Assembly (NCBI GenBank): GCA_907163375.1
Contig: CAJQUW010000459.1
Span: 310,001-374,000 of the forward strand
Length of the DNA stretch: 64,000 nucleotides
Direction: 5' to 3'
From: Prostheceraeus crozeri
Lineage: Eukaryota; Platyhelminthes; Polycladida; Euryleptidae
The notes below the pieces were generated by a model. It saw only the letters and a program-made list of their open reading frames with translations. It made no database searches and was not told the origin of the DNA. This document shows positions 1 through 64,000 of the stretch, in pieces. Both the position numbers and the translations under genes were made by a program. Each line of letters opens with the position of its first letter. Within the stretch, counting starts at the first letter, position 1.

Positions 1-343
1 TGATGGATGTCAGGTGCTGGAACGTATGCTTATGATTGCAATCTGTGTGCAATTTCGACCCAGGTTGAATGGTGGGTGAAAACTTGGTGCACTGGTGCAG
101 CATACCGTAGACGAACTGACTGTGAGGAGGTTTGGTAAAGAAGTTTGATCTAATGATTGCAAAACGTACGTCGGAGCATAGAAGTGAATGGCGTAGTGGA
201 TGCATTCATGATTGCTCTATGCGATTATGTTGTTGTTGTTGTTGGTGTGGTATTGTTTGTTAGTGTGAGAGGATGTTTCTGTTGTTGATGTAGTGAAGGC
301 ATGGATTGACTTTGTTGTTACATGTTTATATTTTCATTTCCAG

Positions 344-1037
344 AAGTGACGACTACAACTCCTCCAACGACCACTACAGGTAAGTGTCGATGAATGTATT
401 AGAGTTAGACTAGAAATCAGACAAATAGGATTGATTGATGGTTAATGTCCTATTTTTGGCACACCATGATTGTATGCTCGTATGATTGAATATCTTAAGT
501 TTGATGTATCGTGAGATATGAAGTGAAGTGATTTGCATTTTCTCTCTCTTTTCTCAACAGCCAAATGTGAGGCTATTGAGGGAATGGACAATGAGGTAAT
601 GCCATCTTCGATGCGTAGTTCGACGAAGAACGGTGACCCGCTGGATTTGTTGTGGGACGAGACAGCCGGTACGAATACAACGCTGCCCAGCATAGATGAA
701 GATGATGTCGTAGTCATTGAACTGCCATTCAGTAAGGATGAGTCATATGAAGCAACCGTGAATAAGGTTGAAGTTCTTGTTGCACCAAGCACGCCTGTGT
801 CAGGAAGTCAACGACCGCGCAAGATAAGAGTTGAAATAAAAGCTGTTGATGAGAATGGAAACGTCACGCTTCTTGAGAGATACTTGTCGAACGAGCCTTC
901 CGTTTCATCAGCAACACCAAGAAAGTTTGAACCAGTCTTGCCTTTTGATGGTGTCAAGGTGATCATAACGCTGACAGTCGAGGATGGGCCGAGTGGGAAC
1001 TTAGAAGTGTATGTGTCAATTGTCGGATGCTTTGAGA
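344..1037 (+). CDS. Unit 1: linker exon 344-379, domain exon 561-1037
   Basis: Acceptor TTTCCAG at 337-343, donor GTAAGT at 380; acceptor CTCAACAG ends at 560, donor GTAAGT at 1038. Key residues are Lys2 and Arg85. It is the only unit using GGA for Gly8. Next linker exon starts 1656 bp on. Confidence 0.85.
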
Positions 1038-4000
1038 GTAAGTACTGTGAATTGAAGGGTATGGGTGTGGGCCTAAATTTTGACAAAGTATCCTTGAATG
1101 TTTGAATGTTTAGATGTTTATGGTCATCAGTGCGAGGTTGGGCAACGCTCAGTCTTGTTAAATGTAGCAAACGTATAGAATTTGTATTTAGTTGATGAAT
1201 TTGTTGTTGGGCCTAGATTCCACTGTAAGCAATGTCGTGTGGAGCTAGGATGGAAGTCGTTTAAATTCTAAAATATTCCATTGTAAATGTACAAGAATAT
1301 TCATTCTTTCGGGAAGATGCGACGAGATCCGTTATCAATCTGGAGTCATTTATTATTGTTGGAATGAGTCTATTGTAAGATGTTGTTGTGTGTTCACATG
1401 TAAAAGAAGGGCGGCGTTAGTAGGGAACTTATCAGTTTTGGATATAAAATTGAATTGATACACATGTAGAAAGAGGGGATGATAAAGACATACTAGAATG
1501 TCTATTAGATGTAATTGCAACGGAGTACATTGATGGATCTCTAGTAGTGCGTTGAATATAGTTTGGTGAATTAGTTGAGTTGTATGAGGAATTGAGCATA
1601 GTAGAAAATGCTTGAACGATCATCGTGGAAACTGGCGGAGCGTTCGCATGCATGCTTGATGGATGTCAGGTGCTGGAACGTATGCTTATGATTGCAATCT
1701 GTGTGCAATTTCGACCCAGGTTGAATGGTGGGTGAAAACTTGGTGCACTGGTGCAGCATACCGTAGACGAACTGACTGTGAGGAGGTTTGGTAAAGAAGT
1801 TTGATCTAATGATTGCAAAACGTACGTCGGAGCATAGAAGTGAATGGCGTAGTGGATGCATTCATGATTGCTCTATGCGATTATGTTGTTGTTGTTGTTG
1901 GTGTGGTATTGTTTGTTAGTGTGAGAGGATGTTTCTGTTGTTGATGTAGTGAAGGCATGGATTGACTTTGTTGTTACATGTTTATATTTTCATTTCCAGA
2001 AGTGACGACTACAACTCCTCCAACGACCACTACAGGTAAGTGTCGATGAATGTATTAGAGTTAGACTAGAAATCAGACAAATAGGATTGATTGATGGTTA
2101 ATGTCCTATTTTTGGCACACCATGATTGTATGCTCGTATGATTGAATATCTTAAGTTTGATGTATCGTGAGATATGAAGTGAAGTGATTTGCATATTCTC
2201 TCTCTTTTCTCAACAGCCAAATGTGAGGCTATTGAGGGTATGGACAATGAGGTAATGCCATCTTCGATGCGTAGTTCGACGAAGAACGGTGACCCGCTGG
2301 ATTTGTTGTGGGACGAGACAGCCGGTACGAATACAACGCTGCCCAGCATAGATGAAGATGATGTCGTAGTCATTGAACTGCCATTCAGTAAGGATGAGTC
2401 ATATGAAGCAACCGTGAATAAGGTTGAAGTTCTTGTTGCACCAAGCACGCCTGTGTCAGGAAGTCAAGGACCGCGCAAGATAAGAGTTGAAATAAAAGCT
2501 GTTGATGAGAATGGAAACGTCACGCTTCTTGAGAGATACTTGTCGAACGAGCCTTCCGTTTCATCAGCAACACCAAGAAAGTTTGAACCAGTCTTGCCTT
2601 TTGATGGTGTCAAGGTGATCATAACGCTGACAGTCGAGGATGGGCCGAGTGGGAACTTAGAAGTGTATGTGTCAATTGTCGGATGCTTTGAGAGTAAGTA
2701 CTGTGAATTGAAGGGTATGGGTGTGGGCCTAAATTTTGACAAAGTATCCTTGAATGTTTGAATGTTTAGATGTTTATGGTCATCAGTGCGAGGTTGGGCA
2801 ACGCTCATTCTTGTTAAATGTAGCAAACGTATAGAATTTGTATTTAGTTGATGAATTTGTTGTTGGGCCTAGATTCCACTGTAAGCAATGTCGTGTGGAG
2901 CTAGGATGGAAGTCGTTTAAATTCTAAAATATTCCATTGTAAATGTACAAGAACATTCATTCTTTCGGGAAGATGCGACGAGATCCGTTATCAATCTGAA
3001 GTCATTTTTTATTGTTGGAATGAGTCTATTGTAAGATGTTGTTGTGTGTTCACATGTAAAAGAAGGGCGGCGTTAGTAGGGAACTTATCAGTTTTGGATA
3101 TAAAATTGAATTGATACACATGTAGAAAGAGGGGATGATAAAGACATACTAGAATGTCTATTAGATGTAATTGCAACGGAGTACATTGATGGATCTCTAG
3201 TAGTGCGTTGAATATAGTTTGGTGAATTAGTTGAGTTGTATGAGGAATTGAGCATAGTAGAAAATGCTTGAACGATCATCGTGGAAACTGGCGCAGCGTT
3301 CGCGTCCAGGCTTGATGGATGTCAGGTGCTGGAACGTATGCTTATGATTGCAATCTGTGTGCAATTTCGACCCAGGTTGAATGGTGGGTGAAAACTTTGT
3401 GCACTGGTGCAGCATACCGTAGACGAACTGACTGTGAGGAGGTTTGGTAAAGAAGTTTGATCTAATGATTGCAAAACGTACGTCGGAGCATAGAAGTGAA
3501 TGGCGTAGTGGATGCATTCATGATTGCTCTATGCGATTATGTTGTTGTTGTTGTTGGTGTGGTATTGTTTGTTAGTGTGAGAGGATGTTTCTGTTGTTGA
3601 TGTAGTGAAGGCATGGATTGACTTTGTTGTTACATGTTTATATTTTCATTTCCAGAAGTGACGACTACAACTCCTCCAACGACCACTACAGGTAAGTGTC
3701 GATGAATGTATTAGAGTTAGACTAGAAATCAGACAAATAGGATTGATTGATGGTTAATGTCGTATTTTTGGCACACCATGATTGTATGCTCGTATGATTG
3801 AATATCTTAAGTTTGATGTATCGTGAGATATGAAGTGAAGTGATTTGCATATTCTCTCTCTTTTCTCAACAGCCAAATGTGAGGCTATTGAGGGTATGGA
3901 CAATGAGGTAATGCCATCTTCGATGCGTAGTTCGACGAAGAACGGTGACCCGCTGGATTTGTTGTGGGACGAGACAGCCGGTACGAATACAACGCTGCCC

Positions 4001-7000
4001 AGCATAGATGAAGATGATGTCGTAGTCATTGAACTGCCATTCAGTAAGGATGAGTCATATGAAGCAACCGTGAATAAGGTTGAAGTTCTTGTTGCACCAA
4101 GCACGCCTGTGTCAGGAAGTCAAGGACCGCGCAAGATAAGAGTTGAAATAAAAGCTGTTGATGAGAATGGAAACGTCACGCTTCTTGAGAGATACTTGTC
4201 GAACGAGCCTTCCGTTTCATCAGCAACACCAAGAAAGTTTGAACCAGTCTTGCCTTTTGATGGTGTCAAGGTGATCATAACGCTGACAGTCGAGGATGGG
4301 CCGAGTGGGAACTTAGAAGTGTATGTGTCAATTGTCGGATGCTTTGAGAGTAAGTACTGTGAATTGAAGGGTATGGGTGTGGGCCTAAATTTTGACAAAG
4401 TATCCTTGAATGTTTGAATGTTTAGATGTTTATGGTCATCAGTGCGAGGTTGGGCAACGCTCATTCTTGTTAAATGTAGCAAACGTATAGAATTTGTATT
4501 TAGTTGATGAATTTGTTGTTGGGCCTAGATTCCACTGTAAGCAATGTCGTGTGGAGCTAGGATGGAAGTCGTTTAAATTCTAAAATATTCCATTGTAAAT
4601 GTACAAGAATATTCATTCTTTCGGGAAGATGCGACGAGATCCGTTATCAATCTGGAGTCATTTATTATTGTTGGAATGAGTCTATTGTAAGATGTTGTTG
4701 TGTGTTCACATGTAAAAGAAGGGCGGCGTTAGTAGGGAACTTATCAGTTTTGGATATAAAATTGAATTGATACACATGTAGAAAGAGGGGATGATAAAGA
4801 CATACTAGAATGTCTATTAGATGTAATTGCAACGGAGTACATTGATGGATCTGTAGCAGTGCGTTGAATATAGTTTGGTGAATTAGTTGAGTTGTATGAG
4901 GAATTGAGCATAGTAGAAAATGCTTGAACGATCATCGTGGAAACTGGCGGAGCGTTCGCGTCCAGGCTTGATGGATGTCAGGTGCTGGAACGTATGCTTA
5001 TGATTGCAATCTGTGTGCAATTTCGACCCAGGTTGAATGGTGGGTGAAAACTTGGTGCACTGGTGCAGCATGCCGTAGACGAACTGACTGTGAGGAGGTT
5101 TGGTAAAGAAGTTTGATCTAATGATTGCAAAACGTACGTCGGAGCATAGAAGTGAATGGCGTAGTGGATGCATTCATGATTGCTCTATGCGATTATGTTG
5201 TTGTTGTTGTTGTTGGTGTGGTATTGTTTGTTAGTGTGAGAGGATGTTTCTGTTGTTGATGTAGTGAAGGCATGGATTGACTTTGTTGTTACATGTTTAT
5301 ATTTTCATTTCCAGAAGTGACGACTACAACTCCTCCAACGACCACTACAGGTAAGTGTCGATGAATGTATTAGAGTTAGACTAGAAATCAGACAAATAGG
5401 ATTGATTGATGGTTAATGTCGTATTTTTGGCACACCATGATTGTATGCTCGTATGATTGAATATCTTAAGTTTGATGTATCGTGAGATATGAAGTGAAGT
5501 GATTTGCATATTCTCTCTCTTTTCTCAACAGCCAAATGTGAGGCTATTGAGGGTATGGACAATGAGGTAATGCCATCTTCGATGCGTAGTTCGACGAAGA
5601 ACGGTGACCCGCTGGATTTGTTGTGGGACGAGACAGCCGGTACGAATACAACGCTGCCCAGCATAGATGAAGATGATGTCGTAGTCATTGAACTGCCATT
5701 CAGTAAGGATGAGTCATATGAAGCAACCGTGAATAAGGTTGAAGTTCTTGTTGCACCAAGCACGCCTGTGTCAGGAAGTCAAGGACCGCGCAAGATAAGA
5801 GTTGAAATAAAAGCTGTTGATGAGAATGGAAACGTCACGCTTCTTGAGAGATACTTGTCGAACGAGCCTTCCGTTTCATCAGCAACACCAAGAAAGTTTG
5901 AACCAGTCTTGCCTTTTGATGGTGTCAAGGTGATCATAACGCTGACAGTCGAGGATGGGCCGAGTGGGAACTTAGAAGTGTATGTGTCAATTGTCGGATG
6001 CTTTGAGAGTAAGTACTGTGAATTGAAGGGTATGGGTGTGGGCCTAAATTTTGACAAAGTATCCTTGAATGTTTGAATGTTTAGATGTTTATGGTCATCA
6101 GTGCGAGGTTGGGCAACGCTCATTCTTGTTAAATGTAGCAAACGTATAGAATTTGTATTTAGTTGATGAATTTGTTGTTGGGCCTAGATTCCACTGTAAG
6201 CAATGTCGTGTGGAGCTAGGATGGAAGTCGTTTAAATTCTAAAATATTCCATTGTAAATGTACAAGAATATTCATTCTTTCGGGAAGATGCGACGAGATC
6301 CGTTATCAATCTGGAGTCATTTATTATTGTTGGAATGAGTCTATTGTAAGATGTTGTTGTGTGTTCACATGTAAAAGAAGGGCGGCGTTAGTAGGGAACT
6401 TATCAGTTTTGGATATAAAATTGAATTGATACACATGTAGAAAGAGGGGATGATAAAGACATACTAGAATGTCTATTAGATGTAATTGCAACGGAGTACA
6501 TTGATGGATCTGTAGCAGTGCGTTGAATATAGTTTGGTGAATTAGTTGAGTTGTATGAGGAATTGAGCATAGTAGAAAATGCTTGAACGATCATCGTGGA
6601 AACTGGCGGAGCGTTCGCGTCCAGGCTTGATGGATGTCAGGTGCTGGAACGTATGCTTATGATTGCAATCTGTGTGCAATTTCGACCCAGGTTGAATGGT
6701 GGGTGAAAACTTGGTGCACTGGTGCAGCATACCGTAGACGAACTGACTGTGAGGAGGTTTGGTAAAGAAGTTTGATCTAATGATTGCAAAACGTACGTCG
6801 GAGCATAGAAGTGAATGGCGTAGTGGATGCATTCATGATTGCTCTATGCGATTATGTTGTTGTTGTTGTTGTTGGTGTGGTATTGTTTGTTAGTGTGAGA
6901 GGATGTTTCTGTTGTTGATGTAGTGAAGGCATGGATTGACTTTGTTGTTACATGTTTATATTTTCATTTCCAGAAGTGACGACTACAACTCCTCCAACGA

Positions 7001-10000
7001 CCACTGCAGGTAAGTGTCGATGAATGTATTAGAGTTAGACTAGAAATCAGACAAATAGGATTGATTGATGGTTAATGTCGTATTTTTGGCACACCATGAT
7101 TGTATGCTCGTATGATTGAATATCTTAAGTTTGATGTATCGTGAGATATGAAGTGAAGTGATTTGCATATTCTCTCTCTTTTCTCAACAGCCAAATGTAA
7201 GGCTATTGAGGGTATGGACAATGAGGTAATGCCATCTTCGATGCGTAGTTCGACGAAGAACGGTGACCCGCTGGATTTGTTGTGGGACGAGACAGCCGGT
7301 ACGAATACAACGCTGCCCAGCATAGATGAAGATGATGTCGTAGTCATTGAACTGCCATTCAGTAAGGATGAGTCATATGAAGCAACCGTGAATAAGGTTG
7401 AAGTTCTTGTTGCACCAAGCACGCCTGTGTCAGGAAGTCAAGGACCGCGCAAGATAAGAGTTGAAATAAAAGCTGTTGATGAGAATGGAAACGTCACGCT
7501 TCTTGAGAGATACTTGTCGAACGAGCCTTCCGTTTCATCAGCAACACCAAGAAAGTTTGAACCAGTCTTGCCTTTTGATGGTGTCAAGGTGATCATAACG
7601 CTGACAGTCGAGGATGGGCCGAGTGGGAACTTAGAAGTGTATGTGTCAATTGTCGGATGCTTTGAGAGTAAGTACTGTGAATTGAAGGGTATGGGTGTGG
7701 GCCTAAATTTTGACAAAGTATCCTTGAATGTTTGAATGTTTAGATGTTTATGGTCATCAGTGCGAGGTTGGGCAACGCTCAGTCTTGTTAAATGTAGCAA
7801 ACGTATAGAATTTGTATTTAGTTGATGAATTTGTTGTTGGGCCTAGATTCCACTGTAAGCAATGTCGTGTGGAGCTAGGATGGAAGTCGTTTAAATTCTA
7901 AAATATTCCATTGTAAATGTACAAGAATATTCATTCTTTCGGGAAGATGCGACGAGATCCGTTATCAATCTGGAGTCATTTATTATTGTTGGAATGAGTC
8001 TATTGTAAGATGTTGTTGTGTGTTCACATGTAAAAGAAGGGCGGCGTTAGTAGGGAACTTATCAGTTTTGGATATAAAATTGAATTGATACACATGTAGA
8101 AAGAGGGGATGATAAAGACATACTAGAATGTCTAGTAGATGTAATTGCAACGGAGTACATTGATGGATCTGTAGCAGTGCGTTGAATATAGTTTGGTGGA
8201 TTAGTTGAGTTGTATGAGGAATTGAGCATAGTAGAAAATGCTTGAACGATCATCGTGGAAACTGGCGCAGCGTTCGCGTCCAGGCTTGATGGATGTCAGG
8301 TGCTGGAACGTATGCTTATGATTGCAATCTGTGTGCAATTTCGACCCAGGTTGAATGGTGGGTGAAAACTTGGTGCACTGGTGCAGCATACCGTAGACGA
8401 ACTGACTGTGAGGAGGTTTGGTAAAGAAGTTTGATCTAATGATTGCAAAACGTACGTCGGAGCATAGAAGTGAATGGCGTAGTGGATGCATTCATGATTG
8501 CTCTATGCGATTATGTTGTTGTTGTTGTTGGTGTGGTATTGTTTGTTAGTGTGAGAGGATGTTTCTGTTGTTGATGTAGTGAAGGCATGGATTGACTTTG
8601 TTGTTACATGTTTATATTTTCATTTCCAGAAGTGACGACTACAACTCCTCCAACGACCACTACAGGTAAGTGTCGATGAATGTATTAGAGTTAGACTAGA
8701 AATCAGACAAATAGGATTGATTGATGGTTAATGTCGTATTTTTGGCACACCATGATTGTATGCTCGTATGATTGAATATCTTAAGTTTGATGTATCGTGA
8801 GATATGAAGTGAAGTGATTTGCATATTCTCTCTCTTTTCTCAACAGCCAAATGTGAGGCTATTGAGGGTATGGACAATGAGGTAATGCCATCTTCGATGC
8901 GTAGTTCGACGAAGAACGGTGACCCGCTGGATTTGTTGTGGGACGAGACAGCCGGTACGAATACAACGCTGCCCAGCATAGATGAAGATGATGTCGTAGT
9001 CATTGAACTGCCATTCAGTAAGGATGAGTCATATGAAGCAACCGTGAATAAGGTTGAAGTTCTTGTTGCACCAAGCACGCCTGTGTCAGGAAGTCAACGA
9101 CCGCGCAAGATAAGAGTTGAAATAAAAGCTGTTGAGGAGAATGGAAACGTCACGCTTCTTGAGAGATACTTGTCGAACGAGCCTTCCGTTTCATCAGCAA
9201 CACCAAGAAAGTTTGAACCAGTCTTGCCTTTTGATGGTGTCAAGGTGATCATAACGCTGACAGTCGAGGATGGGCCGAGTGGGAACTTAGAAGTGTATGT
9301 GTCAATTGTCGGATGCTTTGAGAGTAAGTACTGTGAATTGAAGGGTATGGGTGTGGGCCTAAATTTTGACAAAGTATCCTTGAATGTTTGAATGTTTAGA
9401 TGTTTATGGTCATCAGTGCGAGGTTGGGCAACGCTCATTCTTGTTAAATGTAGCAAACGTATAGAATTTGTATTTAGTTGATGAATTTGTTGTTGGGCCT
9501 AGATTCCCCTGTAAGTAATGTCGTGTGGAGCTAGGATGGAAGTCGTTTAAATTCTAAAATATTCCATTGTAAATGTACAAGAATATTCATTCTTTCGGGA
9601 AGATGCGACGAGATCCGTTATCAATCTGGAGTCATTTATTATTGTTGGAATGAGTCTATTGTAAGATGTTGCTGTGTGTTCACATGTAAAAGAAGGGCGG
9701 CGTTAGTAGGGAACTTATCAGTTTTGGATATAAAATTGAATTGATACATATGTAGAAAGAGGGGATGATAAAGACATACTAGAATGTCTAGTAGATGTAA
9801 TTGCAACGGAGTACATTGATGGATCTCTAGTAGTGTGTTGAATATAGTTTGGTGGATTAGTTGAGTTGTATGAGGAATTGAGCATAGTAGAAAATGCTTG
9901 AACGATCATCGTGGAAACTGGCGCAGCGTTCGCGTCCAGGCTTGATGGATGTCAGGTGCTGGAACGTATGCTTATGATTGCAATCTCTGTGCAATTTCGA

Positions 10001-13000
10001 CCAAGGTTGAATGGTGGGTGAAAACTTGGCGCACTGGTGCAGCATGCCGTAGACGAACTGACTGTGAGGAGGTTTGGTAAAGAAGTTTGATCTAATGATT
10101 GCAAAACGTACGTCGGAGCATAGAAGTGAATGGCGTAGTGGATGCATTCATGATTGCTCTATGGGATTATGTTGTTGTTGTTGTTGTTGGTGTGGTATTG
10201 TTTGTTAGTGTGAGAGGATGTTTCTGTTATTGATGTAGTGAAGGCATGGATTGACTTTGTTGTTATATGTTTATATTTTCATTTCCAGAAGTGACGACTA
10301 CAACTCCTCCAACGACCACTACAGGTGAGTGTCGATGAATGTAATAGAGTTAGACTAGAAATCAGACAAATAGGATTGATTGATGGTTAATGCCGTATTT
10401 TTGGCACACCATGATTGTATGCTCGTATGATTGAATATCTTAAGTTTGATGTATCGTGAGATATGAAGTGAAGTGATGTGCATTTTCTCTCTCTTTTCTC
10501 AACAGCCAAATGTGAGGCTATTGAGGGTATGGACAATGAGGTAATGCCATCTTCGATGCGTAGTTCGACGAAGAACGGTGACCCGCTGGATTTGTTGTGG
10601 GACGAGACAGCCGGTACGAATACAACGCTGCCCAGCATAGATGAAGATGATGTCGTAGTCATTGAACTGCCATTCAGTAAGGATGAGTCATATGAAGCAA
10701 CCGTGAATAAGGTTGAAGTTCTTGTTGCACCAAGCACGCCTGTGTCAGGAAGTCAACGACCGCGCAAGATAAGAGTTGAAATAAAAGCTGTTGATGAGAA
10801 TGGAAACGTCACGCTTCTTGAGAGATACTTGTCGAACGAGCCTTCCGTTTCATCAGCAACACCAAGAAAGTTTGAACCAGTCTTGCCTTTTGATGGTGTC
10901 AAGGTGATCATAACGCTGACAGTCGAGGATGGGCCGAGTGGGAACTTAGAAGTGTATGTGTCAATTGTCGGATGCTTTGAGAGTAAGTACTGTGAATTGA
11001 AGGGTATGGGTGTGGGCCTAAATTTTGACAAAGTATCCTTGAATGTTTGAATGTTTAGATGTTTATGGTCATCAGTGCGAGGTTGGGCAACGCTCATTCT
11101 TGTTAAATGTAGCAAACGTATAGAATTTGTATTTAGTTGATGAATTTGTTGTTGGGCCTAGATTCCCCTGTAAGCAATGTCGTGTGGAGCTAGGATGGAA
11201 GTCGTTTAAATTCTAAAATATTCCATTGTAAATGTACAAGAATATTCATTCTTTCGGGAAGATGCGACGAGATCCGTTATCAATCTGGAGTCATTTATTA
11301 TTGTTGGAATGAGTCTATTGTAAGATGTTGTTGTGTGTTCACATGTAAAAGAAGGGCGGCGTTAGTAGGGAACTTATCAGTTTTGGATATAAAATTGAAT
11401 TGATACACATGTAGAAAGAGGGGATGATAAAGACATACTAGAATGTCTAGTAGATGTAATTGCAACGGAGTACATTGATGGATCTGTAGCAGTGCGTTGA
11501 ATATAGTTTGGTGGATTAGTTGAGTTGTATGAGGAATTGAGCATAGTAGAAAATGCTTGAACGATCATCGTGGAAACTGGCGCAGCGTTCGCGTCCAGGC
11601 TTGATGGATGTCAGGTGCTGGAACGTATGCTTATGATTGCAATCTGTGTGCAATTTCGACCCAGGTTGAATGGTGGGTGAAAACTTGGTGCACTGGTGCA
11701 GCATACCGTAGACGAACTGACTGTGAGGAGGTTTGGTAAAGAAGTTTGATCTAATGATTGCAAAACGTACGTCGGAGCATAGAAGTGAATGGCGTAGTGG
11801 ATGCATTCATGATTGCTCTATGCGATTATGTTGTTGTTGTTGTTGGTGTGGTATTGTTTGTTAGTGTGAGAGGATGTTTCTGTTGTTGATGTAGTGAAGG
11901 CATGGATTGACTTTGTTGTTACATGTTTATATTTTCATTTCCAGAAGTGACGACTACAACTCCTCCAACGACCACTACAGGTAAGTGTCGATGAATGTAT
12001 TAGAGTTAGACTAGAAATCAGACAAATAGGATTGATTGATGGTTAATGTCGTATTTTTGGCACACCATGATTGTATGCTCGTATGATTGAATATCTTAAG
12101 TTTGATGTATCGTGAGATATGAAGTGAAGTGATTTGCATATTCTCTCTCTTTTCTCAACAGCCAAATGTGAGGCTATTGAGGGTATGGACAATGAGGTAA
12201 TGCCATCTTCGATGCGTAGTTCGACGAAGAACGGTGACCCGCTGGATTTGTTGTGGGACGAGACAGCCGGTACGAATACAACGCTGCCCAGCATAGATGA
12301 AGATGATGTCGTAGTCATTGAACTGCCATTCAGTAAGGATGAGTCATATGAAGCAACCGTGAATAAGGTTGAAGTTCTTGTTGCACCAAGCACGCCTGTG
12401 TCAGGAAGTCAACGACCGCGCAAGATAAGAGTTGAAATAAAAGCTGTTGAGGAGAATGGAAACGTCACGCTTCTTGAGAGATACTTGTCGAACGAGCCTT
12501 CCGTTTCATCAGCAACACCAAGAAAGTTTGAACCAGTCTTGCCTTTTGATGGTGTCAAGGTGATCATAACGCTGACAGTCGAGGATGGGCCGAGTGGGAA
12601 CTTAGAAGTGTATGTGTCAATTGTCGGATGCTTTGAGAGTAAGTACTGTGAATTGAAGGGTATGGGTGTGGGCCTAAATTTTGACAAAGTATCCTTGAAT
12701 GTTTGAATGTTTAGATGTTTATGGTCATCAGTGCGAGGTTGGGCAACGCTCATTCTTGTTAAATGTAGCAAACGTATAGAATTTGTATTTAGTTGATGAA
12801 TTTGTTGTTGGGCCTAGATTCCCCTGTAAGTAATGTCGTGTGGAGCTAGGATGGAAGTCGTTTAAATTCTAAAATATTCCATTGTAAATGTACAAGAATA
12901 TTCATTCTTTCGGGAAGATGCGACGAGATCCGTTATCAATCTGGAGTCATTTATTATTGTTGGAATGAGTCTATTGTAAGATGTTGCTGTGTGTTCACAT

Positions 13001-16000
13001 GTAAAAGAAGGGCGGCGTTAGTAGGGAACTTATCAGTTTTGGATATAAAATTGAATTGATACATATGTAGAAAGAGGGGATGATAAAGACATACTAGAAT
13101 GTCTAGTAGATGTAATTGCAACGGAGTACATTGATGGATCTCTAGTAGTGTGTTGAATATAGTTTGGTGGATTAGTTGAGTTGTATGAGGAATTGAGCAT
13201 AGTAGAAAATGCTTGAACGATCATCGTGGAAACTGGCGCAGCGTTCGCGTCCAGGCTTGATGGATGTCAGGTGCTGGAACGTATGCTTATGATTGCAATC
13301 TCTGTGCAATTTCGACCAAGGTTGAATGGTGGGTGAAAACTTGGCGCACTGGTGCAGCATGCCGTAGACGAACTGACTGTGAGGAGGTTTGGTAAAGAAG
13401 TTTGATCTAATGATTGCAAAACGTACGTCGGAGCATAGAAGTGAATGGCGTAGTGGATGCATTCATGATTGCTCTATGGGATTATGTTGTTGTTGTTGTT
13501 GGTGTGGTATTGTTTGTTAGTGTGAGAGGATGTTTCTGTTATTGATGTAGTGAAGGCATGGATTGACTTTGTTGTTATATGTTTATATTTTCATTTCCAG
13601 AAGTGACGACTACAACTCCTCCAACGACCACTACAGGTGAGTGTCGATGAATGTAATAGAGTTAGACTAGAAATCAGACAAATAGGATTGATTGATGGTT
13701 AATGCCGTATTTTTGGCACACCATGATTGTATGCTCGTATGATTGAATATCTTAAGTTTGATGTATCGTGAGATATGAAGTGAAGTGATGTGCATTTTCT
13801 CTCTCTTTTCTCAACAGCCAAATGTGAGGCTATTGAGGGTATGGACAATGAGGTAATGCCATCTTCGATGCGTAGTTCGACGAAGAACGGTGACCCGCTG
13901 GATTTGTTGTGGGACGAGACAGCCGGTACGAATACAACGCTGCCCAGCATAGATGAAGATGATGTCGTAGTCATTGAACTGCCATTCAGTAAGGATGAGT
14001 CATATGAAGCAACCGTGAATAAGGTTGAAGTTCTTGTTGCACCAAGCACGCCTGTGTCAGGAAGTCAAGGACCGCGCAAGATAAGAGTTGAAATAAAAGC
14101 TGTTGATGAGAATGGAAACGTCACGCTTCTTGAGAGATACTTGTCGAACGAGCCTTCCGTTTCATCAGCAACACCAAGAAAGTTTGAACCAGTCTTGCCT
14201 TTTGATGGTGTCAAGGTGATCATAACGCTGACAGTCGAGGATGGGCCGAGTGGGAACTTAGAAGTGTATGTGTCAATTGTCGGATGCTTTGAGAGTAAGT
14301 ACTGTGAATTGAAGGGTATGGGTGTGGGCCTAAATTTTGACAAAGTATCCTTGAATGTTTGAATGTTTAGATGTTTATGGTCATCAGTGCGAGGTTGGGC
14401 AACGCTCATTCTTGTTAAATGTAGCAAACGTATAGAATTTGTATTTAGTTGATGAATTTGTTGTTGGGCCTAGATTCCCCTGTAAGCAATGTCGTGTGGA
14501 GCTAGGATGGAAGTCGTTTAAATTCTAAAATATTCCATTGTAAATGTACAAGAATATTCATTCTTTCGGGAAGATGCGACGAGATCCGTTATCAATCTGG
14601 AGTCATTTATTATTGTTGGAATGAGTCTATTGTAAGATGTTGTTGTGTGTTCACATGTAAAAGAAGGGCGGCGTTAGTAGGGAACTTATCAGTTTTGGAT
14701 ATAAAATTGAATTGATACATATGTAGAAAGAGGGGATGATAAAGACATACTAGAATGTCTAGTAGATGTAATTGCAACGGAGTACATTGATGGATCTCTA
14801 GTAGTGTGTTGAATATAGTTTGGTGGATTAGTTGAGTTGTATGAGGAATTGAGCATAGTAGAAAATGCTTGAACGATCATCGTGGAAACTGGCGCAGCGT
14901 TCGCGTCCAGGCTTGATGGATGTCAGGTGCTGGAACGTATGCTTATGATTGCAATCTGTGTACAATTTCGACCCAGGTTGAATGGTGGGTGAAAACTTGG
15001 TGCACTGGTGCAGCATGCCGTAGACGAACTGACTGTGAGGAGGTTTGGTAAAGAAGTTTGATCTAATGATTGCAAAACGTACGTCGGAGCATAGAAGTGA
15101 ATGGCGTAGTGGATGCATTCATGATTGCTCTATGCGATTATGTTGTTGTTGTTGTTGGTGTGGTATTGTTTGTTAGTGTGAGAGGATGTTTCTGTTATTG
15201 ATGTAGTGAAGGCATGGATTGACTTTGTTGTTATATGTTTATATTTTCATTTCCAGAAGTGACGACTACAACTCCTCCAACGACCACTACAGGTAAGTGT
15301 CGATGAATGTATTAGAGTTAGACTAGAAATCAGACAAATAGGATTGATTGATGGTTAATGTCGTATTTTTGGCACACCATGATTGTATGCTCGTATGATT
15401 GAATATCTTAAGTTTGATGTATCGTGAGATATGAAGTGAAGTGATGTGCATTTTCTCTCTCTTTTCTCAACAGCCGAATGTGAGGCTATTGAGGGTATGG
15501 ACAATGAGGTAATGCCATCTTCGATGCGTAGTTCGACGAAGAACGGTGACCCGCTGGATTTGTTGTGGGACGAGACAGCCGGTACGAATACAACGCTGCC
15601 AAGTATAGATGAAGATGATGTCGTAGTCATTGAACTGCCATTCAGTAAGGATGAGTCATATGAAGCAACCGTGAATAAGGTTGAAGTTCTTGTTGCACCA
15701 AGCACGCCTGTGTCAGGAAGTCAACGACCGCGCAAGATAAGAGTTGAAATAAAAGCTGTTGATGAGAATGGAAACGTCACGCTTCTTGAGAGATACTTGT
15801 CGAACGAGCCTTCCGTTTCATCAGCAACACCAAGAAAGTTTGAACCAGTCTTGCCTTTTGATGGTGTCAAGGTGATCATAACGCTGACAGTCGAGGATGG
15901 GCCGAGTGGGAACTTAGAAGTGTATGTGTCAATTGTCGGATGCTTTGAGAGTAAGTACTGTGAATTGAAGGGTATGGGTGTGGGCCTAAATTTTGACAAA

Positions 16001-19000
16001 GTATCCTTGAATGTTTGAATGTTTAGATGTTTATGGTCATCAGTGCGAGGTTGGGCAACGCTCAGTCTTGTTAAATGTAGCAAACGTATAGAATTTGTAT
16101 TTAGTTGATGAATTTGTTGTTGGGCCTAGATTCCCCTGTAAGTAATGTCGTGTGGAGCTAGGATGGAAGTCGTTTAAATTCTAAAATATTCCATTGTAAA
16201 TGTACAAGAATATTCATTCTTTCGGGAAGATGCGACGAGATCCGTTATCAATCTGGAGTCATTTATTATTGTTGGAATGAGTCTATTGTAAGATGTTGTT
16301 GTGTGTTCACATGTAAAAGAAGGGCGGCGTTAGTAGGGAACTTATCAGTTTTGGATATAAAATTGAATTGATACATATGTAGAAAGAGGGGATGATAAAG
16401 ACATACTAGAATGTCTAGTAGATGTAATTGCAACGGAGTACATTGATGGATCTCTAGTAGTGCGTTGAATATAGTTTGGTGGATTAGTTGAGTTGTATGA
16501 GGAATTGAGCATAGTAGAAAATGCTTGAACGATCATCGTGGAAACTGGCGGAGCGTTCGCGTCCAGGCTTGATGGATGTCAGGTGCTGGAACGTATGCTT
16601 ATGATTGCAATCTGTGTGCAATTTCGACCCAGGTTGAATGGTGGGTGAAAACTTGGTGCACTGGTGCAGCATACCGTAGACGAACTGACTGTGAGGAGGT
16701 TTGGTAAAGAAGTTTGATCTAATGACTGCAAAACGTACGTCGGAGCATAGAAGTGAATGGCGTAGTCGATGCATTCATGATTGCTCTATGGGATTATTTT
16801 GTTGTTGTTGTTGTTGGTGGTGGTGTGGTATTGTTTGTTAGTGTGAGAGGATGTTTCTGTTGTTGATGTAGTGAAGGCATGGATTGACTTTGTTGTTATA
16901 TGTTTATATTTTCATTTCCAGAAGTGACGACTACAACTCCTCCAACGACCACTACAGGTGAGTGTCGATGAATGTATTAGAGTTAGACTAGAAATCAGAC
17001 AAATAGGATTGATTGATGGTTAATGTCGTATTTTTGGCACACCATGATTGTATGCTCGTATGATTGAATATCTTAAGTTTGATGTATCGTGAGATATGAA
17101 GTGAAGTGATTTGCATATTCTCTCTCTTTTCTCAACAGCCAAATGTGAGGCTATTGAGGGTATGGACAATGAGGTAATGCCATCTTCGATGCGTAGTTCG
17201 ACGAAGAACGGTGACCCGCTGGATTTGTTGTGGGACGAGACAGCCGGTACGAATACAACGCTGCCCAGCATAGATGAAGATGATGTCGTAGTCATTGAAC
17301 TGCCATTCAGTAAGGATGAGTCATATGAAGCAACCGTGAATAAGGTTGAAGTTCTTGTTGCACCAAGCACGCCTGTGTCAGGAAGTCAAGGACCGCGCAA
17401 GATAAGAGTTGAAATAAAAGCTGTTGATGAGAATGGAAACGTCACGCTTCTTGAGAGATACTTGTCGAACGAGCCTTCCGTTTCATCAGCAACACCAAGA
17501 AAGTTTGAACCAGTCTTGCCTTTTGATGGTGTCAAGGTGATCATAACGCTGACAGTCGAGGATGGGCCGAGTGGGAACTTAGAAGTGTATGTGTCAATTG
17601 TCGGATGCTTTGAGAGTAAGTACTGTGAATTGAAGGGTATGGGTGTGGGCCTAAATTTTGACAAAGTATCCTTGAATGTTTGAATGTTTAGATGTTTATG
17701 GTCATCAGTGCGAGGTTGGGCAACGCTCAGTCTTGTTAAATGTAGCAAACGTATAGAATTTTTATTTAGTTGATGAATTTGTTGTTGGGCCTAGATTCCC
17801 CTGTAAGTAATGTCGTGTGGAGCTAGGATGGAAGTCGTTTAAATTCTAAAATATTCCATTGAAAATGTAGAAGAATATTCATTCTTTCGGGAAGATGCGA
17901 CGAGATCCGTTATCAATCTGGAGTCATTTATTATTGTTGGAATGAGTCTATTGTAAGATGTTGCTGTGTGTTCACATGTAAAAGAAGGGCGGCGTTAGTA
18001 GGGAACTTATCAGTTTTGGATATAAAATTGAATTGATACACATGTAGAAAGAGGGGATGATAAAGACATACTAGAATGTCTATTAGATGTAATTGCAACG
18101 GAGTACATTGATGGATCTGTAGCAGTGCGTTGAATATAGTTTGGTGAATTAGTTGAGTTGTATGAGGAATTGAGCATAGTAGAAAATGCTTGAACGATCA
18201 TCGTGGAAACTGGCGGAGCGTTCGCGTCCAGGCTTGATGGATGTCAGGTGCTGGAACGTATGCTTATGATTGCAATCTGTGTGCAATTTCGACCCAGGTT
18301 GAATGGTGGGTGAAAACTTGGTGCACTGGTGCAGCATACCGTAGACGAACTGACTGTGACGAGGTTTGGTAAAGAAGTTTGATCTAATGATTGCAAAACG
18401 TACGTCGGAGCATAGAAGTGAATGGCGTAGTGGATGCATTCATGATTGCTCTATGCGATTTTGTTGTTGTTGTTGTTGGTGTGGTATTGTTTGTTAGTGT
18501 GAGAGGATGTTTCTGTTGTTGATGTAGTGAAGGCATGGATTGACTTTGTTGTTATATGTTTATATTTTCATTTCCAGAAGTGACGACTACAACTCCTCCA
18601 ACGACCACTACAGGTGAGTGTCGATGAATGTAATAGAGTTAGACTAGAAATCAGACAAATAGGATTGATTGATGGTTAATGCCGTATTTTTGGCACACTA
18701 TGATTGTATGCTCGTATGATTGAATATCTTAAGTTTGATGTATCGTGAGATATGAAGTGAAGTGATTTGCATTTTCTCTCTCTTTTCTCAACAGCCGAAT
18801 GTGAGGCTATTGAGGGTATGGACAATGAGGTAATGCCATCTTCGATGCGTAGTTCGACGAAGAACGGTGACCCGCTGGATTTGTTGTGGGACGAGACAGC
18901 CGGTACGAATACAACGCTGCCCAGCATAGATGAAGATGATGTCGTAGTCATTGAACTGCCATTCAGTAAGGATGAGTCATATGAAGCAACCGTGAATAAG

Positions 19001-22000
19001 GTTGAAGTTCTTGTTGCACCAAGCACGCCTGTGTCAGGAAGTCAACGACCGCGCAAGATAAGAGTTGAAATAAAAGCTGTTGATGAGAATGGAAACGTCA
19101 CGCTTCTTGAGAGATACTTGTCGAACGAGCCTTCCGTTTCATCAGCAACACCAAGAAAGTTTGAACCAGTCTTGCCTTTTGATGGTGTCAAGGTGATCAT
19201 AACGCTGACAGTCGAGGATGGGCCGAGTGGGAACTTAGAAGTGTATGTGTCAATTGTCGGATGCTTTGAGAGTAAGTACTGTGAATTGAAGGGTATGGGT
19301 GTGGGCCTAAATTTTGACAAAGTATCCTTGAATGTTTGAATGTTTAGATGTTTATGGTCATCAGTGCGAGGTTGGGCAACGCTCAGTCTTGTTAAATGTA
19401 GCAAACGTATAGAATTTTTATTTAGTTGATGAATTTGTTGTTGGGCCTAGATTCCCCTGTAAGTAATGTCGTGTGGAGCTAGGATGGAAGTCGTTTAAAT
19501 TCTAAAATATTCCATTGAAAATGTAGAAGAATATTCATTCTTTCGGGAAGATGCGACGAGATCCGTTATCAATCTGGAGTCATTTTTTATTGTTGGAATG
19601 AGTCTATTGTAAGATGTTGCTGTGTGTTCACATGTAAAAGAAGGGCGGCGTTAGTAGGGAACTTATCAGTTTTGGATATAAAATTGAATTGATACACATG
19701 TAGAAAGAGGGGATGATAAAGAGATACTAGAATGTCTAGTAGATGTAATTGCAACGGAGTACATTGATGGATCTCTAGTAGTGCGTTGAATATAGTTTGG
19801 TGAATTAGTTGAGTTGTATGAGGAATTGAGCATAGTAGAAAATGCTTGAACGATCATCGTGGAAACTGGCGGAGCGTTCGCGTCCAGGCTTGATGGATGT
19901 CAGGTGCTGGAACGTATGCTTATGATTGCAATCTGTGTGCAATTTCGACCCAGGTTGAATGGTGGGTGAAAACTTGGTGCACTGGTGCAGCATACCGTAG
20001 ACGAACTGACTGTGAGGAGGTTTGGTAAAGAAGTTTGATCTAATGATTGCAAAACGTACGTCGGAGCATAGAAGTGAATGGCGTAGTGGATGCATTCATG
20101 ATTGTTCTATGCGGTTATGTTGTTGTTGGTGTTGTTGTGTGGTATGGTTTGTTGGTGTGAGAGGATGTTTCTGTTATTGATGTAGTGAAGGCATGGATTG
20201 ACTTTGTTGTTACATGTTTATATTTTCATTTCCAGAAGTGACGACTACAACTCCTCCAACGACCACTACAGGTGAGTGTCGATGAATGTAATAGAGTTAG
20301 ACTAGAAATCAGACAAATAGGATTGATTGATTGATTGATTGATGGTTAATGCCGTATTTTTGGCACACTATGATTGTATGCTCGTATGATTGAATATCTT
20401 AAGTTTGATGTATCGTGAGATATGAAGTGAAGTGATTTGCATTTTCTCTCTCTTTTCTCAACAGCCAAATGTGAGGCTATTGAGGGTATGGACAATGAGG
20501 TAATGCCATCTTCGATGCGTAGTTCGACGAAGAACGGTGACCCGCTGGATTTGTTGTGGGACGAGACAGCCGGTACGAATACAACGCTGCCCAGCATAGA
20601 TGAAGATGATGTCGTAGTCATTGAACTGCCATTCAGTAAGGATGAGTCATATGAAGCAACCGTGAATAAGGTTGAAGTTCTTGTTGCACCAAGCACGCCT
20701 GTGTCAGGAAGTCAACGACCGCGCAAGATAAGAGTTGAAATAAAAGCTGTTGATGAGAATGGAAACGTCACGCTTCTTGAGAGATACTTGTCGAACGAGC
20801 CTTCCGTTTCATCAGCAACACCAAGAAAGTTTGAACCAGTCTTGCCTTTTGATGGTGTCAAGGTGATCATAACGCTGACAGTCGAGGATGGGCCGAGTGG
20901 GAACTTAGAAGTGTATGTGTCAATTGTCGGATGCTTTGAGAGTAAGTACTGTGAATTGAAGGGTATGGGTGTGGGTCTAAATTTTGACAAAGTATCCTTG
21001 AATGTTTGAATGTTTAGATGTTTATGGTCATCAGTGCGAGGTTGGGCAACGCTCATTCTTGTTAAATGTAGCAAACGTATAGAATTTGTATTTAGTTGAT
21101 GAATTTGTTGTTGGGCCTAGATTCCCCTGTAAGTAATGTCGTGTGGAGCTAGGATGGAAGTCGTTTAAATTCTAAAATATTCCATTGAAAATGTACAAGA
21201 ATATTCATTCTTTCGGGAAGATGCGACGAGATCCGTTATCAATCTGGAGTCATTTTTTATTGTTGGAATGAGTCTATTGTAAGATGTTGCTGTGTGTTCA
21301 CATGTAAAAGAAGGGCGGCGTTAGTAGGGAACTTATCAGTTTTGGATATAAAATTGAATTGATACACATGTAGAAAGAGGGGATGATAAAGACATACTAG
21401 AATGTCTAGTAGATGTAATTGCAACGGAGTACATTGATGGATCTCTAGTAGTGCGTTGAATATAGTTTGGTGAATTAGTTGAGTTGTATGAGGAATTGAG
21501 CATAGTAGAAAATGCTTGAACGATCATCGTGGAAACTGGCGGAGCGATCGCATGCATGCTCGATGGATGTCAGGTGCTGGAACGTATGCTTATGATTGCA
21601 ATCTGTGTGCAATTTCGACCCAGGTTGAATGGTGGGTGAAAACTTGGTGCACTGGTGCAGCATACCGTAGACGAACTGACTGTGAGGAGGTTTGGTAAAG
21701 AAGTTTGATCCAATGATTGCAAAACGTACGTCGGAGCATAGAAGTGAATGGCGTAGTCGATGCATTAATGATTGCTCTATTCGATTATATTGTTGTTGTT
21801 GTTGTGTGGTATGGTTTGTTGGTGTGAGAGGATGTTTCTGTTATTGATGTAGTGAAGGCATGGATTGACTTTGTTGTTATATGTTTATATTTTCATTTCC
21901 AGAAGTGACGACTACAACTCCTCCAACGACCACTACAGGTGAGTGTCGATGAATGTATTAGAGTTAGACTAGAAATCAGACAAATAGGATTGATTGATGG

Positions 22001-25000
22001 TTAATGCCGTATTTTTGGCACACCATGACTGTATGCTCGTATGATTGAATATCTTAAGTTTGATGTATCGTGAGATATGAAGTGAAGTGATTTGCATATT
22101 CTCTCTCTTTTCTCAACAGCCAAATGTGAGGCTATTGAGGGTATGGACAATGAGGTAATGCCATCTTCGATGCGTAGTTCGACGAAGAACGGTGACCCGC
22201 TGGATTTGTTGTGGGACGAGACAGCCGGTACGAATACAACGCTGCCCAGCATAGATGAAGATGATGTCGTAGTCATTGAACTGCCATTCAGTAAGGATGA
22301 GTCATATGAAGCAACCGTGAATAAGGTTGAAGTTCTTGTTGCACCAAGCACGCCTGTGTCAGGAAGTCAACGACCGCGCAAGATAAGAGTTGAAATAAAA
22401 GCTGTTGATGAGAATGGAAACGTCACGCTTCTTGAGAGATACTTGTCGAACGAGCCTTCCGTTTCATCAGCAACACCAAGAAAGTTTGAACCAGTCTTGC
22501 CTTTTGATGGTGTGAAGGTGATCATAACGCTGACAGTCGAGGATGGGCCGAGTGGGAACTTAGAAGTGTATGTGTCAATTGTCGGATGCTTTGAGAGTAA
22601 GTACTGTGAATTGAAGGGTATGGGTGTGGGCCTAAATTTTGACAAAGTATCCTTGAATGTTTGAATGTTTAGATGTTTATGGTCATCAGTGCGAGGTTGG
22701 GCAACGCTCATTCTTGTTAAATGTAGCAAACGTATAGAATTTGTATTTAGTTGATGAATTTGTTGTTGGGCCTAGATTCCCCTGTAAGTAATGTCGTGTG
22801 GAGCTAGGATGGAAGTCGTTTAAATTCTAAAATATTCCATTGAAAATGTACAAGAATATTCATTCTTTCGGGAAGATGCGACGAGATCCGTTATCAATCT
22901 GGAGTCATTTTTTATTGTTGGAATGAGTCTATTGTAAGATGTTGTTGTGTGTTCACATGTAAAAGAAGGGCGGCGTTAGTAGGGAACTTATCAGTTTTGG
23001 ATATAAAATTGAATTGATACACATGTAGAAAGAGGGGATGATAAAGACATACTAGAATGTCTAGTAGATGTAATTGCAACGGAGTACATTGATGGATCTC
23101 TAGTAGTGCGTTGAATATAGTTTGGTGAATTAGTTGAGTTGTATGAGGAATTGAGCATAGTAGAACATGCTTGAACGATCATCGTGGAAACTGGCGGAGC
23201 GTTCGCATGCATGCTTGATGGATGTCAGGTGCTGGAACGTATGCTTATGATTGCAATCTGTGTGCAATTTCGACCCAGGTTGAATGGTGGGTGAAAACTT
23301 GGTGCACTGGTGCAGCATACCGTAGACGAACTGACTGTGAGGAGGTTTGGTAAAGAAGTTTGATCCAATGATTGCAAAACGTACGTCGGAGCATAGAAGT
23401 GAATGGCGTAGTCGATGCATTCATGATTGCTCTATTCGATTATTTTGTTGTTGTTGTTGTTGTTGTGTGGTATGGTTTGTTGGTGTGAGAGGATGTTTCT
23501 GTTATTGATGTAGTGAAGGCATGGATTGACTTTGTTGTTATATGTTTATATTTTCATTTCCAGAAGTGACGACTACAACTCCTCCAACGACCACTACAGG
23601 TGAGTGTCGATGAATGTAATAGAGTTAGACTAGAAGTCAGACAAATAGGATTGATTGATGGTTAATGCCGTATTTTTGGCACACCATGATTGTATGCTCG
23701 TATGATTGAATGTCTTAAGTTTGATGTATCGTGAGATATGAAGTGAAGTGATTTGCATATTCTCTCTCTTTTCTCAACAGCCGAATGTGAGGCTATTGAG
23801 GGTATGGACAATGAGGTAATGCCATCTTCGATGCGTAGTTCGACGAAGAACGGTGACCCGCTGGATTTGTTGTGGGACGAGACAGCCGGTACGAATACAA
23901 CGCTGCCAAGTATAGATGAAGATGATGTCGTAGTCATTGAACTGCCATTCAGTAAGGATGAGTCATATGAAGCAACCGTGAATAAGGTTGAAGTTCTTGT
24001 TGCACCAAGCACGCCTGTGTCAGGAAGTCAACGACCGCGCAAGATAAGAGTTGAAATAAAAGCTGTTGATGAGAATGGAAACGTCACGCTTCTTGAGAGA
24101 TACTTGTCGAACGAGCCTTCCGTTTCATCAGCAACACCAAGAAAGTTTGAACCAGTCTTGCCTTTTGATGGTGTCAAGGTGATCATAACGCTGACAGTCG
24201 AGGATGGGCCGAGTGGGAACTTAGAAGTGTATGTGTCAATTGTCGGATGCTTTGAGAGTAAGTACTGTGAATTGAAGGGTATGGGTGTGGGCCTAAATTT
24301 TGACAAAGTATCCTTGAATGTTTGAATGTTTAGATGTTTATGGTCATCAGTGCGAGGTTGGGCAACGCTCAGTCTTGTTAAATGTAGCAAACGTATAGAA
24401 TTTGTATTTAGTTGATGAATTTGTTGTTGGGCCTAGATTCCACTGTAAGCAATGTCGTGTGGAGCTAGGATGGAAGTCGTTTAAATTCTAAAATATTCCA
24501 TTGAAAATGTACAAGAATATTCATTCTTTCGGGAAGATGCGACGAGATCCGTTATCAATCTGGAGTCATTTATTATTGTTGGAATGAGTCTATTGTAAGA
24601 TGTTGTTGTGTGTTCACATGTAAAAGAAGAGCGGCGTTAGTAGGGAACTTATCAGTTTTGGATATAAAATTGAATTGATACACATGTAGAAAGAGGGGAT
24701 GATAAAGACATACTAGAATGTCTAGTAGATGTAATTGCAACGGAGTACATTGATGGATCTGTAGCAGTGCGTTGAATATAGTTTGGTGGATTAGTTGAGT
24801 TGTATGAGGAATTGAGCATAGTAGAAAATGCTTGAACGATCATCGTGGAAACTGGCGGAGCGTTCGCGTCCAGGCTTGATGGATGTCAGGTGCTGGAACG
24901 TATGCTTATGATTGCAATCTGTGTGCAATTTCGACCCAGGTTGAATGGTGGGTGAAAACTTGGTGCACTGGTGCAGCATACCGTAGACGAACTGACTGTG

Positions 25001-28000
25001 AGGAGGTTTGGTAAAGAAGTTTGATCTAATGATTGCAAAACGTACGTCGGAGCATAGAAGTGAATGGCGTAGCCGATGCATTCATGATTGTTCTATGCGG
25101 TTATGTTGTTGTTGGTGTTGTTGTGTATTATGGTTTGTTGGTGTGAGAGGATGTTTCTGTTATTGATGTAGTGAAGGCATGGATTGAGTTTGTTGTTACA
25201 TGTTTATATTTTCATTTCCAGAAGTGACGACTACAACTCCTCCAACGACCACTACAGGTGAGTGTCGATGAATGTAATAGAGTTAGACTAGAAGTCAGAC
25301 AAATAGGATTGATTGATGGTTAATGCCGTATTTTTGGCACACCATGATTGTATGCTCGTATGATTGAATATCTTAAGTTTGATGTATCGTGAGATATGAA
25401 GTGAAGTGATTTGCATTTTCTCTCTCTTTTCTCAACAGCCGAATGTGAGGCTATTGAGGGTATGGACAATGAGGTAATGCCATCTTCGATGCGTAGTTCG
25501 ACGAAGAACGGTGACCCGCTGGATTTGTTGTGGGACGAGACAGCCGGTACGAATACAACGCTGCCCAGCATAGATGAAGATGATGTCGTAGTCATTGAAC
25601 TGCCATTCAGTAAGGATGAGTCATATGAAGCAACCGTGAATAAGGTTGAAGTTCTTGTTGCACCAAGCACGCCTGTGTCAGGAAGTCAACGACCGCGCAA
25701 GATAAGAGTTGAAATAAAAGCTGTTGATGAGAATGGAAACGTCACGCTTCTTGAGAGATACTTGTCGAACGAGCCTTCCGTTTCATCAGCAACACCAAGA
25801 AAGTTTGAACCAGTCTTGCCTTTTGATGGTGTGAAGGTGATCATAACGCTGACAGTCGAGGATGGGCCGAGTGGGAACTTAGAAGTGTATGTGTCAATTG
25901 TCGGATGCTTTGAGAGTAAGTACTGTGAATTGAAGGGTATGGGTGTGGGCCTAAATTTTGACAAAGTATCCTTGAATGTTTGAATGTTTAGATGTTTATG
26001 GTCATCAGTGCGAGGTTGGGCAACGCTCAGTCTTGTTAAATGTAGCAAACCTATAGAATTAGTTGATGAATTTGTCGTTGGGCCTAGATTCCACTGTAAG
26101 CAATGTCGTGTGGAGCTAGGATGGAAGTCGTTTAAATTCTAAAATATTCCATTGAAAATGTACAAGAATATTCATTCTTTCGGGAAGATGCGACGAGATC
26201 CGTTATCAATCTGGAGTCATTTTTTATTGTTGGAATGAGTCTATTGTAAGATGTTGTTGTGTGTTCACATGTAAAAGAAGGGCGGCGTTAGTAGGGAACT
26301 TATCAGTTTTGGATATAAAATTGAATTGATACACATGTAGAAAGAGGGGATGATAAAGGCATACTAGAATGTCTAGTAGATGTAATTGCAACGGAGTACA
26401 TTGATGGATCTCTAGTAGTGCGTTGAATATAGTTTGGTGGATTAGTTGAGTTGTATGAGGAATTGAGCATAGTAGAACATGCTTGAACGATCATCGTGGA
26501 AACTGGCGGAGCGTTCGCGTCCAGGCTTGATGGATGTCAGGTGCTGGAACGTATGCTTATGATTGCAATCTGTGTGCAATTTCGACCCAGGTTGAATGGT
26601 GGGTGAAAACTTGGTGCACTGGTGCAGCATACCGTAGACGAACTGACTGTGAGGAGGTTTGGTAAAGAAGTTTGATCTAATGATTGCAAAACGTACGTCG
26701 GAGCATAGAAGTGAATGGCGTAGCCGATGCATTCATGATTGTTCTATGCGGTTATGTTGTTGTTGGTGTTGTTGTGTATTATGGTTTGTTGGTGTGAGAG
26801 GATGTTTCTGTTATTGATGTAGTGAAGGCATGGATTGAGTTTGTTGTTACATGTTTATATTTTCATTTCCAGAAGTGACGACTACAACTCCTCCAACGAC
26901 CACTACAGGTGAGTGTCGATGAATGTATTAGAGTTAGACTAGAAGTCAGACAAATAGGATTGATTGATGGTTAATGCCGTATTTTTGGCACACCATGATT
27001 GTATGCTCGTATGATTGAATATCTTAAGTTTGATGTATCGTGAGATATGAAGTGAAGTGATTTGCATATTCTCTCTCTTTTCTCAACAGCCGAATGTGAG
27101 GCTATTGAGGGTATGGACAATGATGTAATGCCATCTTCGATGCGTAGTTCGACGAAGAACGGTGACCCGCTGGATTTGTTGTGGGACGAGACAGCCGGTA
27201 CGAATACAACGCTGCCAAGTATAGATGAAGATGATGTCGTAGTCATTGAACTGCCATTCAGTAAGGATGAGTCATATGAAGCAACCGTGAATAAGGTTGA
27301 AGTTCTTGTTGCACCAAGCACGCCTGTGTCAGGAAGTCAACGACCGCGCAAGATAAGAGTTGAAATAAAAGCTGTTGATGAGAATGGAAACGTCACGCTT
27401 CTTGAGAGATACTTGTCGAACGAGCCTTCCGTTTCATCAGCAACACCAAGAAAGTTTGAACCAGTCTTGCCTTTTGATGGTGTGAAGGTGATCATAACGC
27501 TGACAGTCGAGGATGGGCCGAGTGGGAACTTAGAAGTGTATGTGTCAATTGTCGGATGCTTTGAGAGTAAGTACTGTGAATTGAAGGGTATGGGTGTGGG
27601 CCTAAATTTTGACAAAGTATCCTTGAATGTTTGAATGTTTAGATGTTTATGGTCATCAGTGCGAGGTTGGGCAACGCTCAGTCTTGTTAAATGTAGCAAA
27701 CCTATAGAATTAGTTGATGGATTTGTCGTTGGGCCTAGATTCCACTGTAAGCAATGTCGTGTGGAGCTAGGATGGAAGTCGTTTAAATTCTAAAATATTC
27801 CATTGAAAATGTACAAGAATATTCATTCTTTCGGGAAGATGCGACGAGATCCGTTATCAATCTGGAGTCATTTATTATTGTTGGAATGAGTCTATTGTAA
27901 GATGTTGTTGTGTGTTCACATGTAAAAGAAGGGCGGCGTTAGTAGGGAACTTATCAGTTTTGGATATAAAATTGAATTGATACACATGTAGAAAGAGGGG

Positions 28001-30065
28001 ATGATAAAGGCATACTAGAATGTCTAGTAGATGTAATTGCAACGGAGTACATTGATGGATCTCTAGTAGTGCGTTGAATATAGTTTGGTGAATTAGTTGA
28101 GTTGTATGAGGAATTGAGCATAGTAGAAAATGCTTGAACGATCATCGTGGAAACTGGCGGAGCGTTTGCGTGCATGCTTGATGGATGTCAGGTGCTGGAA
28201 CGTATGCTTATGATTGCAATCTGTGTGCAATTTCGACCCAGGTTGAATGGTGGGTGAAAACTTTGTGCACTAGTGCAGCATACCGTAGACGAACTGACTG
28301 TGACGAGGTTTGGTAAAGAAGTTTGATCTAATGATTGCAAAACGTACGTCGGAGCATAGAAGTGAATGGCGTAGTGGATGCATTCATGATTGCTCTATGC
28401 GATTATGTTGTTGTTGTTGTTGTTGTGTGGTATGGTTTGTTAGTGTGAGAGGATGTTTCTGTTATTGATGTAGTGAAGGCATGGATTGACTTTGTTGTTA
28501 TATGTTTATATTTTCATTTCCAGAAGTGACGACTACAACTCCTCCAACGACCACTACAGGTAAGTGTCGATGAATGTATTAGAGTTAGACTAGAAATCAG
28601 ACAAATAGGATTGATTGATGGTTAATGCCGTATTTTTGGCACACCATGATTGTATGCTCGTATGATTGAATATCTTAAGTTTGATGTATCGTGAGATATG
28701 AAGTGAAGTGATTTGCATACTCTCTCTTTCTTTTCTCAACAGCCAAATGTGAGGCTATTGAGGGTATGGACAATGAGGTAATGCCATCTTCGATGCGTAG
28801 TTCGACGAAGAACGGTGACCCGCTGGATTTGTTGTGGGACGAGACAGCCGGTACGAATACAACGCTGCCCAGCATAGATGAAGATGATGTCGTAGTCATT
28901 GAACTGCCATTCAGTAAGGATGAGTCATATGAAGCAACCGTGAATAAGGTTGAAGTTCTTGTTGCACCAAGCACGCCTGTGTCAGGAAGTCAACGACCGC
29001 GCAAGATAAGAGTTGAAATAAAAGCTGTTGATGAGAATGGAAACGTCACGCTTCTTGAGAGATACTTGTCGAACGAGCCTTCCGTTTCATCAGCAACACC
29101 AAGAAAGTTTGAACCAGTCTTGCCTTTTGATGGTGTCAAGGTGATCATAACGCTGACAGTCGAGGATGGGCCGAGTGGGAGCTTAGAAGTGTATGTGTCA
29201 ATTGTCGGATGCTTTGAAAGTAAGTACTGTGAATTGAAGGGTATGGGTGTGGGCCTAAATTTTGACAAAGTATCCTTGAATGTTTGAATGTTTAAATGTT
29301 TATGGTCATCAGTGCGAGGTTGGGCAACGCTCATTCTTGTTAAATGTAGCAAACGTATAGAATTTGTATTTAGTTGATGAATTTGTTGTTGGGCCTAGAT
29401 TCCCCTGTAAGTAATGTCGTGTGGAGCTAGGATGGAAGTCGTTTAAATTCTAAAATATTCCATTGAAAATGTACAAGAATATTCATTCTTTCGGGAAGAT
29501 GCGACGAGATCCGTTATCAATCTGGAGTCATTTATTATTGTTGGAATGAGTCTATTGTAAGATGTTGCTGTGTGTTCACATGTAAAAGAAGAGCGGCGTT
29601 AGTAGGGAACTTATCAGTTTTCGATATAAAATTGAATTGATACACATGTAGAAAGAGGGGATGATAAAGAGATACTAGAATGTCTAGTAGATGTAATTGC
29701 AACGGGGTACATTGATGGATCTGTAGTAGTGAGCTGAATATAGTTTGGTGAATTAGTTGAGTTGTATGAGGAATTGAGCATAGTAGAAAATGCTTGAACG
29801 ATCATCGTGGAAACTGGCGGAGCGTTTGCGTGCATGCTTGATGGATGTCAGGTGCCGGAACGTATGCTTATGATTGCAATCTGTGTGCAATTTTGACCCA
29901 GGTTGAATGGTGGGTGAAAACTTTGTGCACTGGTGCAGCATACCGTAGACGAACTGACTGTGAGGAGGTTTGGTAAAGAAGTTTGATCTAATGATTGCAA
30001 AACGTACGTCGGAGCATAGAAGTGAATGGCGTAGTGGACGCATTCATGATTGCTCTATGCGATTA

Positions 30066-30096
<31 letters not shown>

Positions 30097-33000
30097 GGTG
30101 GTGTGGTATTGTTTGTTAGTGTGAGAGGATGTTTCTATTATTGATATAGTGAAGGCATGGATTGACTTTGTTGTTATATGTTTATATTTTCATTTCCAGA
30201 AGTGACGACTACAACTCCTCCAACGACCACTACAGGTAAGTGTCGATGAATGTATTAGAGTTAGACTAGAAATCAGACAAATAGGATTGATTGATGGTTA
30301 ATGCCGTATTTTTGGCACACCATGACTGTATGCTCGTATGATTGAATATCTTAAGTTTGATGTATCGTGAGATATGAAGTGAAGTGATTTGCATATTCTC
30401 TCTCTTTTCTCAACAGCCAAATGTGAGGCTATTGAGGGTATGGACAATGAGGTAATGCCATCTTCGATGCGTAGTTCGACGAAGAACGGTGACCCGCTGG
30501 ATTTGTTGTGGGACGAGACAGCCGGTACGAATACAACGCTGCCCAGCATAGATGAAGATGATGTCGTAGTCATTGAACTGCCATTCAGTAAGGATGAGTC
30601 ATATGAAGCAACCGTGAATAAGGTTGAAGTTCTTGTTGCACCAAGCACGCCTGTGTCAGGAAGTCAACGACCGCGCAAGATAAGAGTTGAAATAAAAGCT
30701 GTTGATGAGAATGGAAACGTCACGCTTCTTGAGAGATACTTGTCGAACGAGCCTTCCGTTTCATCAGCAACACCAAGAAAGTTTGAACCAGTCTTGCCTT
30801 TTGATGGTGTCAAGGTGATCATAACGCTGACAGTCGAGGATGGGCCGAGTGGGAACTTAGAAGTGTATGTGTCAATTGTCGGATGCTTTGAGAGTAAGTA
30901 CTGTGAATTGAAGGGTATGGGTGTGGGCCTAAATTTTGACAAAGTATCCTTGAATGTTTGAATGTTTAGATGTTTATGGTCATCAGTGCGAGGTTGGGCA
31001 ACGCTCATTCTTGTTAAATGTAGCAAACGTATAGAATTTGTATTTAGTTGATGAATTTGTTGTTGGGCCTAGATTCCCCTGTAAGTAATGTCGTGTGGAG
31101 CTAGGATGGAAGTCGTTTAAATTCTAAAATATTCCATTGAAAATGTACAAGAATATTCATTCTCTCGGGAAGATGCGACGAGATCCGTTATCAATCTGGA
31201 GTCATTTTTTATTGTTGGAATGAGTCTATTGTAAGATGTTGTTGTGTGTTCACATGTAAAAGAAGAGCGGCGTTAGTAGGGAACTTATCAGTTTTGAATA
31301 TAAAATTGAATTGATACACATGTAGAAAGAGGGGATGATAAAGAGATACTAGAATGTCTAGTAGATGTAATTGCAACGGGGTACATTGATGGATCTGTAG
31401 TAGTGAGCTGAATATAGTTTGGTGAATTAGTTGAGTTGTATGAGGAATTGAGCATAGTAGAAAATGCTTGAACGATCATCTTGGAAACTGGCGGAGCGTT
31501 CGCGTCCAGGCTTGATGGATGTCAGTTGCCGGAACGTATGCTTATGATTGCAATCTGTGTGCAATTTCGACCCAGGTTGAATGGTGGGTGAAAACTTTGT
31601 GCACTGGTGCAGCATACCGTAGACGAACTGACTGTGAGGAGGTTTGGTAAAGAAGTTTGATCTAATGATTGCAAAACGTACGTCGGAGCATAGAAGTGAA
31701 TGGCGTAGTGGACGCATTCATGATTGCTCTATGCGATTATGTTGTTGTTGTTGTTGTTGTTGGTGTGGTATTGTTTGTTAGTGTGAGAGGATGTTTCTGT
31801 TATTGATATAGTGAAGGCATGGATTGACTTTGTTGTTATATGTTTATATTTTCATTTCCAGAAGTGACGACTACAACTCCTCCAACGACCACTACAGGTA
31901 AGTGTCGATGAATGTATTAGAGTTAGACTAGAAATCAGACAAATAGGATTGATTGATGGTTAATGCCGTATTTTTGGCACACCATGATTGTATGCTCGTA
32001 TGATTGAATATCTTAAGTTTGATGTATCGTGAGATATGAAGTGAAGTGATTTGCATATTCTCTCTCTTTTCTCAACAGCCAAATGTGAGGCTATTGAGGG
32101 TATGGACAATGAGGTAATGCCATCTTCGATGCGTAGTTCGACGAAGAACGGTGACCCGCTGGATTTGTTGTGGGACGAGACAGCCGGTACGAATACAACG
32201 CTGCCCAGCATAGATGAAGATGATGTCGTAGTCATTGAACTGCCATTCAGTAAGGATGAGTCATATGAAGCAACCGTGAATAAGGTTGAAGTTCTTGTTG
32301 CACCAAGCACGCCTGTGTCAGGAAGTCAACGACCGCGCAAGATAAGAGTTGAAATAAAAGCTGTTGATGAGAATGGAAACGTCACGCTTCTTGAGAGATA
32401 CTTGTCGAACGAGCCTTCCGTTTCATCAGCAACACCAAGAAAGTTTGAACCAGTCTTGCCTTTTGATGGTGTCAAGGTGATCATAACGCTGACAGTCGAG
32501 GATGGGCCGAGTGGGAACTTAGAAGTGTATGTGTCAATTGTCGGATGCTTTGAGAGTAAGTACTGTGAATTGAAGGGTATGGGTGTGGGCCTAAATTTTG
32601 ACAAAGTATCCTTGAATGTTTGAATGTTTAGATGTTTATGGTCATCAGTGCGAGGTTGGGCAACGCTCATTCTTGTTAAATGTAGCAAACGTATAGAATT
32701 TGTATTTAGTTGATGAATTTGTTGTTGGGCCTAGATTCCCCTGTAAGTAATGTCGTGTGGAGCTAGGATGGAAGTCGTTTAAATTCTAAAATATTCCATT
32801 GAAAATGTACAAGAATATTCATTCTTTCGGGAAGATGCGACGAGATCCGTTATCAATCTGGAGTCATTTATTATTGTTGGAATGAGTCTATTGTAAGATG
32901 TTGCTGTGTGTTCACATGTAAAAGAAGAGCGGCGTTAGTAGGGAACTTATCAGTTTTGGATATAAAATTGAATTGATACACATGTAGAAAGAGGGGATGA

Positions 33001-35066
33001 TAAAGAGATACTAGAATGTCTAGTAGATGTAATTGCAACGGGGTACATTGATGGATCTGTAGTAGTGAGCTGAATATAGTTTGGTGAATTAGTTGAGTTG
33101 TATGAGGAATTGAGCATAGTAGAAAATGCTTGAACGATCATCGTGGAAACTGGCGGAGCGTTTGCGTGCATGCTTGATGGATGTCAGGTGCCGGAACGTA
33201 TGCTTATGATTGCAATCTGTGTGCAATTTTGACCCAGGTTGAATGGTGGGTGAAAACTTTGTGCACTGGTGCAGCATACCGTAGACGAACTGACTGTGAG
33301 GAGGTTTGGTAAAGAAGTTTGATCTAATGATTGCAAAACGTACGTCGGAGCATAGAAGTGAATGGCGTAGTGGACGCATTCATGATTGCTCTATGCGATT
33401 ATGTTGTTGTTGTTGTTGTTGTTGTTGGTGTGGTATTGTTTGTTAGTGTGAGAGGATGTTTCTGTTATTGATATAGTGAAGGCATGGATTGACTTTGTTG
33501 TTATATGTTTATATTTTCATTTCCAGAAGTGACGACTACAACTCCTCCAACGACCACTACAGGTAAGTGTCGATGAATGTATTAGAGTTAGACTAGAAAT
33601 CAGACAAATAGGATTGATTGATGGTTAATGCCGTATTTTTGGCACACCATGATTGTATGCTCGTATGATTGAATATCTTAAGTTTGATGTATCGTGAGAT
33701 ATGAAGTGAAGTGATTTGCATATTCTCTCTCTTTTCTCAACAGCCAAATGTGAGGCTATTGAGGGTATGGACAATGAGGTAATGCCATCTTCGATGCGTA
33801 GTTCGACGAAGAACGGTGACCCGCTGGATTTGTTGTGGGACGAGACAGCCGGTACGAATACAACGCTGCCCAGCATAGATGAAGATGATGTCGTAGTCAT
33901 TGAACTGCCATTCAGTAAGGATGAGTCATATGAAGCAACCGTGAATAAGGTTGAAGTTCTTGTTGCACCAAGCACGCCTGTGTCAGGAAGTCAACGACCG
34001 CGCAAGATAAGAGTTGAAATAAAAGCTGTTGATGAGAATGGAAACGTCACGCTTCTTGAGAGATACTTGTCGAACGAGCCTTCCGTTTCATCAGCAACAC
34101 CAAGAAAGTTTGAACCAGTCTTGCCTTTTGATGGTGTCAAGGTGATCATAACGCTGACAGTCGAGGATGGGCCGAGTGGGAACTTAGAAGTGTATGTGTC
34201 AATTGTCGGATGCTTTGAGAGTAAGTACTGTGAATTGAAGGGTATGGGTGTGGGCCTAAATTTTGACAAAGTATCCTTGAATGTTTGAATGTTTAGATGT
34301 TTATGGTCATCAGTGCGAGGTTGGGCAACGCTCATTCTTGTTAAATGTAGCAAACGTATAGAATTTGTATTTAGTTGATGAATTTGTTGTTGGGCCTAGA
34401 TTCCCCTGTAAGTAATGTCGTGTGGAGCTAGGATGGAAGTCGTTTAAATTCTAAAATATTCCATTGAAAATGTACAAGAATATTCATTCTTTCGGGAAGA
34501 TGCGACGAGATCCGTTATCAATCTGGAGTCATTTTTTATTGTTGGAATGAGTCTATTGTAAGATGTTGCTGTGTGTTCACATGTAAAAGAAGGGCGGCGT
34601 TAGTAGGGAACTTATCAGTTTTCGATATAAAATTGAATTGATACACATGTAGAAAGAGGGGATGATAAAGAGATACTAGAATGTCTAGTAGATGTAATTG
34701 CAACGGAGTACATTGATGGATCTCTAGTAGTGCGTTGAATATAGTTTGGTGGATTAGTTGAGTTGTATGAGGAATTGAGCATAGTAGAAAATGCTTGAAC
34801 GATCATCGTGGAAACTGGCGGAGCGTTCACATGCATGCTTGATGGATGTCAGGTGCTGGAACGTATGCTTATGATTGCAATCTGTGTGCAATTTCGACCC
34901 AGGTTGAATGGTGGGTGAAAACTTGGTGCACTGGTGCAGCATACCGTAGACGAACTGACTGTGAGGAGGTTTGGTAAAGAAGTTTGATCTAATGATTGCA
35001 AAACGTACGTCGGAGCATAGAAGTGAATGGCGTAGTGGACGCATTCATGATTGCTCTATGCGATTA

Positions 35067-35100
<34 letters not shown>

Positions 35101-38100
35101 GGTGTGGTATTGTTTGTTAGTGTGAGAGGATGTTTCTGTTATTGATGTAGTGAAGGCATGGATTGACTTTGTTGTTATATGTTTATATTTTCATTTCCAG
35201 AAGTGACGACTACAACTCCTCCAACGACCACTACAGGTAAGTGTCGATGAATGTATTAGAGTTAGACTAGAAATCAGACAAATAGGATTGATTGATGGTT
35301 AATGCCGTATTTTTGGCACACCATGATTGTATGCTCGTATGATTCAATATCTTAAGTTTGATGTATCGTGAGATATGAAGTGAAGTGATTTGCATACTCT
35401 CTCTTTCTTTTCTCAACAGCCAAATGTGAGGCTATTGAGGGTATGGACAATGAGGTAATGCCATCTTCGATGCGTAGTTCGACGAAGAACGGTGACCCGC
35501 TGGATTTGTTGTGGGACGAGACAGCCGGTACGAATACAACGCTGCCCAGCATAGATGAAGATGATGTCGTAGTTATTGAACTGCCATTCAGTAAGGATGA
35601 GTCATATGAAGCAACCGTGAATAAGGTTGAAGTTCTTGTTGCACCAAGCACGCCTGTGTCAGGAAGTCAACGACCGCGCAAGATAAGAGTTGAAATAAAA
35701 GCTGTTGATGAGAATGGAAACGTCACGCTTCTTGAGAGATACTTGTCGAACGAGCCTTCCGTTTCATCAGCAACACCAAGAAAGTTTGAACCAGTCTTGC
35801 CTTTTGATGGTGTCAAGGTGATCATAACGCTGACAGTCGAGGATGGGCCGAGTGGGAGCTTAGAAGTGTATGTGTCAATTGTCGGATGCTTTGAAAGTAA
35901 GTACTGTGAATTGAAGGGTATGGGTGTGGGCCTAAATTTTGACAAAGTATCCTTGAATGTTTGAATGTTTAGATGTTTATGGTCATCAGTGCGAGGTTGG
36001 GCAACGCTCATTCTTGTTAAATGTAGCAAACGTATAGAATTTGTATTTAGTTGATGAATTTGTTGTTGGGCCTAGATTCCCCTGTAAGTAATGTCGTGTG
36101 GAGCTAGGATGGAAGTCGTTTAAATTCTAAAATATTCCATTGAAAATGTACAAGAATATTCATTCTTTCGGGAAGATGCGACGAGATCCGTTATCAATCT
36201 GGAGTCATTTATTATTGTTGGAATGAGTCTATTGTAAGATGTTGCTGTGTGTTCACATGTAAAAGAAGAGCGGCGTTAGTAGGGAACTTATCAGTTTTGG
36301 ATATAAAATTGAATTGATACACATGTAGAAAGAGGGGATGATAAAGAGATACTAGAATGTCTAGTAGATGTAATTGCAACGGGGTACATTGATGGATCTG
36401 TAGTAGTGAGCTGAATATAGTTTGGTGAATTAGTTGAGTTGTATGAGGAATTGAGCATAGTAGAAAATGCTTGAACGATCATCGTGGAAACTGGCGGAGC
36501 GTTTGCGTGCATGCTTGATGGATGTCAGGTGCCGGAACGTATGCTTATGATTGCAATCTGTGTGCAATTTTGACCCAGGTTGAATGGTGGGTGAAAACTT
36601 TGTGCACTGGTGCAGCATACCGTAGACGAACTGACTGTGAGGAGGTTTGGTAAAGAAGTTTGATCTAATGATTGCAAAACGTACGTCGGAGCATAGAAGT
36701 GAATGGCGTAGTGGACGCATTCATGATTGCTCTATGCGATTATGTTGTTGTTGTTGTTGTTGTTGTTGTTGGTGGTGGTGGTGTGGTATTGTTTGTTAGT
36801 GTGAGAGGATGTTTCTATTATTGATATAGTGAAGGCATGGATTGACTTTGTTGTTATATGTTTATATTTTCATTTCCAGAAGTGACGACTACAACTCCTC
36901 CAACGACCACTACAGGTAAGTGTCGATGAATGTATTAGAGTTAGACTAGAAATCAGACAAATAGGATTGATTGATGGTTAATGCCGTATTTTTGGCACAC
37001 CATGACTGTATGCTCGTATGATTGAATATCTTAAGTTTGATGTATCGTGAGATATGAAGTGAAGTGATTTGCATATTCTCTCTCTTTTCTCAACAGCCAA
37101 ATGTGAGGCTATTGAGGGTATGGACAATGAGGTAATGCCATCTTCGATGCGTAGTTCGACGAAGAACGGTGACCCGCTGGATTTGTTGTGGGACGAGACA
37201 GCCGGTACGAATACAACGCTGCCCAGCATAGATGAAGATGATGTCGTAGTCATTGAACTGCCATTCAGTAAGGATGAGTCATATGAAGCAACCGTGAATA
37301 AGGTTGAAGTTCTTGTTGCACCAAGCACGCCTGTGTCAGGAAGTCAACGACCGCGCAAGATAAGAGTTGAAATAAAAGCTGTTGATGAGAATGGAAACGT
37401 CACGCTTCTTGAGAGATACTTGTCGAACGAGCCTTCCGTTTCATCAGCAACACCAAGAAAGTTTGAACCAGTCTTGCCTTTTGATGGTGTCAAGGTGATC
37501 ATAACGCTGACAGTCGAGGATGGGCCGAGTGGGAACTTAGAAGTGTATGTGTCAATTGTCGGATGCTTTGAGAGTAAGTACTGTGAATTGAAGGGTATGG
37601 GTGTGGGCCTAAATTTTGACAAAGTATCCTTGAATGTTTGAATGTTTAGATGTTTATGGTCATCAGTGCGAGGTTGGGCAACGCTCATTCTTGTTAAATG
37701 TAGCAAACGTATAGAATTTGTATTTAGTTGATGAATTTGTTGTTGGGCCTAGATTCCCCTGTAAGTAATGTCGTGTGGAGCTAGGATGGAAGTCGTTTAA
37801 ATTCTAAAATATTCCATTGAAAATGTACAAGAATATTCATTCTCTCGGGAAGATGCGACGAGATCCGTTATCAATCTGGAGTCATTTTTTATTGTTGGAA
37901 TGAGTCTATTGTAAGATGTTGTTGTGTGTTCACATGTAAAAGAAGAGCGGCGTTAGTAGGGAACTTATCAGTTTTGAATATAAAATTGAATTGATACACA
38001 TGTAGAAAGAGGGGATGATAAAGAGATATTAGAATGTCTAGTAGATGTAATTGCAACGGGGTACATTGATGGATCTGTAGTAGTGAGCTGAATATAGTTT

Positions 38101-41100
38101 GGTGAATTAGTTGAGTTGTATGAGGAATTGAGCATAGTAGAAAATGCTTGAACGATCATCTTGGAAACTGGCGGAGCGTTCGCGTCCAGGCTTGATGGAT
38201 GTCAGTTGCCGGAACGTATGCTTATGATTGCAATCTGTGTGCAATTTCGACCCAGGTTGAATGGTGGGTGAAAACTTTGTGCACTGGTGCAGCATACCGT
38301 AGACGAACTGACTGTGAGGAGGTTTGGTAAAGAAGTTTGATCTAATGATTGCAAAACGTACGTCGGAGCATAGAAGTGAATGGCGTAGTGGACGCATTCA
38401 TGATTGCTCTATGCGATTATGTTGTTGTTGTTGTTGTTGTTGGTGTGGTATTGTTTGTTAGTGTGAGAGGATGTTTCTGTTATTGATATAGTGAAGGCAT
38501 GGATTGACTTTGTTGTTATATGTTTATATTTTCATTTCCAGAAGTGACGACTACAACTCCTCCAACGACCACTACAGGTAAGTGTCGATGAATGTATTAG
38601 AGTTAGACTAGAAATCAGACAAATAGGATTGATTGATGGTTAATGCCGTATTTTTGGCACACCATGATTGTATGCTCGTATGATTGAATATCTTAAGTTT
38701 GATGTATCGTGAGATATGAAGTGAAGTGATTTGCATATTCTCTCTCTTTTCTCAACAGCCAAATGTGAGGCTATTGAGGGTATGGACAATGAGGTAATGC
38801 CATCTTCGATGCGTAGTTCGACGAAGAACGGTGACCCGCTGGATTTGTTGTGGGACGAGACAGCCGGTACGAATACAACGCTGCCCAGCATAGATGAAGA
38901 TGATGTCGTAGTCATTGAACTGCCATTCAGTAAGGATGAGTCATATGAAGCAACCGTGAATAAGGTTGAAGTTCTTGTTGCACCAAGCACGCCTGTGTCA
39001 GGAAGTCAACGACCGCGCAAGATAAGAGTTGAAATAAAAGCTGTTGATGAGAATGGAAACGTCACGCTTCTTGAGAGATACTTGTCGAACGAGCCTTCCG
39101 TTTCATCAGCAACACCAAGAAAGTTTGAACCAGTCTTGCCTTTTGATGGTGTCAAGGTGATCATAACGCTGACAGTCGAGGATGGGCCGAGTGGGAACTT
39201 AGAAGTGTATGTGTCAATTGTCGGATGCTTTGAAAGTAAGTACTGTGAATTGAAGGGTATGGGTGTGGGCCTAAATTTTGACAAAGTATCCTTGAATGTT
39301 TGAATGTTTAGATGTTTATGGTCATCAGTGCGAGGTTGGGCAACGCTCATTCTTGTTAAATGTAGCAAACGTATAGAATTTGTATTTAGTTGATGAATTT
39401 GTTGTTGGGCCTAGATTCCCCTGTAAGTAATGTCGTGTGGAGCTAGGATGGAAGTCGTTTAAATTCTAAAATATTCCATTGAAAATGTACAAGAATATTC
39501 ATTCTTTCGGGAAGATGCGACGAGATCCGTTATCAATCTGGAGTCATTTATTATTGTTGGAATGAGTCTATTGTAAGATGTTGCTGTGTGTTCACATGTA
39601 AAAGAAGAGCGGCGTTAGTAGGGAACTTATCAGTTTTGGATATAAAATTGAATTGATACACATGTAGAAAGAGGGGATGATAAAGAGATACTAGAATGTC
39701 TAGTAGATGTAATTGCAACGGGGTACATTGATGGATCTGTAGTAGTGAGCTGAATATAGTTTGGTGAATTAGTTGAGTTGTATGAGGAATTGAGCATAGT
39801 AGAAAATGCTTGAACGATCATCGTGGAAACTGGCGGAGCGTTTGCGTGCATGCTTGATGGATGTCAGGTGCCGGAACGTATGCTTATGATTGCAATCTGT
39901 GTGCAATTTTGACCCAGGTTGAATGGTGGGTGAAAACTTTGTGCACTGGTGCAGCATACCGTAGACGAACTGACTGTGAGGAGGTTTGGTAAAGAAGTTT
40001 GATCTAATGATTGCAAAACGTACGTCGGAGCATAGAAGTGAATGGCGTAGTGGATGCATTCATGATTGCTCTATGCGATTATGTTGTTGTTGTTGTTGTT
40101 GTTGTTGTTGGTGGTGTGGTATTGTTTGTTAGTGTGAGAGGATGTTTCTGTTGTTGATGTAGTGAAGGCATGGATTGACTTTGTTGTTATATGTTTATAT
40201 TTTCATTTCCAGAAGTGACGACTACAACTCCTCCAACGACCACTACAGGTAAGTGTCGATGAATGTATTAGAGTTAGACTAGAAATCAGACAAATAGGAT
40301 TGATTGATGGTTAATGCCGTATTTTTGGCACACCATGATTGTATGCTCGTATGATTGAATATCTTAAGTTTGATGTATCGTGAGATATGAAGTGAAGTGA
40401 TTTGCATATTCTCTCTCTTTTCTCAACAGCCAAATGTGAGGCTATTGAGGGTATGGACAATGAGGTAATGCCATCTTCGATGCGTAGTTCGACGAAGAAC
40501 GGTGACCCGCTGGATTTGTTGTGGGACGAGACAGCCGGTACGAATACAACGCTGCCCAGCATAGATGAAGATGATGTCGTAGTCATTGAACTGCCATTCA
40601 GTAAGGATGAGTCATATGAAGCAACCGTGAATAAGGTTGAAGTTCTTGTTGCACCAAGCACGCCTGTGTCAGGAAGTCAACGACCGCGCAAGATAAGAGT
40701 TGAAATAAAAGCTGTTGATGAGAATGGAAACGTCACGCTTCTTGAGAGATACTTGTCGAACGAGCCTTCCGTTTCATCAGCAACACCAAGAAAGTTTGAA
40801 CCAGTCTTGCCTTTTGATGGTGTCAAGGTGATCATAACGCTGACAGTCGAGGATGGGCCGAGTGGGAACTTAGAAGTGTATGTGTCAATTGTCGGATGCT
40901 TTGAGAGTAAGTACTGTGAATTGAAGGGTATGGGTGTGGGCCTAAATTTTGACAAAGTATCCTTGAATGTTTGAATGTTTAGATGTTTATGGTCATCAGT
41001 GCGAGGTTGGGCAACGCTCATTCTTGTTAAATGTAGCAAACGTATAGAATTTGTATTTAGTTGATGAATTTGTTGTTGGGCCTAGATTCCCCTGTAAGTA

Positions 41101-43758
41101 ATGTCGTGTGGAGCTAGGATGGAAGTCGTTTAAATTCTAAAATATTCCATTGAAAATGTACAAGAATATTCATTCTTTCGGGAAGATGCGACGAGATCCG
41201 TTATCAATCTGGAGTCATTTTTTATTGTTGGAATGAGTCTATTGTAAGATGTTGTTGTGTGTTCACATGTAAAAGAAGAGCGGCGTTAGTAGGGAACTTA
41301 TCAGTTTTGGATATAAAATTGAATTGATACACATGTAGAAAGAGGGGATGATAAAGAGATACTAGAATGTCTAGTAGATGTAATTGCAACGGGGTACATT
41401 GATGGATCTGTAGTAGTGAGCTGAATATAGTTTGGTGAATTAGTTGAGTTGTATGAGGAATTGAGCATAGTAGAAAATGCTTGAACGATCATCTTGGAAA
41501 CTGGCGGAGCGTTCGCGTCCAGGCTTGATGGATGTCAGGTGCCGGAACGTATGCTTATGATTGCAATCTGTGTGCAATTTCGACCCAGGTTGAATGGTGG
41601 GTGAAAACTTTGTGCACTGGTGCAGCATACCGTAGACGAACTGACTGTGAGGAGGTTTGGTAAAGAAGTTTGATCTAATGATTGCAAAACGTACGTCGGA
41701 GCATAGAAGTGAATGGCGTAGTGGACGCATTCATGATTGCTCTATGCGATTATGTTGTTGTTGTTGTTGTTGTTGGTGTGGTATTGTTTGTTAGTGTGAG
41801 AGGATGTTTCTGTTATTGATATAGTGAAGGCATGGATTGACTTTGTTGTTATATGTTTATATTTTCATTTCCAGAAGTGACGACTACAACTCCTCCAACG
41901 ACCACTACAGGTAAGTGTCGATGAATGTATTAGAGTTAGACTAGAAATCAGACAAATAGGATTGATTGATGGTTAATGCCGTATTTTTGGCACACCATGA
42001 TTGTATGCTCGTATGATTGAATATCTTAAGTTTGATGTATCGTGAGATATGAAGTGAAGTGATTTGCATATTCTCTCTCTTTTCTCAACAGCCAAATGTG
42101 AGGCTATTGAGGGTATGGACAATGAGGTAATGCCATCTTCGATGCGTAGTTCGACGAAGAACGGTGACCCGCTGGATTTGTTGTGGGACGAGACAGCCGG
42201 TACGAATACAACGCTGCCCAGCATAGATGAAGATGATGTCGTAGTCATTGAACTGCCATTCAGTAAGGATGAGTCATATGAAGCAACCGTGAATAAGGTT
42301 GAAGTTCTTGTTGCACCAAGCACGCCTGTGTCAGGAAGTCAACGACCGCGCAAGATAAGAGTTGAAATAAAAGCTGTTGATGAGAATGGAAACGTCACGC
42401 TTCTTGAGAGATACTTGTCGAACGAGCCTTCCGTTTCATCAGCAACACCAAGAAAGTTTGAACCAGTCTTGCCTTTTGATGGTGTCAAGGTGATCATAAC
42501 GCTGACAGTCGAGGATGGGCCGAGTGGGAACTTAGAAGTGTATGTGTCAATTGTCGGATGCTTTGAGAGTAAGTACTGTGAATTGAAGGGTATGGGTGTG
42601 GGCCTAAATTTTGACAAAGTATCCTTGAATGTTTGAATGTTTAGATGTTTATGGTCATCAGTGCGAGGTTGGGCAACGCTCATTCTTGTTAAATGTAGCA
42701 AACGTATAGAATTTGTATTTAGTTGATGAATTTGTTGTTGGGCCTAGATTCCCCTGTAAGTAATGTCGTGTGGAGCTAGGATGGAAGTCGTTTAAATTCT
42801 AAAATATTCCATTGAAAATGTACAAGAATATTCATTCTTTCGGGAAGATGCGACGAGATCCGTTATCAATCTGGAGTCATTTATTATTGTTGGAATGAGT
42901 CTATTGTAAGATGTTGTTGTGTGTTCACATGTAAAAGAAGAGCGGCGTTAGTAGGGAACTTATCAGTTTTGGATATAAAATTGAATTGATACACATGTAG
43001 AAAGAGGGGATGATAAAGAGATACTAGAATGTCTAGTAGATGTAATTGCAACGGAGTACATTGATGGATCTCTAGTAGTGCGTTGAATATAGTTTGGTGA
43101 ATTAGTTGAGTTGTATGAGGAATTGAGCATAGTAGAACATGCTTGAACGATCATCGTGGAAACTGGCGGAGCGTTTGCGTGCATGCTTGATGGATGTCAG
43201 GTGCTGGAACGTATGCTTATGATTGCAATCTGTGTGCAATTTCGACCCAGGTTGAATGGTGGGTGAAAACTTGGTGCACTGGTGCAGCATACCGTAGACG
43301 AACTGACTGTGACGAGGTTTGGTAAAGAAGTTTGATCTAATGATTGCAAAACGTACGTCGGAGCATAGAAGTGAATGGCGTAGTGGACGCATTCATGATT
43401 GCTCTATGCGATTATGTTGTTGTTGTTGTTGGTGTGGTATTGTTTGTTAGTGTGAGAGGATGTTTCTGTTATTAATGTTGTGAAGGCATGGATTGACTTT
43501 GTTGTTATATGTTTATATTTTCATTTCCAGAAGTGACGACTACAACTCCTCCAACGACCACTACAGGTAAGTGTCGATGAATGTATTAGAGTTAGACTAG
43601 AAGTCAGACAAATAGGATTGATTGATGGTTAATGCCGTATTTTTGGCACACCATGATTGTATGCTCGTATGATTGAATGTCTTAAGTTTGATGTATCGTG
43701 AGATATGAAGTGAAGTGATTTGCATTTTCTCTCTCTTTTCTCAACAGCCAAATGTTGA
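344..43758 (+). CDS. Giant tandem-exon gene: mucin-like repeat protein with Thr-rich linkers (5'-partial)
   Basis: The gene model joins 27 linker exons and 26 domain exons, then CC AAA TGT TGA at 43748-43758. All introns are phase 1: exon B ends in A, exon A starts AA (making Lys) and ends G, and exon B starts CC (making Ala). Each unit therefore adds 171 residues, and coding in view is 13,374 nt before the terminal stub. All 26 domain exons are open and every junction has AG and GTAAGT or GTGAGT. In the domain, Cys3 and Cys157 bracket 159 residues with a single Trp32 and sequons at Asn39 and Asn101. Alternating hydrophobic stretches in the second half suggest a beta-sandwich. Cys at both ends with a closing GCFE recalls discoidin/F5-8C-like domains in secreted invertebrate mucins; this is inference from pattern only. 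The linkers should be O-glycosylated. No signal peptide or promoter is visible because the 5' end is outside. The C-terminus at 43758 is tentative. Confidence 0.82.
2000..2693 (+). CDS. Unit 2: linker exon 2000-2035, domain exon 2217-2693
   Basis: Same splice sites as unit 1. Domain carries Lys2 and Gly85 (GGA instead of CGA). First of a run of four Gly85 units (2-5). Spacing to unit 3 is 1656 bp. Confidence 0.85.
3656..4349 (+). CDS. Unit 3: linker exon 3656-3691, domain exon 3873-4349
   Basis: Domain protein identical to unit 2 (Lys2, Gly85). Spacing to unit 4 is 1659 bp because of one extra GTT in the long intron. Confidence 0.85.
5315..6008 (+). CDS. Unit 4: linker exon 5315-5350, domain exon 5532-6008
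   Basis: Domain protein identical to units 2 and 3. Spacing to unit 5 is 1659 bp. Confidence 0.85.
6974..7667 (+). CDS. Unit 5: linker exon 6974-7009, domain exon 7191-7667
   Basis: The only unit with a changed linker (ACA to GCA, last Thr to Ala) and the only one with Lys4 instead of Glu4 next to the first cysteine. Gly85. Reading frame and splice sites are intact. Confidence 0.85.
8630..9323 (+). CDS. Unit 6: linker exon 8630-8665, domain exon 8847-9323
   Basis: Arg85 with Glu97 (GAG) instead of Asp97, a variant shared only with unit 8. The following long intron shares many private changes with the one after unit 8, marking a duplicated two-unit block. Confidence 0.85.
10289..10982 (+). 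CDS. Unit 7: linker exon 10289-10324, domain exon 10506-10982
   Basis: First unit whose linker exon uses donor GTGAGT. Arg85, Asp97. Pyrimidine tract before the domain exon reads GTGCATTTTC as in unit 9. Second member of the duplicated block 6-7. Confidence 0.85.
11945..12638 (+). CDS. Unit 8: linker exon 11945-11980, domain exon 12162-12638
   Basis: Arg85 and Glu97, identical in protein to unit 6; donor GTAAGT. First member of the second copy of the two-unit block. Confidence 0.85.
13601..14294 (+). CDS. Unit 9: linker exon 13601-13636, domain exon 13818-14294
   Basis: Flanking introns match unit 7, including donor GTGAGT, but residue 85 is Gly rather than Arg. This suggests conversion of the exon after block duplication, or mutation. 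Confidence 0.85.
15257..15950 (+). CDS. Unit 10: linker exon 15257-15292, domain exon 15474-15950
   Basis: Glu2 (GAA) instead of Lys2, Arg85, and the silent CCAAGT form of Pro43-Ser44, seen again only in units 15 and 17. Donor GTAAGT. Spacing to unit 11 is 1665 bp. Confidence 0.85.
16922..17615 (+). CDS. Unit 11: linker exon 16922-16957, domain exon 17139-17615
   Basis: Lys2, Gly85 (the last Gly85 unit in the array), linker donor GTGAGT. The preceding GTT tract is extended by GGTGGT. Confidence 0.85.
18578..19271 (+). CDS. Unit 12: linker exon 18578-18613, domain exon 18795-19271
   Basis: Glu2, Arg85, donor GTGAGT. From here to the end of the array all units carry Arg85. Confidence 0.85.
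20236..20941 (+). CDS. Unit 13: linker exon 20236-20271, domain exon 20465-20941
   Basis: Lys2, Arg85. The short intron is 12 bp longer than usual because GATT is repeated three extra times near 20323-20343. Confidence 0.85.
21903..22596 (+). CDS. Unit 14: linker exon 21903-21938, domain exon 22120-22596
   Basis: Lys2, Arg85, silent GTG at Val132 (shared with units 16 and 17), donor GTGAGT. Confidence 0.85.
23564..24257 (+). CDS. Unit 15: linker exon 23564-23599, domain exon 23781-24257
   Basis: Glu2, Arg85, silent CCAAGT at residues 43-44, donor GTGAGT. Confidence 0.85.
25222..25915 (+). CDS. Unit 16: linker exon 25222-25257, domain exon 25439-25915
   Basis: Glu2, Arg85, GTG at Val132. 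The long intron has a 7-bp deletion at about 26058 that it shares only with unit 17, giving 1651-bp spacing. Confidence 0.85.
26873..27566 (+). CDS. Unit 17: linker exon 26873-26908, domain exon 27090-27566
   Basis: Glu2, unique Asp12 (GAT) instead of Glu12, CCAAGT at 43-44 and GTG at Val132. It mixes variants of units 15 and 16. The 7-bp long-intron deletion recurs near 27709. Confidence 0.85.
28524..29219 (+). CDS. Unit 18: linker exon 28524-28559, domain exon 28743-29219
   Basis: Ser147 (AGC) instead of Asn147 and exon end TTTGAAA. The pyrimidine tract before the domain exon is rearranged and 2 bp longer (CATACTCTCTCTTTC). All of these recur in unit 22, 6.68 kb downstream. First unit of the four-unit block. 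Confidence 0.85.
30200..30893 (+). CDS. Unit 19: linker exon 30200-30235, domain exon 30417-30893
   Basis: Consensus domain (Lys2, Arg85, Asn147). Following intron carries GTTTTGAATAT at about 31294, shared only with unit 23. Confidence 0.85.
31862..32555 (+). CDS. Unit 20: linker exon 31862-31897, domain exon 32079-32555
   Basis: Consensus domain protein, identical to unit 19. The introns match unit 24 in the four-unit block. Confidence 0.85.
33527..34220 (+). CDS. Unit 21: linker exon 33527-33562, domain exon 33744-34220
   Basis: Consensus domain protein. The following long intron has the longest GTT tract of the array (11 copies at 35068-35100). Confidence 0.85.
35068..35100 (+). repeat. 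GTT microsatellite in the long intron, longest allele (11 copies)
   Basis: Each long intron has a GTT tract about 105-150 bp before the next linker exon, from about 4 to 11 copies, sometimes interrupted by GGT. Most of the unit-length variation in the array comes from it. Other long tracts are at 30066-30098 and 36741-36782. Confidence 0.9.
35201..35896 (+). CDS. Unit 22: linker exon 35201-35236, domain exon 35420-35896
   Basis: Carries the unit-18 signature (Ser147, TTTGAAA end, 2-bp longer pyrimidine tract) plus a private silent GTT at Val52. First unit of the second copy of the four-unit block. Confidence 0.85.
36880..37573 (+). CDS. Unit 23: linker exon 36880-36915, domain exon 37097-37573
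   Basis: Consensus domain protein. Introns match unit 19. Preceding intron has a GTT tract followed by repeated GGT (36741-36782), and spacing from unit 22 is 1679 bp, the largest seen. Confidence 0.85.
38542..39235 (+). CDS. Unit 24: linker exon 38542-38577, domain exon 38759-39235
   Basis: Consensus domain protein, with TTTGAAA at the exon end as in units 18 and 22. Unit 20, its block partner, has TTTGAGA, so a small conversion tract or independent mutation is likely. Confidence 0.85.
40213..40906 (+). CDS. Unit 25: linker exon 40213-40248, domain exon 40430-40906
   Basis: Consensus domain protein. Fourth member of the second four-unit block. Its long intron resembles that of units 19 and 23 rather than its block partner 21. 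Confidence 0.85.
41875..42568 (+). CDS. Unit 26: linker exon 41875-41910, domain exon 42092-42568
   Basis: Last complete domain exon, consensus protein, donor GTAAGT at 42569. The following long intron is still highly similar to the others, so divergence begins only in unit 27. Confidence 0.85.
43531..43758 (+). CDS. Unit 27: linker exon 43531-43566 and truncated terminal exon with stop (43748-43758)
   Basis: The linker exon and its GTAAGT donor are intact, and so is the CTCAACAG acceptor ending at 43747. After CCAAATGT the sequence jumps to a short novel piece, then to what is normally the start of the long intron (GAATTGAAGGG). Roughly 470 bp of domain exon is missing. Read in phase 1, the exon gives Ala-Lys-Cys then TGA at 43756-43758. 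This could be the true C-terminus, leaving an unpaired cysteine. Alternatively it is a dead edge unit, and the last linker splices to an exon not recognised downstream. Confidence 0.6.
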
Positions 43759-44290
43759 CAATTTTGACTTTGAATTGAAGGGTATGGGTGTAGGCGTAAG
43801 TTTTGACAAAGTATCCTTGAATGTTTGAATGTTTAAATGTTCATGGTCATCAGCGCGAGGTTGGGCAACGCTCAGTCTTGTTAGATGTAGCAAACCTATA
43901 GAATTTGTATTTAGTTGATGAATTTGTTGTTGGGCCTAGATTCCAGTGTAAGTAATGTCGTGTGGAGCTAGAACAGAAGTCGTATAAATTCTACGATATT
44001 CCATTTTCAATGTTATTTGTAGATTTAATATTCATTTTTGTACGTGACCATGCTTTCCGACGGTTTGCGAGATTCATCGTTTTTTCTTTGACCTGTGTTT
44101 TTTCATACCCGAACATCTGGTCTACCCTGACGGCACAACTAAAATCATGTTCATGTCACAGGGTTTGTTCAAACACCAGAATGTACAGTCGATGTAATTG
44201 CAACAGAGCAGGTAGTTATCTTTGTTATAGCTTGATGGATGTAGGTGCAGAAAATTGAATTGTACATTTTGAATGTAGTTTGGTTAATTA
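43759..44290 (+). other. Degenerate right edge of the array
   Basis: 43766-44030 aligns by eye with the array's long intron with many changes. Small matches return around 44185-44290 (GATGTAATTGCAAC, GAATGTAGTTTGGTTAATTAGTTG). No AATAAA signal was seen just after the possible stop at 43758. Confidence 0.8.
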
Positions 44291-44717
44291 GTTGCATTGG
44301 CGGATTTGAGGGGGGATACCATGCACACCCCTCCCCCTTCGTTATGAAGTAAATGTTAAATATTATTTGTACGAGATCTTAAATAGCATTTTTCAGGATA
44401 TCACTCATTGTTTGAATGTTTGTATACACTGGTTCCCTTTGTCGCTATCTTTTCTAATAATGTGCAGGCGCCGAAGTGTCGCTGGTTCCCTTGTCTAGTA
44501 TCCTGCTTGCTTCTTTACGGGATGTGTGAAGTTTCTTAGGCTATTCAAACTTGAATCCATATGTCAGACTCGATGGGTAGAGAATCATATCGCAGTACTT
44601 CGCTTTAGGGAAATGTACTATGCAATTATTTCAGCACTGCGAAAGATTTCTGATTGAGATGATGGATTAGAATCTCCATCATTTTCGTTACTGTAGTCAA
44701 CGAAATCGAGCGATTTC
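44291..44717. other. No recognised feature
   Basis: Unique sequence starting with a G-run/C-run hairpin-like stretch (GAGGGGGGATACC then CACCCCTCCCCC, 44308-44338). No exon or element was recognised. Confidence 0.6.
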
Positions 44718-45349
44718 TTGGTGTCAATGGAAATATCATCTTCAGTCTTGGCACAAACAATACATGTTTGTAGACTGTTACAGACAGTGACTATTGATCT
44801 TGCTAATTCTATGCAAAACATTGATGAAACAGCAAAATTTCTCCAGAGAAGCAGATGTGAAGATCAGTTCAGATCAATGTTTCAGTGCGCAGAAGAAAAA
44901 TATGGTACTTCTATATAAGAGCCCAGAATTATTGGTTTGCAAACACACAGAAGAGATAGCGGTTCACCTTCAGACAGCGATGAAGAGTCCTACAGAAAAA
45001 TGTTTTCTTTCCGAACATGGACTTTGCTATCTCTGAATTTCATAACAAATTTGTTGTGCATCATGAAATTCTTTCGAAATTAATGTGCGTCATTCCTCGG
45101 TATTTATCTGATTATGATGACTCTCGCGCTGTAATTAATTTCTATCAAGATCTTTTACCGGATGACAGTGAAGCCATTTTGAGAGCAGAATTTGATAGGT
45201 GGCTTACGAAATGGTCAACAACTGATATCAGTGTACGCCCATATAACGCCATCGATTCAATGATTGAATGTGATTCAAATTTTTTTTCTGATTTTTATTT
45301 GCGACAATATCAGTATCAACAGCGACGCCGGAAAGGACTCTTTAATTGA
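44718..45349 (+). pseudogene. hAT/ZMYM1-like transposase relic
   Basis: Two overlapping frames together resemble the C-terminal half of ZMYM1/THAP0-type hAT-related transposases. 44718-44918 reads CRLLQTVTIDLANSMQNIDE and ends in a TAA. The same frame continues with PRIIGLQTHRRDS and EESYRKMFSFRTW, matching the family's R-x-T-H-R then Y-R block. A frameshift near 45017 leads to a 110-residue frame with HEILSKLMCVIPRYL, a YQDLLPDD stretch, and FDRWLTKW, the family's W-x-x-K-W signature. The expected C-terminal dimerisation end is absent after 45349. One stop and one frameshift make it a pseudogene. The family call rests on motif recall, not a search. Confidence 0.5.
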
Positions 45350-46309
45350 TGAATTCAAAAAGACAAATAGACTTCTGAAGTTTTGAAATCTTGTTGATGT
45401 TATCCTGAATGAAGATCTCTACTTAGTACTTGATTTCTTAATGAATTTAGCCGGGAGTCATTGAGTGGATGGATTTTAATGAAACATCTTATGAAAAAAA
45501 AATCATCTTAAATAAGCTTACCAATCAAAGAATGGAATGTATATGACCATAATAATTAGCGAGTGACATGAGCTTGATATCCTTCTTAATATAATTTGAT
45601 ACACTTATAAATTCCGTTGCAAAACTATACCTTTTTCCATATCTGTTGTCAAACTTTCCATACTTGATGTCAATTTCTCATTTACGCAATGTTAATCAGA
45701 GAATACATTGAAATGAAGATATATCCATCCATTGTTCCACAGTTGATGACAAAATTTGCATACTTGATGTCATAGAAGTATCATGGCATAGAAGTTTCTA
45801 TGCTTGATGTCAATGTGCTCATATCTATGGTATTTCTAGTCAATTGCATCAATGGATCTTTTTGCTATGATCAGAAATTGAATATTTACTTTTTTCTTAT
45901 TCTTGCGAATGTATTGATAATTAAACCCAGACTCTTCAGATTTCTATAGATAGCATACTTTTACATAATTTTTATATTTTTACATGCCTTCAAGTGGATA
46001 GTGGCGAGCATTGTTTCATCAGAAATAGTCCTATTTTCTCTGTGTAGGCCTACAGTCATTACCACAAAATGGATCATTAAACCAATCAAAGCATTTTATG
46101 TATGGACCTATTCGTATGATAGTGTTTTAAAGTCTCATACAATAATGCAACATTTCAAAATGAATTTATTGTATTCAAAAAGCTAATTCAAAATATACCC
46201 GAATTCACGACATCGGCCCATATATGTCAGTGAATGCGCGAATCATCTAGAACATTTTGTCGGAGTGATAACATGGTTATTTTTAATTATTTCTCTCAGA
46301 ATGTTCAGG
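45350..46309. other. No gene recognised; AT-rich with a short dispersed word
   Basis: Sequence is AT-rich. The word ACTTGATGTCA or GCTTGATGTCA occurs near 45662, 45760 and 45803, interspersed with CATAGAAGT words. No convincing coding region was found. Confidence 0.55.
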
Positions 46310-47070
46310 CGAAGTCTCTACAGTGTAATGCCTTGCTGTCGTGCCACATCGTAGCATGAAATTGATGTTTGGACGTTCGGAGATGAAAGTTGGCGTTTTA
46401 CTGCACTTTTCAGGCAATAAATGGCATTTTCTGTGATATTCAAGAACGGTGAATATCGCGGAAAAGAGAAGACGGTATGGCCGTCATTAAAATTTGGCAC
46501 ATCTTTCTGTTTTGGGTCATTGTCTTGAATAATCAAATTCGGAACGAGGACGGAAATGAACGAGGCCAAATTGTGAAGATACAGCGAGACAAACAGTCAA
46601 ATTCGGACTTCCCTGTCCCTCCACCGTACGTGTTCCACGTGCAGATCGTTCCTGTGTTCTGGCAGTCCGCAGAATGAAACCGCACTCGTCGATTTAGATA
46701 AGTGTCTTTTCAGCATCACCGCCCATCATCCACTCAGCGTAATCCCTGCGCTCTATTTTTACAAAATCAGAGTTCCAGTGGAAGGGAACCGTTGGCGTCA
46801 ACTTTAATGTTATCAGAGCAACATCAAGATGAGACATGATCGTCGTGATGCCTACAGATATTCCATGAAGTTGGAAAATGTAGTTTATCATTTCTGCTAA
46901 AGTGGCAGTCGGTTTCGTTTGAATAAACGAAATTAGTTCACTCACCAGTCCTGGAGAATTTTTCGTGGAGGAGCACCCCCAGATTGTGACGCTTCACGTT
47001 TGCCTGATTGCTTAAATTGCCGAATTATTCGATAGGCAGATCTTTGATTCACATGAAGTGGATCTGCCGA
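46310..47070 (-). pseudogene. IS630/Tc1-mariner-like DDE transposase relic
   Basis: The minus strand reads an N-terminal helix-turn-helix-like segment (NQRSAYRIIRQFKQSGKR) followed by SGGAPPRK near 46990-47060. A second helical segment (46945-46694) follows. After a TAA comes IDECGF, the first catalytic Asp of IS630-type transposases. The next block (46569-46318) has QDND, the second Asp, and PRYSPFLNITEN, which holds the acidic third residue, 32 residues from the Asp counting both. The DDE triad is therefore traceable, but the frame is broken by at least two stops and frameshifts. It is an inactive DNA transposon core; terminal inverted repeats were not identified. Confidence 0.65.
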
Positions 47071-47083
47071 ATCGACATAATCT

Positions 47084-47594
47084 TTACCAGATAGGTAGGC
47101 GTCTATCAGTCACCTCCTTGCTGATAGTCATACATTTAGTTTTCTTTATGTTGACTGTAAGACCTTTCTTGGGGCTTTCTTCAATTACACCGTACAGCAA
47201 TGGTTGCAACATATTCTCTGATTCGGCGAGTAGAGCTGTGTCATCTGAGAATCGTATGTTGTTGACGTTGTGTCCTCCGATATTCAATCCTCTTATATCT
47301 CTTGTTTCGTCGTACAAATTGAACAAGTCTGGAAAACACACCCCTGACGCACTCTGCTTTAAATGTCAACAAATTGACCTAATTCTCCTTCCACATTGAT
47401 AGCTGCCGTTTGCTTCCAGCATAAATTTCGGACTAAACGAATATCTTTCCGCCAAGGTCGAGATGTTTCAAAGTGTCAAACAATTGCTTATGCTTGACTT
47501 TATCGAATGCCTTTGCATAGTCAATGAAGCAAACATATAAATCTTTGTTCAATTCTATTGAGCTCTCACTAATGATTCCCAAGGTAAAAATGGC
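47084..47594 (-). pseudogene. RTE reverse transcriptase, catalytic part
   Basis: 47594-47433 contains CFIDYAKAFDKVKHKQL, the motif with the first catalytic Asp. 47341-47084 carries IRFSDDTALLAES, the Y-x-D-D equivalent (here F-S-D-D), followed by KKGLTVNIKKTKCM, the usual next motif. The region between (47432-47342) is out of frame and shortened. The C-terminal thumb and the 3' end are not recognised. Confidence 0.75.
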
Positions 47595-47609
47595 ATTTCT
47601 TGTAGCGTT
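47595..47609 (+). repeat. Left target-site duplication, ATTTCTTGTAGCGTT
   Basis: 15-bp perfect direct repeat of 49928-49942. It brackets the Penelope-like insertion and lies in the RTE reverse transcriptase. Confidence 0.85.
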
Positions 47610-47610
47610 C

Positions 47611-48468
47611 TTAAAAGATGAAAACGTCGTAAAAATCAAAAAATGAAATAATTATTTAGTCTCTACCGGTTTCAATTGGCAACAAGATGACAGAGATTGA
47701 CCAATCTTCATCAGGAGAAATATAAAAAGAAGATATCTAGTCCCTACAATTTCAAACGACAAACAGTTTTAAAAAAATCCATTATATGCATGCATAGACT
47801 ACGTAATCCGAGATATTCTATATCATAGAAATAGAAATCACAAAAGTCATATGGAAGTAGGAGATTTAGGTTCATAGATCGCTGACCTCTGTAACACATG
47901 CTGCATATTAAGGCCATGAGGCCAGTCAGTCATTAGTTGGCTAATGAATTTCAGTTCCTCCACCTTTCGTTGTTGATCATTGGAAGAGATCAAATGAGAT
48001 TTTAGTTTTCTGGGAGGTTTCCACCATAATCTAGTAGTAATGCCACTTCCTTCAAGAAAGTGTTCATGTTTTTTCGCAATAAACTTGATATCAGCATACG
48101 TTGAAGGATGATAGGGAGCAATCCAGGTAGGTGTCGGCGAAATATTTTCTTTGCTATTTTTCTCCAATAACAATTTTCGGTCTTAAGATAGAGCTTTCCG
48201 AATATGATTTTGTACTCGACCTCTTGGATAACCTCTTTGCACTAAAGTATCTTCGAGATCACATAAATGATGTCTCGCCTGAAGATCATCTGCACAAATT
48301 CGCCTTATTCTTAAAGCTTGCGAATCAGCAATGTGCAAGCGATGCTCGATTGGCTTGGTGCATAAATCTGTAGATAGGTTGACACCGTGCTTTGAAATTC
48401 TGGTATCAAGAAAGTTTACTTCAGAATCACTCTTTTCAAAGATGAATTTAATAGAAGGATGGAAATTA
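47611..48468 (-). repeat. Left arm of the 858-bp inverted repeat
   Basis: Reverse complement of 48992-49849 with equal length and only a few substitutions seen (for example TTTAAGAATAAG versus CTAAGAATAAG). The centre between the arms is 523 bp (48469-48991). Confidence 0.85.
47660..47718 (-). ncRNA. Hammerhead ribozyme motif (Penelope-like element, minus copy)
   Basis: Exact reverse-complement match of the 49742-49800 motif. CTGATGA is the complement of 47708-47714, stem I is TCTC/GAGA at the two ends, and ACCGGT is at 47665-47670. It sits near the 3' end of the minus-strand copy, so the two motifs mirror each other. Confidence 0.72.
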
Positions 48469-49001
48469 TTAGCATAATCTTCAAACTTTTGCAAGGTTTC
48501 CCATCTATGCGTCCAGATCATAAAAAAGTCATAGATTTATCTCCACCACACCAGTGGTTTAAGGATAGCATTTGATAGAAGACGTTTTTCGAAGCAATCC
48601 ATGAAAATAATCGCGTAGTTTGGAGCCATTTTTGTACCCAGAGCCGTGCCTTGCAACTGAGTGAAAAAGTTGCTGTAGAATTGGAAAGTATTCGTTGTTA
48701 GAACAATGTGTGCCAATTTTGATATAGTTTTTTAACTTGGGACTTTAACAGCTCCGGTTTCAAGAGCCTCGTACAATGCTTTCAGTCCATCTTGGTGAGG
48801 AATCTTAGTATACAAAGAAGACACATCTTTGACAACCAAAATAAAGTCTTCATTCATTTTACTAGAAAGTGTATTGAGTTTGGTCAAGAAGTCCGTTGTG
48901 TCCTTGAGACAAGATTTGACCTGCGTGGCTAGGGGTTTGATTATAGAGTCTACATGGGAGCTCAACGTCTCTGTCGAAAAACGACAGAATCTAATTTCCA
49001 T
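47847..49001 (-). pseudogene. Penelope-like reverse transcriptase, minus copy
   Basis: From 49001 the frame reads LSSHVDSIIKPL, KDTTDFL, then VKDVSSLYTKIPHQDGL (first catalytic Asp). Out-of-frame continuation gives TQLQGTALGTKMAPNYA near 48610-48660. The expected R-Y-I-D-D box at 48528-48542 is broken: the Tyr codon is TAA and the first Asp codon is TAT. 48521-48183 continues with MIWTHRWETL, SEVNFLDTRIS and a stop after HIRKALS. 48173-47847 is the thumb-like region with WIAPYHPST and WWKPPRKLKSHL. No GIY-YIG nuclease follows. It cannot encode active enzyme. Confidence 0.75.
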
Positions 49002-49613
49002 CCTTCTGTTAAATTCATCTTTGAAAAGAGTGATTCCGAAGTAAACTTTCTTGATACCAGAATTTCAAAGCACGGTGTCAACCTATCTACAGATTTATGC
49101 ACCAAGCCAATCGAGCATCGCTTGCACATTGCTGATTCGCAAGCTCTAAGAATAAGGCGAATTTGTGCAGATGATCTTCAGGCGAGACATCATTTATATG
49201 ATCTCGAAGATACTTTAGTGCAAAGAGGTTATCCAAGAGGTCGAGTACAAAATCATATTCGGAAAGCTCTATCTTAAGACCGAAAATTGTTATTGGAGAA
49301 AAATAGCAAAGAAAATATTTCGCCGACACCTACCTGGATTGCTCCCTATCATCCTTCAACGTATGCTGATATCAAGTTTATTGCGAAAAAACATGAACAC
49401 TTTCTTGAAGGAAGTGGCATTACTACTAGATTATGGTGGAAACCTCCCAGAAAACTAAAATCTCATTTGATCTCTTCCAATGATCAACAACGAAAGGTGG
49501 AGGAACTGAAATTCATTAGCCAACTAATGACTGACTGGCCTCATGGCCTTAATATGCAGCATGTGTTACAGAGGTCAGCGATCTATGAACCTAAATCTCC
49601 TACTTCCATATGA
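48992..49613 (+). pseudogene. Penelope-like reverse transcriptase, truncated plus copy
   Basis: Starts after the catalytic motifs, so it never had a complete RT. It holds SEVNFLDTRIS, TKPIEHRLHIADSQAL and the same stop after HIRKALS as the minus copy, then the thumb-like frame 49287-49613. The shared stop means both arms derive from one already defective template. Confidence 0.75.
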
Positions 49614-49741
49614 CTTTTGTGATTTCTATTTCTATGATATAGAATATCTCGGATTACGTAGTCTATGCATGCATATAATGGATTTTTTTAAAACTGTTTG
49701 TCGTTTGAAATTGTAGGGACTAGATATCTTCTTTTTATATT

Positions 49742-49800
49742 TCTCCTGATGAAGATTGGTCAATCTCTGTCATCTTGTTGCCAATTGAAACCGGTAGAGA
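49742..49800 (+). ncRNA. Hammerhead ribozyme motif (Penelope-like element, plus copy)
   Basis: Stem I TCTC (49742-49745) pairs with GAGA (49797-49800). The core is CTGATGA at 49746-49752. Stem II is ATTGG/CCAAT extended by CAA/TTG, around a loop of about 14 nt, with single bulges. GAAA is at 49787-49790. Stem III is the self-complementary ACCGGT (49790-49795), and the expected cleavage is after A49796. All invariant core bases are present. The zero-loop stem III implies action as a dimer, as described for Penelope-like and retrozyme hammerheads. Activity is inferred. Confidence 0.72.
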
Positions 49801-49900
49801 CTAAATAATTATTTCATTTTTTGATTTTTACGACGTTTTCATCTTTTAAAAACTTGATTGCGCATCGTTCATCCGATCCGTCGCCTCAGGAGTCGTTCGT

Positions 49901-49917
49901 GAGAAAATTATTTTCTC
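49901..49917. other. Short perfect hairpin in the right tail of the Penelope-like insertion
   Basis: GAGAAAA and TTTTCTC flank a TTA loop, in the 78-bp tail present only at the right end. Role unknown. Confidence 0.5.
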
Positions 49918-49927
49918 ATTTCACTAA

Positions 49928-49942
49928 ATTTCTTGTAGCGTT
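49928..49942 (+). repeat. Right target-site duplication, ATTTCTTGTAGCGTT
   Basis: 15-bp perfect match to 47595-47609. RTE reading resumes directly to its right. Confidence 0.85.
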
Positions 49943-50389
49943 GTCCTTCCTACGCGAAGAATAACTTACAATGTGGCTGATGGTTCGGTGCAGCTTACAA
50001 TTGACGGCACCACGATTCTTCGGTATCGCAATAAATATAGACTTGCAAAGATCTTGAGGTATTTCGCCGCTGTCGTATACATCATCAGCGATTTTCCTTA
50101 AGTATTCGATGCCAAGTTCGTCCAATGCCTGGATCATTTCAGTTACAATCCCATCAGGGCCTTCAGCTTTTTCACGTTTTATCTTTTTAATGGCTGCTCT
50201 GATTTCGGATTTCAGGATAGCAGGGCCTTCAATGGGTTTGTCAATTTCGGGGATTTCGTCTCTGTCGTCAGAATAGAGATCTTGCATATATTCAGACCAT
50301 CTATTAAGAATGGCTTCTTTTCCTATAAGGATTTTGCCATTTCTGTCCTCTATGCATCCCGTGTCTGAACAAACGGATTTTCCAGTCAA
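49943..50389 (-). pseudogene. RTE reverse transcriptase, N-terminal part
   Basis: Open from 50389. GKEAILNRWSEYMQDLYSD is the typical pre-RT stretch, followed by KREKAEGPDGIVTEMI (RT motif 1), FIAIPKN, then NCKLHRTISHIVS. It runs into the target-site duplication at 49942 and stops being LINE sequence there. The continuation lies at 47594 on the other side of the Penelope-like insertion. Confidence 0.75.
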
Positions 50390-50849
50390 AACTTTAACGT
50401 TTGCGTGCGCCGCTTTGTTGATATTGAATATTGTTTTTCACTGTTCGCTAATCCATTCCTCTTTTGCTTTGTTACACTTTTTCTTGATCAGCTTGTTTAG
50501 GCTTTTGTACTCATTGCTGTCTCCATCCTGAATTTTCTGTCTATTCTCCATCATTTCAAGTATATCTCTTTTGACTCATTGGTTCTTCGACATTAGTTGT
50601 TTCAGCGGAATTGTTGCTTCTATCAACGCAGCTTTGAATGTCTCATAGGAGTTTTCACCGTATTGCTGTGCCGAAAGTTTGTCCTTCACATCGTTCACGA
50701 AGTTAGTACGCGTGACATCGTCTTTATGCAAACGAGAATAATCAAGTTTTACGCGAATTGTTCGTTACTTTGATTTTTCTCAGTTTTACCGCAATCTTAC
50801 AAATCACGGGATTGTGGATCCTGGATAACTCTTTACATGTTTTACAGCA

Positions 50850-51494
50850 TTTCTGAACCTTTTATAGATCGTGAAAAAGTCAATCTGGTTTTTTGGTTTT
50901 GTCATCCGGGCATTTCCAAGTCCATAATTGTCTAGAGTGCTCCTCAAACCGCGTGTTCATAGTAACTTGATCATTTAGTTTGCACCAATCGACTAATCTA
51001 TCTCCTCTTTCGTTCCTGTCATCCAAGCCAAATTTCCCAGTCACAAGACCATCCTTCCCTTAACCAACTTCAGCGTTAAAGTCACCCATGACAATTATTA
51101 TGTCCTGAGACTTATATTGGCGCATTGCTTTGTCGATGCTCTCGCAGAAATTGTCCACTTCGTCATCTGTACCGGCTGAGGTAGGAACATACTCTTGTAT
51201 GATGCAGAGGTCGAATGGTTGCCCTTTCAGCTTGATTAGTAGAACCCTCCCAGTTCTAGTCCAGAAACCGAATAAACTTTTCGACATCTCGGTATTCAAT
51301 GCCACAGCCACTCATCTGACGTGTCTGTCACTACCAGAGTAAACAATTTTGTGGCCTTCGTGTTGAACAAATCCCGAGCCGCTCCATCTGATCTCACAGA
51401 TGCAATACAGATACATGATGCTTAGACCAACATCGGGGAAGCTGGCGAAACATTCGTGTCCAGGCTTGATGGATGTCAGGTGTTCGAACGTCAC
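50850..51494 (-). pseudogene. RTE endonuclease domain fragment
   Basis: The N-terminal side reads ICEIRWSGSGF in 51312-51494, with the E-x-R-W motif of APE-type endonucleases. The adjoining 51311-51060 frame contains YVPTSAGTDDEVDNF and ends in IVMGDFNAEVG, the catalytic D-x-N motif. A stop follows GDFNAEVG, after which FGLDDRNERGDRL and LWTWKCPDDKTKKPD continue the family order with the SDH region lost or unclear. The first 30 residues of the 51494 frame (TFEHLTSIKPGHECFASF) are shared with the antisense of the array's long intron. Confidence 0.7.
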
Positions 51495-52552
51495 TTTTCT
51501 TCATTAAGTCCCGAATGAGTACTAGAATGAGTACTGAACCTGGGTACTAACTGCGACGAGGAAATGAGTCCCAAATTCTAGTACTGTTTGAGTGTGAAAA
51601 TATCAGTACTCGTTTTAGCACTCTTTTGGTTCGAAAGCGCATTTCTTAATTCGTACTGATTTTAGTATTCCTTGATGAGTTGCATGGGATAAGAACCTCC
51701 ACTAAATCGAAAATTGCCATGCAAAATATCTAATCCTCTATATCCCATGTGCACGGGTATCTATGAACTCCTTTGACAATTAGTCGGTGAAATGGGTAAA
51801 CGTTGGCAGAACTCAAAGCGCAGACATGGAGGATACTAGCGTTGGCTGGGCTTAAAGTAGTATCGGAAGGATGGCAAACGTTGGCAGGACTCACGCGCTA
51901 ACGTTTTAGCAGCAGGAGGAAAGCACGTCAAGCACGCCAACGCTAGCAATTGAGCAATTGTATGAGCAATTGAGCATAGTAGAAAATGCTTGGATGATCA
52001 TCGGGGAAACTGTCGGAACATTCGTGTCCAGGCTTGATGGATGTCAGGTGCTCGAATCTCTCATTTATTCATTTAGTCCGACATAATTACTAGAATGAGT
52101 GCTTGAACTGGGTACTAGCTGCGACTGAGAATGGACTGATGTCCCAATTTCTGGTGCTTTTTGAGTTTGAAAATATGAGTGCTCTTTTTAGAGCTCTTGT
52201 GGTTCGAAAGCACAGTCCTTGATTCGTGCTTATTTTAGTACTCACTTGGTGAGTTGGATGGGACAAGAACCTCCACTAAATCGAAAATAACATTCGGAAT
52301 GTCTAGCCGGCGTGCATATAAATACTATTTTGACAATTAGTCGGTGAAGTGGGTAGGCGTTGTCAGGACTCAAAGCAGTCGGAGATGATGGAAAACGTTG
52401 GGAAACTCAAAGCGCAGACATGTAGGATGGTAAAGCATTATCGGAAGGATGGCAAACGTTGGCAGGACTCAAACACAGAATGGCAAAACACAGAGCCATC
52501 ACAAAAACGCCATCAACATGAGGAAAGGACGTCTAGCACGCCAACGGTAGCA
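51432..52552 (+). repeat. Two diverged direct repeats (51432-51948 and 51991-52552) with array-intron similarity
   Basis: Both copies begin in a stretch matching the array's long intron (ATTCGTGTCCAGGCTTGATG). They then share a unit absent from the array: GGTACTA, GTTCGAAAGC, AACCTCCACTAAATCGAAAA, AACTCAAAGCGCAGACATG, and an end in AGCACGCCAACG. They differ by many substitutions and small indels. No long reading frame is shared. This could be an old tandem duplication of a non-autonomous element that landed in an array-like intron. Confidence 0.7.
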
Positions 52553-53028
52553 GTGACAATGGAGACGGCACTGTGAAGTGTGATGAGTGATGTCATGGCA
52601 ATGCAGTGACGTACCGCGATCAATGCATCGCTATTGTCCTGCCCTTGTATGTCCTTCCTTGTTAGTGGGAAATTGCTATATTTATGTTTCATCATATTAG
52701 TTATTAGCAAGCATTTTAGCACTTCTGTGAATTTAAGTTCGGTAATTTTAATATTCTTTCATTCATAACTTGGATTGGAACTTAAGTAAGACTCTATGAT
52801 TTACAGTGATAGGGTTATGATTGTGATCTGTCTGTAATTTCTACCCAGATGAGATGGTGTTAAAAGTGGGTGCAGTGTAAAAGACAAACTGACAAGAAGA
52901 GAGTGGTTAAAGAAATTTCAAATTTCGTTGCCGTTTCAGACCGAGATGTACCGATGGGTTTTCTTTTGCTGCATATGTATACTTTCCATTTTCAGAAATC
53001 CGTGTCACAAGTCCGGTTTTGGTAACAG
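51961..53028 (+). pseudogene. Orphan, decayed copy of the array's long intron, possibly with a linker-exon remnant
   Basis: 51965-52060 closely follows the array (CAATTGAGCATAGTAGAAAA, then GGCTTGATGGATGTCAGGTG). The next array segment reappears only at 52797-52925 (GGTTATGATTGTGATCTGT, GACAAACTGACAAG), after about 740 bp of other sequence. At 52982-52995 a CCATTTTCAG acceptor-like site stands where the linker exon should start. The 33 bases that follow are open in phase 1 but not Thr-rich, and the donor is lost. This suggests that an older, larger array extended here. Confidence 0.6.
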
Positions 53029-53639
53029 GAGATTGAGATGAAGTTACTGAATTTGAAGTAGATTGATAATTGATTCGTGTATGACATAGGTCTATAACTT
53101 ATGTAGTGTGGAATATAATGAATTTAAACCAAATAGCTTTAAACTAATCCTTTGATGCAATCAGTAGATTTCATGAGCAGGTTTCTAACACAGTGATCTA
53201 ACACAGTGCTAGCAGTGAACCAGCTCGACACTAATCCGGCAGTGTAACTTAGCGTATGAGTAGAACACCTTTGTCCTCTATTCTCTTGTGCAGGAATCTC
53301 AATGTCAAAGTTTTGACTAGCATGCATGAAAACGCAGGCAAAAAGTACATATTACAATACCAGTCACTAATAGTAGTAGTGACACTACTCTATATGCAAA
53401 AATAATACGTCATTCAACAGCATATTGATAGATAAATCTATTTGTGCGATTCATGTGATTGAATTATGAGTGGCTTCTACGGCATTTTACGTAAAGCATT
53501 ACCTCAATTTTTCATTCTTATGTTCCTACTGCACACAACCAAGCATAAGTAAGTATCGTATATTTGATTGAATGAAAATCATGAACATCACAAAAAGTTA
53601 CAGACATACCGGTATTAAGATGGAACTTTTTGGAGGAGG
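53029..53639. other. No feature recognised
   Basis: AT-rich unique sequence. No exon, element or RNA gene could be supported on either strand. Confidence 0.5.
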
Positions 53640-53694
53640 GGAATAATTAAAGCGTCATATATCATAGAGAGTGCTTTCCTATCCTGAATAGCCA

Positions 53695-54560
53695 TTAAAG
53701 TTCTCTGGTGATAAGCAGAGGTTGTTTAGCCAGTTTGAGCATTTCACTGAAATGAAATTCCCAATTGGTACAATGAACTCTCAGAATCTTAACAGTTTTC
53801 TGAACCGGTATGTCATAGTAGCAGGTAATCACAGACGTCATGTAATGTTGACTTGATTTAGATAAGTTCAACATCATTCAGCGAGACTCAGACCAATCTT
53901 TTATAGAATTCAAATTTTGGTCATGACCATTTGGTAACCGCTTCTATAAGAGTCATGTCATCGACTTCGATTACGCCTTCCGTGTTACCACATGCAGATA
54001 GGGATCCCATGAGGCATGCCAATAAACATGGACTCAAAATTGATCCCTGGGGGATGCCAGAATGAGTAAGTGAAAGGTTTGTGAGAAAAGTTACCATTGA
54101 TTTTTACACGTTTGAATCACTTTCTCTCCACGTCTTGCATGTTTGAGTAGCTTTTTAAACAGAGAACAAAACCACGATTTACATCACCAGAATGCAAATA
54201 ATTTAAGAGGAAATTGTGAAGGATTTTATCGAATGCCTTTGATAGATCTAGGCAAGTCAACTTTACAGCAATTGCATCTGAAGGGTCGAGGAATAGTTTA
54301 ATACTCTCATGCATTTTCACAAGGACACTTTGTGTGGAACCATGAGGTCGGAACGCATGGAGCTATGAAATGTGTGACTACTGACTTTAGAATGAGACAC
54401 TCCAAAATTTTTCGCGAGGCAAAAGTTATAGAAATCGGTCTGAAGTCTTTCACTGGTGGATTATTTTGATTTGGGTATAGTTATCACACGGCTAACTTCC
54501 AGATAGTAGGGAATTTCCGGCAATCAATAGATATTTTGAATATGTGGTAATTGGTGAGGA
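53695..54560 (-). pseudogene. CR1-like reverse transcriptase domain
   Basis: 54320-54117 contains KLTCLDLSKAFDKILH (first catalytic Asp). Near 54060-53940 it reads SGIPQGSILSPCLLA and VIEVDDMTLI, the Y-x-D-D equivalent with V-D-D. 53877-53695 has KTVKILRVHCTNWEFH and MLKLAK, the thumb region. Broken by frameshifts. Confidence 0.7.
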
Positions 54561-55159
54561 CAGCCACGGAGCTCCTTCCATAACAGTCTCATTGGTATAC
54601 CGGCACTTCCATTGGCTTTCATCACATGATGAGACAACTCATGCTCTACATCAGTCTCAGAGAAACAAGACTGCCATTCCTCATATTAGAAGTACTCATT
54701 CTATATGGATTGAGCAAGGCGTTCAACGTCTTCAAATTCTTCAATTAAAGAATCATTTTCACTTATGTTTCTTCTGCATCGAGCCCCATTTCCAACTATT
54801 CCACACATTGTTTTGTAGATATTGTTTGCTGCATTGCCCTAACAGACTCAACGTTTTGAATTTCAATCTTAACCCAACGTTTGTACTGTTCAAATAGTTT
54901 CCATCTTTTCTGTCTGTGTTTTCCAGCACTCATCAATCAGACATTTTTATAATGGGGCAACCCAAGGTTTATCATTTTTGTTCAATAACATAGACTTTGA
55001 CGGAAGGAAGGACATAGCAGCATATAAATAACGGTAGAAAAATTCACATACCACTTCAACAGAATTAGAATTCAAAATAAGATCAAAATCAGTGATTGAC
55101 AATAAATATAGAAATCTGTCAATATTTGAGTGACGGAAATCCCACCATTGTACACATCC

Positions 55160-55785
55160 TTTGGTGGGAAGGGAACGTTTTTCATGCAGAACTACCGCAT
55201 TATGGTCAGATGCTCCAAGAGGGGCCTATAACGACCGAAATACTAATTACATAGGTCACTGCTGATCCAAATATGGTCTAGGACTTTTTTTGGCGAATCT
55301 GTGATTCTACACAGTTATTAACAGGAAATTGTTGCTAAAAAACGGGCGAATAGAAATTGTTGAAGTCTCTGCATACAATTACGTTTAACTCGGGACAGGG
55401 CGACAGTTCATCATCAGTTATTCTTTCGAACTAATCATAAATATTATTCAAATCAGCAGCATTTAATCCCGGTAGCATGTAAACCGCAATCAGAAGCATT
55501 TAAGCTTGATGTTTTTAACATAATCATTTCAATGCGAAGAGGGCATGAAAGAGTCAAAAGCTATGAATGAGGAAGCAATTGCATTAGTAACCCACCACAC
55601 GCAGACACCACCACCACCTCTGCGATCAATTCTGTCATGGCGATGAAAGTAATAGTGGTTCAATTTCATACAATCATCATTTCAAAACTAAGTCGGGTTT
55701 CGGGAATAATCACAATTACCGTACTCAGTGAAGTTACCACAATGCAAAGTTCATCTACCTTTGAGTGAAATGACCGAGCATTCAT
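55160..55785 (-). pseudogene. CR1-like endonuclease domain
   Basis: Starts MNARSFHSKVDEL with IIPETRL, the usual N-A-R-S and E-T-x-L motifs. Then follow HRHDRIDRRGGGGVCVW, a VYMLPG segment, VIVCRDFN (the G-D-F-N equivalent) and LGASDHNAVV (the S-D-H motif). Motifs lie in at least three frames, with several stops between them. Confidence 0.7.
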
Positions 55786-56153
55786 CAGAGAAAAAGTTGG
55801 AAACGCATAATTTTGCTTACAATGATGAAGAAATCATCACTAAAAAAATTCCGCGAATTTATGTCAGAACGCTGACGTATCTTCTTCTTGTTGATAATAA
55901 CGTCTTCGCCATTTTCACGCATTTGTAATTCTTCACGTAGTCTCTTGTGTTCAGACAGCTGTATTTTTGATCGATCTGGATAGGAACTTAAGGTCGACAT
56001 TGTGCTGATGCACCATTCTATCAGTGACAAGCCTGACCATACAACAGCTTTATATTCATAGAAATCCAAATTCCAATGTAATGACGTCTGCGCTTTCGCT
56101 ATGGTCATGATTGCAACAGGCCAACCGATCCGCGTGGAATAGAACTCACACAA
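55785..56153 (-). pseudogene. LINE ORF1-like C-terminal fragment
   Basis: A 122-residue frame whose second half (KRLREELQMRENGEDVIINK) looks like the basic, charged end of CR1-type ORF1 proteins. It lies directly upstream of the endonuclease start. The first half is unrecognised. Confidence 0.45.
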
Positions 56154-56814
56154 GCGCGGGAAAACTGTGGTTCAGAAAATGAATTTCCTCAAAATGCGGA
56201 TGAGTCCTGCGATGAAAGATAATATTGCGAATCAAGAAATATACACTGTAGGCTATAGGAACAAGACCATGCAAAATTTCACGGAGAATAACACATTAAA
56301 GATGGCAAACGAGCAAGAAGTTCACAAAACTAAGTTAAAATAGACGAAGCAAAGTTTTAACGACCGGCGACGGTGCTACTAGAAGAGAAAAGGAGCTTTT
56401 TGAATTAACTGACCGCTGTGTCCCGAGTATTGTCATGATATGTTTACAGAAGCAATTGCAGAGCATGTGAATTAAAATCGTGTAGAATTTGTTGAATTTG
56501 GAAATGATTTTCTGTGTATAACTTGCGTTTACCCATTCCAATCCTGTACACAAATTGCATTAACTTTTTTTCATTGTATTATCTGGTTGATTGTGGCTCT
56601 CTTCATCGACATGTAGATATTATAGGTTTGAATCATTTTATCAACAGGTCGTTTCATCAGTGTGCATGTTCAGACTCAGAAGACAGAGGAGACTCTGATA
56701 AAGCTCAATAGATAAGTCAATCAATTTATGTCTTAAACTATTTATAGATGCATGATGCTCTTCAGCCAGGGTCATACACCTGTCGATGAAACGAACTACC
56801 TTTATCTTCTTCTT
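56154..56814. other. No gene recognised
   Basis: No coding or element signal beyond chance short frames. The right end holds the short repeated tail of the neighbouring RTE copy. Confidence 0.5.
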
Positions 56815-57231
56815 CTTCAGCCGTTTTTGATCCACTGCTGGATGAAGGCCTCCACATGAACTCTCCTGGGCCTCGCTTATCCAGTTGGCGCCTTCCACTG
56901 TCCTGATGTCGTCCGTCCAGCGTGTCTTCTGTCTTCCCCTCCGTCTCACTTCGTCTCTGGCGTACCATTCCGTCACTGCTCTCGCCCGACGTCCATCCCG
57001 CTGCCGCGCCACATGTCCTCTTCTCTCAACACGTCTTTAACTCTGGTTTTTTTCTCTTATCCAGCTGCTCCTCATCTTATCTCTCCTCGAAATGTTTGGC
57101 ATTGCTCTCTTCATAGCTCGCTGTTTTGCACTCAGTTTTGTTCGTTGCTTATTTGTCGTTTTCAAAGTCTCGCTACCATAGATCAATGTCGGGAGAATGC
57201 ATTGGTCGAAGGATTTTCTTTTTTTAGGCAC
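56815..57231 (-). mobile_element. 3' end of an RTE-type LINE (C-terminal RT)
   Basis: 57231-57037 reads DQCILPTLIYGSETL and LSAKQRAMKRAM, the conserved post-catalytic Y-G-x-E motif of RTE. A frame shift leads to GHVARQRDGRRARAVTEW and RRRGRQKTRWTDDI, the RTE C-terminal signature, at 57012-56880. The element ends in an A/G-rich short repeat (GAAGAAGAAGAAGATAAAG on the minus strand), typical of RTE 3' ends. The rest of the element upstream is missing. Confidence 0.75.
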
Positions 57232-57340
57232 AATGGGATGTCGTTTTTGAAATTACACCGCCTCTTCCGAATACTTGCCATGCCAGAGCATATCTTCGTG
57301 AAATTTCGTCCATTCCATCCGTCATGCTTATTTTCCTTCT

Positions 57341-57355
57341 TATATATATATATAT
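57341..57355. repeat. TA dinucleotide tract
   Basis: Seven TA units plus T. Simple repeat. Confidence 0.9.
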
Positions 57356-57786
57356 GCCATCGCGTCCTACCACTCCTAGAAAGTAAGACATTTTGGTTGT
57401 GACAATAAAAGACAAAATTGAAGCACTGAGCTTTGTAAAACTGCAATAAGAACAATTTGTCTGGTGCGAACATCTTGCTTTTGCATTTCATATTTCATTT
57501 TACACATCCGTTACTAATATCAACTGACTTGATGTATTATTCAGTTACATGCAGGCTACATGTGAATCGAATTCAGAAAAGAAAAATGTATGATTTACAA
57601 TTTTTGCTTGCAGTTTTACTCAAAAAATAATTTGTGTTATTGTTGCATGATATAAAACAGATCTTACAGCAGGGTATAACAGGTTCTAAAACTTATACAA
57701 TGCACACTTGCACTTACATCAGCAATTTTCTCTTTAGTAGGCCTATTTTTCTCTGTAAAACGACTTTCTTGTTTATGTGTGTATGC

Positions 57787-58006
57787 TCAACAGTTCATGT
57801 CGTCATGAAGTAAGTCACCAAATGTGGCATGCTTTGAACACAATCTCACACCGCATTTGTAGCATTTCGTTCGTGAAAGATCTTGACCCAAAGCGCAGCA
57901 GTTGCTTAGGTGTGACTATCCTATGGTTTATAGGCCCACCATCATTAAGCATCGCCACCGATAAATTCTGACAACCGGCTTCTCCAATGCAATTATTATT
58001 TATCAT
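57787..58006 (-). pseudogene. Uncertain coding relic with Cys-rich end and an LRR-like stretch
   Basis: Minus strand. 58006 onward reads NNNCIGEAGCQNLSVAML, fitting the N-x-x-I-G-x-x-G-x-x-x-L-x-x-A-L pattern of ribonuclease-inhibitor-type leucine-rich repeats. In another frame, about 57893-57787 reads SRTKCYKCGVRLCSKHATF and a stop after DMNC. That resembles the C-terminal zinc-binding tail of piggyBac-type transposases. The two readings are in different frames and only one, or neither, may be real. Confidence 0.25.
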
Positions 58007-59141
58007 TTTTAGAGTTTATGATCATCTTCTTCATCTGGGCTATGATCGGTAACTGCAGTGGGCGCCATATTTTTCTATTCTGAAATTAAAGAGAATTATT
58101 GAAAATAGCTTTCGCATGTACCATGTAATTTTCAAAATCATGCATACTTTGCATCACAAGAGACGAAAATAATCTAATGTTGTGTCTTCAAAAAAAAACT
58201 AACATGCTGGTTTACATTTGAAGTAGAAAGCTGTAGTAATAGCAACTACGAAGCTTCGAGTAAGCAAATAGTGGTGCAAGTGTAGTCAGAGGGTGTTCCA
58301 TCGTTATCAAACCATGGGTAGGCCTACTGAAGACGATCCTAATATCATATATCGTTAACTTCCTAAAATACTTTGCACAAGATTTGCATAATGCAAGATA
58401 ATAGAAGAGCCAAACAAACTGATAGCTCGCACTATTGCTGTTAAACAATTGTCACTACACGGCATTCGATGGACATGTGCATATTTGTAGGTACATGTGC
58501 AAATTAGGTCTACTTGATATATCATCGGAAAGGCCACTTTTGTCCTCTTCACCACTGTCTCTGCATTGTGTTCACCATCTCATAACGGGGTCTATCATAA
58601 TGTCATCATCTCCATTGTTAATTAGATCATGCAGAGTATGAATCGCTGAGGTATTTTTATCTGAAAGAGATACTTATTCTGACATTCACAGTAGCGGATT
58701 ACGCGATGGCACATATATACGTATATTCCAGTACATATTGCTGCACTGCCACTGAACTAAGTCGAATTTGAATATCAGACTGGTGATCAGGGCTAGAAAA
58801 TACGTCAAATAAAACATACATGGACACGAAAAGATTATGAAAGTTCAAAACTGAATATTTTGCTCAACTTGCAAAAATGAAGAATTTCTTCGCGCCATTT
58901 TGAAAAACAATATGAATTTCCCGCCAAATGGACGAAATTGAAAAAGTGATTTCACATCACAAATCTTGAACAATGTTCTAAGTCATGTTTTGTCAAGAAG
59001 AAATGATACGAAAAACGAGTTTTCACGGTTGAACTGAAGCATAAATGGAGGTAAGTTACCTGGCATACGTATATATGCCACCGCGTTTTATGGGTTAATA
59101 TGTGAATATATTGCGTGTCAACTCATTGTTTCTGCATAGCT
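58007..59141. other. No gene recognised
   Basis: AT-rich unique DNA with short chance frames only. A TAGGCCTAC word is present at 58320. Confidence 0.5.
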
Positions 59142-59780
59142 TTAGACATACTTTCTTTTTTCTATTGAAACCTGTTTTACAGAATTAAAAGCTTTTTTGA
59201 AATCTGTGAATTCAATGCAAACCGGTTGTCGATACTCGCTTTTTTCGATCAACTGGCTGACAGTATCAATGTGGTCAGTCGTTGAAAAGCTTTTGCGAAA
59301 TCCTGCCTGTTCAATTCCTTGATTTTCATCTAGTGTTTTCGTAATACGGTTGCAGATAATCCTCGTAAAAAGCTTGTACAAATGCGAAAGCAAAGTAATA
59401 GGTCTGTAACTTTTTGCATTTATTCTGTCGCCTTTCTTGTGAATCAGAATTATAGAACCAATCTTGCAGTCTTCTTGAATTCCGTGGTTTTTTTGTATAC
59501 TGAAATTGTAGCAATTCTTTTCACTACCACATCATCAGCTGCTTTGAGTAAGTCTATCAGTAGTACATCACTGCCACTTGCTTTTCCTTCCTTCATAGTG
59601 CTCATGTCGAACCTCACTTCGCTTGCTAGTATTGGGCTTTTATGATTTTGGCCTGTTTCTTCGACGTCCTCGTCAGCGACTTCTGTCGAGTTGTGCAGTG
59701 ATTAATAGAAAGAGCGACATTCCTCCAGAATCTTATGTCTCTCGGTCATCATATTTCCAATTTTGTCTATGTCTGCTGTA
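59142..59780 (-). pseudogene. RTE reverse transcriptase, partial
   Basis: Contains a SEVRFDMSTMKEGKASGSD stretch (motif 1 region), then HLYKLFTRIICNRITKTLD, GIEQAGFRKSFSTTDHI and CIEFTDFKKAFNSVK (first catalytic Asp region). At least two frameshifts or stops lie between 59400 and 59650. Everything after motif A is missing. Confidence 0.72.
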
Positions 59781-59781
59781 A

Positions 59782-60290
59782 TTAATTTTTTCCCAAACTC
59801 ATTGCTTTTTGTGCTGATCCAATGCCTTTATTTTGTTCGATGTAACACCGGACTAACTCGCTGTTGAATCTACGCAAGTCATCTCTTATCAGCTTCCTAA
59901 CCAACTTACACAACTCTTCATATTGAACTTTAGTTCTTGCCGATAATTTATTGAGCTTGAAGTTCCTTCTTTCTTCAATGAAAGTTTTCGTCTGTTCCGA
60001 CAGTTTACCATTTCGTCTGTTTCTTCTCATTTGATTGAGGGCCGTTGATACAGTTTCCAGTACAACATCTTTGAATACGCTGAAGTCGCTTTCGGTTTCG
60101 TCTTCCTTAGCTTCATTATCCAAGTTCGTTGAGGTACTAAATCTGTTTGACAATACTATTTTGAACTCTTCTTGGTTTTCTTTGATGACACACGTGTCGA
60201 TTGTCCGCTTTTTTTCGAAGTCATTTTGACACGTTCCCATCTTTCATTTAAATTTATTGTTGCGCGTACTAAACGATGGTCTGACATTTT
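59782..60290 (-). pseudogene. RTE endonuclease C-terminus and endonuclease-RT linker
   Basis: Begins MSDHRLVRATINLNERWERV at about 60290-60240, the S-D-H-R-L-V-R-A motif that normally follows the T-N segment within about 20 residues. The open 152-residue frame 60240-59782 is the charged linker with SEQTKTFIEERRNFKLNKL. It is the best preserved part of this element. Confidence 0.75.
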
Positions 60291-60299
60291 CATGCAATT

Positions 60300-61500
60300 T
60301 GTATTGTACATATTGCTGCCCAATTAATATGTATCTAATGTTCATATTAATTACTATTTATTACATGAATTTGTTATTGTGGATTTGAAGCCATATTAAT
60401 ATTCAGCTAAAAGTTTTAATTATCGGCATAGTTTAACTCTGGCCTTAATATCATCAACCCTGCTTACGTCTACAACCTAATAATTTCCTAATTAGAACAA
60501 CATGCATGATTAAGCTACATTCCTTACAACATATCTGATCGAGAAACGAAACTCACATAACATATACCTGCATGTGTTTAGTAAATAGGTTTATTAGCCA
60601 CATAATCTGCTTTTATGAACAACATTGCATCATTATCCTAGTGAAACATGTCATTAATTACAATTGGCCTTCATTTCCACCGACTATCCTACTTTGATTC
60701 GGGCTATCAGTATGACTGCGTATGAAAACGCAGTATGATGCTTGCATAGATGCATGCTTGCTTATATGTGTGTGTGTGAGTGTAGATATAACGATATTTT
60801 TACTAATCGTAAGAGGCAGTCATCAAAGAATGCCACTGCATTAAATGATGCCGATATCTTTTTATTTCTAATACATGTAGCCTAATAGTAGAATAAACAA
60901 TATACGCCGAAGTTTTAAGCTTTCAAGGCAAGAGGCTATATGAAGCAAGTTATCTACGATTTGTTGTAGACTACCAATTGAGCAGCATAAGCTTTATACA
61001 GGTATTGTTTTTTTCATTTATTAATTGTTTTATTTCACGCGAAATGATACATACAAAATTCTGTCTAACACAATATGCATTACATCTAGTTTAGTGGATT
61101 AAATTCAGAAGGAAGCCATAGGTAATCAAAGCATAGTTTAAAAAGCTAAGTAAACAAACTATCAGATAGTCATTTACGGTAGGTCTATATCAAAGTTGAT
61201 GATACCACAGTTTTATCATAGAAAGATCAATCTTGTGGTTGAAGAAAGGTTGTATTTACATGTACATACATGCAAGCCTGCATGTCCATACATGTAAGCT
61301 TACATGTAGATGACTTGCTATGACATGATATGGTTATATACTTAGGTAGAATTTTTCCAAGAAAACCGCAAATGATCATTCATGGTCAATTTCTTTACTC
61401 TTGGGGGTACCCAAGCTCTTGGGTCCGCACGCCAAGATTCTTGGGAACCCTCCCCCCCCCAAGACTACCCTAAACCTCAGAGTGACCCCAAGACCCTACC
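60300..61500. other. Unidentified ~1.2-kb insert inside the second RTE
   Basis: It separates two neighbouring endonuclease motifs. AT-rich, with ACATGTA words, a 20-bp palindrome at 61289-61308, repeated CTTGGG/CCCAAG words and a C-run around 61452. No reading frame is supported, so it may be a non-autonomous element. Exact ends and target-site duplication could not be fixed by eye. Confidence 0.5.
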
Positions 61501-61504
61501 TTGT

Positions 61505-62237
61505 CTCTAGTCTGTTAGTGCTAATGAAATCAATTTCATTCCTTATCTCCTTTTTCGGGCTTATCCACGTCCATCTGCGAGTTTCCTTCTTTTCAAACAT
61601 GGTATTGGCAATGAGCAACTTATTTGTATCCATAAATTCCAACATTCTTTGACCTTGGCTGTTTTTCCAATTTTCTCGAACCTACCGATACCTTTGAAAT
61701 CTACCACATGTTCGCTTTTGTCCCGATCTTGGCGTTGACATCTCCCATCACTACGTTATAATACACTGTTTTCTGCAAGATCTCTTCTAAGGTACCATAT
61801 ACTTCTTCAACTTCTTCAGCGTCATATTCCGAGGTAGGCATATAGACTCGCACCAGCCTCAATAGCTGAATTCTGTTCATTCTGATAATGAGGCATGAGA
61901 GTCTGTCACCGCATCAGTCAAAGCTGAGTCAATGAGGAAGCCTTACCATACCTTCCCCCTTGTTTGTCTTGTGATGTACACAATACATTGCCTGATTTAA
62001 GGACCGTAGCCGTAGTCTTCTAGTTTCAGATAGACAAGTAACGTTCCATTTGATGCTTTGGAGTTCACATTCAAGTTCTTCTACGTGGTTGTCTTTGCGA
62101 ATGGTTCGAATATTGTAGGTACCTATGTAAAACCGGTGATTCTTAGCACCCTCTTTCCTCCCTAATGGAGGAATGGCGGGGACTGAAAGCCTTGATTTGC
62201 TTTCTCTCTTCATGTGGGATATGAGCATACCCACCAC
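61505..62237 (-). pseudogene. RTE endonuclease, N-terminal and central part
   Basis: 62237-61929 contains FYIGTYNIRTIRKDNHVEEL and TCLSETRRLRL, the T-x-N-I-R-T and E-T-R motifs of RTE endonucleases. Then, with stops and frame changes, come a YMVP-type region, RRWTWISP and NEIDFISTN (conserved near the C-terminal side) at about 61505-61545. The catalytic G-D-F-N/K is degraded. Confidence 0.7.
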
Positions 62238-62580
62238 GCTTGCTCATGATGTATTGGTGGGGCTTATGATCGGAGTTTGCCTTCTCCTAGCCTACTAAAT
62301 AATCTGCAAGTGTTTTGGATTCGTAGGTTTCCTTCTTGTATGTGAAATGGTCTAAACAGGCTTAAGGAGCTTCACCAACCCCAGCACTGGAGAGTTTGAT
62401 TATCCTGGCGCATTCCAATCGCCAGTTAGCCGCTGTTGATGGCGCTACCTAGGGACTTGGGGGTATGATGAGGTAATAGTTGGCTAATGGCTCGGACTTC
62501 TTGCGATCTTTTTAAAATGAGATGTAGATTGGCAAGCCCCACACCTCAACCGCATCCATTGAGCCTCACCCCGCACTATC
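62238..62580 (-). other. Probable 5' untranslated region of the second RTE
   Basis: The minus strand begins with a GCGGTTGAGGTGTGGGGC-type stretch and runs, without a long frame, into the endonuclease start. Position and composition fit an RTE leader; this is inference only. Confidence 0.4.
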
Positions 62581-64000
62581 TGATTGTATTAACTTTCATT
62601 AACTGATGATGAGCAATTTTGACTTGAAGCATGTTTGACCCTAATAGTGAATGATTTTTGATATAAAATGATAGGAAATCCTCGATGTTCCACAAAAATC
62701 TAATTTCCGTTCACTCACATTAGCACGGCAGCCAGAGCGAGTTTCCGCAGAAAACGAGACCGAACTTTTTCACACAACGATATACACCCAGACATGTAAA
62801 TGGGCCTGAATTTTCAGGCCCGGACCCACTCAGACAACTGCCGCCCGGCCCAGGCCCGCTGCATCGGAAATGTTCAGGCCTAGACAAGGCCCGACCTGTG
62901 ATTAATGCTTTTGTCATACATAATACATAGGCTTTTATAATTCTGTATTTGTTATACTATGATGATAAATTTCATACATATCTGACTTTTGATCTATAAA
63001 TTGTCGACTTTGAACTGGATTTTTGTGGTAAGCTTTACAAAAATTTATGCGTAATTTAGAGTTGGATTAATCATTCGCCTGGCTTTCGGAATAGTCGAAG
63101 ATCAGCAGGCCGGAGATATTCAGGAGATATTCGTCTCCCTTTATCTCACCGACAGGTCAATGTCAAGGAAGCGTAATTCAACAGAATTAGAGAACAACCT
63201 TGAACTTCAGCTGTCTTCTATATTACATGGCGTCAAAAACATTCGCTGAATTGAAACATTTTTACACTGGTCTCGCGATCTCAATTTATTTCAAAATTTT
63301 TTGATTTCTCAATTCGCTCCTCAATCCTCAATTTACTTTCACGATCTCAATTTTACTAACCGTGCACGCTTGTAGTGAATTTACACTAATCAATGAAAAA
63401 ATGCTTCTCTGACCCCTCGTGACTAGTTCTGACTATGACCATCAGAATTGAGAAAAACAACTATTGTTGCACACTGACTTTGCATATGTTGTTGCAGTGT
63501 CGTTTTCATTTCTTCCAACTTCATCTGCAAGTCGCTTGCAGATGCCATATCAGCAAGTGCCTTAGCAAAAATTACTTACAAACCATCAGTTTTCTTTTTG
63601 TGACCACATGGATTCTTCTATTGTAATTGTAGGTTACAGAAAGAGTGATTAATCGAGGACGTATGCCGAGATCAATCGAGAGTTCTGTAACATAATTGTT
63701 GTAGACTGTTTTGCGCTAACCGTGTTTGCATGTGATTTATAAAACTGTGAGAAGTTATTTCCTGTTTTAACAATAAAGAACAGTAGCCAGATGTCTGTAG
63801 ATGGAATAGCACCGACATGCATATAGGCGCATAATATCTGACAGTCATACAACAGAGATTGATGTCTGTGGATGTCGAGTAATTATTGGCGTTTCCATTA
63901 AAAAATTACATTGAAATAACTACAATCAAGTGATATTGAATAATTCCATATTTTATTTAAAATTGACAATTGTCGACCAAGAATGGCTGTTGTTGAGTAA
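62581..64000. other. No gene recognised; short GC-rich patch
   Basis: Mostly AT-rich. A patch at about 62809-62900 is rich in GGCC/GGCCC words (inverted CAGGCC and GGCCTG) and reads as low-complexity Gly/Pro/Ser on the minus strand. No exon or element was supported. Confidence 0.5.

Follow-up and report, generated by a model that had tools for sequence, protein, structure and literature searches.

The closest described systems to the locus analysed here are the ap2 adhesion proteins of flatworms and SCO-spondin. Macrostomum lignano adhesion protein 2 (Mlig-ap2) is described as a giant secreted glycoprotein of 14,794 residues bearing Gal-beta(1-3)-GalNAc; adhesion is lost when it is knocked down (PMC6410801). 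Its published description places VWD, TIL and LDLa domains on the N-terminal side, repeat blocks of 21 x 255 aa and 25 x 221 aa in the core, and TSP1 on the C-terminal side (PMC6410801). Mile-ap2 from Minona and Tmed-ap2 from Theama are described as having, along with TSP1 and TIL, a long core of repeats in which Thr or O-glycosylation motifs abound; the repeats number 12 or more in Mile-ap2 and 8 + 12 in Tmed-ap2, with lengths other than 171 aa (PMC6745481, PMC9229212). Mile-ap2 is reported to include an exon of at least 15 kb (PMC6745481), and Tmed-ap2 to be lysine-rich (PMC9229212). Chick SCO-spondin is listed with EMI, three VWD, one FA5/8C, LDLa, TIL, TSR, vWF-C, EGF and CTCK domains (PMC8487547). 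SCO-spondin-like domain sets are also described for two limpet pedal-mucus proteins, P-vulgata_3 and P-vulgata_6, which belong to an adhesive mucus (PMC7333891). The tandem array described below is, in our judgement, likely to form the repeat core of a gene of the SCO-spondin/ap2 kind that codes for a very large secreted glycoprotein, with a presumed role in glue or mucus.

The window, that is, the whole stretch of 64,000 nucleotides that was analysed, corresponds to C381:310001-374000 on its contig (C381); a window coordinate is the C381 coordinate minus 310000. Self-identity and exon spacing revealed the 3' part of a tandem array (array 1) on the + strand at window 1..43566, representing the 3' three-quarters of the whole array (26 of 34 domain exons). 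Each unit consists, in this order, of intron 1 (~0.96 kb), a linker exon (36 nt), intron 2 (~0.18 kb) and a domain exon (477 nt), and codes for 171 aa, composed of an acidic domain of 159 residues and a Thr/Pro linker of 12 residues. The periodicity was above chance, the 15 best self-identity lags of 4,700 all lying near 1, 2 or 3 x 1656. Array 1 was not detected with Tandem Repeats Finder because the longest period it handles is 500. The unit spacing was 1651-1677 bp (1.65-1.68 kb), in agreement with the 1.66-kb unit proposed in an earlier note on this DNA.

The 26 domain exons in the window (477 nt each, phase 1-1, + strand, 561..42568), identified by splice sites and open frames, start at positions 561, 2217, 3873, 5532, 7191, 8847, 10506, 12162, 13818, 15474, 17139, 18795, 20465, 22120, 23781, 25439, 27090, 28743, 30417, 32079, 33744, 35420, 37097, 38759, 40430 and 42092. 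The 27 linker exons (36 nt each, phase 1-1, + strand, 344..43566) start at 344, 2000, 3656, 5315, 6974, 8630, 10289, 11945, 13601, 15257, 16922, 18578, 20236, 21903, 23564, 25222, 26873, 28524, 30200, 31862, 33527, 35201, 36880, 38542, 40213, 41875 and 43531. They code for KVTTTTPPTTTT, with the linker at 6974, whose end is TTTA, as the single exception. All 26 domain exons are open, with CTCAACAG on the acceptor side and GTAAGT as the donor; the linker exons follow the acceptor ATTTCCAG and precede GTAAGT or GTGAGT. When the splice sites were counted over array 1 and a second array described below, AG before and GT after the exon were present in 37/37 domain exons examined (those of the 42 in which the exact search word was present) and in 43/43 linkers, whose donors were GTAAGT in 34 cases and GTGAGT in 9. 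Because both kinds of exon begin and end in phase 1, the frame is preserved whatever the number of units. The earlier count of at least 26 near-identical open exon pairs with proper splice sites was confirmed, and so was the estimate of about 4,460 residues in view (26 x 171 + 12 = 4,458).

A search for the domain exon over the whole 2.05-Gb assembly (14,165 contigs) gave 44 scored candidates, of which 42 matched. All 42 copies are located on C381. Array 1 begins ~13 kb ahead of the first base of the window, its first domain match being at C381:297294, and contains 34 domain exons (matches at C381:297294-352561; 8 before the window and 26 inside) and 35 linkers in total. Array 2, with 8 units at C381:423206-435195, lies 70 kb downstream and displays 91-93% identity in this search. 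A diverged single copy of the domain was present at C381:283230-283679, with 24% identity, the exon phases of the array and Cys at both ends. The genome search with this diverged domain as the query returned one candidate, the query itself; the first pass of the search seems to need near-exact words, and more distant paralogues may be present elsewhere in the genome. We also observed two relic units, at approximately C381:286600-287050 and 288520-288960, which by appearance are near-duplicates of each other. Their linker is intact but variant, reading VTPTVTPTGRVTTT, and their domain exons are decayed, with similarity lost after ~20 residues.

We then examined variation among the copies. No stop was found within any of the 42 domain copies, and the exon columns had no gap in 40 whole aligned units, although this absence, compared with 8 gap columns in the counted introns, is not significant alone (P = 0.064). 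For the variation count in array 1, 33 whole units were used and 41 length-variable intron columns were excluded. Variable columns amounted to 12/477 in the domain exon and 94/1143 in the introns (P = 7.6e-6). Nonsynonymous variation was five-fold lower than that in the introns (6/364 sites versus 94/1143, P = 1.4e-6) and was also lower than the silent variation (6/110 sites, P = 0.037), whereas the latter was not depressed relative to the introns (P = 0.36). Such a pattern is characteristic of purifying selection acting on a protein inside a homogenised array. The claim that the array is part of a functional coding gene is thus supported by both the uninterrupted frames and the depressed nonsynonymous variation. 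The high identity and the regular period would also be expected of a non-coding satellite or an assembly artefact in which the open frames are incidental. We consider this very improbable, as the constraint is limited to the exons, consensus splice sites occur in every copy examined, the pairwise matrix reveals unit-specific variants, and array 2, which has diverged, has linkers that are in 8/8 cases identical to the commonest linker of array 1.

The homogenisation within array 1 is extensive. Its 34 copies code for 7 distinct domain proteins, with 16 copies identical. The pairwise matrix indicated recent block duplications, units 27-29 resembling units 31-33 (2-3 differences) and unit 15 resembling unit 17 (1 difference). 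Array units 26 and 30, whose linkers start at window 28524 and 35201, respectively, have in common an N-to-S change in the domain and a variant end of intron 2 that reads FAYSLF ahead of the exon. That these variants are shared despite 23 differences over the whole unit suggests mosaic exchange. A TTG microsatellite is present in intron 1, ~100-140 bp before the linker exon; its length differs between two neighbouring units that were compared, and it seems to account for much of the differences in unit spacing. Since linker and domain exons form phase 1-1 pairs, unequal crossing-over can change the copy number without affecting the frame, which would explain why introns and exons are alike; unequal crossing-over together with gene conversion would keep the exon pairs similar.

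Between array 1 and array 2, divergence was 11% in the introns, 3.4% in the domain exon and hardly any in the linker. Intron 2 and the rest of the unit's 3' half have diverged less than intron 1, and for this reason we do not take the low exon divergence between the arrays as main evidence. The consensus sequences differed at 14/364 nonsynonymous and 2/110 silent sites, so that nonsynonymous change was not depressed (dN/dS about 2); positive selection between the arrays was considered and rejected on the same counts (P = 0.38). The silent sites had fewer differences than intron 1 (108/937, P = 0.0005), and their comparison with intron 2 (9/181) gave P = 0.22. The lower divergence of the 3' half suggests exchange between the arrays, which explains the between-array pattern at least as well as selection.

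The domain itself has cysteines at residues 2 and 156 of 158 whole codons, a calculated pI of 4.3 and a calculated charge of -14 for a single copy. The copy examined has N-glycosylation-type sequons NTT at 38 and NVT at 100. Pfam searches with the array domain (thresholds of E 5 and 10) and with the diverged copy (threshold of E 10) gave no family, and a PDB sequence search with the domain gave a best E of 0.62, which was taken as chance. In a set of 5.8 billion proteins, neither the array domain (E 1; 81 candidates) nor the diverged copy (E 10; 136 candidates) had a scored match. The VWD exon of the same locus, used as a control against this set (E 1e-5; 71 candidates), had no scored match either. 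The protein set therefore seems poor in animal relatives, and the blank search does not make the array domain an orphan. The array domain had no profile match to F5/8 type C (PF00754). A genome search with PF00754 gave at least 144 matches with 150 of the 271 candidates scored, some with two domains per open frame, and among the matches listed at that scope none was on C381.

The structure prediction and Foldseek search proposed in the earlier note gave a partial answer. Without an alignment, the predicted fold had a pLDDT of 63 and a mixed match list with many viral jelly-rolls. With a four-sequence alignment, the pLDDT rose to 76, and the predicted fold was a beta-sandwich which, among the families listed by VIA-align, was closest to galactose-binding-like domains, a grouping we take to comprise CBM32, CBM6/35, XRCC1-N, DOC and IFT25. 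Foldseek's own list was weak, with viral jelly-rolls mixed in and TM values mostly 0.3-0.5. The array domain is thus probably a galactose-binding-like domain with a Cys near each end, as judged from the model. The earlier statement that the domain could not be assigned with certainty to a named family stands as far as Pfam is concerned, and the predicted structure now suggests a candidate fold.

The flanks of the array were read for spliced exons on the + strand. Among 38 cysteine-rich candidates, 17 were picked by eye and submitted to Pfam, together with one further exon, the VWD-like exon and the last two exons. Eleven of the 17 were over the cut-off, 3 gave matches below the cut-off only and 3 had no match. 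On the left, a weak VWD is located at C381:232.5k (+; 18.9 bits, cut-off 22.9), followed by two exons at C381:249.4k and 253.3k (+) with no Pfam match. One VWD-C8-TIL assembly was found, consisting of VWD at C381:255.1k (+; E 3.4e-23), C8 at C381:257.4k (+; E 2.7e-12) and TIL at C381:261.9k (+; E 1e-7). After this region come 5 tandem LDLa exons at C381:266.2k-277.1k (+), one of them at C381:276885-277121, all over the cut-off. On the right, TSP1 exons are present at C381:451.2k, 458.7k and 465.4k (+; over cut-off) and at C381:467.8k and 474.3k (+; below cut-off), along with an exon at C381:459.9k (+) with no Pfam match. TIL-like exons at C381:475.9k and 477.1k (+) were below the cut-off (23.2 of 24.5 bits and 19.6, respectively). 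The last two exons, at C381:~481.87-482.05k and ~483.49-483.66k (+), the latter ending in TAA, have a cysteine spacing that resembles CTCK; Pfam gave no match for this cystine-knot candidate at E up to 1 and 10. The order on the + strand is therefore VWD, C8, TIL and LDLa, the diverged domain, array 1, a giant Thr/Ser/Pro-rich (PTS) exon, array 2, TSP1 and TIL-like exons, and a cystine-knot-like end. The exons are in phase 1-1 from the LDLa exons through the first TSP1 exon, and the locus spans at least 251 kb.

The PTS exon at C381:402312-420062 (+) is 17,751 nt (17.75 kb) long, with 5,916 whole codons open in a stop-to-stop frame of 5,954 codons. Its product consists of T (32%), S (23%) and P (23%) and includes 304 exact copies of PPPSTTRVTGST. 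The feature by which secreted mucins are recognised, long Pro/Thr/Ser-rich tandem repeats in a single large exon, was thus found in this exon. The acceptor, with AATTTTCAG before and AAAGAGTG after the boundary, is in phase 1. The donor, CTGACAG followed by GTATTT, also in phase 1, was read by eye; GTATTT is off the GTRAG consensus, and no GTRAG donor was listed there. As its phase is that of the linker exon, the PTS exon may be an overgrown linker exon. The block contains 390 Lys+Arg and 2 Asp+Glu, corresponding to a calculated charge of +388 and a calculated pI of 12, and is putatively O-glycosylated. With 42 x -13.2 per unit, the two arrays would flank this +388 block with about -550 charges, glycans not counted. 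The predicted length of the core is 5,814 + 5,917 + 1,368 = 13,099 residues. The array had been described as encoding a giant mucin-like repeat protein. The exon inventory bears out the giant size, and mucin-like applies to the gene but not to the array, in which 159 domain residues alternate with 12 linker residues and from which the mucin block is separate, lying outside the window.

The array domain sits between the LDLa and TSP1 exons, which we take to be the position of F5/8C in vertebrate SCO-spondin. A genuine SCO-spondin orthologue with a role in the nervous system or ciliary fluid, in which the repeats are a lineage-specific swelling at the F5/8C position, is an alternative to be weighed. 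The domain content is similar to that listed for chick SCO-spondin (PMC8487547), and SCO-spondin-like staining or expression is described in radial glia of an oweniid annelid, enteropneusts, echinoderms and priapulids (PMC5543218). On the other hand, the chick protein is listed with a single FA5/8C and no mucin block is named in that account (PMC8487547), such a repeat core is described, in the published accounts considered, only in ap2-type adhesives, and no EMI, EGF or vWF-C exons were identified among the + strand exons sent to Pfam. We regard orthology of this kind as rather unlikely. Judged from the shared domain order, the gene is probably of the SCO-spondin/flatworm ap2 kind, and it is read most economically as coding for an ap2-like protein from a polyclad. 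As to the organism, COX1 at C6227:15936-17282 (-) has in-frame TGA codons, read as Trp (8 in the match, 11 in the longer frame), and in its alignment to PDB chain 8d4t_N an AGA codon falls on a Ser and an AAA codon on an Asn. As far as the sequence indicates, this codon use fits the echinoderm/flatworm mitochondrial code; the open frame in table 9 has a long N-terminal extension.

Array 1 closes on its 3' side with a broken unit, the 27th in the window (43531..43758, +). It retains an intact last linker exon, intron 2, the acceptor and CCAAATGT, followed directly by TGA; the remainder of the domain exon has been deleted. Position 43758, where the earlier note had ended the array, is the end of this TGA. 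An intron 1 remnant at 43759..44005 (+), with a 230-base alignment of 93% identity to the unit start, marks the 3' boundary of array 1. If the broken unit were spliced in, the protein would end in ...TTTTAKC; if it were skipped, the donor of the linker exon could be spliced to whichever acceptor in phase 1 comes next. From the last linker of array 1 to the PTS exon there are 48.7 kb with transposon-like ORFs. Two long ORFs in this interval, at C381:383459-385186 (-) and 396156-397139 (-), presumably include one resembling a Tc1/mariner transposase and one resembling another mobile-element protein. ORF pieces at window 49916-50437 (-) and ~54470-54670 (-) resemble a non-LTR retrotransposon reverse transcriptase; the former had no convincing Pfam match, and stretches closely resembling the latter are found at C381:438.4k-441k, downstream of array 2.

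The gap with its transposon-like ORFs and the in-frame TGA that ends array 1 raise the possibility of two neighbouring genes formed by the split of an ancestral gene, the first (VWD-C8-TIL-LDLa-array 1) ending at the TGA of the 27th unit immediately after the last acceptor, and the second (PTS exon, array 2, TSP1/TIL, cystine knot) starting in between. Five AATAAA/ATTAAA words at C381:355920-356922 agree with this, although such words are common in AT-rich DNA. Moreover, limpet P-vulgata_3 (VWD/C8/TIL/LDLa) and P-vulgata_6 (TSP1, cystine knot) are reported as separate sequences (PMC7333891). We nevertheless consider a split improbable, taking into account that the left and right exon sets together make up one known architecture, that of SCO-spondin and Mlig-ap2, and that the phase-1 acceptor of the PTS exon needs an upstream coding exon. 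The TGA in the broken last unit would agree with two genes or with two isoforms.

Under the preferred reading of a single secreted glycoprotein, the domain order suggests that one transcript would join the N-side exons, array 1, the PTS exon, array 2 and the C-side exons. The VWD and knot ends would multimerise the protein, and the LDLa and TSP1 modules would bind partners. The 42 acidic galactose-binding-like modules and the 5,916-residue basic, putatively O-glycosylated block would constitute a block polyampholyte that gels and attaches to glycans or surfaces. If the acidic domains bind sugars as their fold-relatives do, they could bind the O-glycans of the PTS block or those of surfaces, and the opposite charges of the blocks would favour condensation in secretory granules and, on release, a cohesive gel. 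By analogy with the ap2 proteins, an adhesive or mucus function, with a role in mucus or temporary adhesion, may be assumed. As a more specific and tentative proposal, which we put forward as a possibility, a gene of the SCO-spondin lineage may have turned into a block polyampholyte glue of >13,000 residues, in which acidic, sugar-binding-like arrays (34 and 8 domains) flank a single-exon basic mucin block. One molecule would carry O-glycans as well as bind them and would condense through its charges, and gain or loss of exon pairs would tune the block length between individuals.

Giant repetitive adhesives and mucins tend to fragment in short-read data, and here both exon anatomy and homogenisation can be read. 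In the position of the single F5/8C of SCO-spondin, one module has been amplified as exon pairs and a second one as an exon of 17.75 kb. If this is one gene, it would tie ap2 adhesives to SCO-spondin by a common domain order, suggest how repeats of a type hitherto described as of unknown function may fold, and provide a specific model of a wet glue or mucus built from charge blocks.

The exon-pair organization has counterparts in unrelated proteins. LPA kringle IV-2 is an intragenic tandem array with two exons and introns per unit of about 5.5 kb, and in the SRCR-SID repeats of DMBT1 a domain exon alternates with a Ser/Thr-rich linker exon, without a giant PTS exon; neither the kringle nor the SRCR domain is related to the array domain. 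The limpet proteins are two shorter sequences in whose description such an array does not appear (PMC7333891). With SCO-spondin, as listed, the locus shares VWD, TIL, LDLa and TSP1, and it has a candidate for the cystine-knot end. Of the three VWD of vertebrate SCO-spondin, one was found here over the cut-off and one below it, and where the chick account names one FA5/8C and no mucin block, there are 42 array domains, a diverged one and the PTS block. The likeness to Mile-ap2 and Tmed-ap2, as judged from their descriptions, lies in the long repeat core, TSP1, TIL and, for Mile-ap2, the giant exon. As in the description of Mlig-ap2, VWD/TIL/LDLa on the N side and TSP1 on the C side enclose a two-block repeat core, presumably in one transcript here. 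Unlike the 255- and 221-aa repeats of Mlig-ap2, as judged from their description, those of this locus are 171 aa long, each with a predicted folded domain and a Thr/Pro linker on exons of their own, and a 5.9-kaa PTS block is placed between the two arrays.
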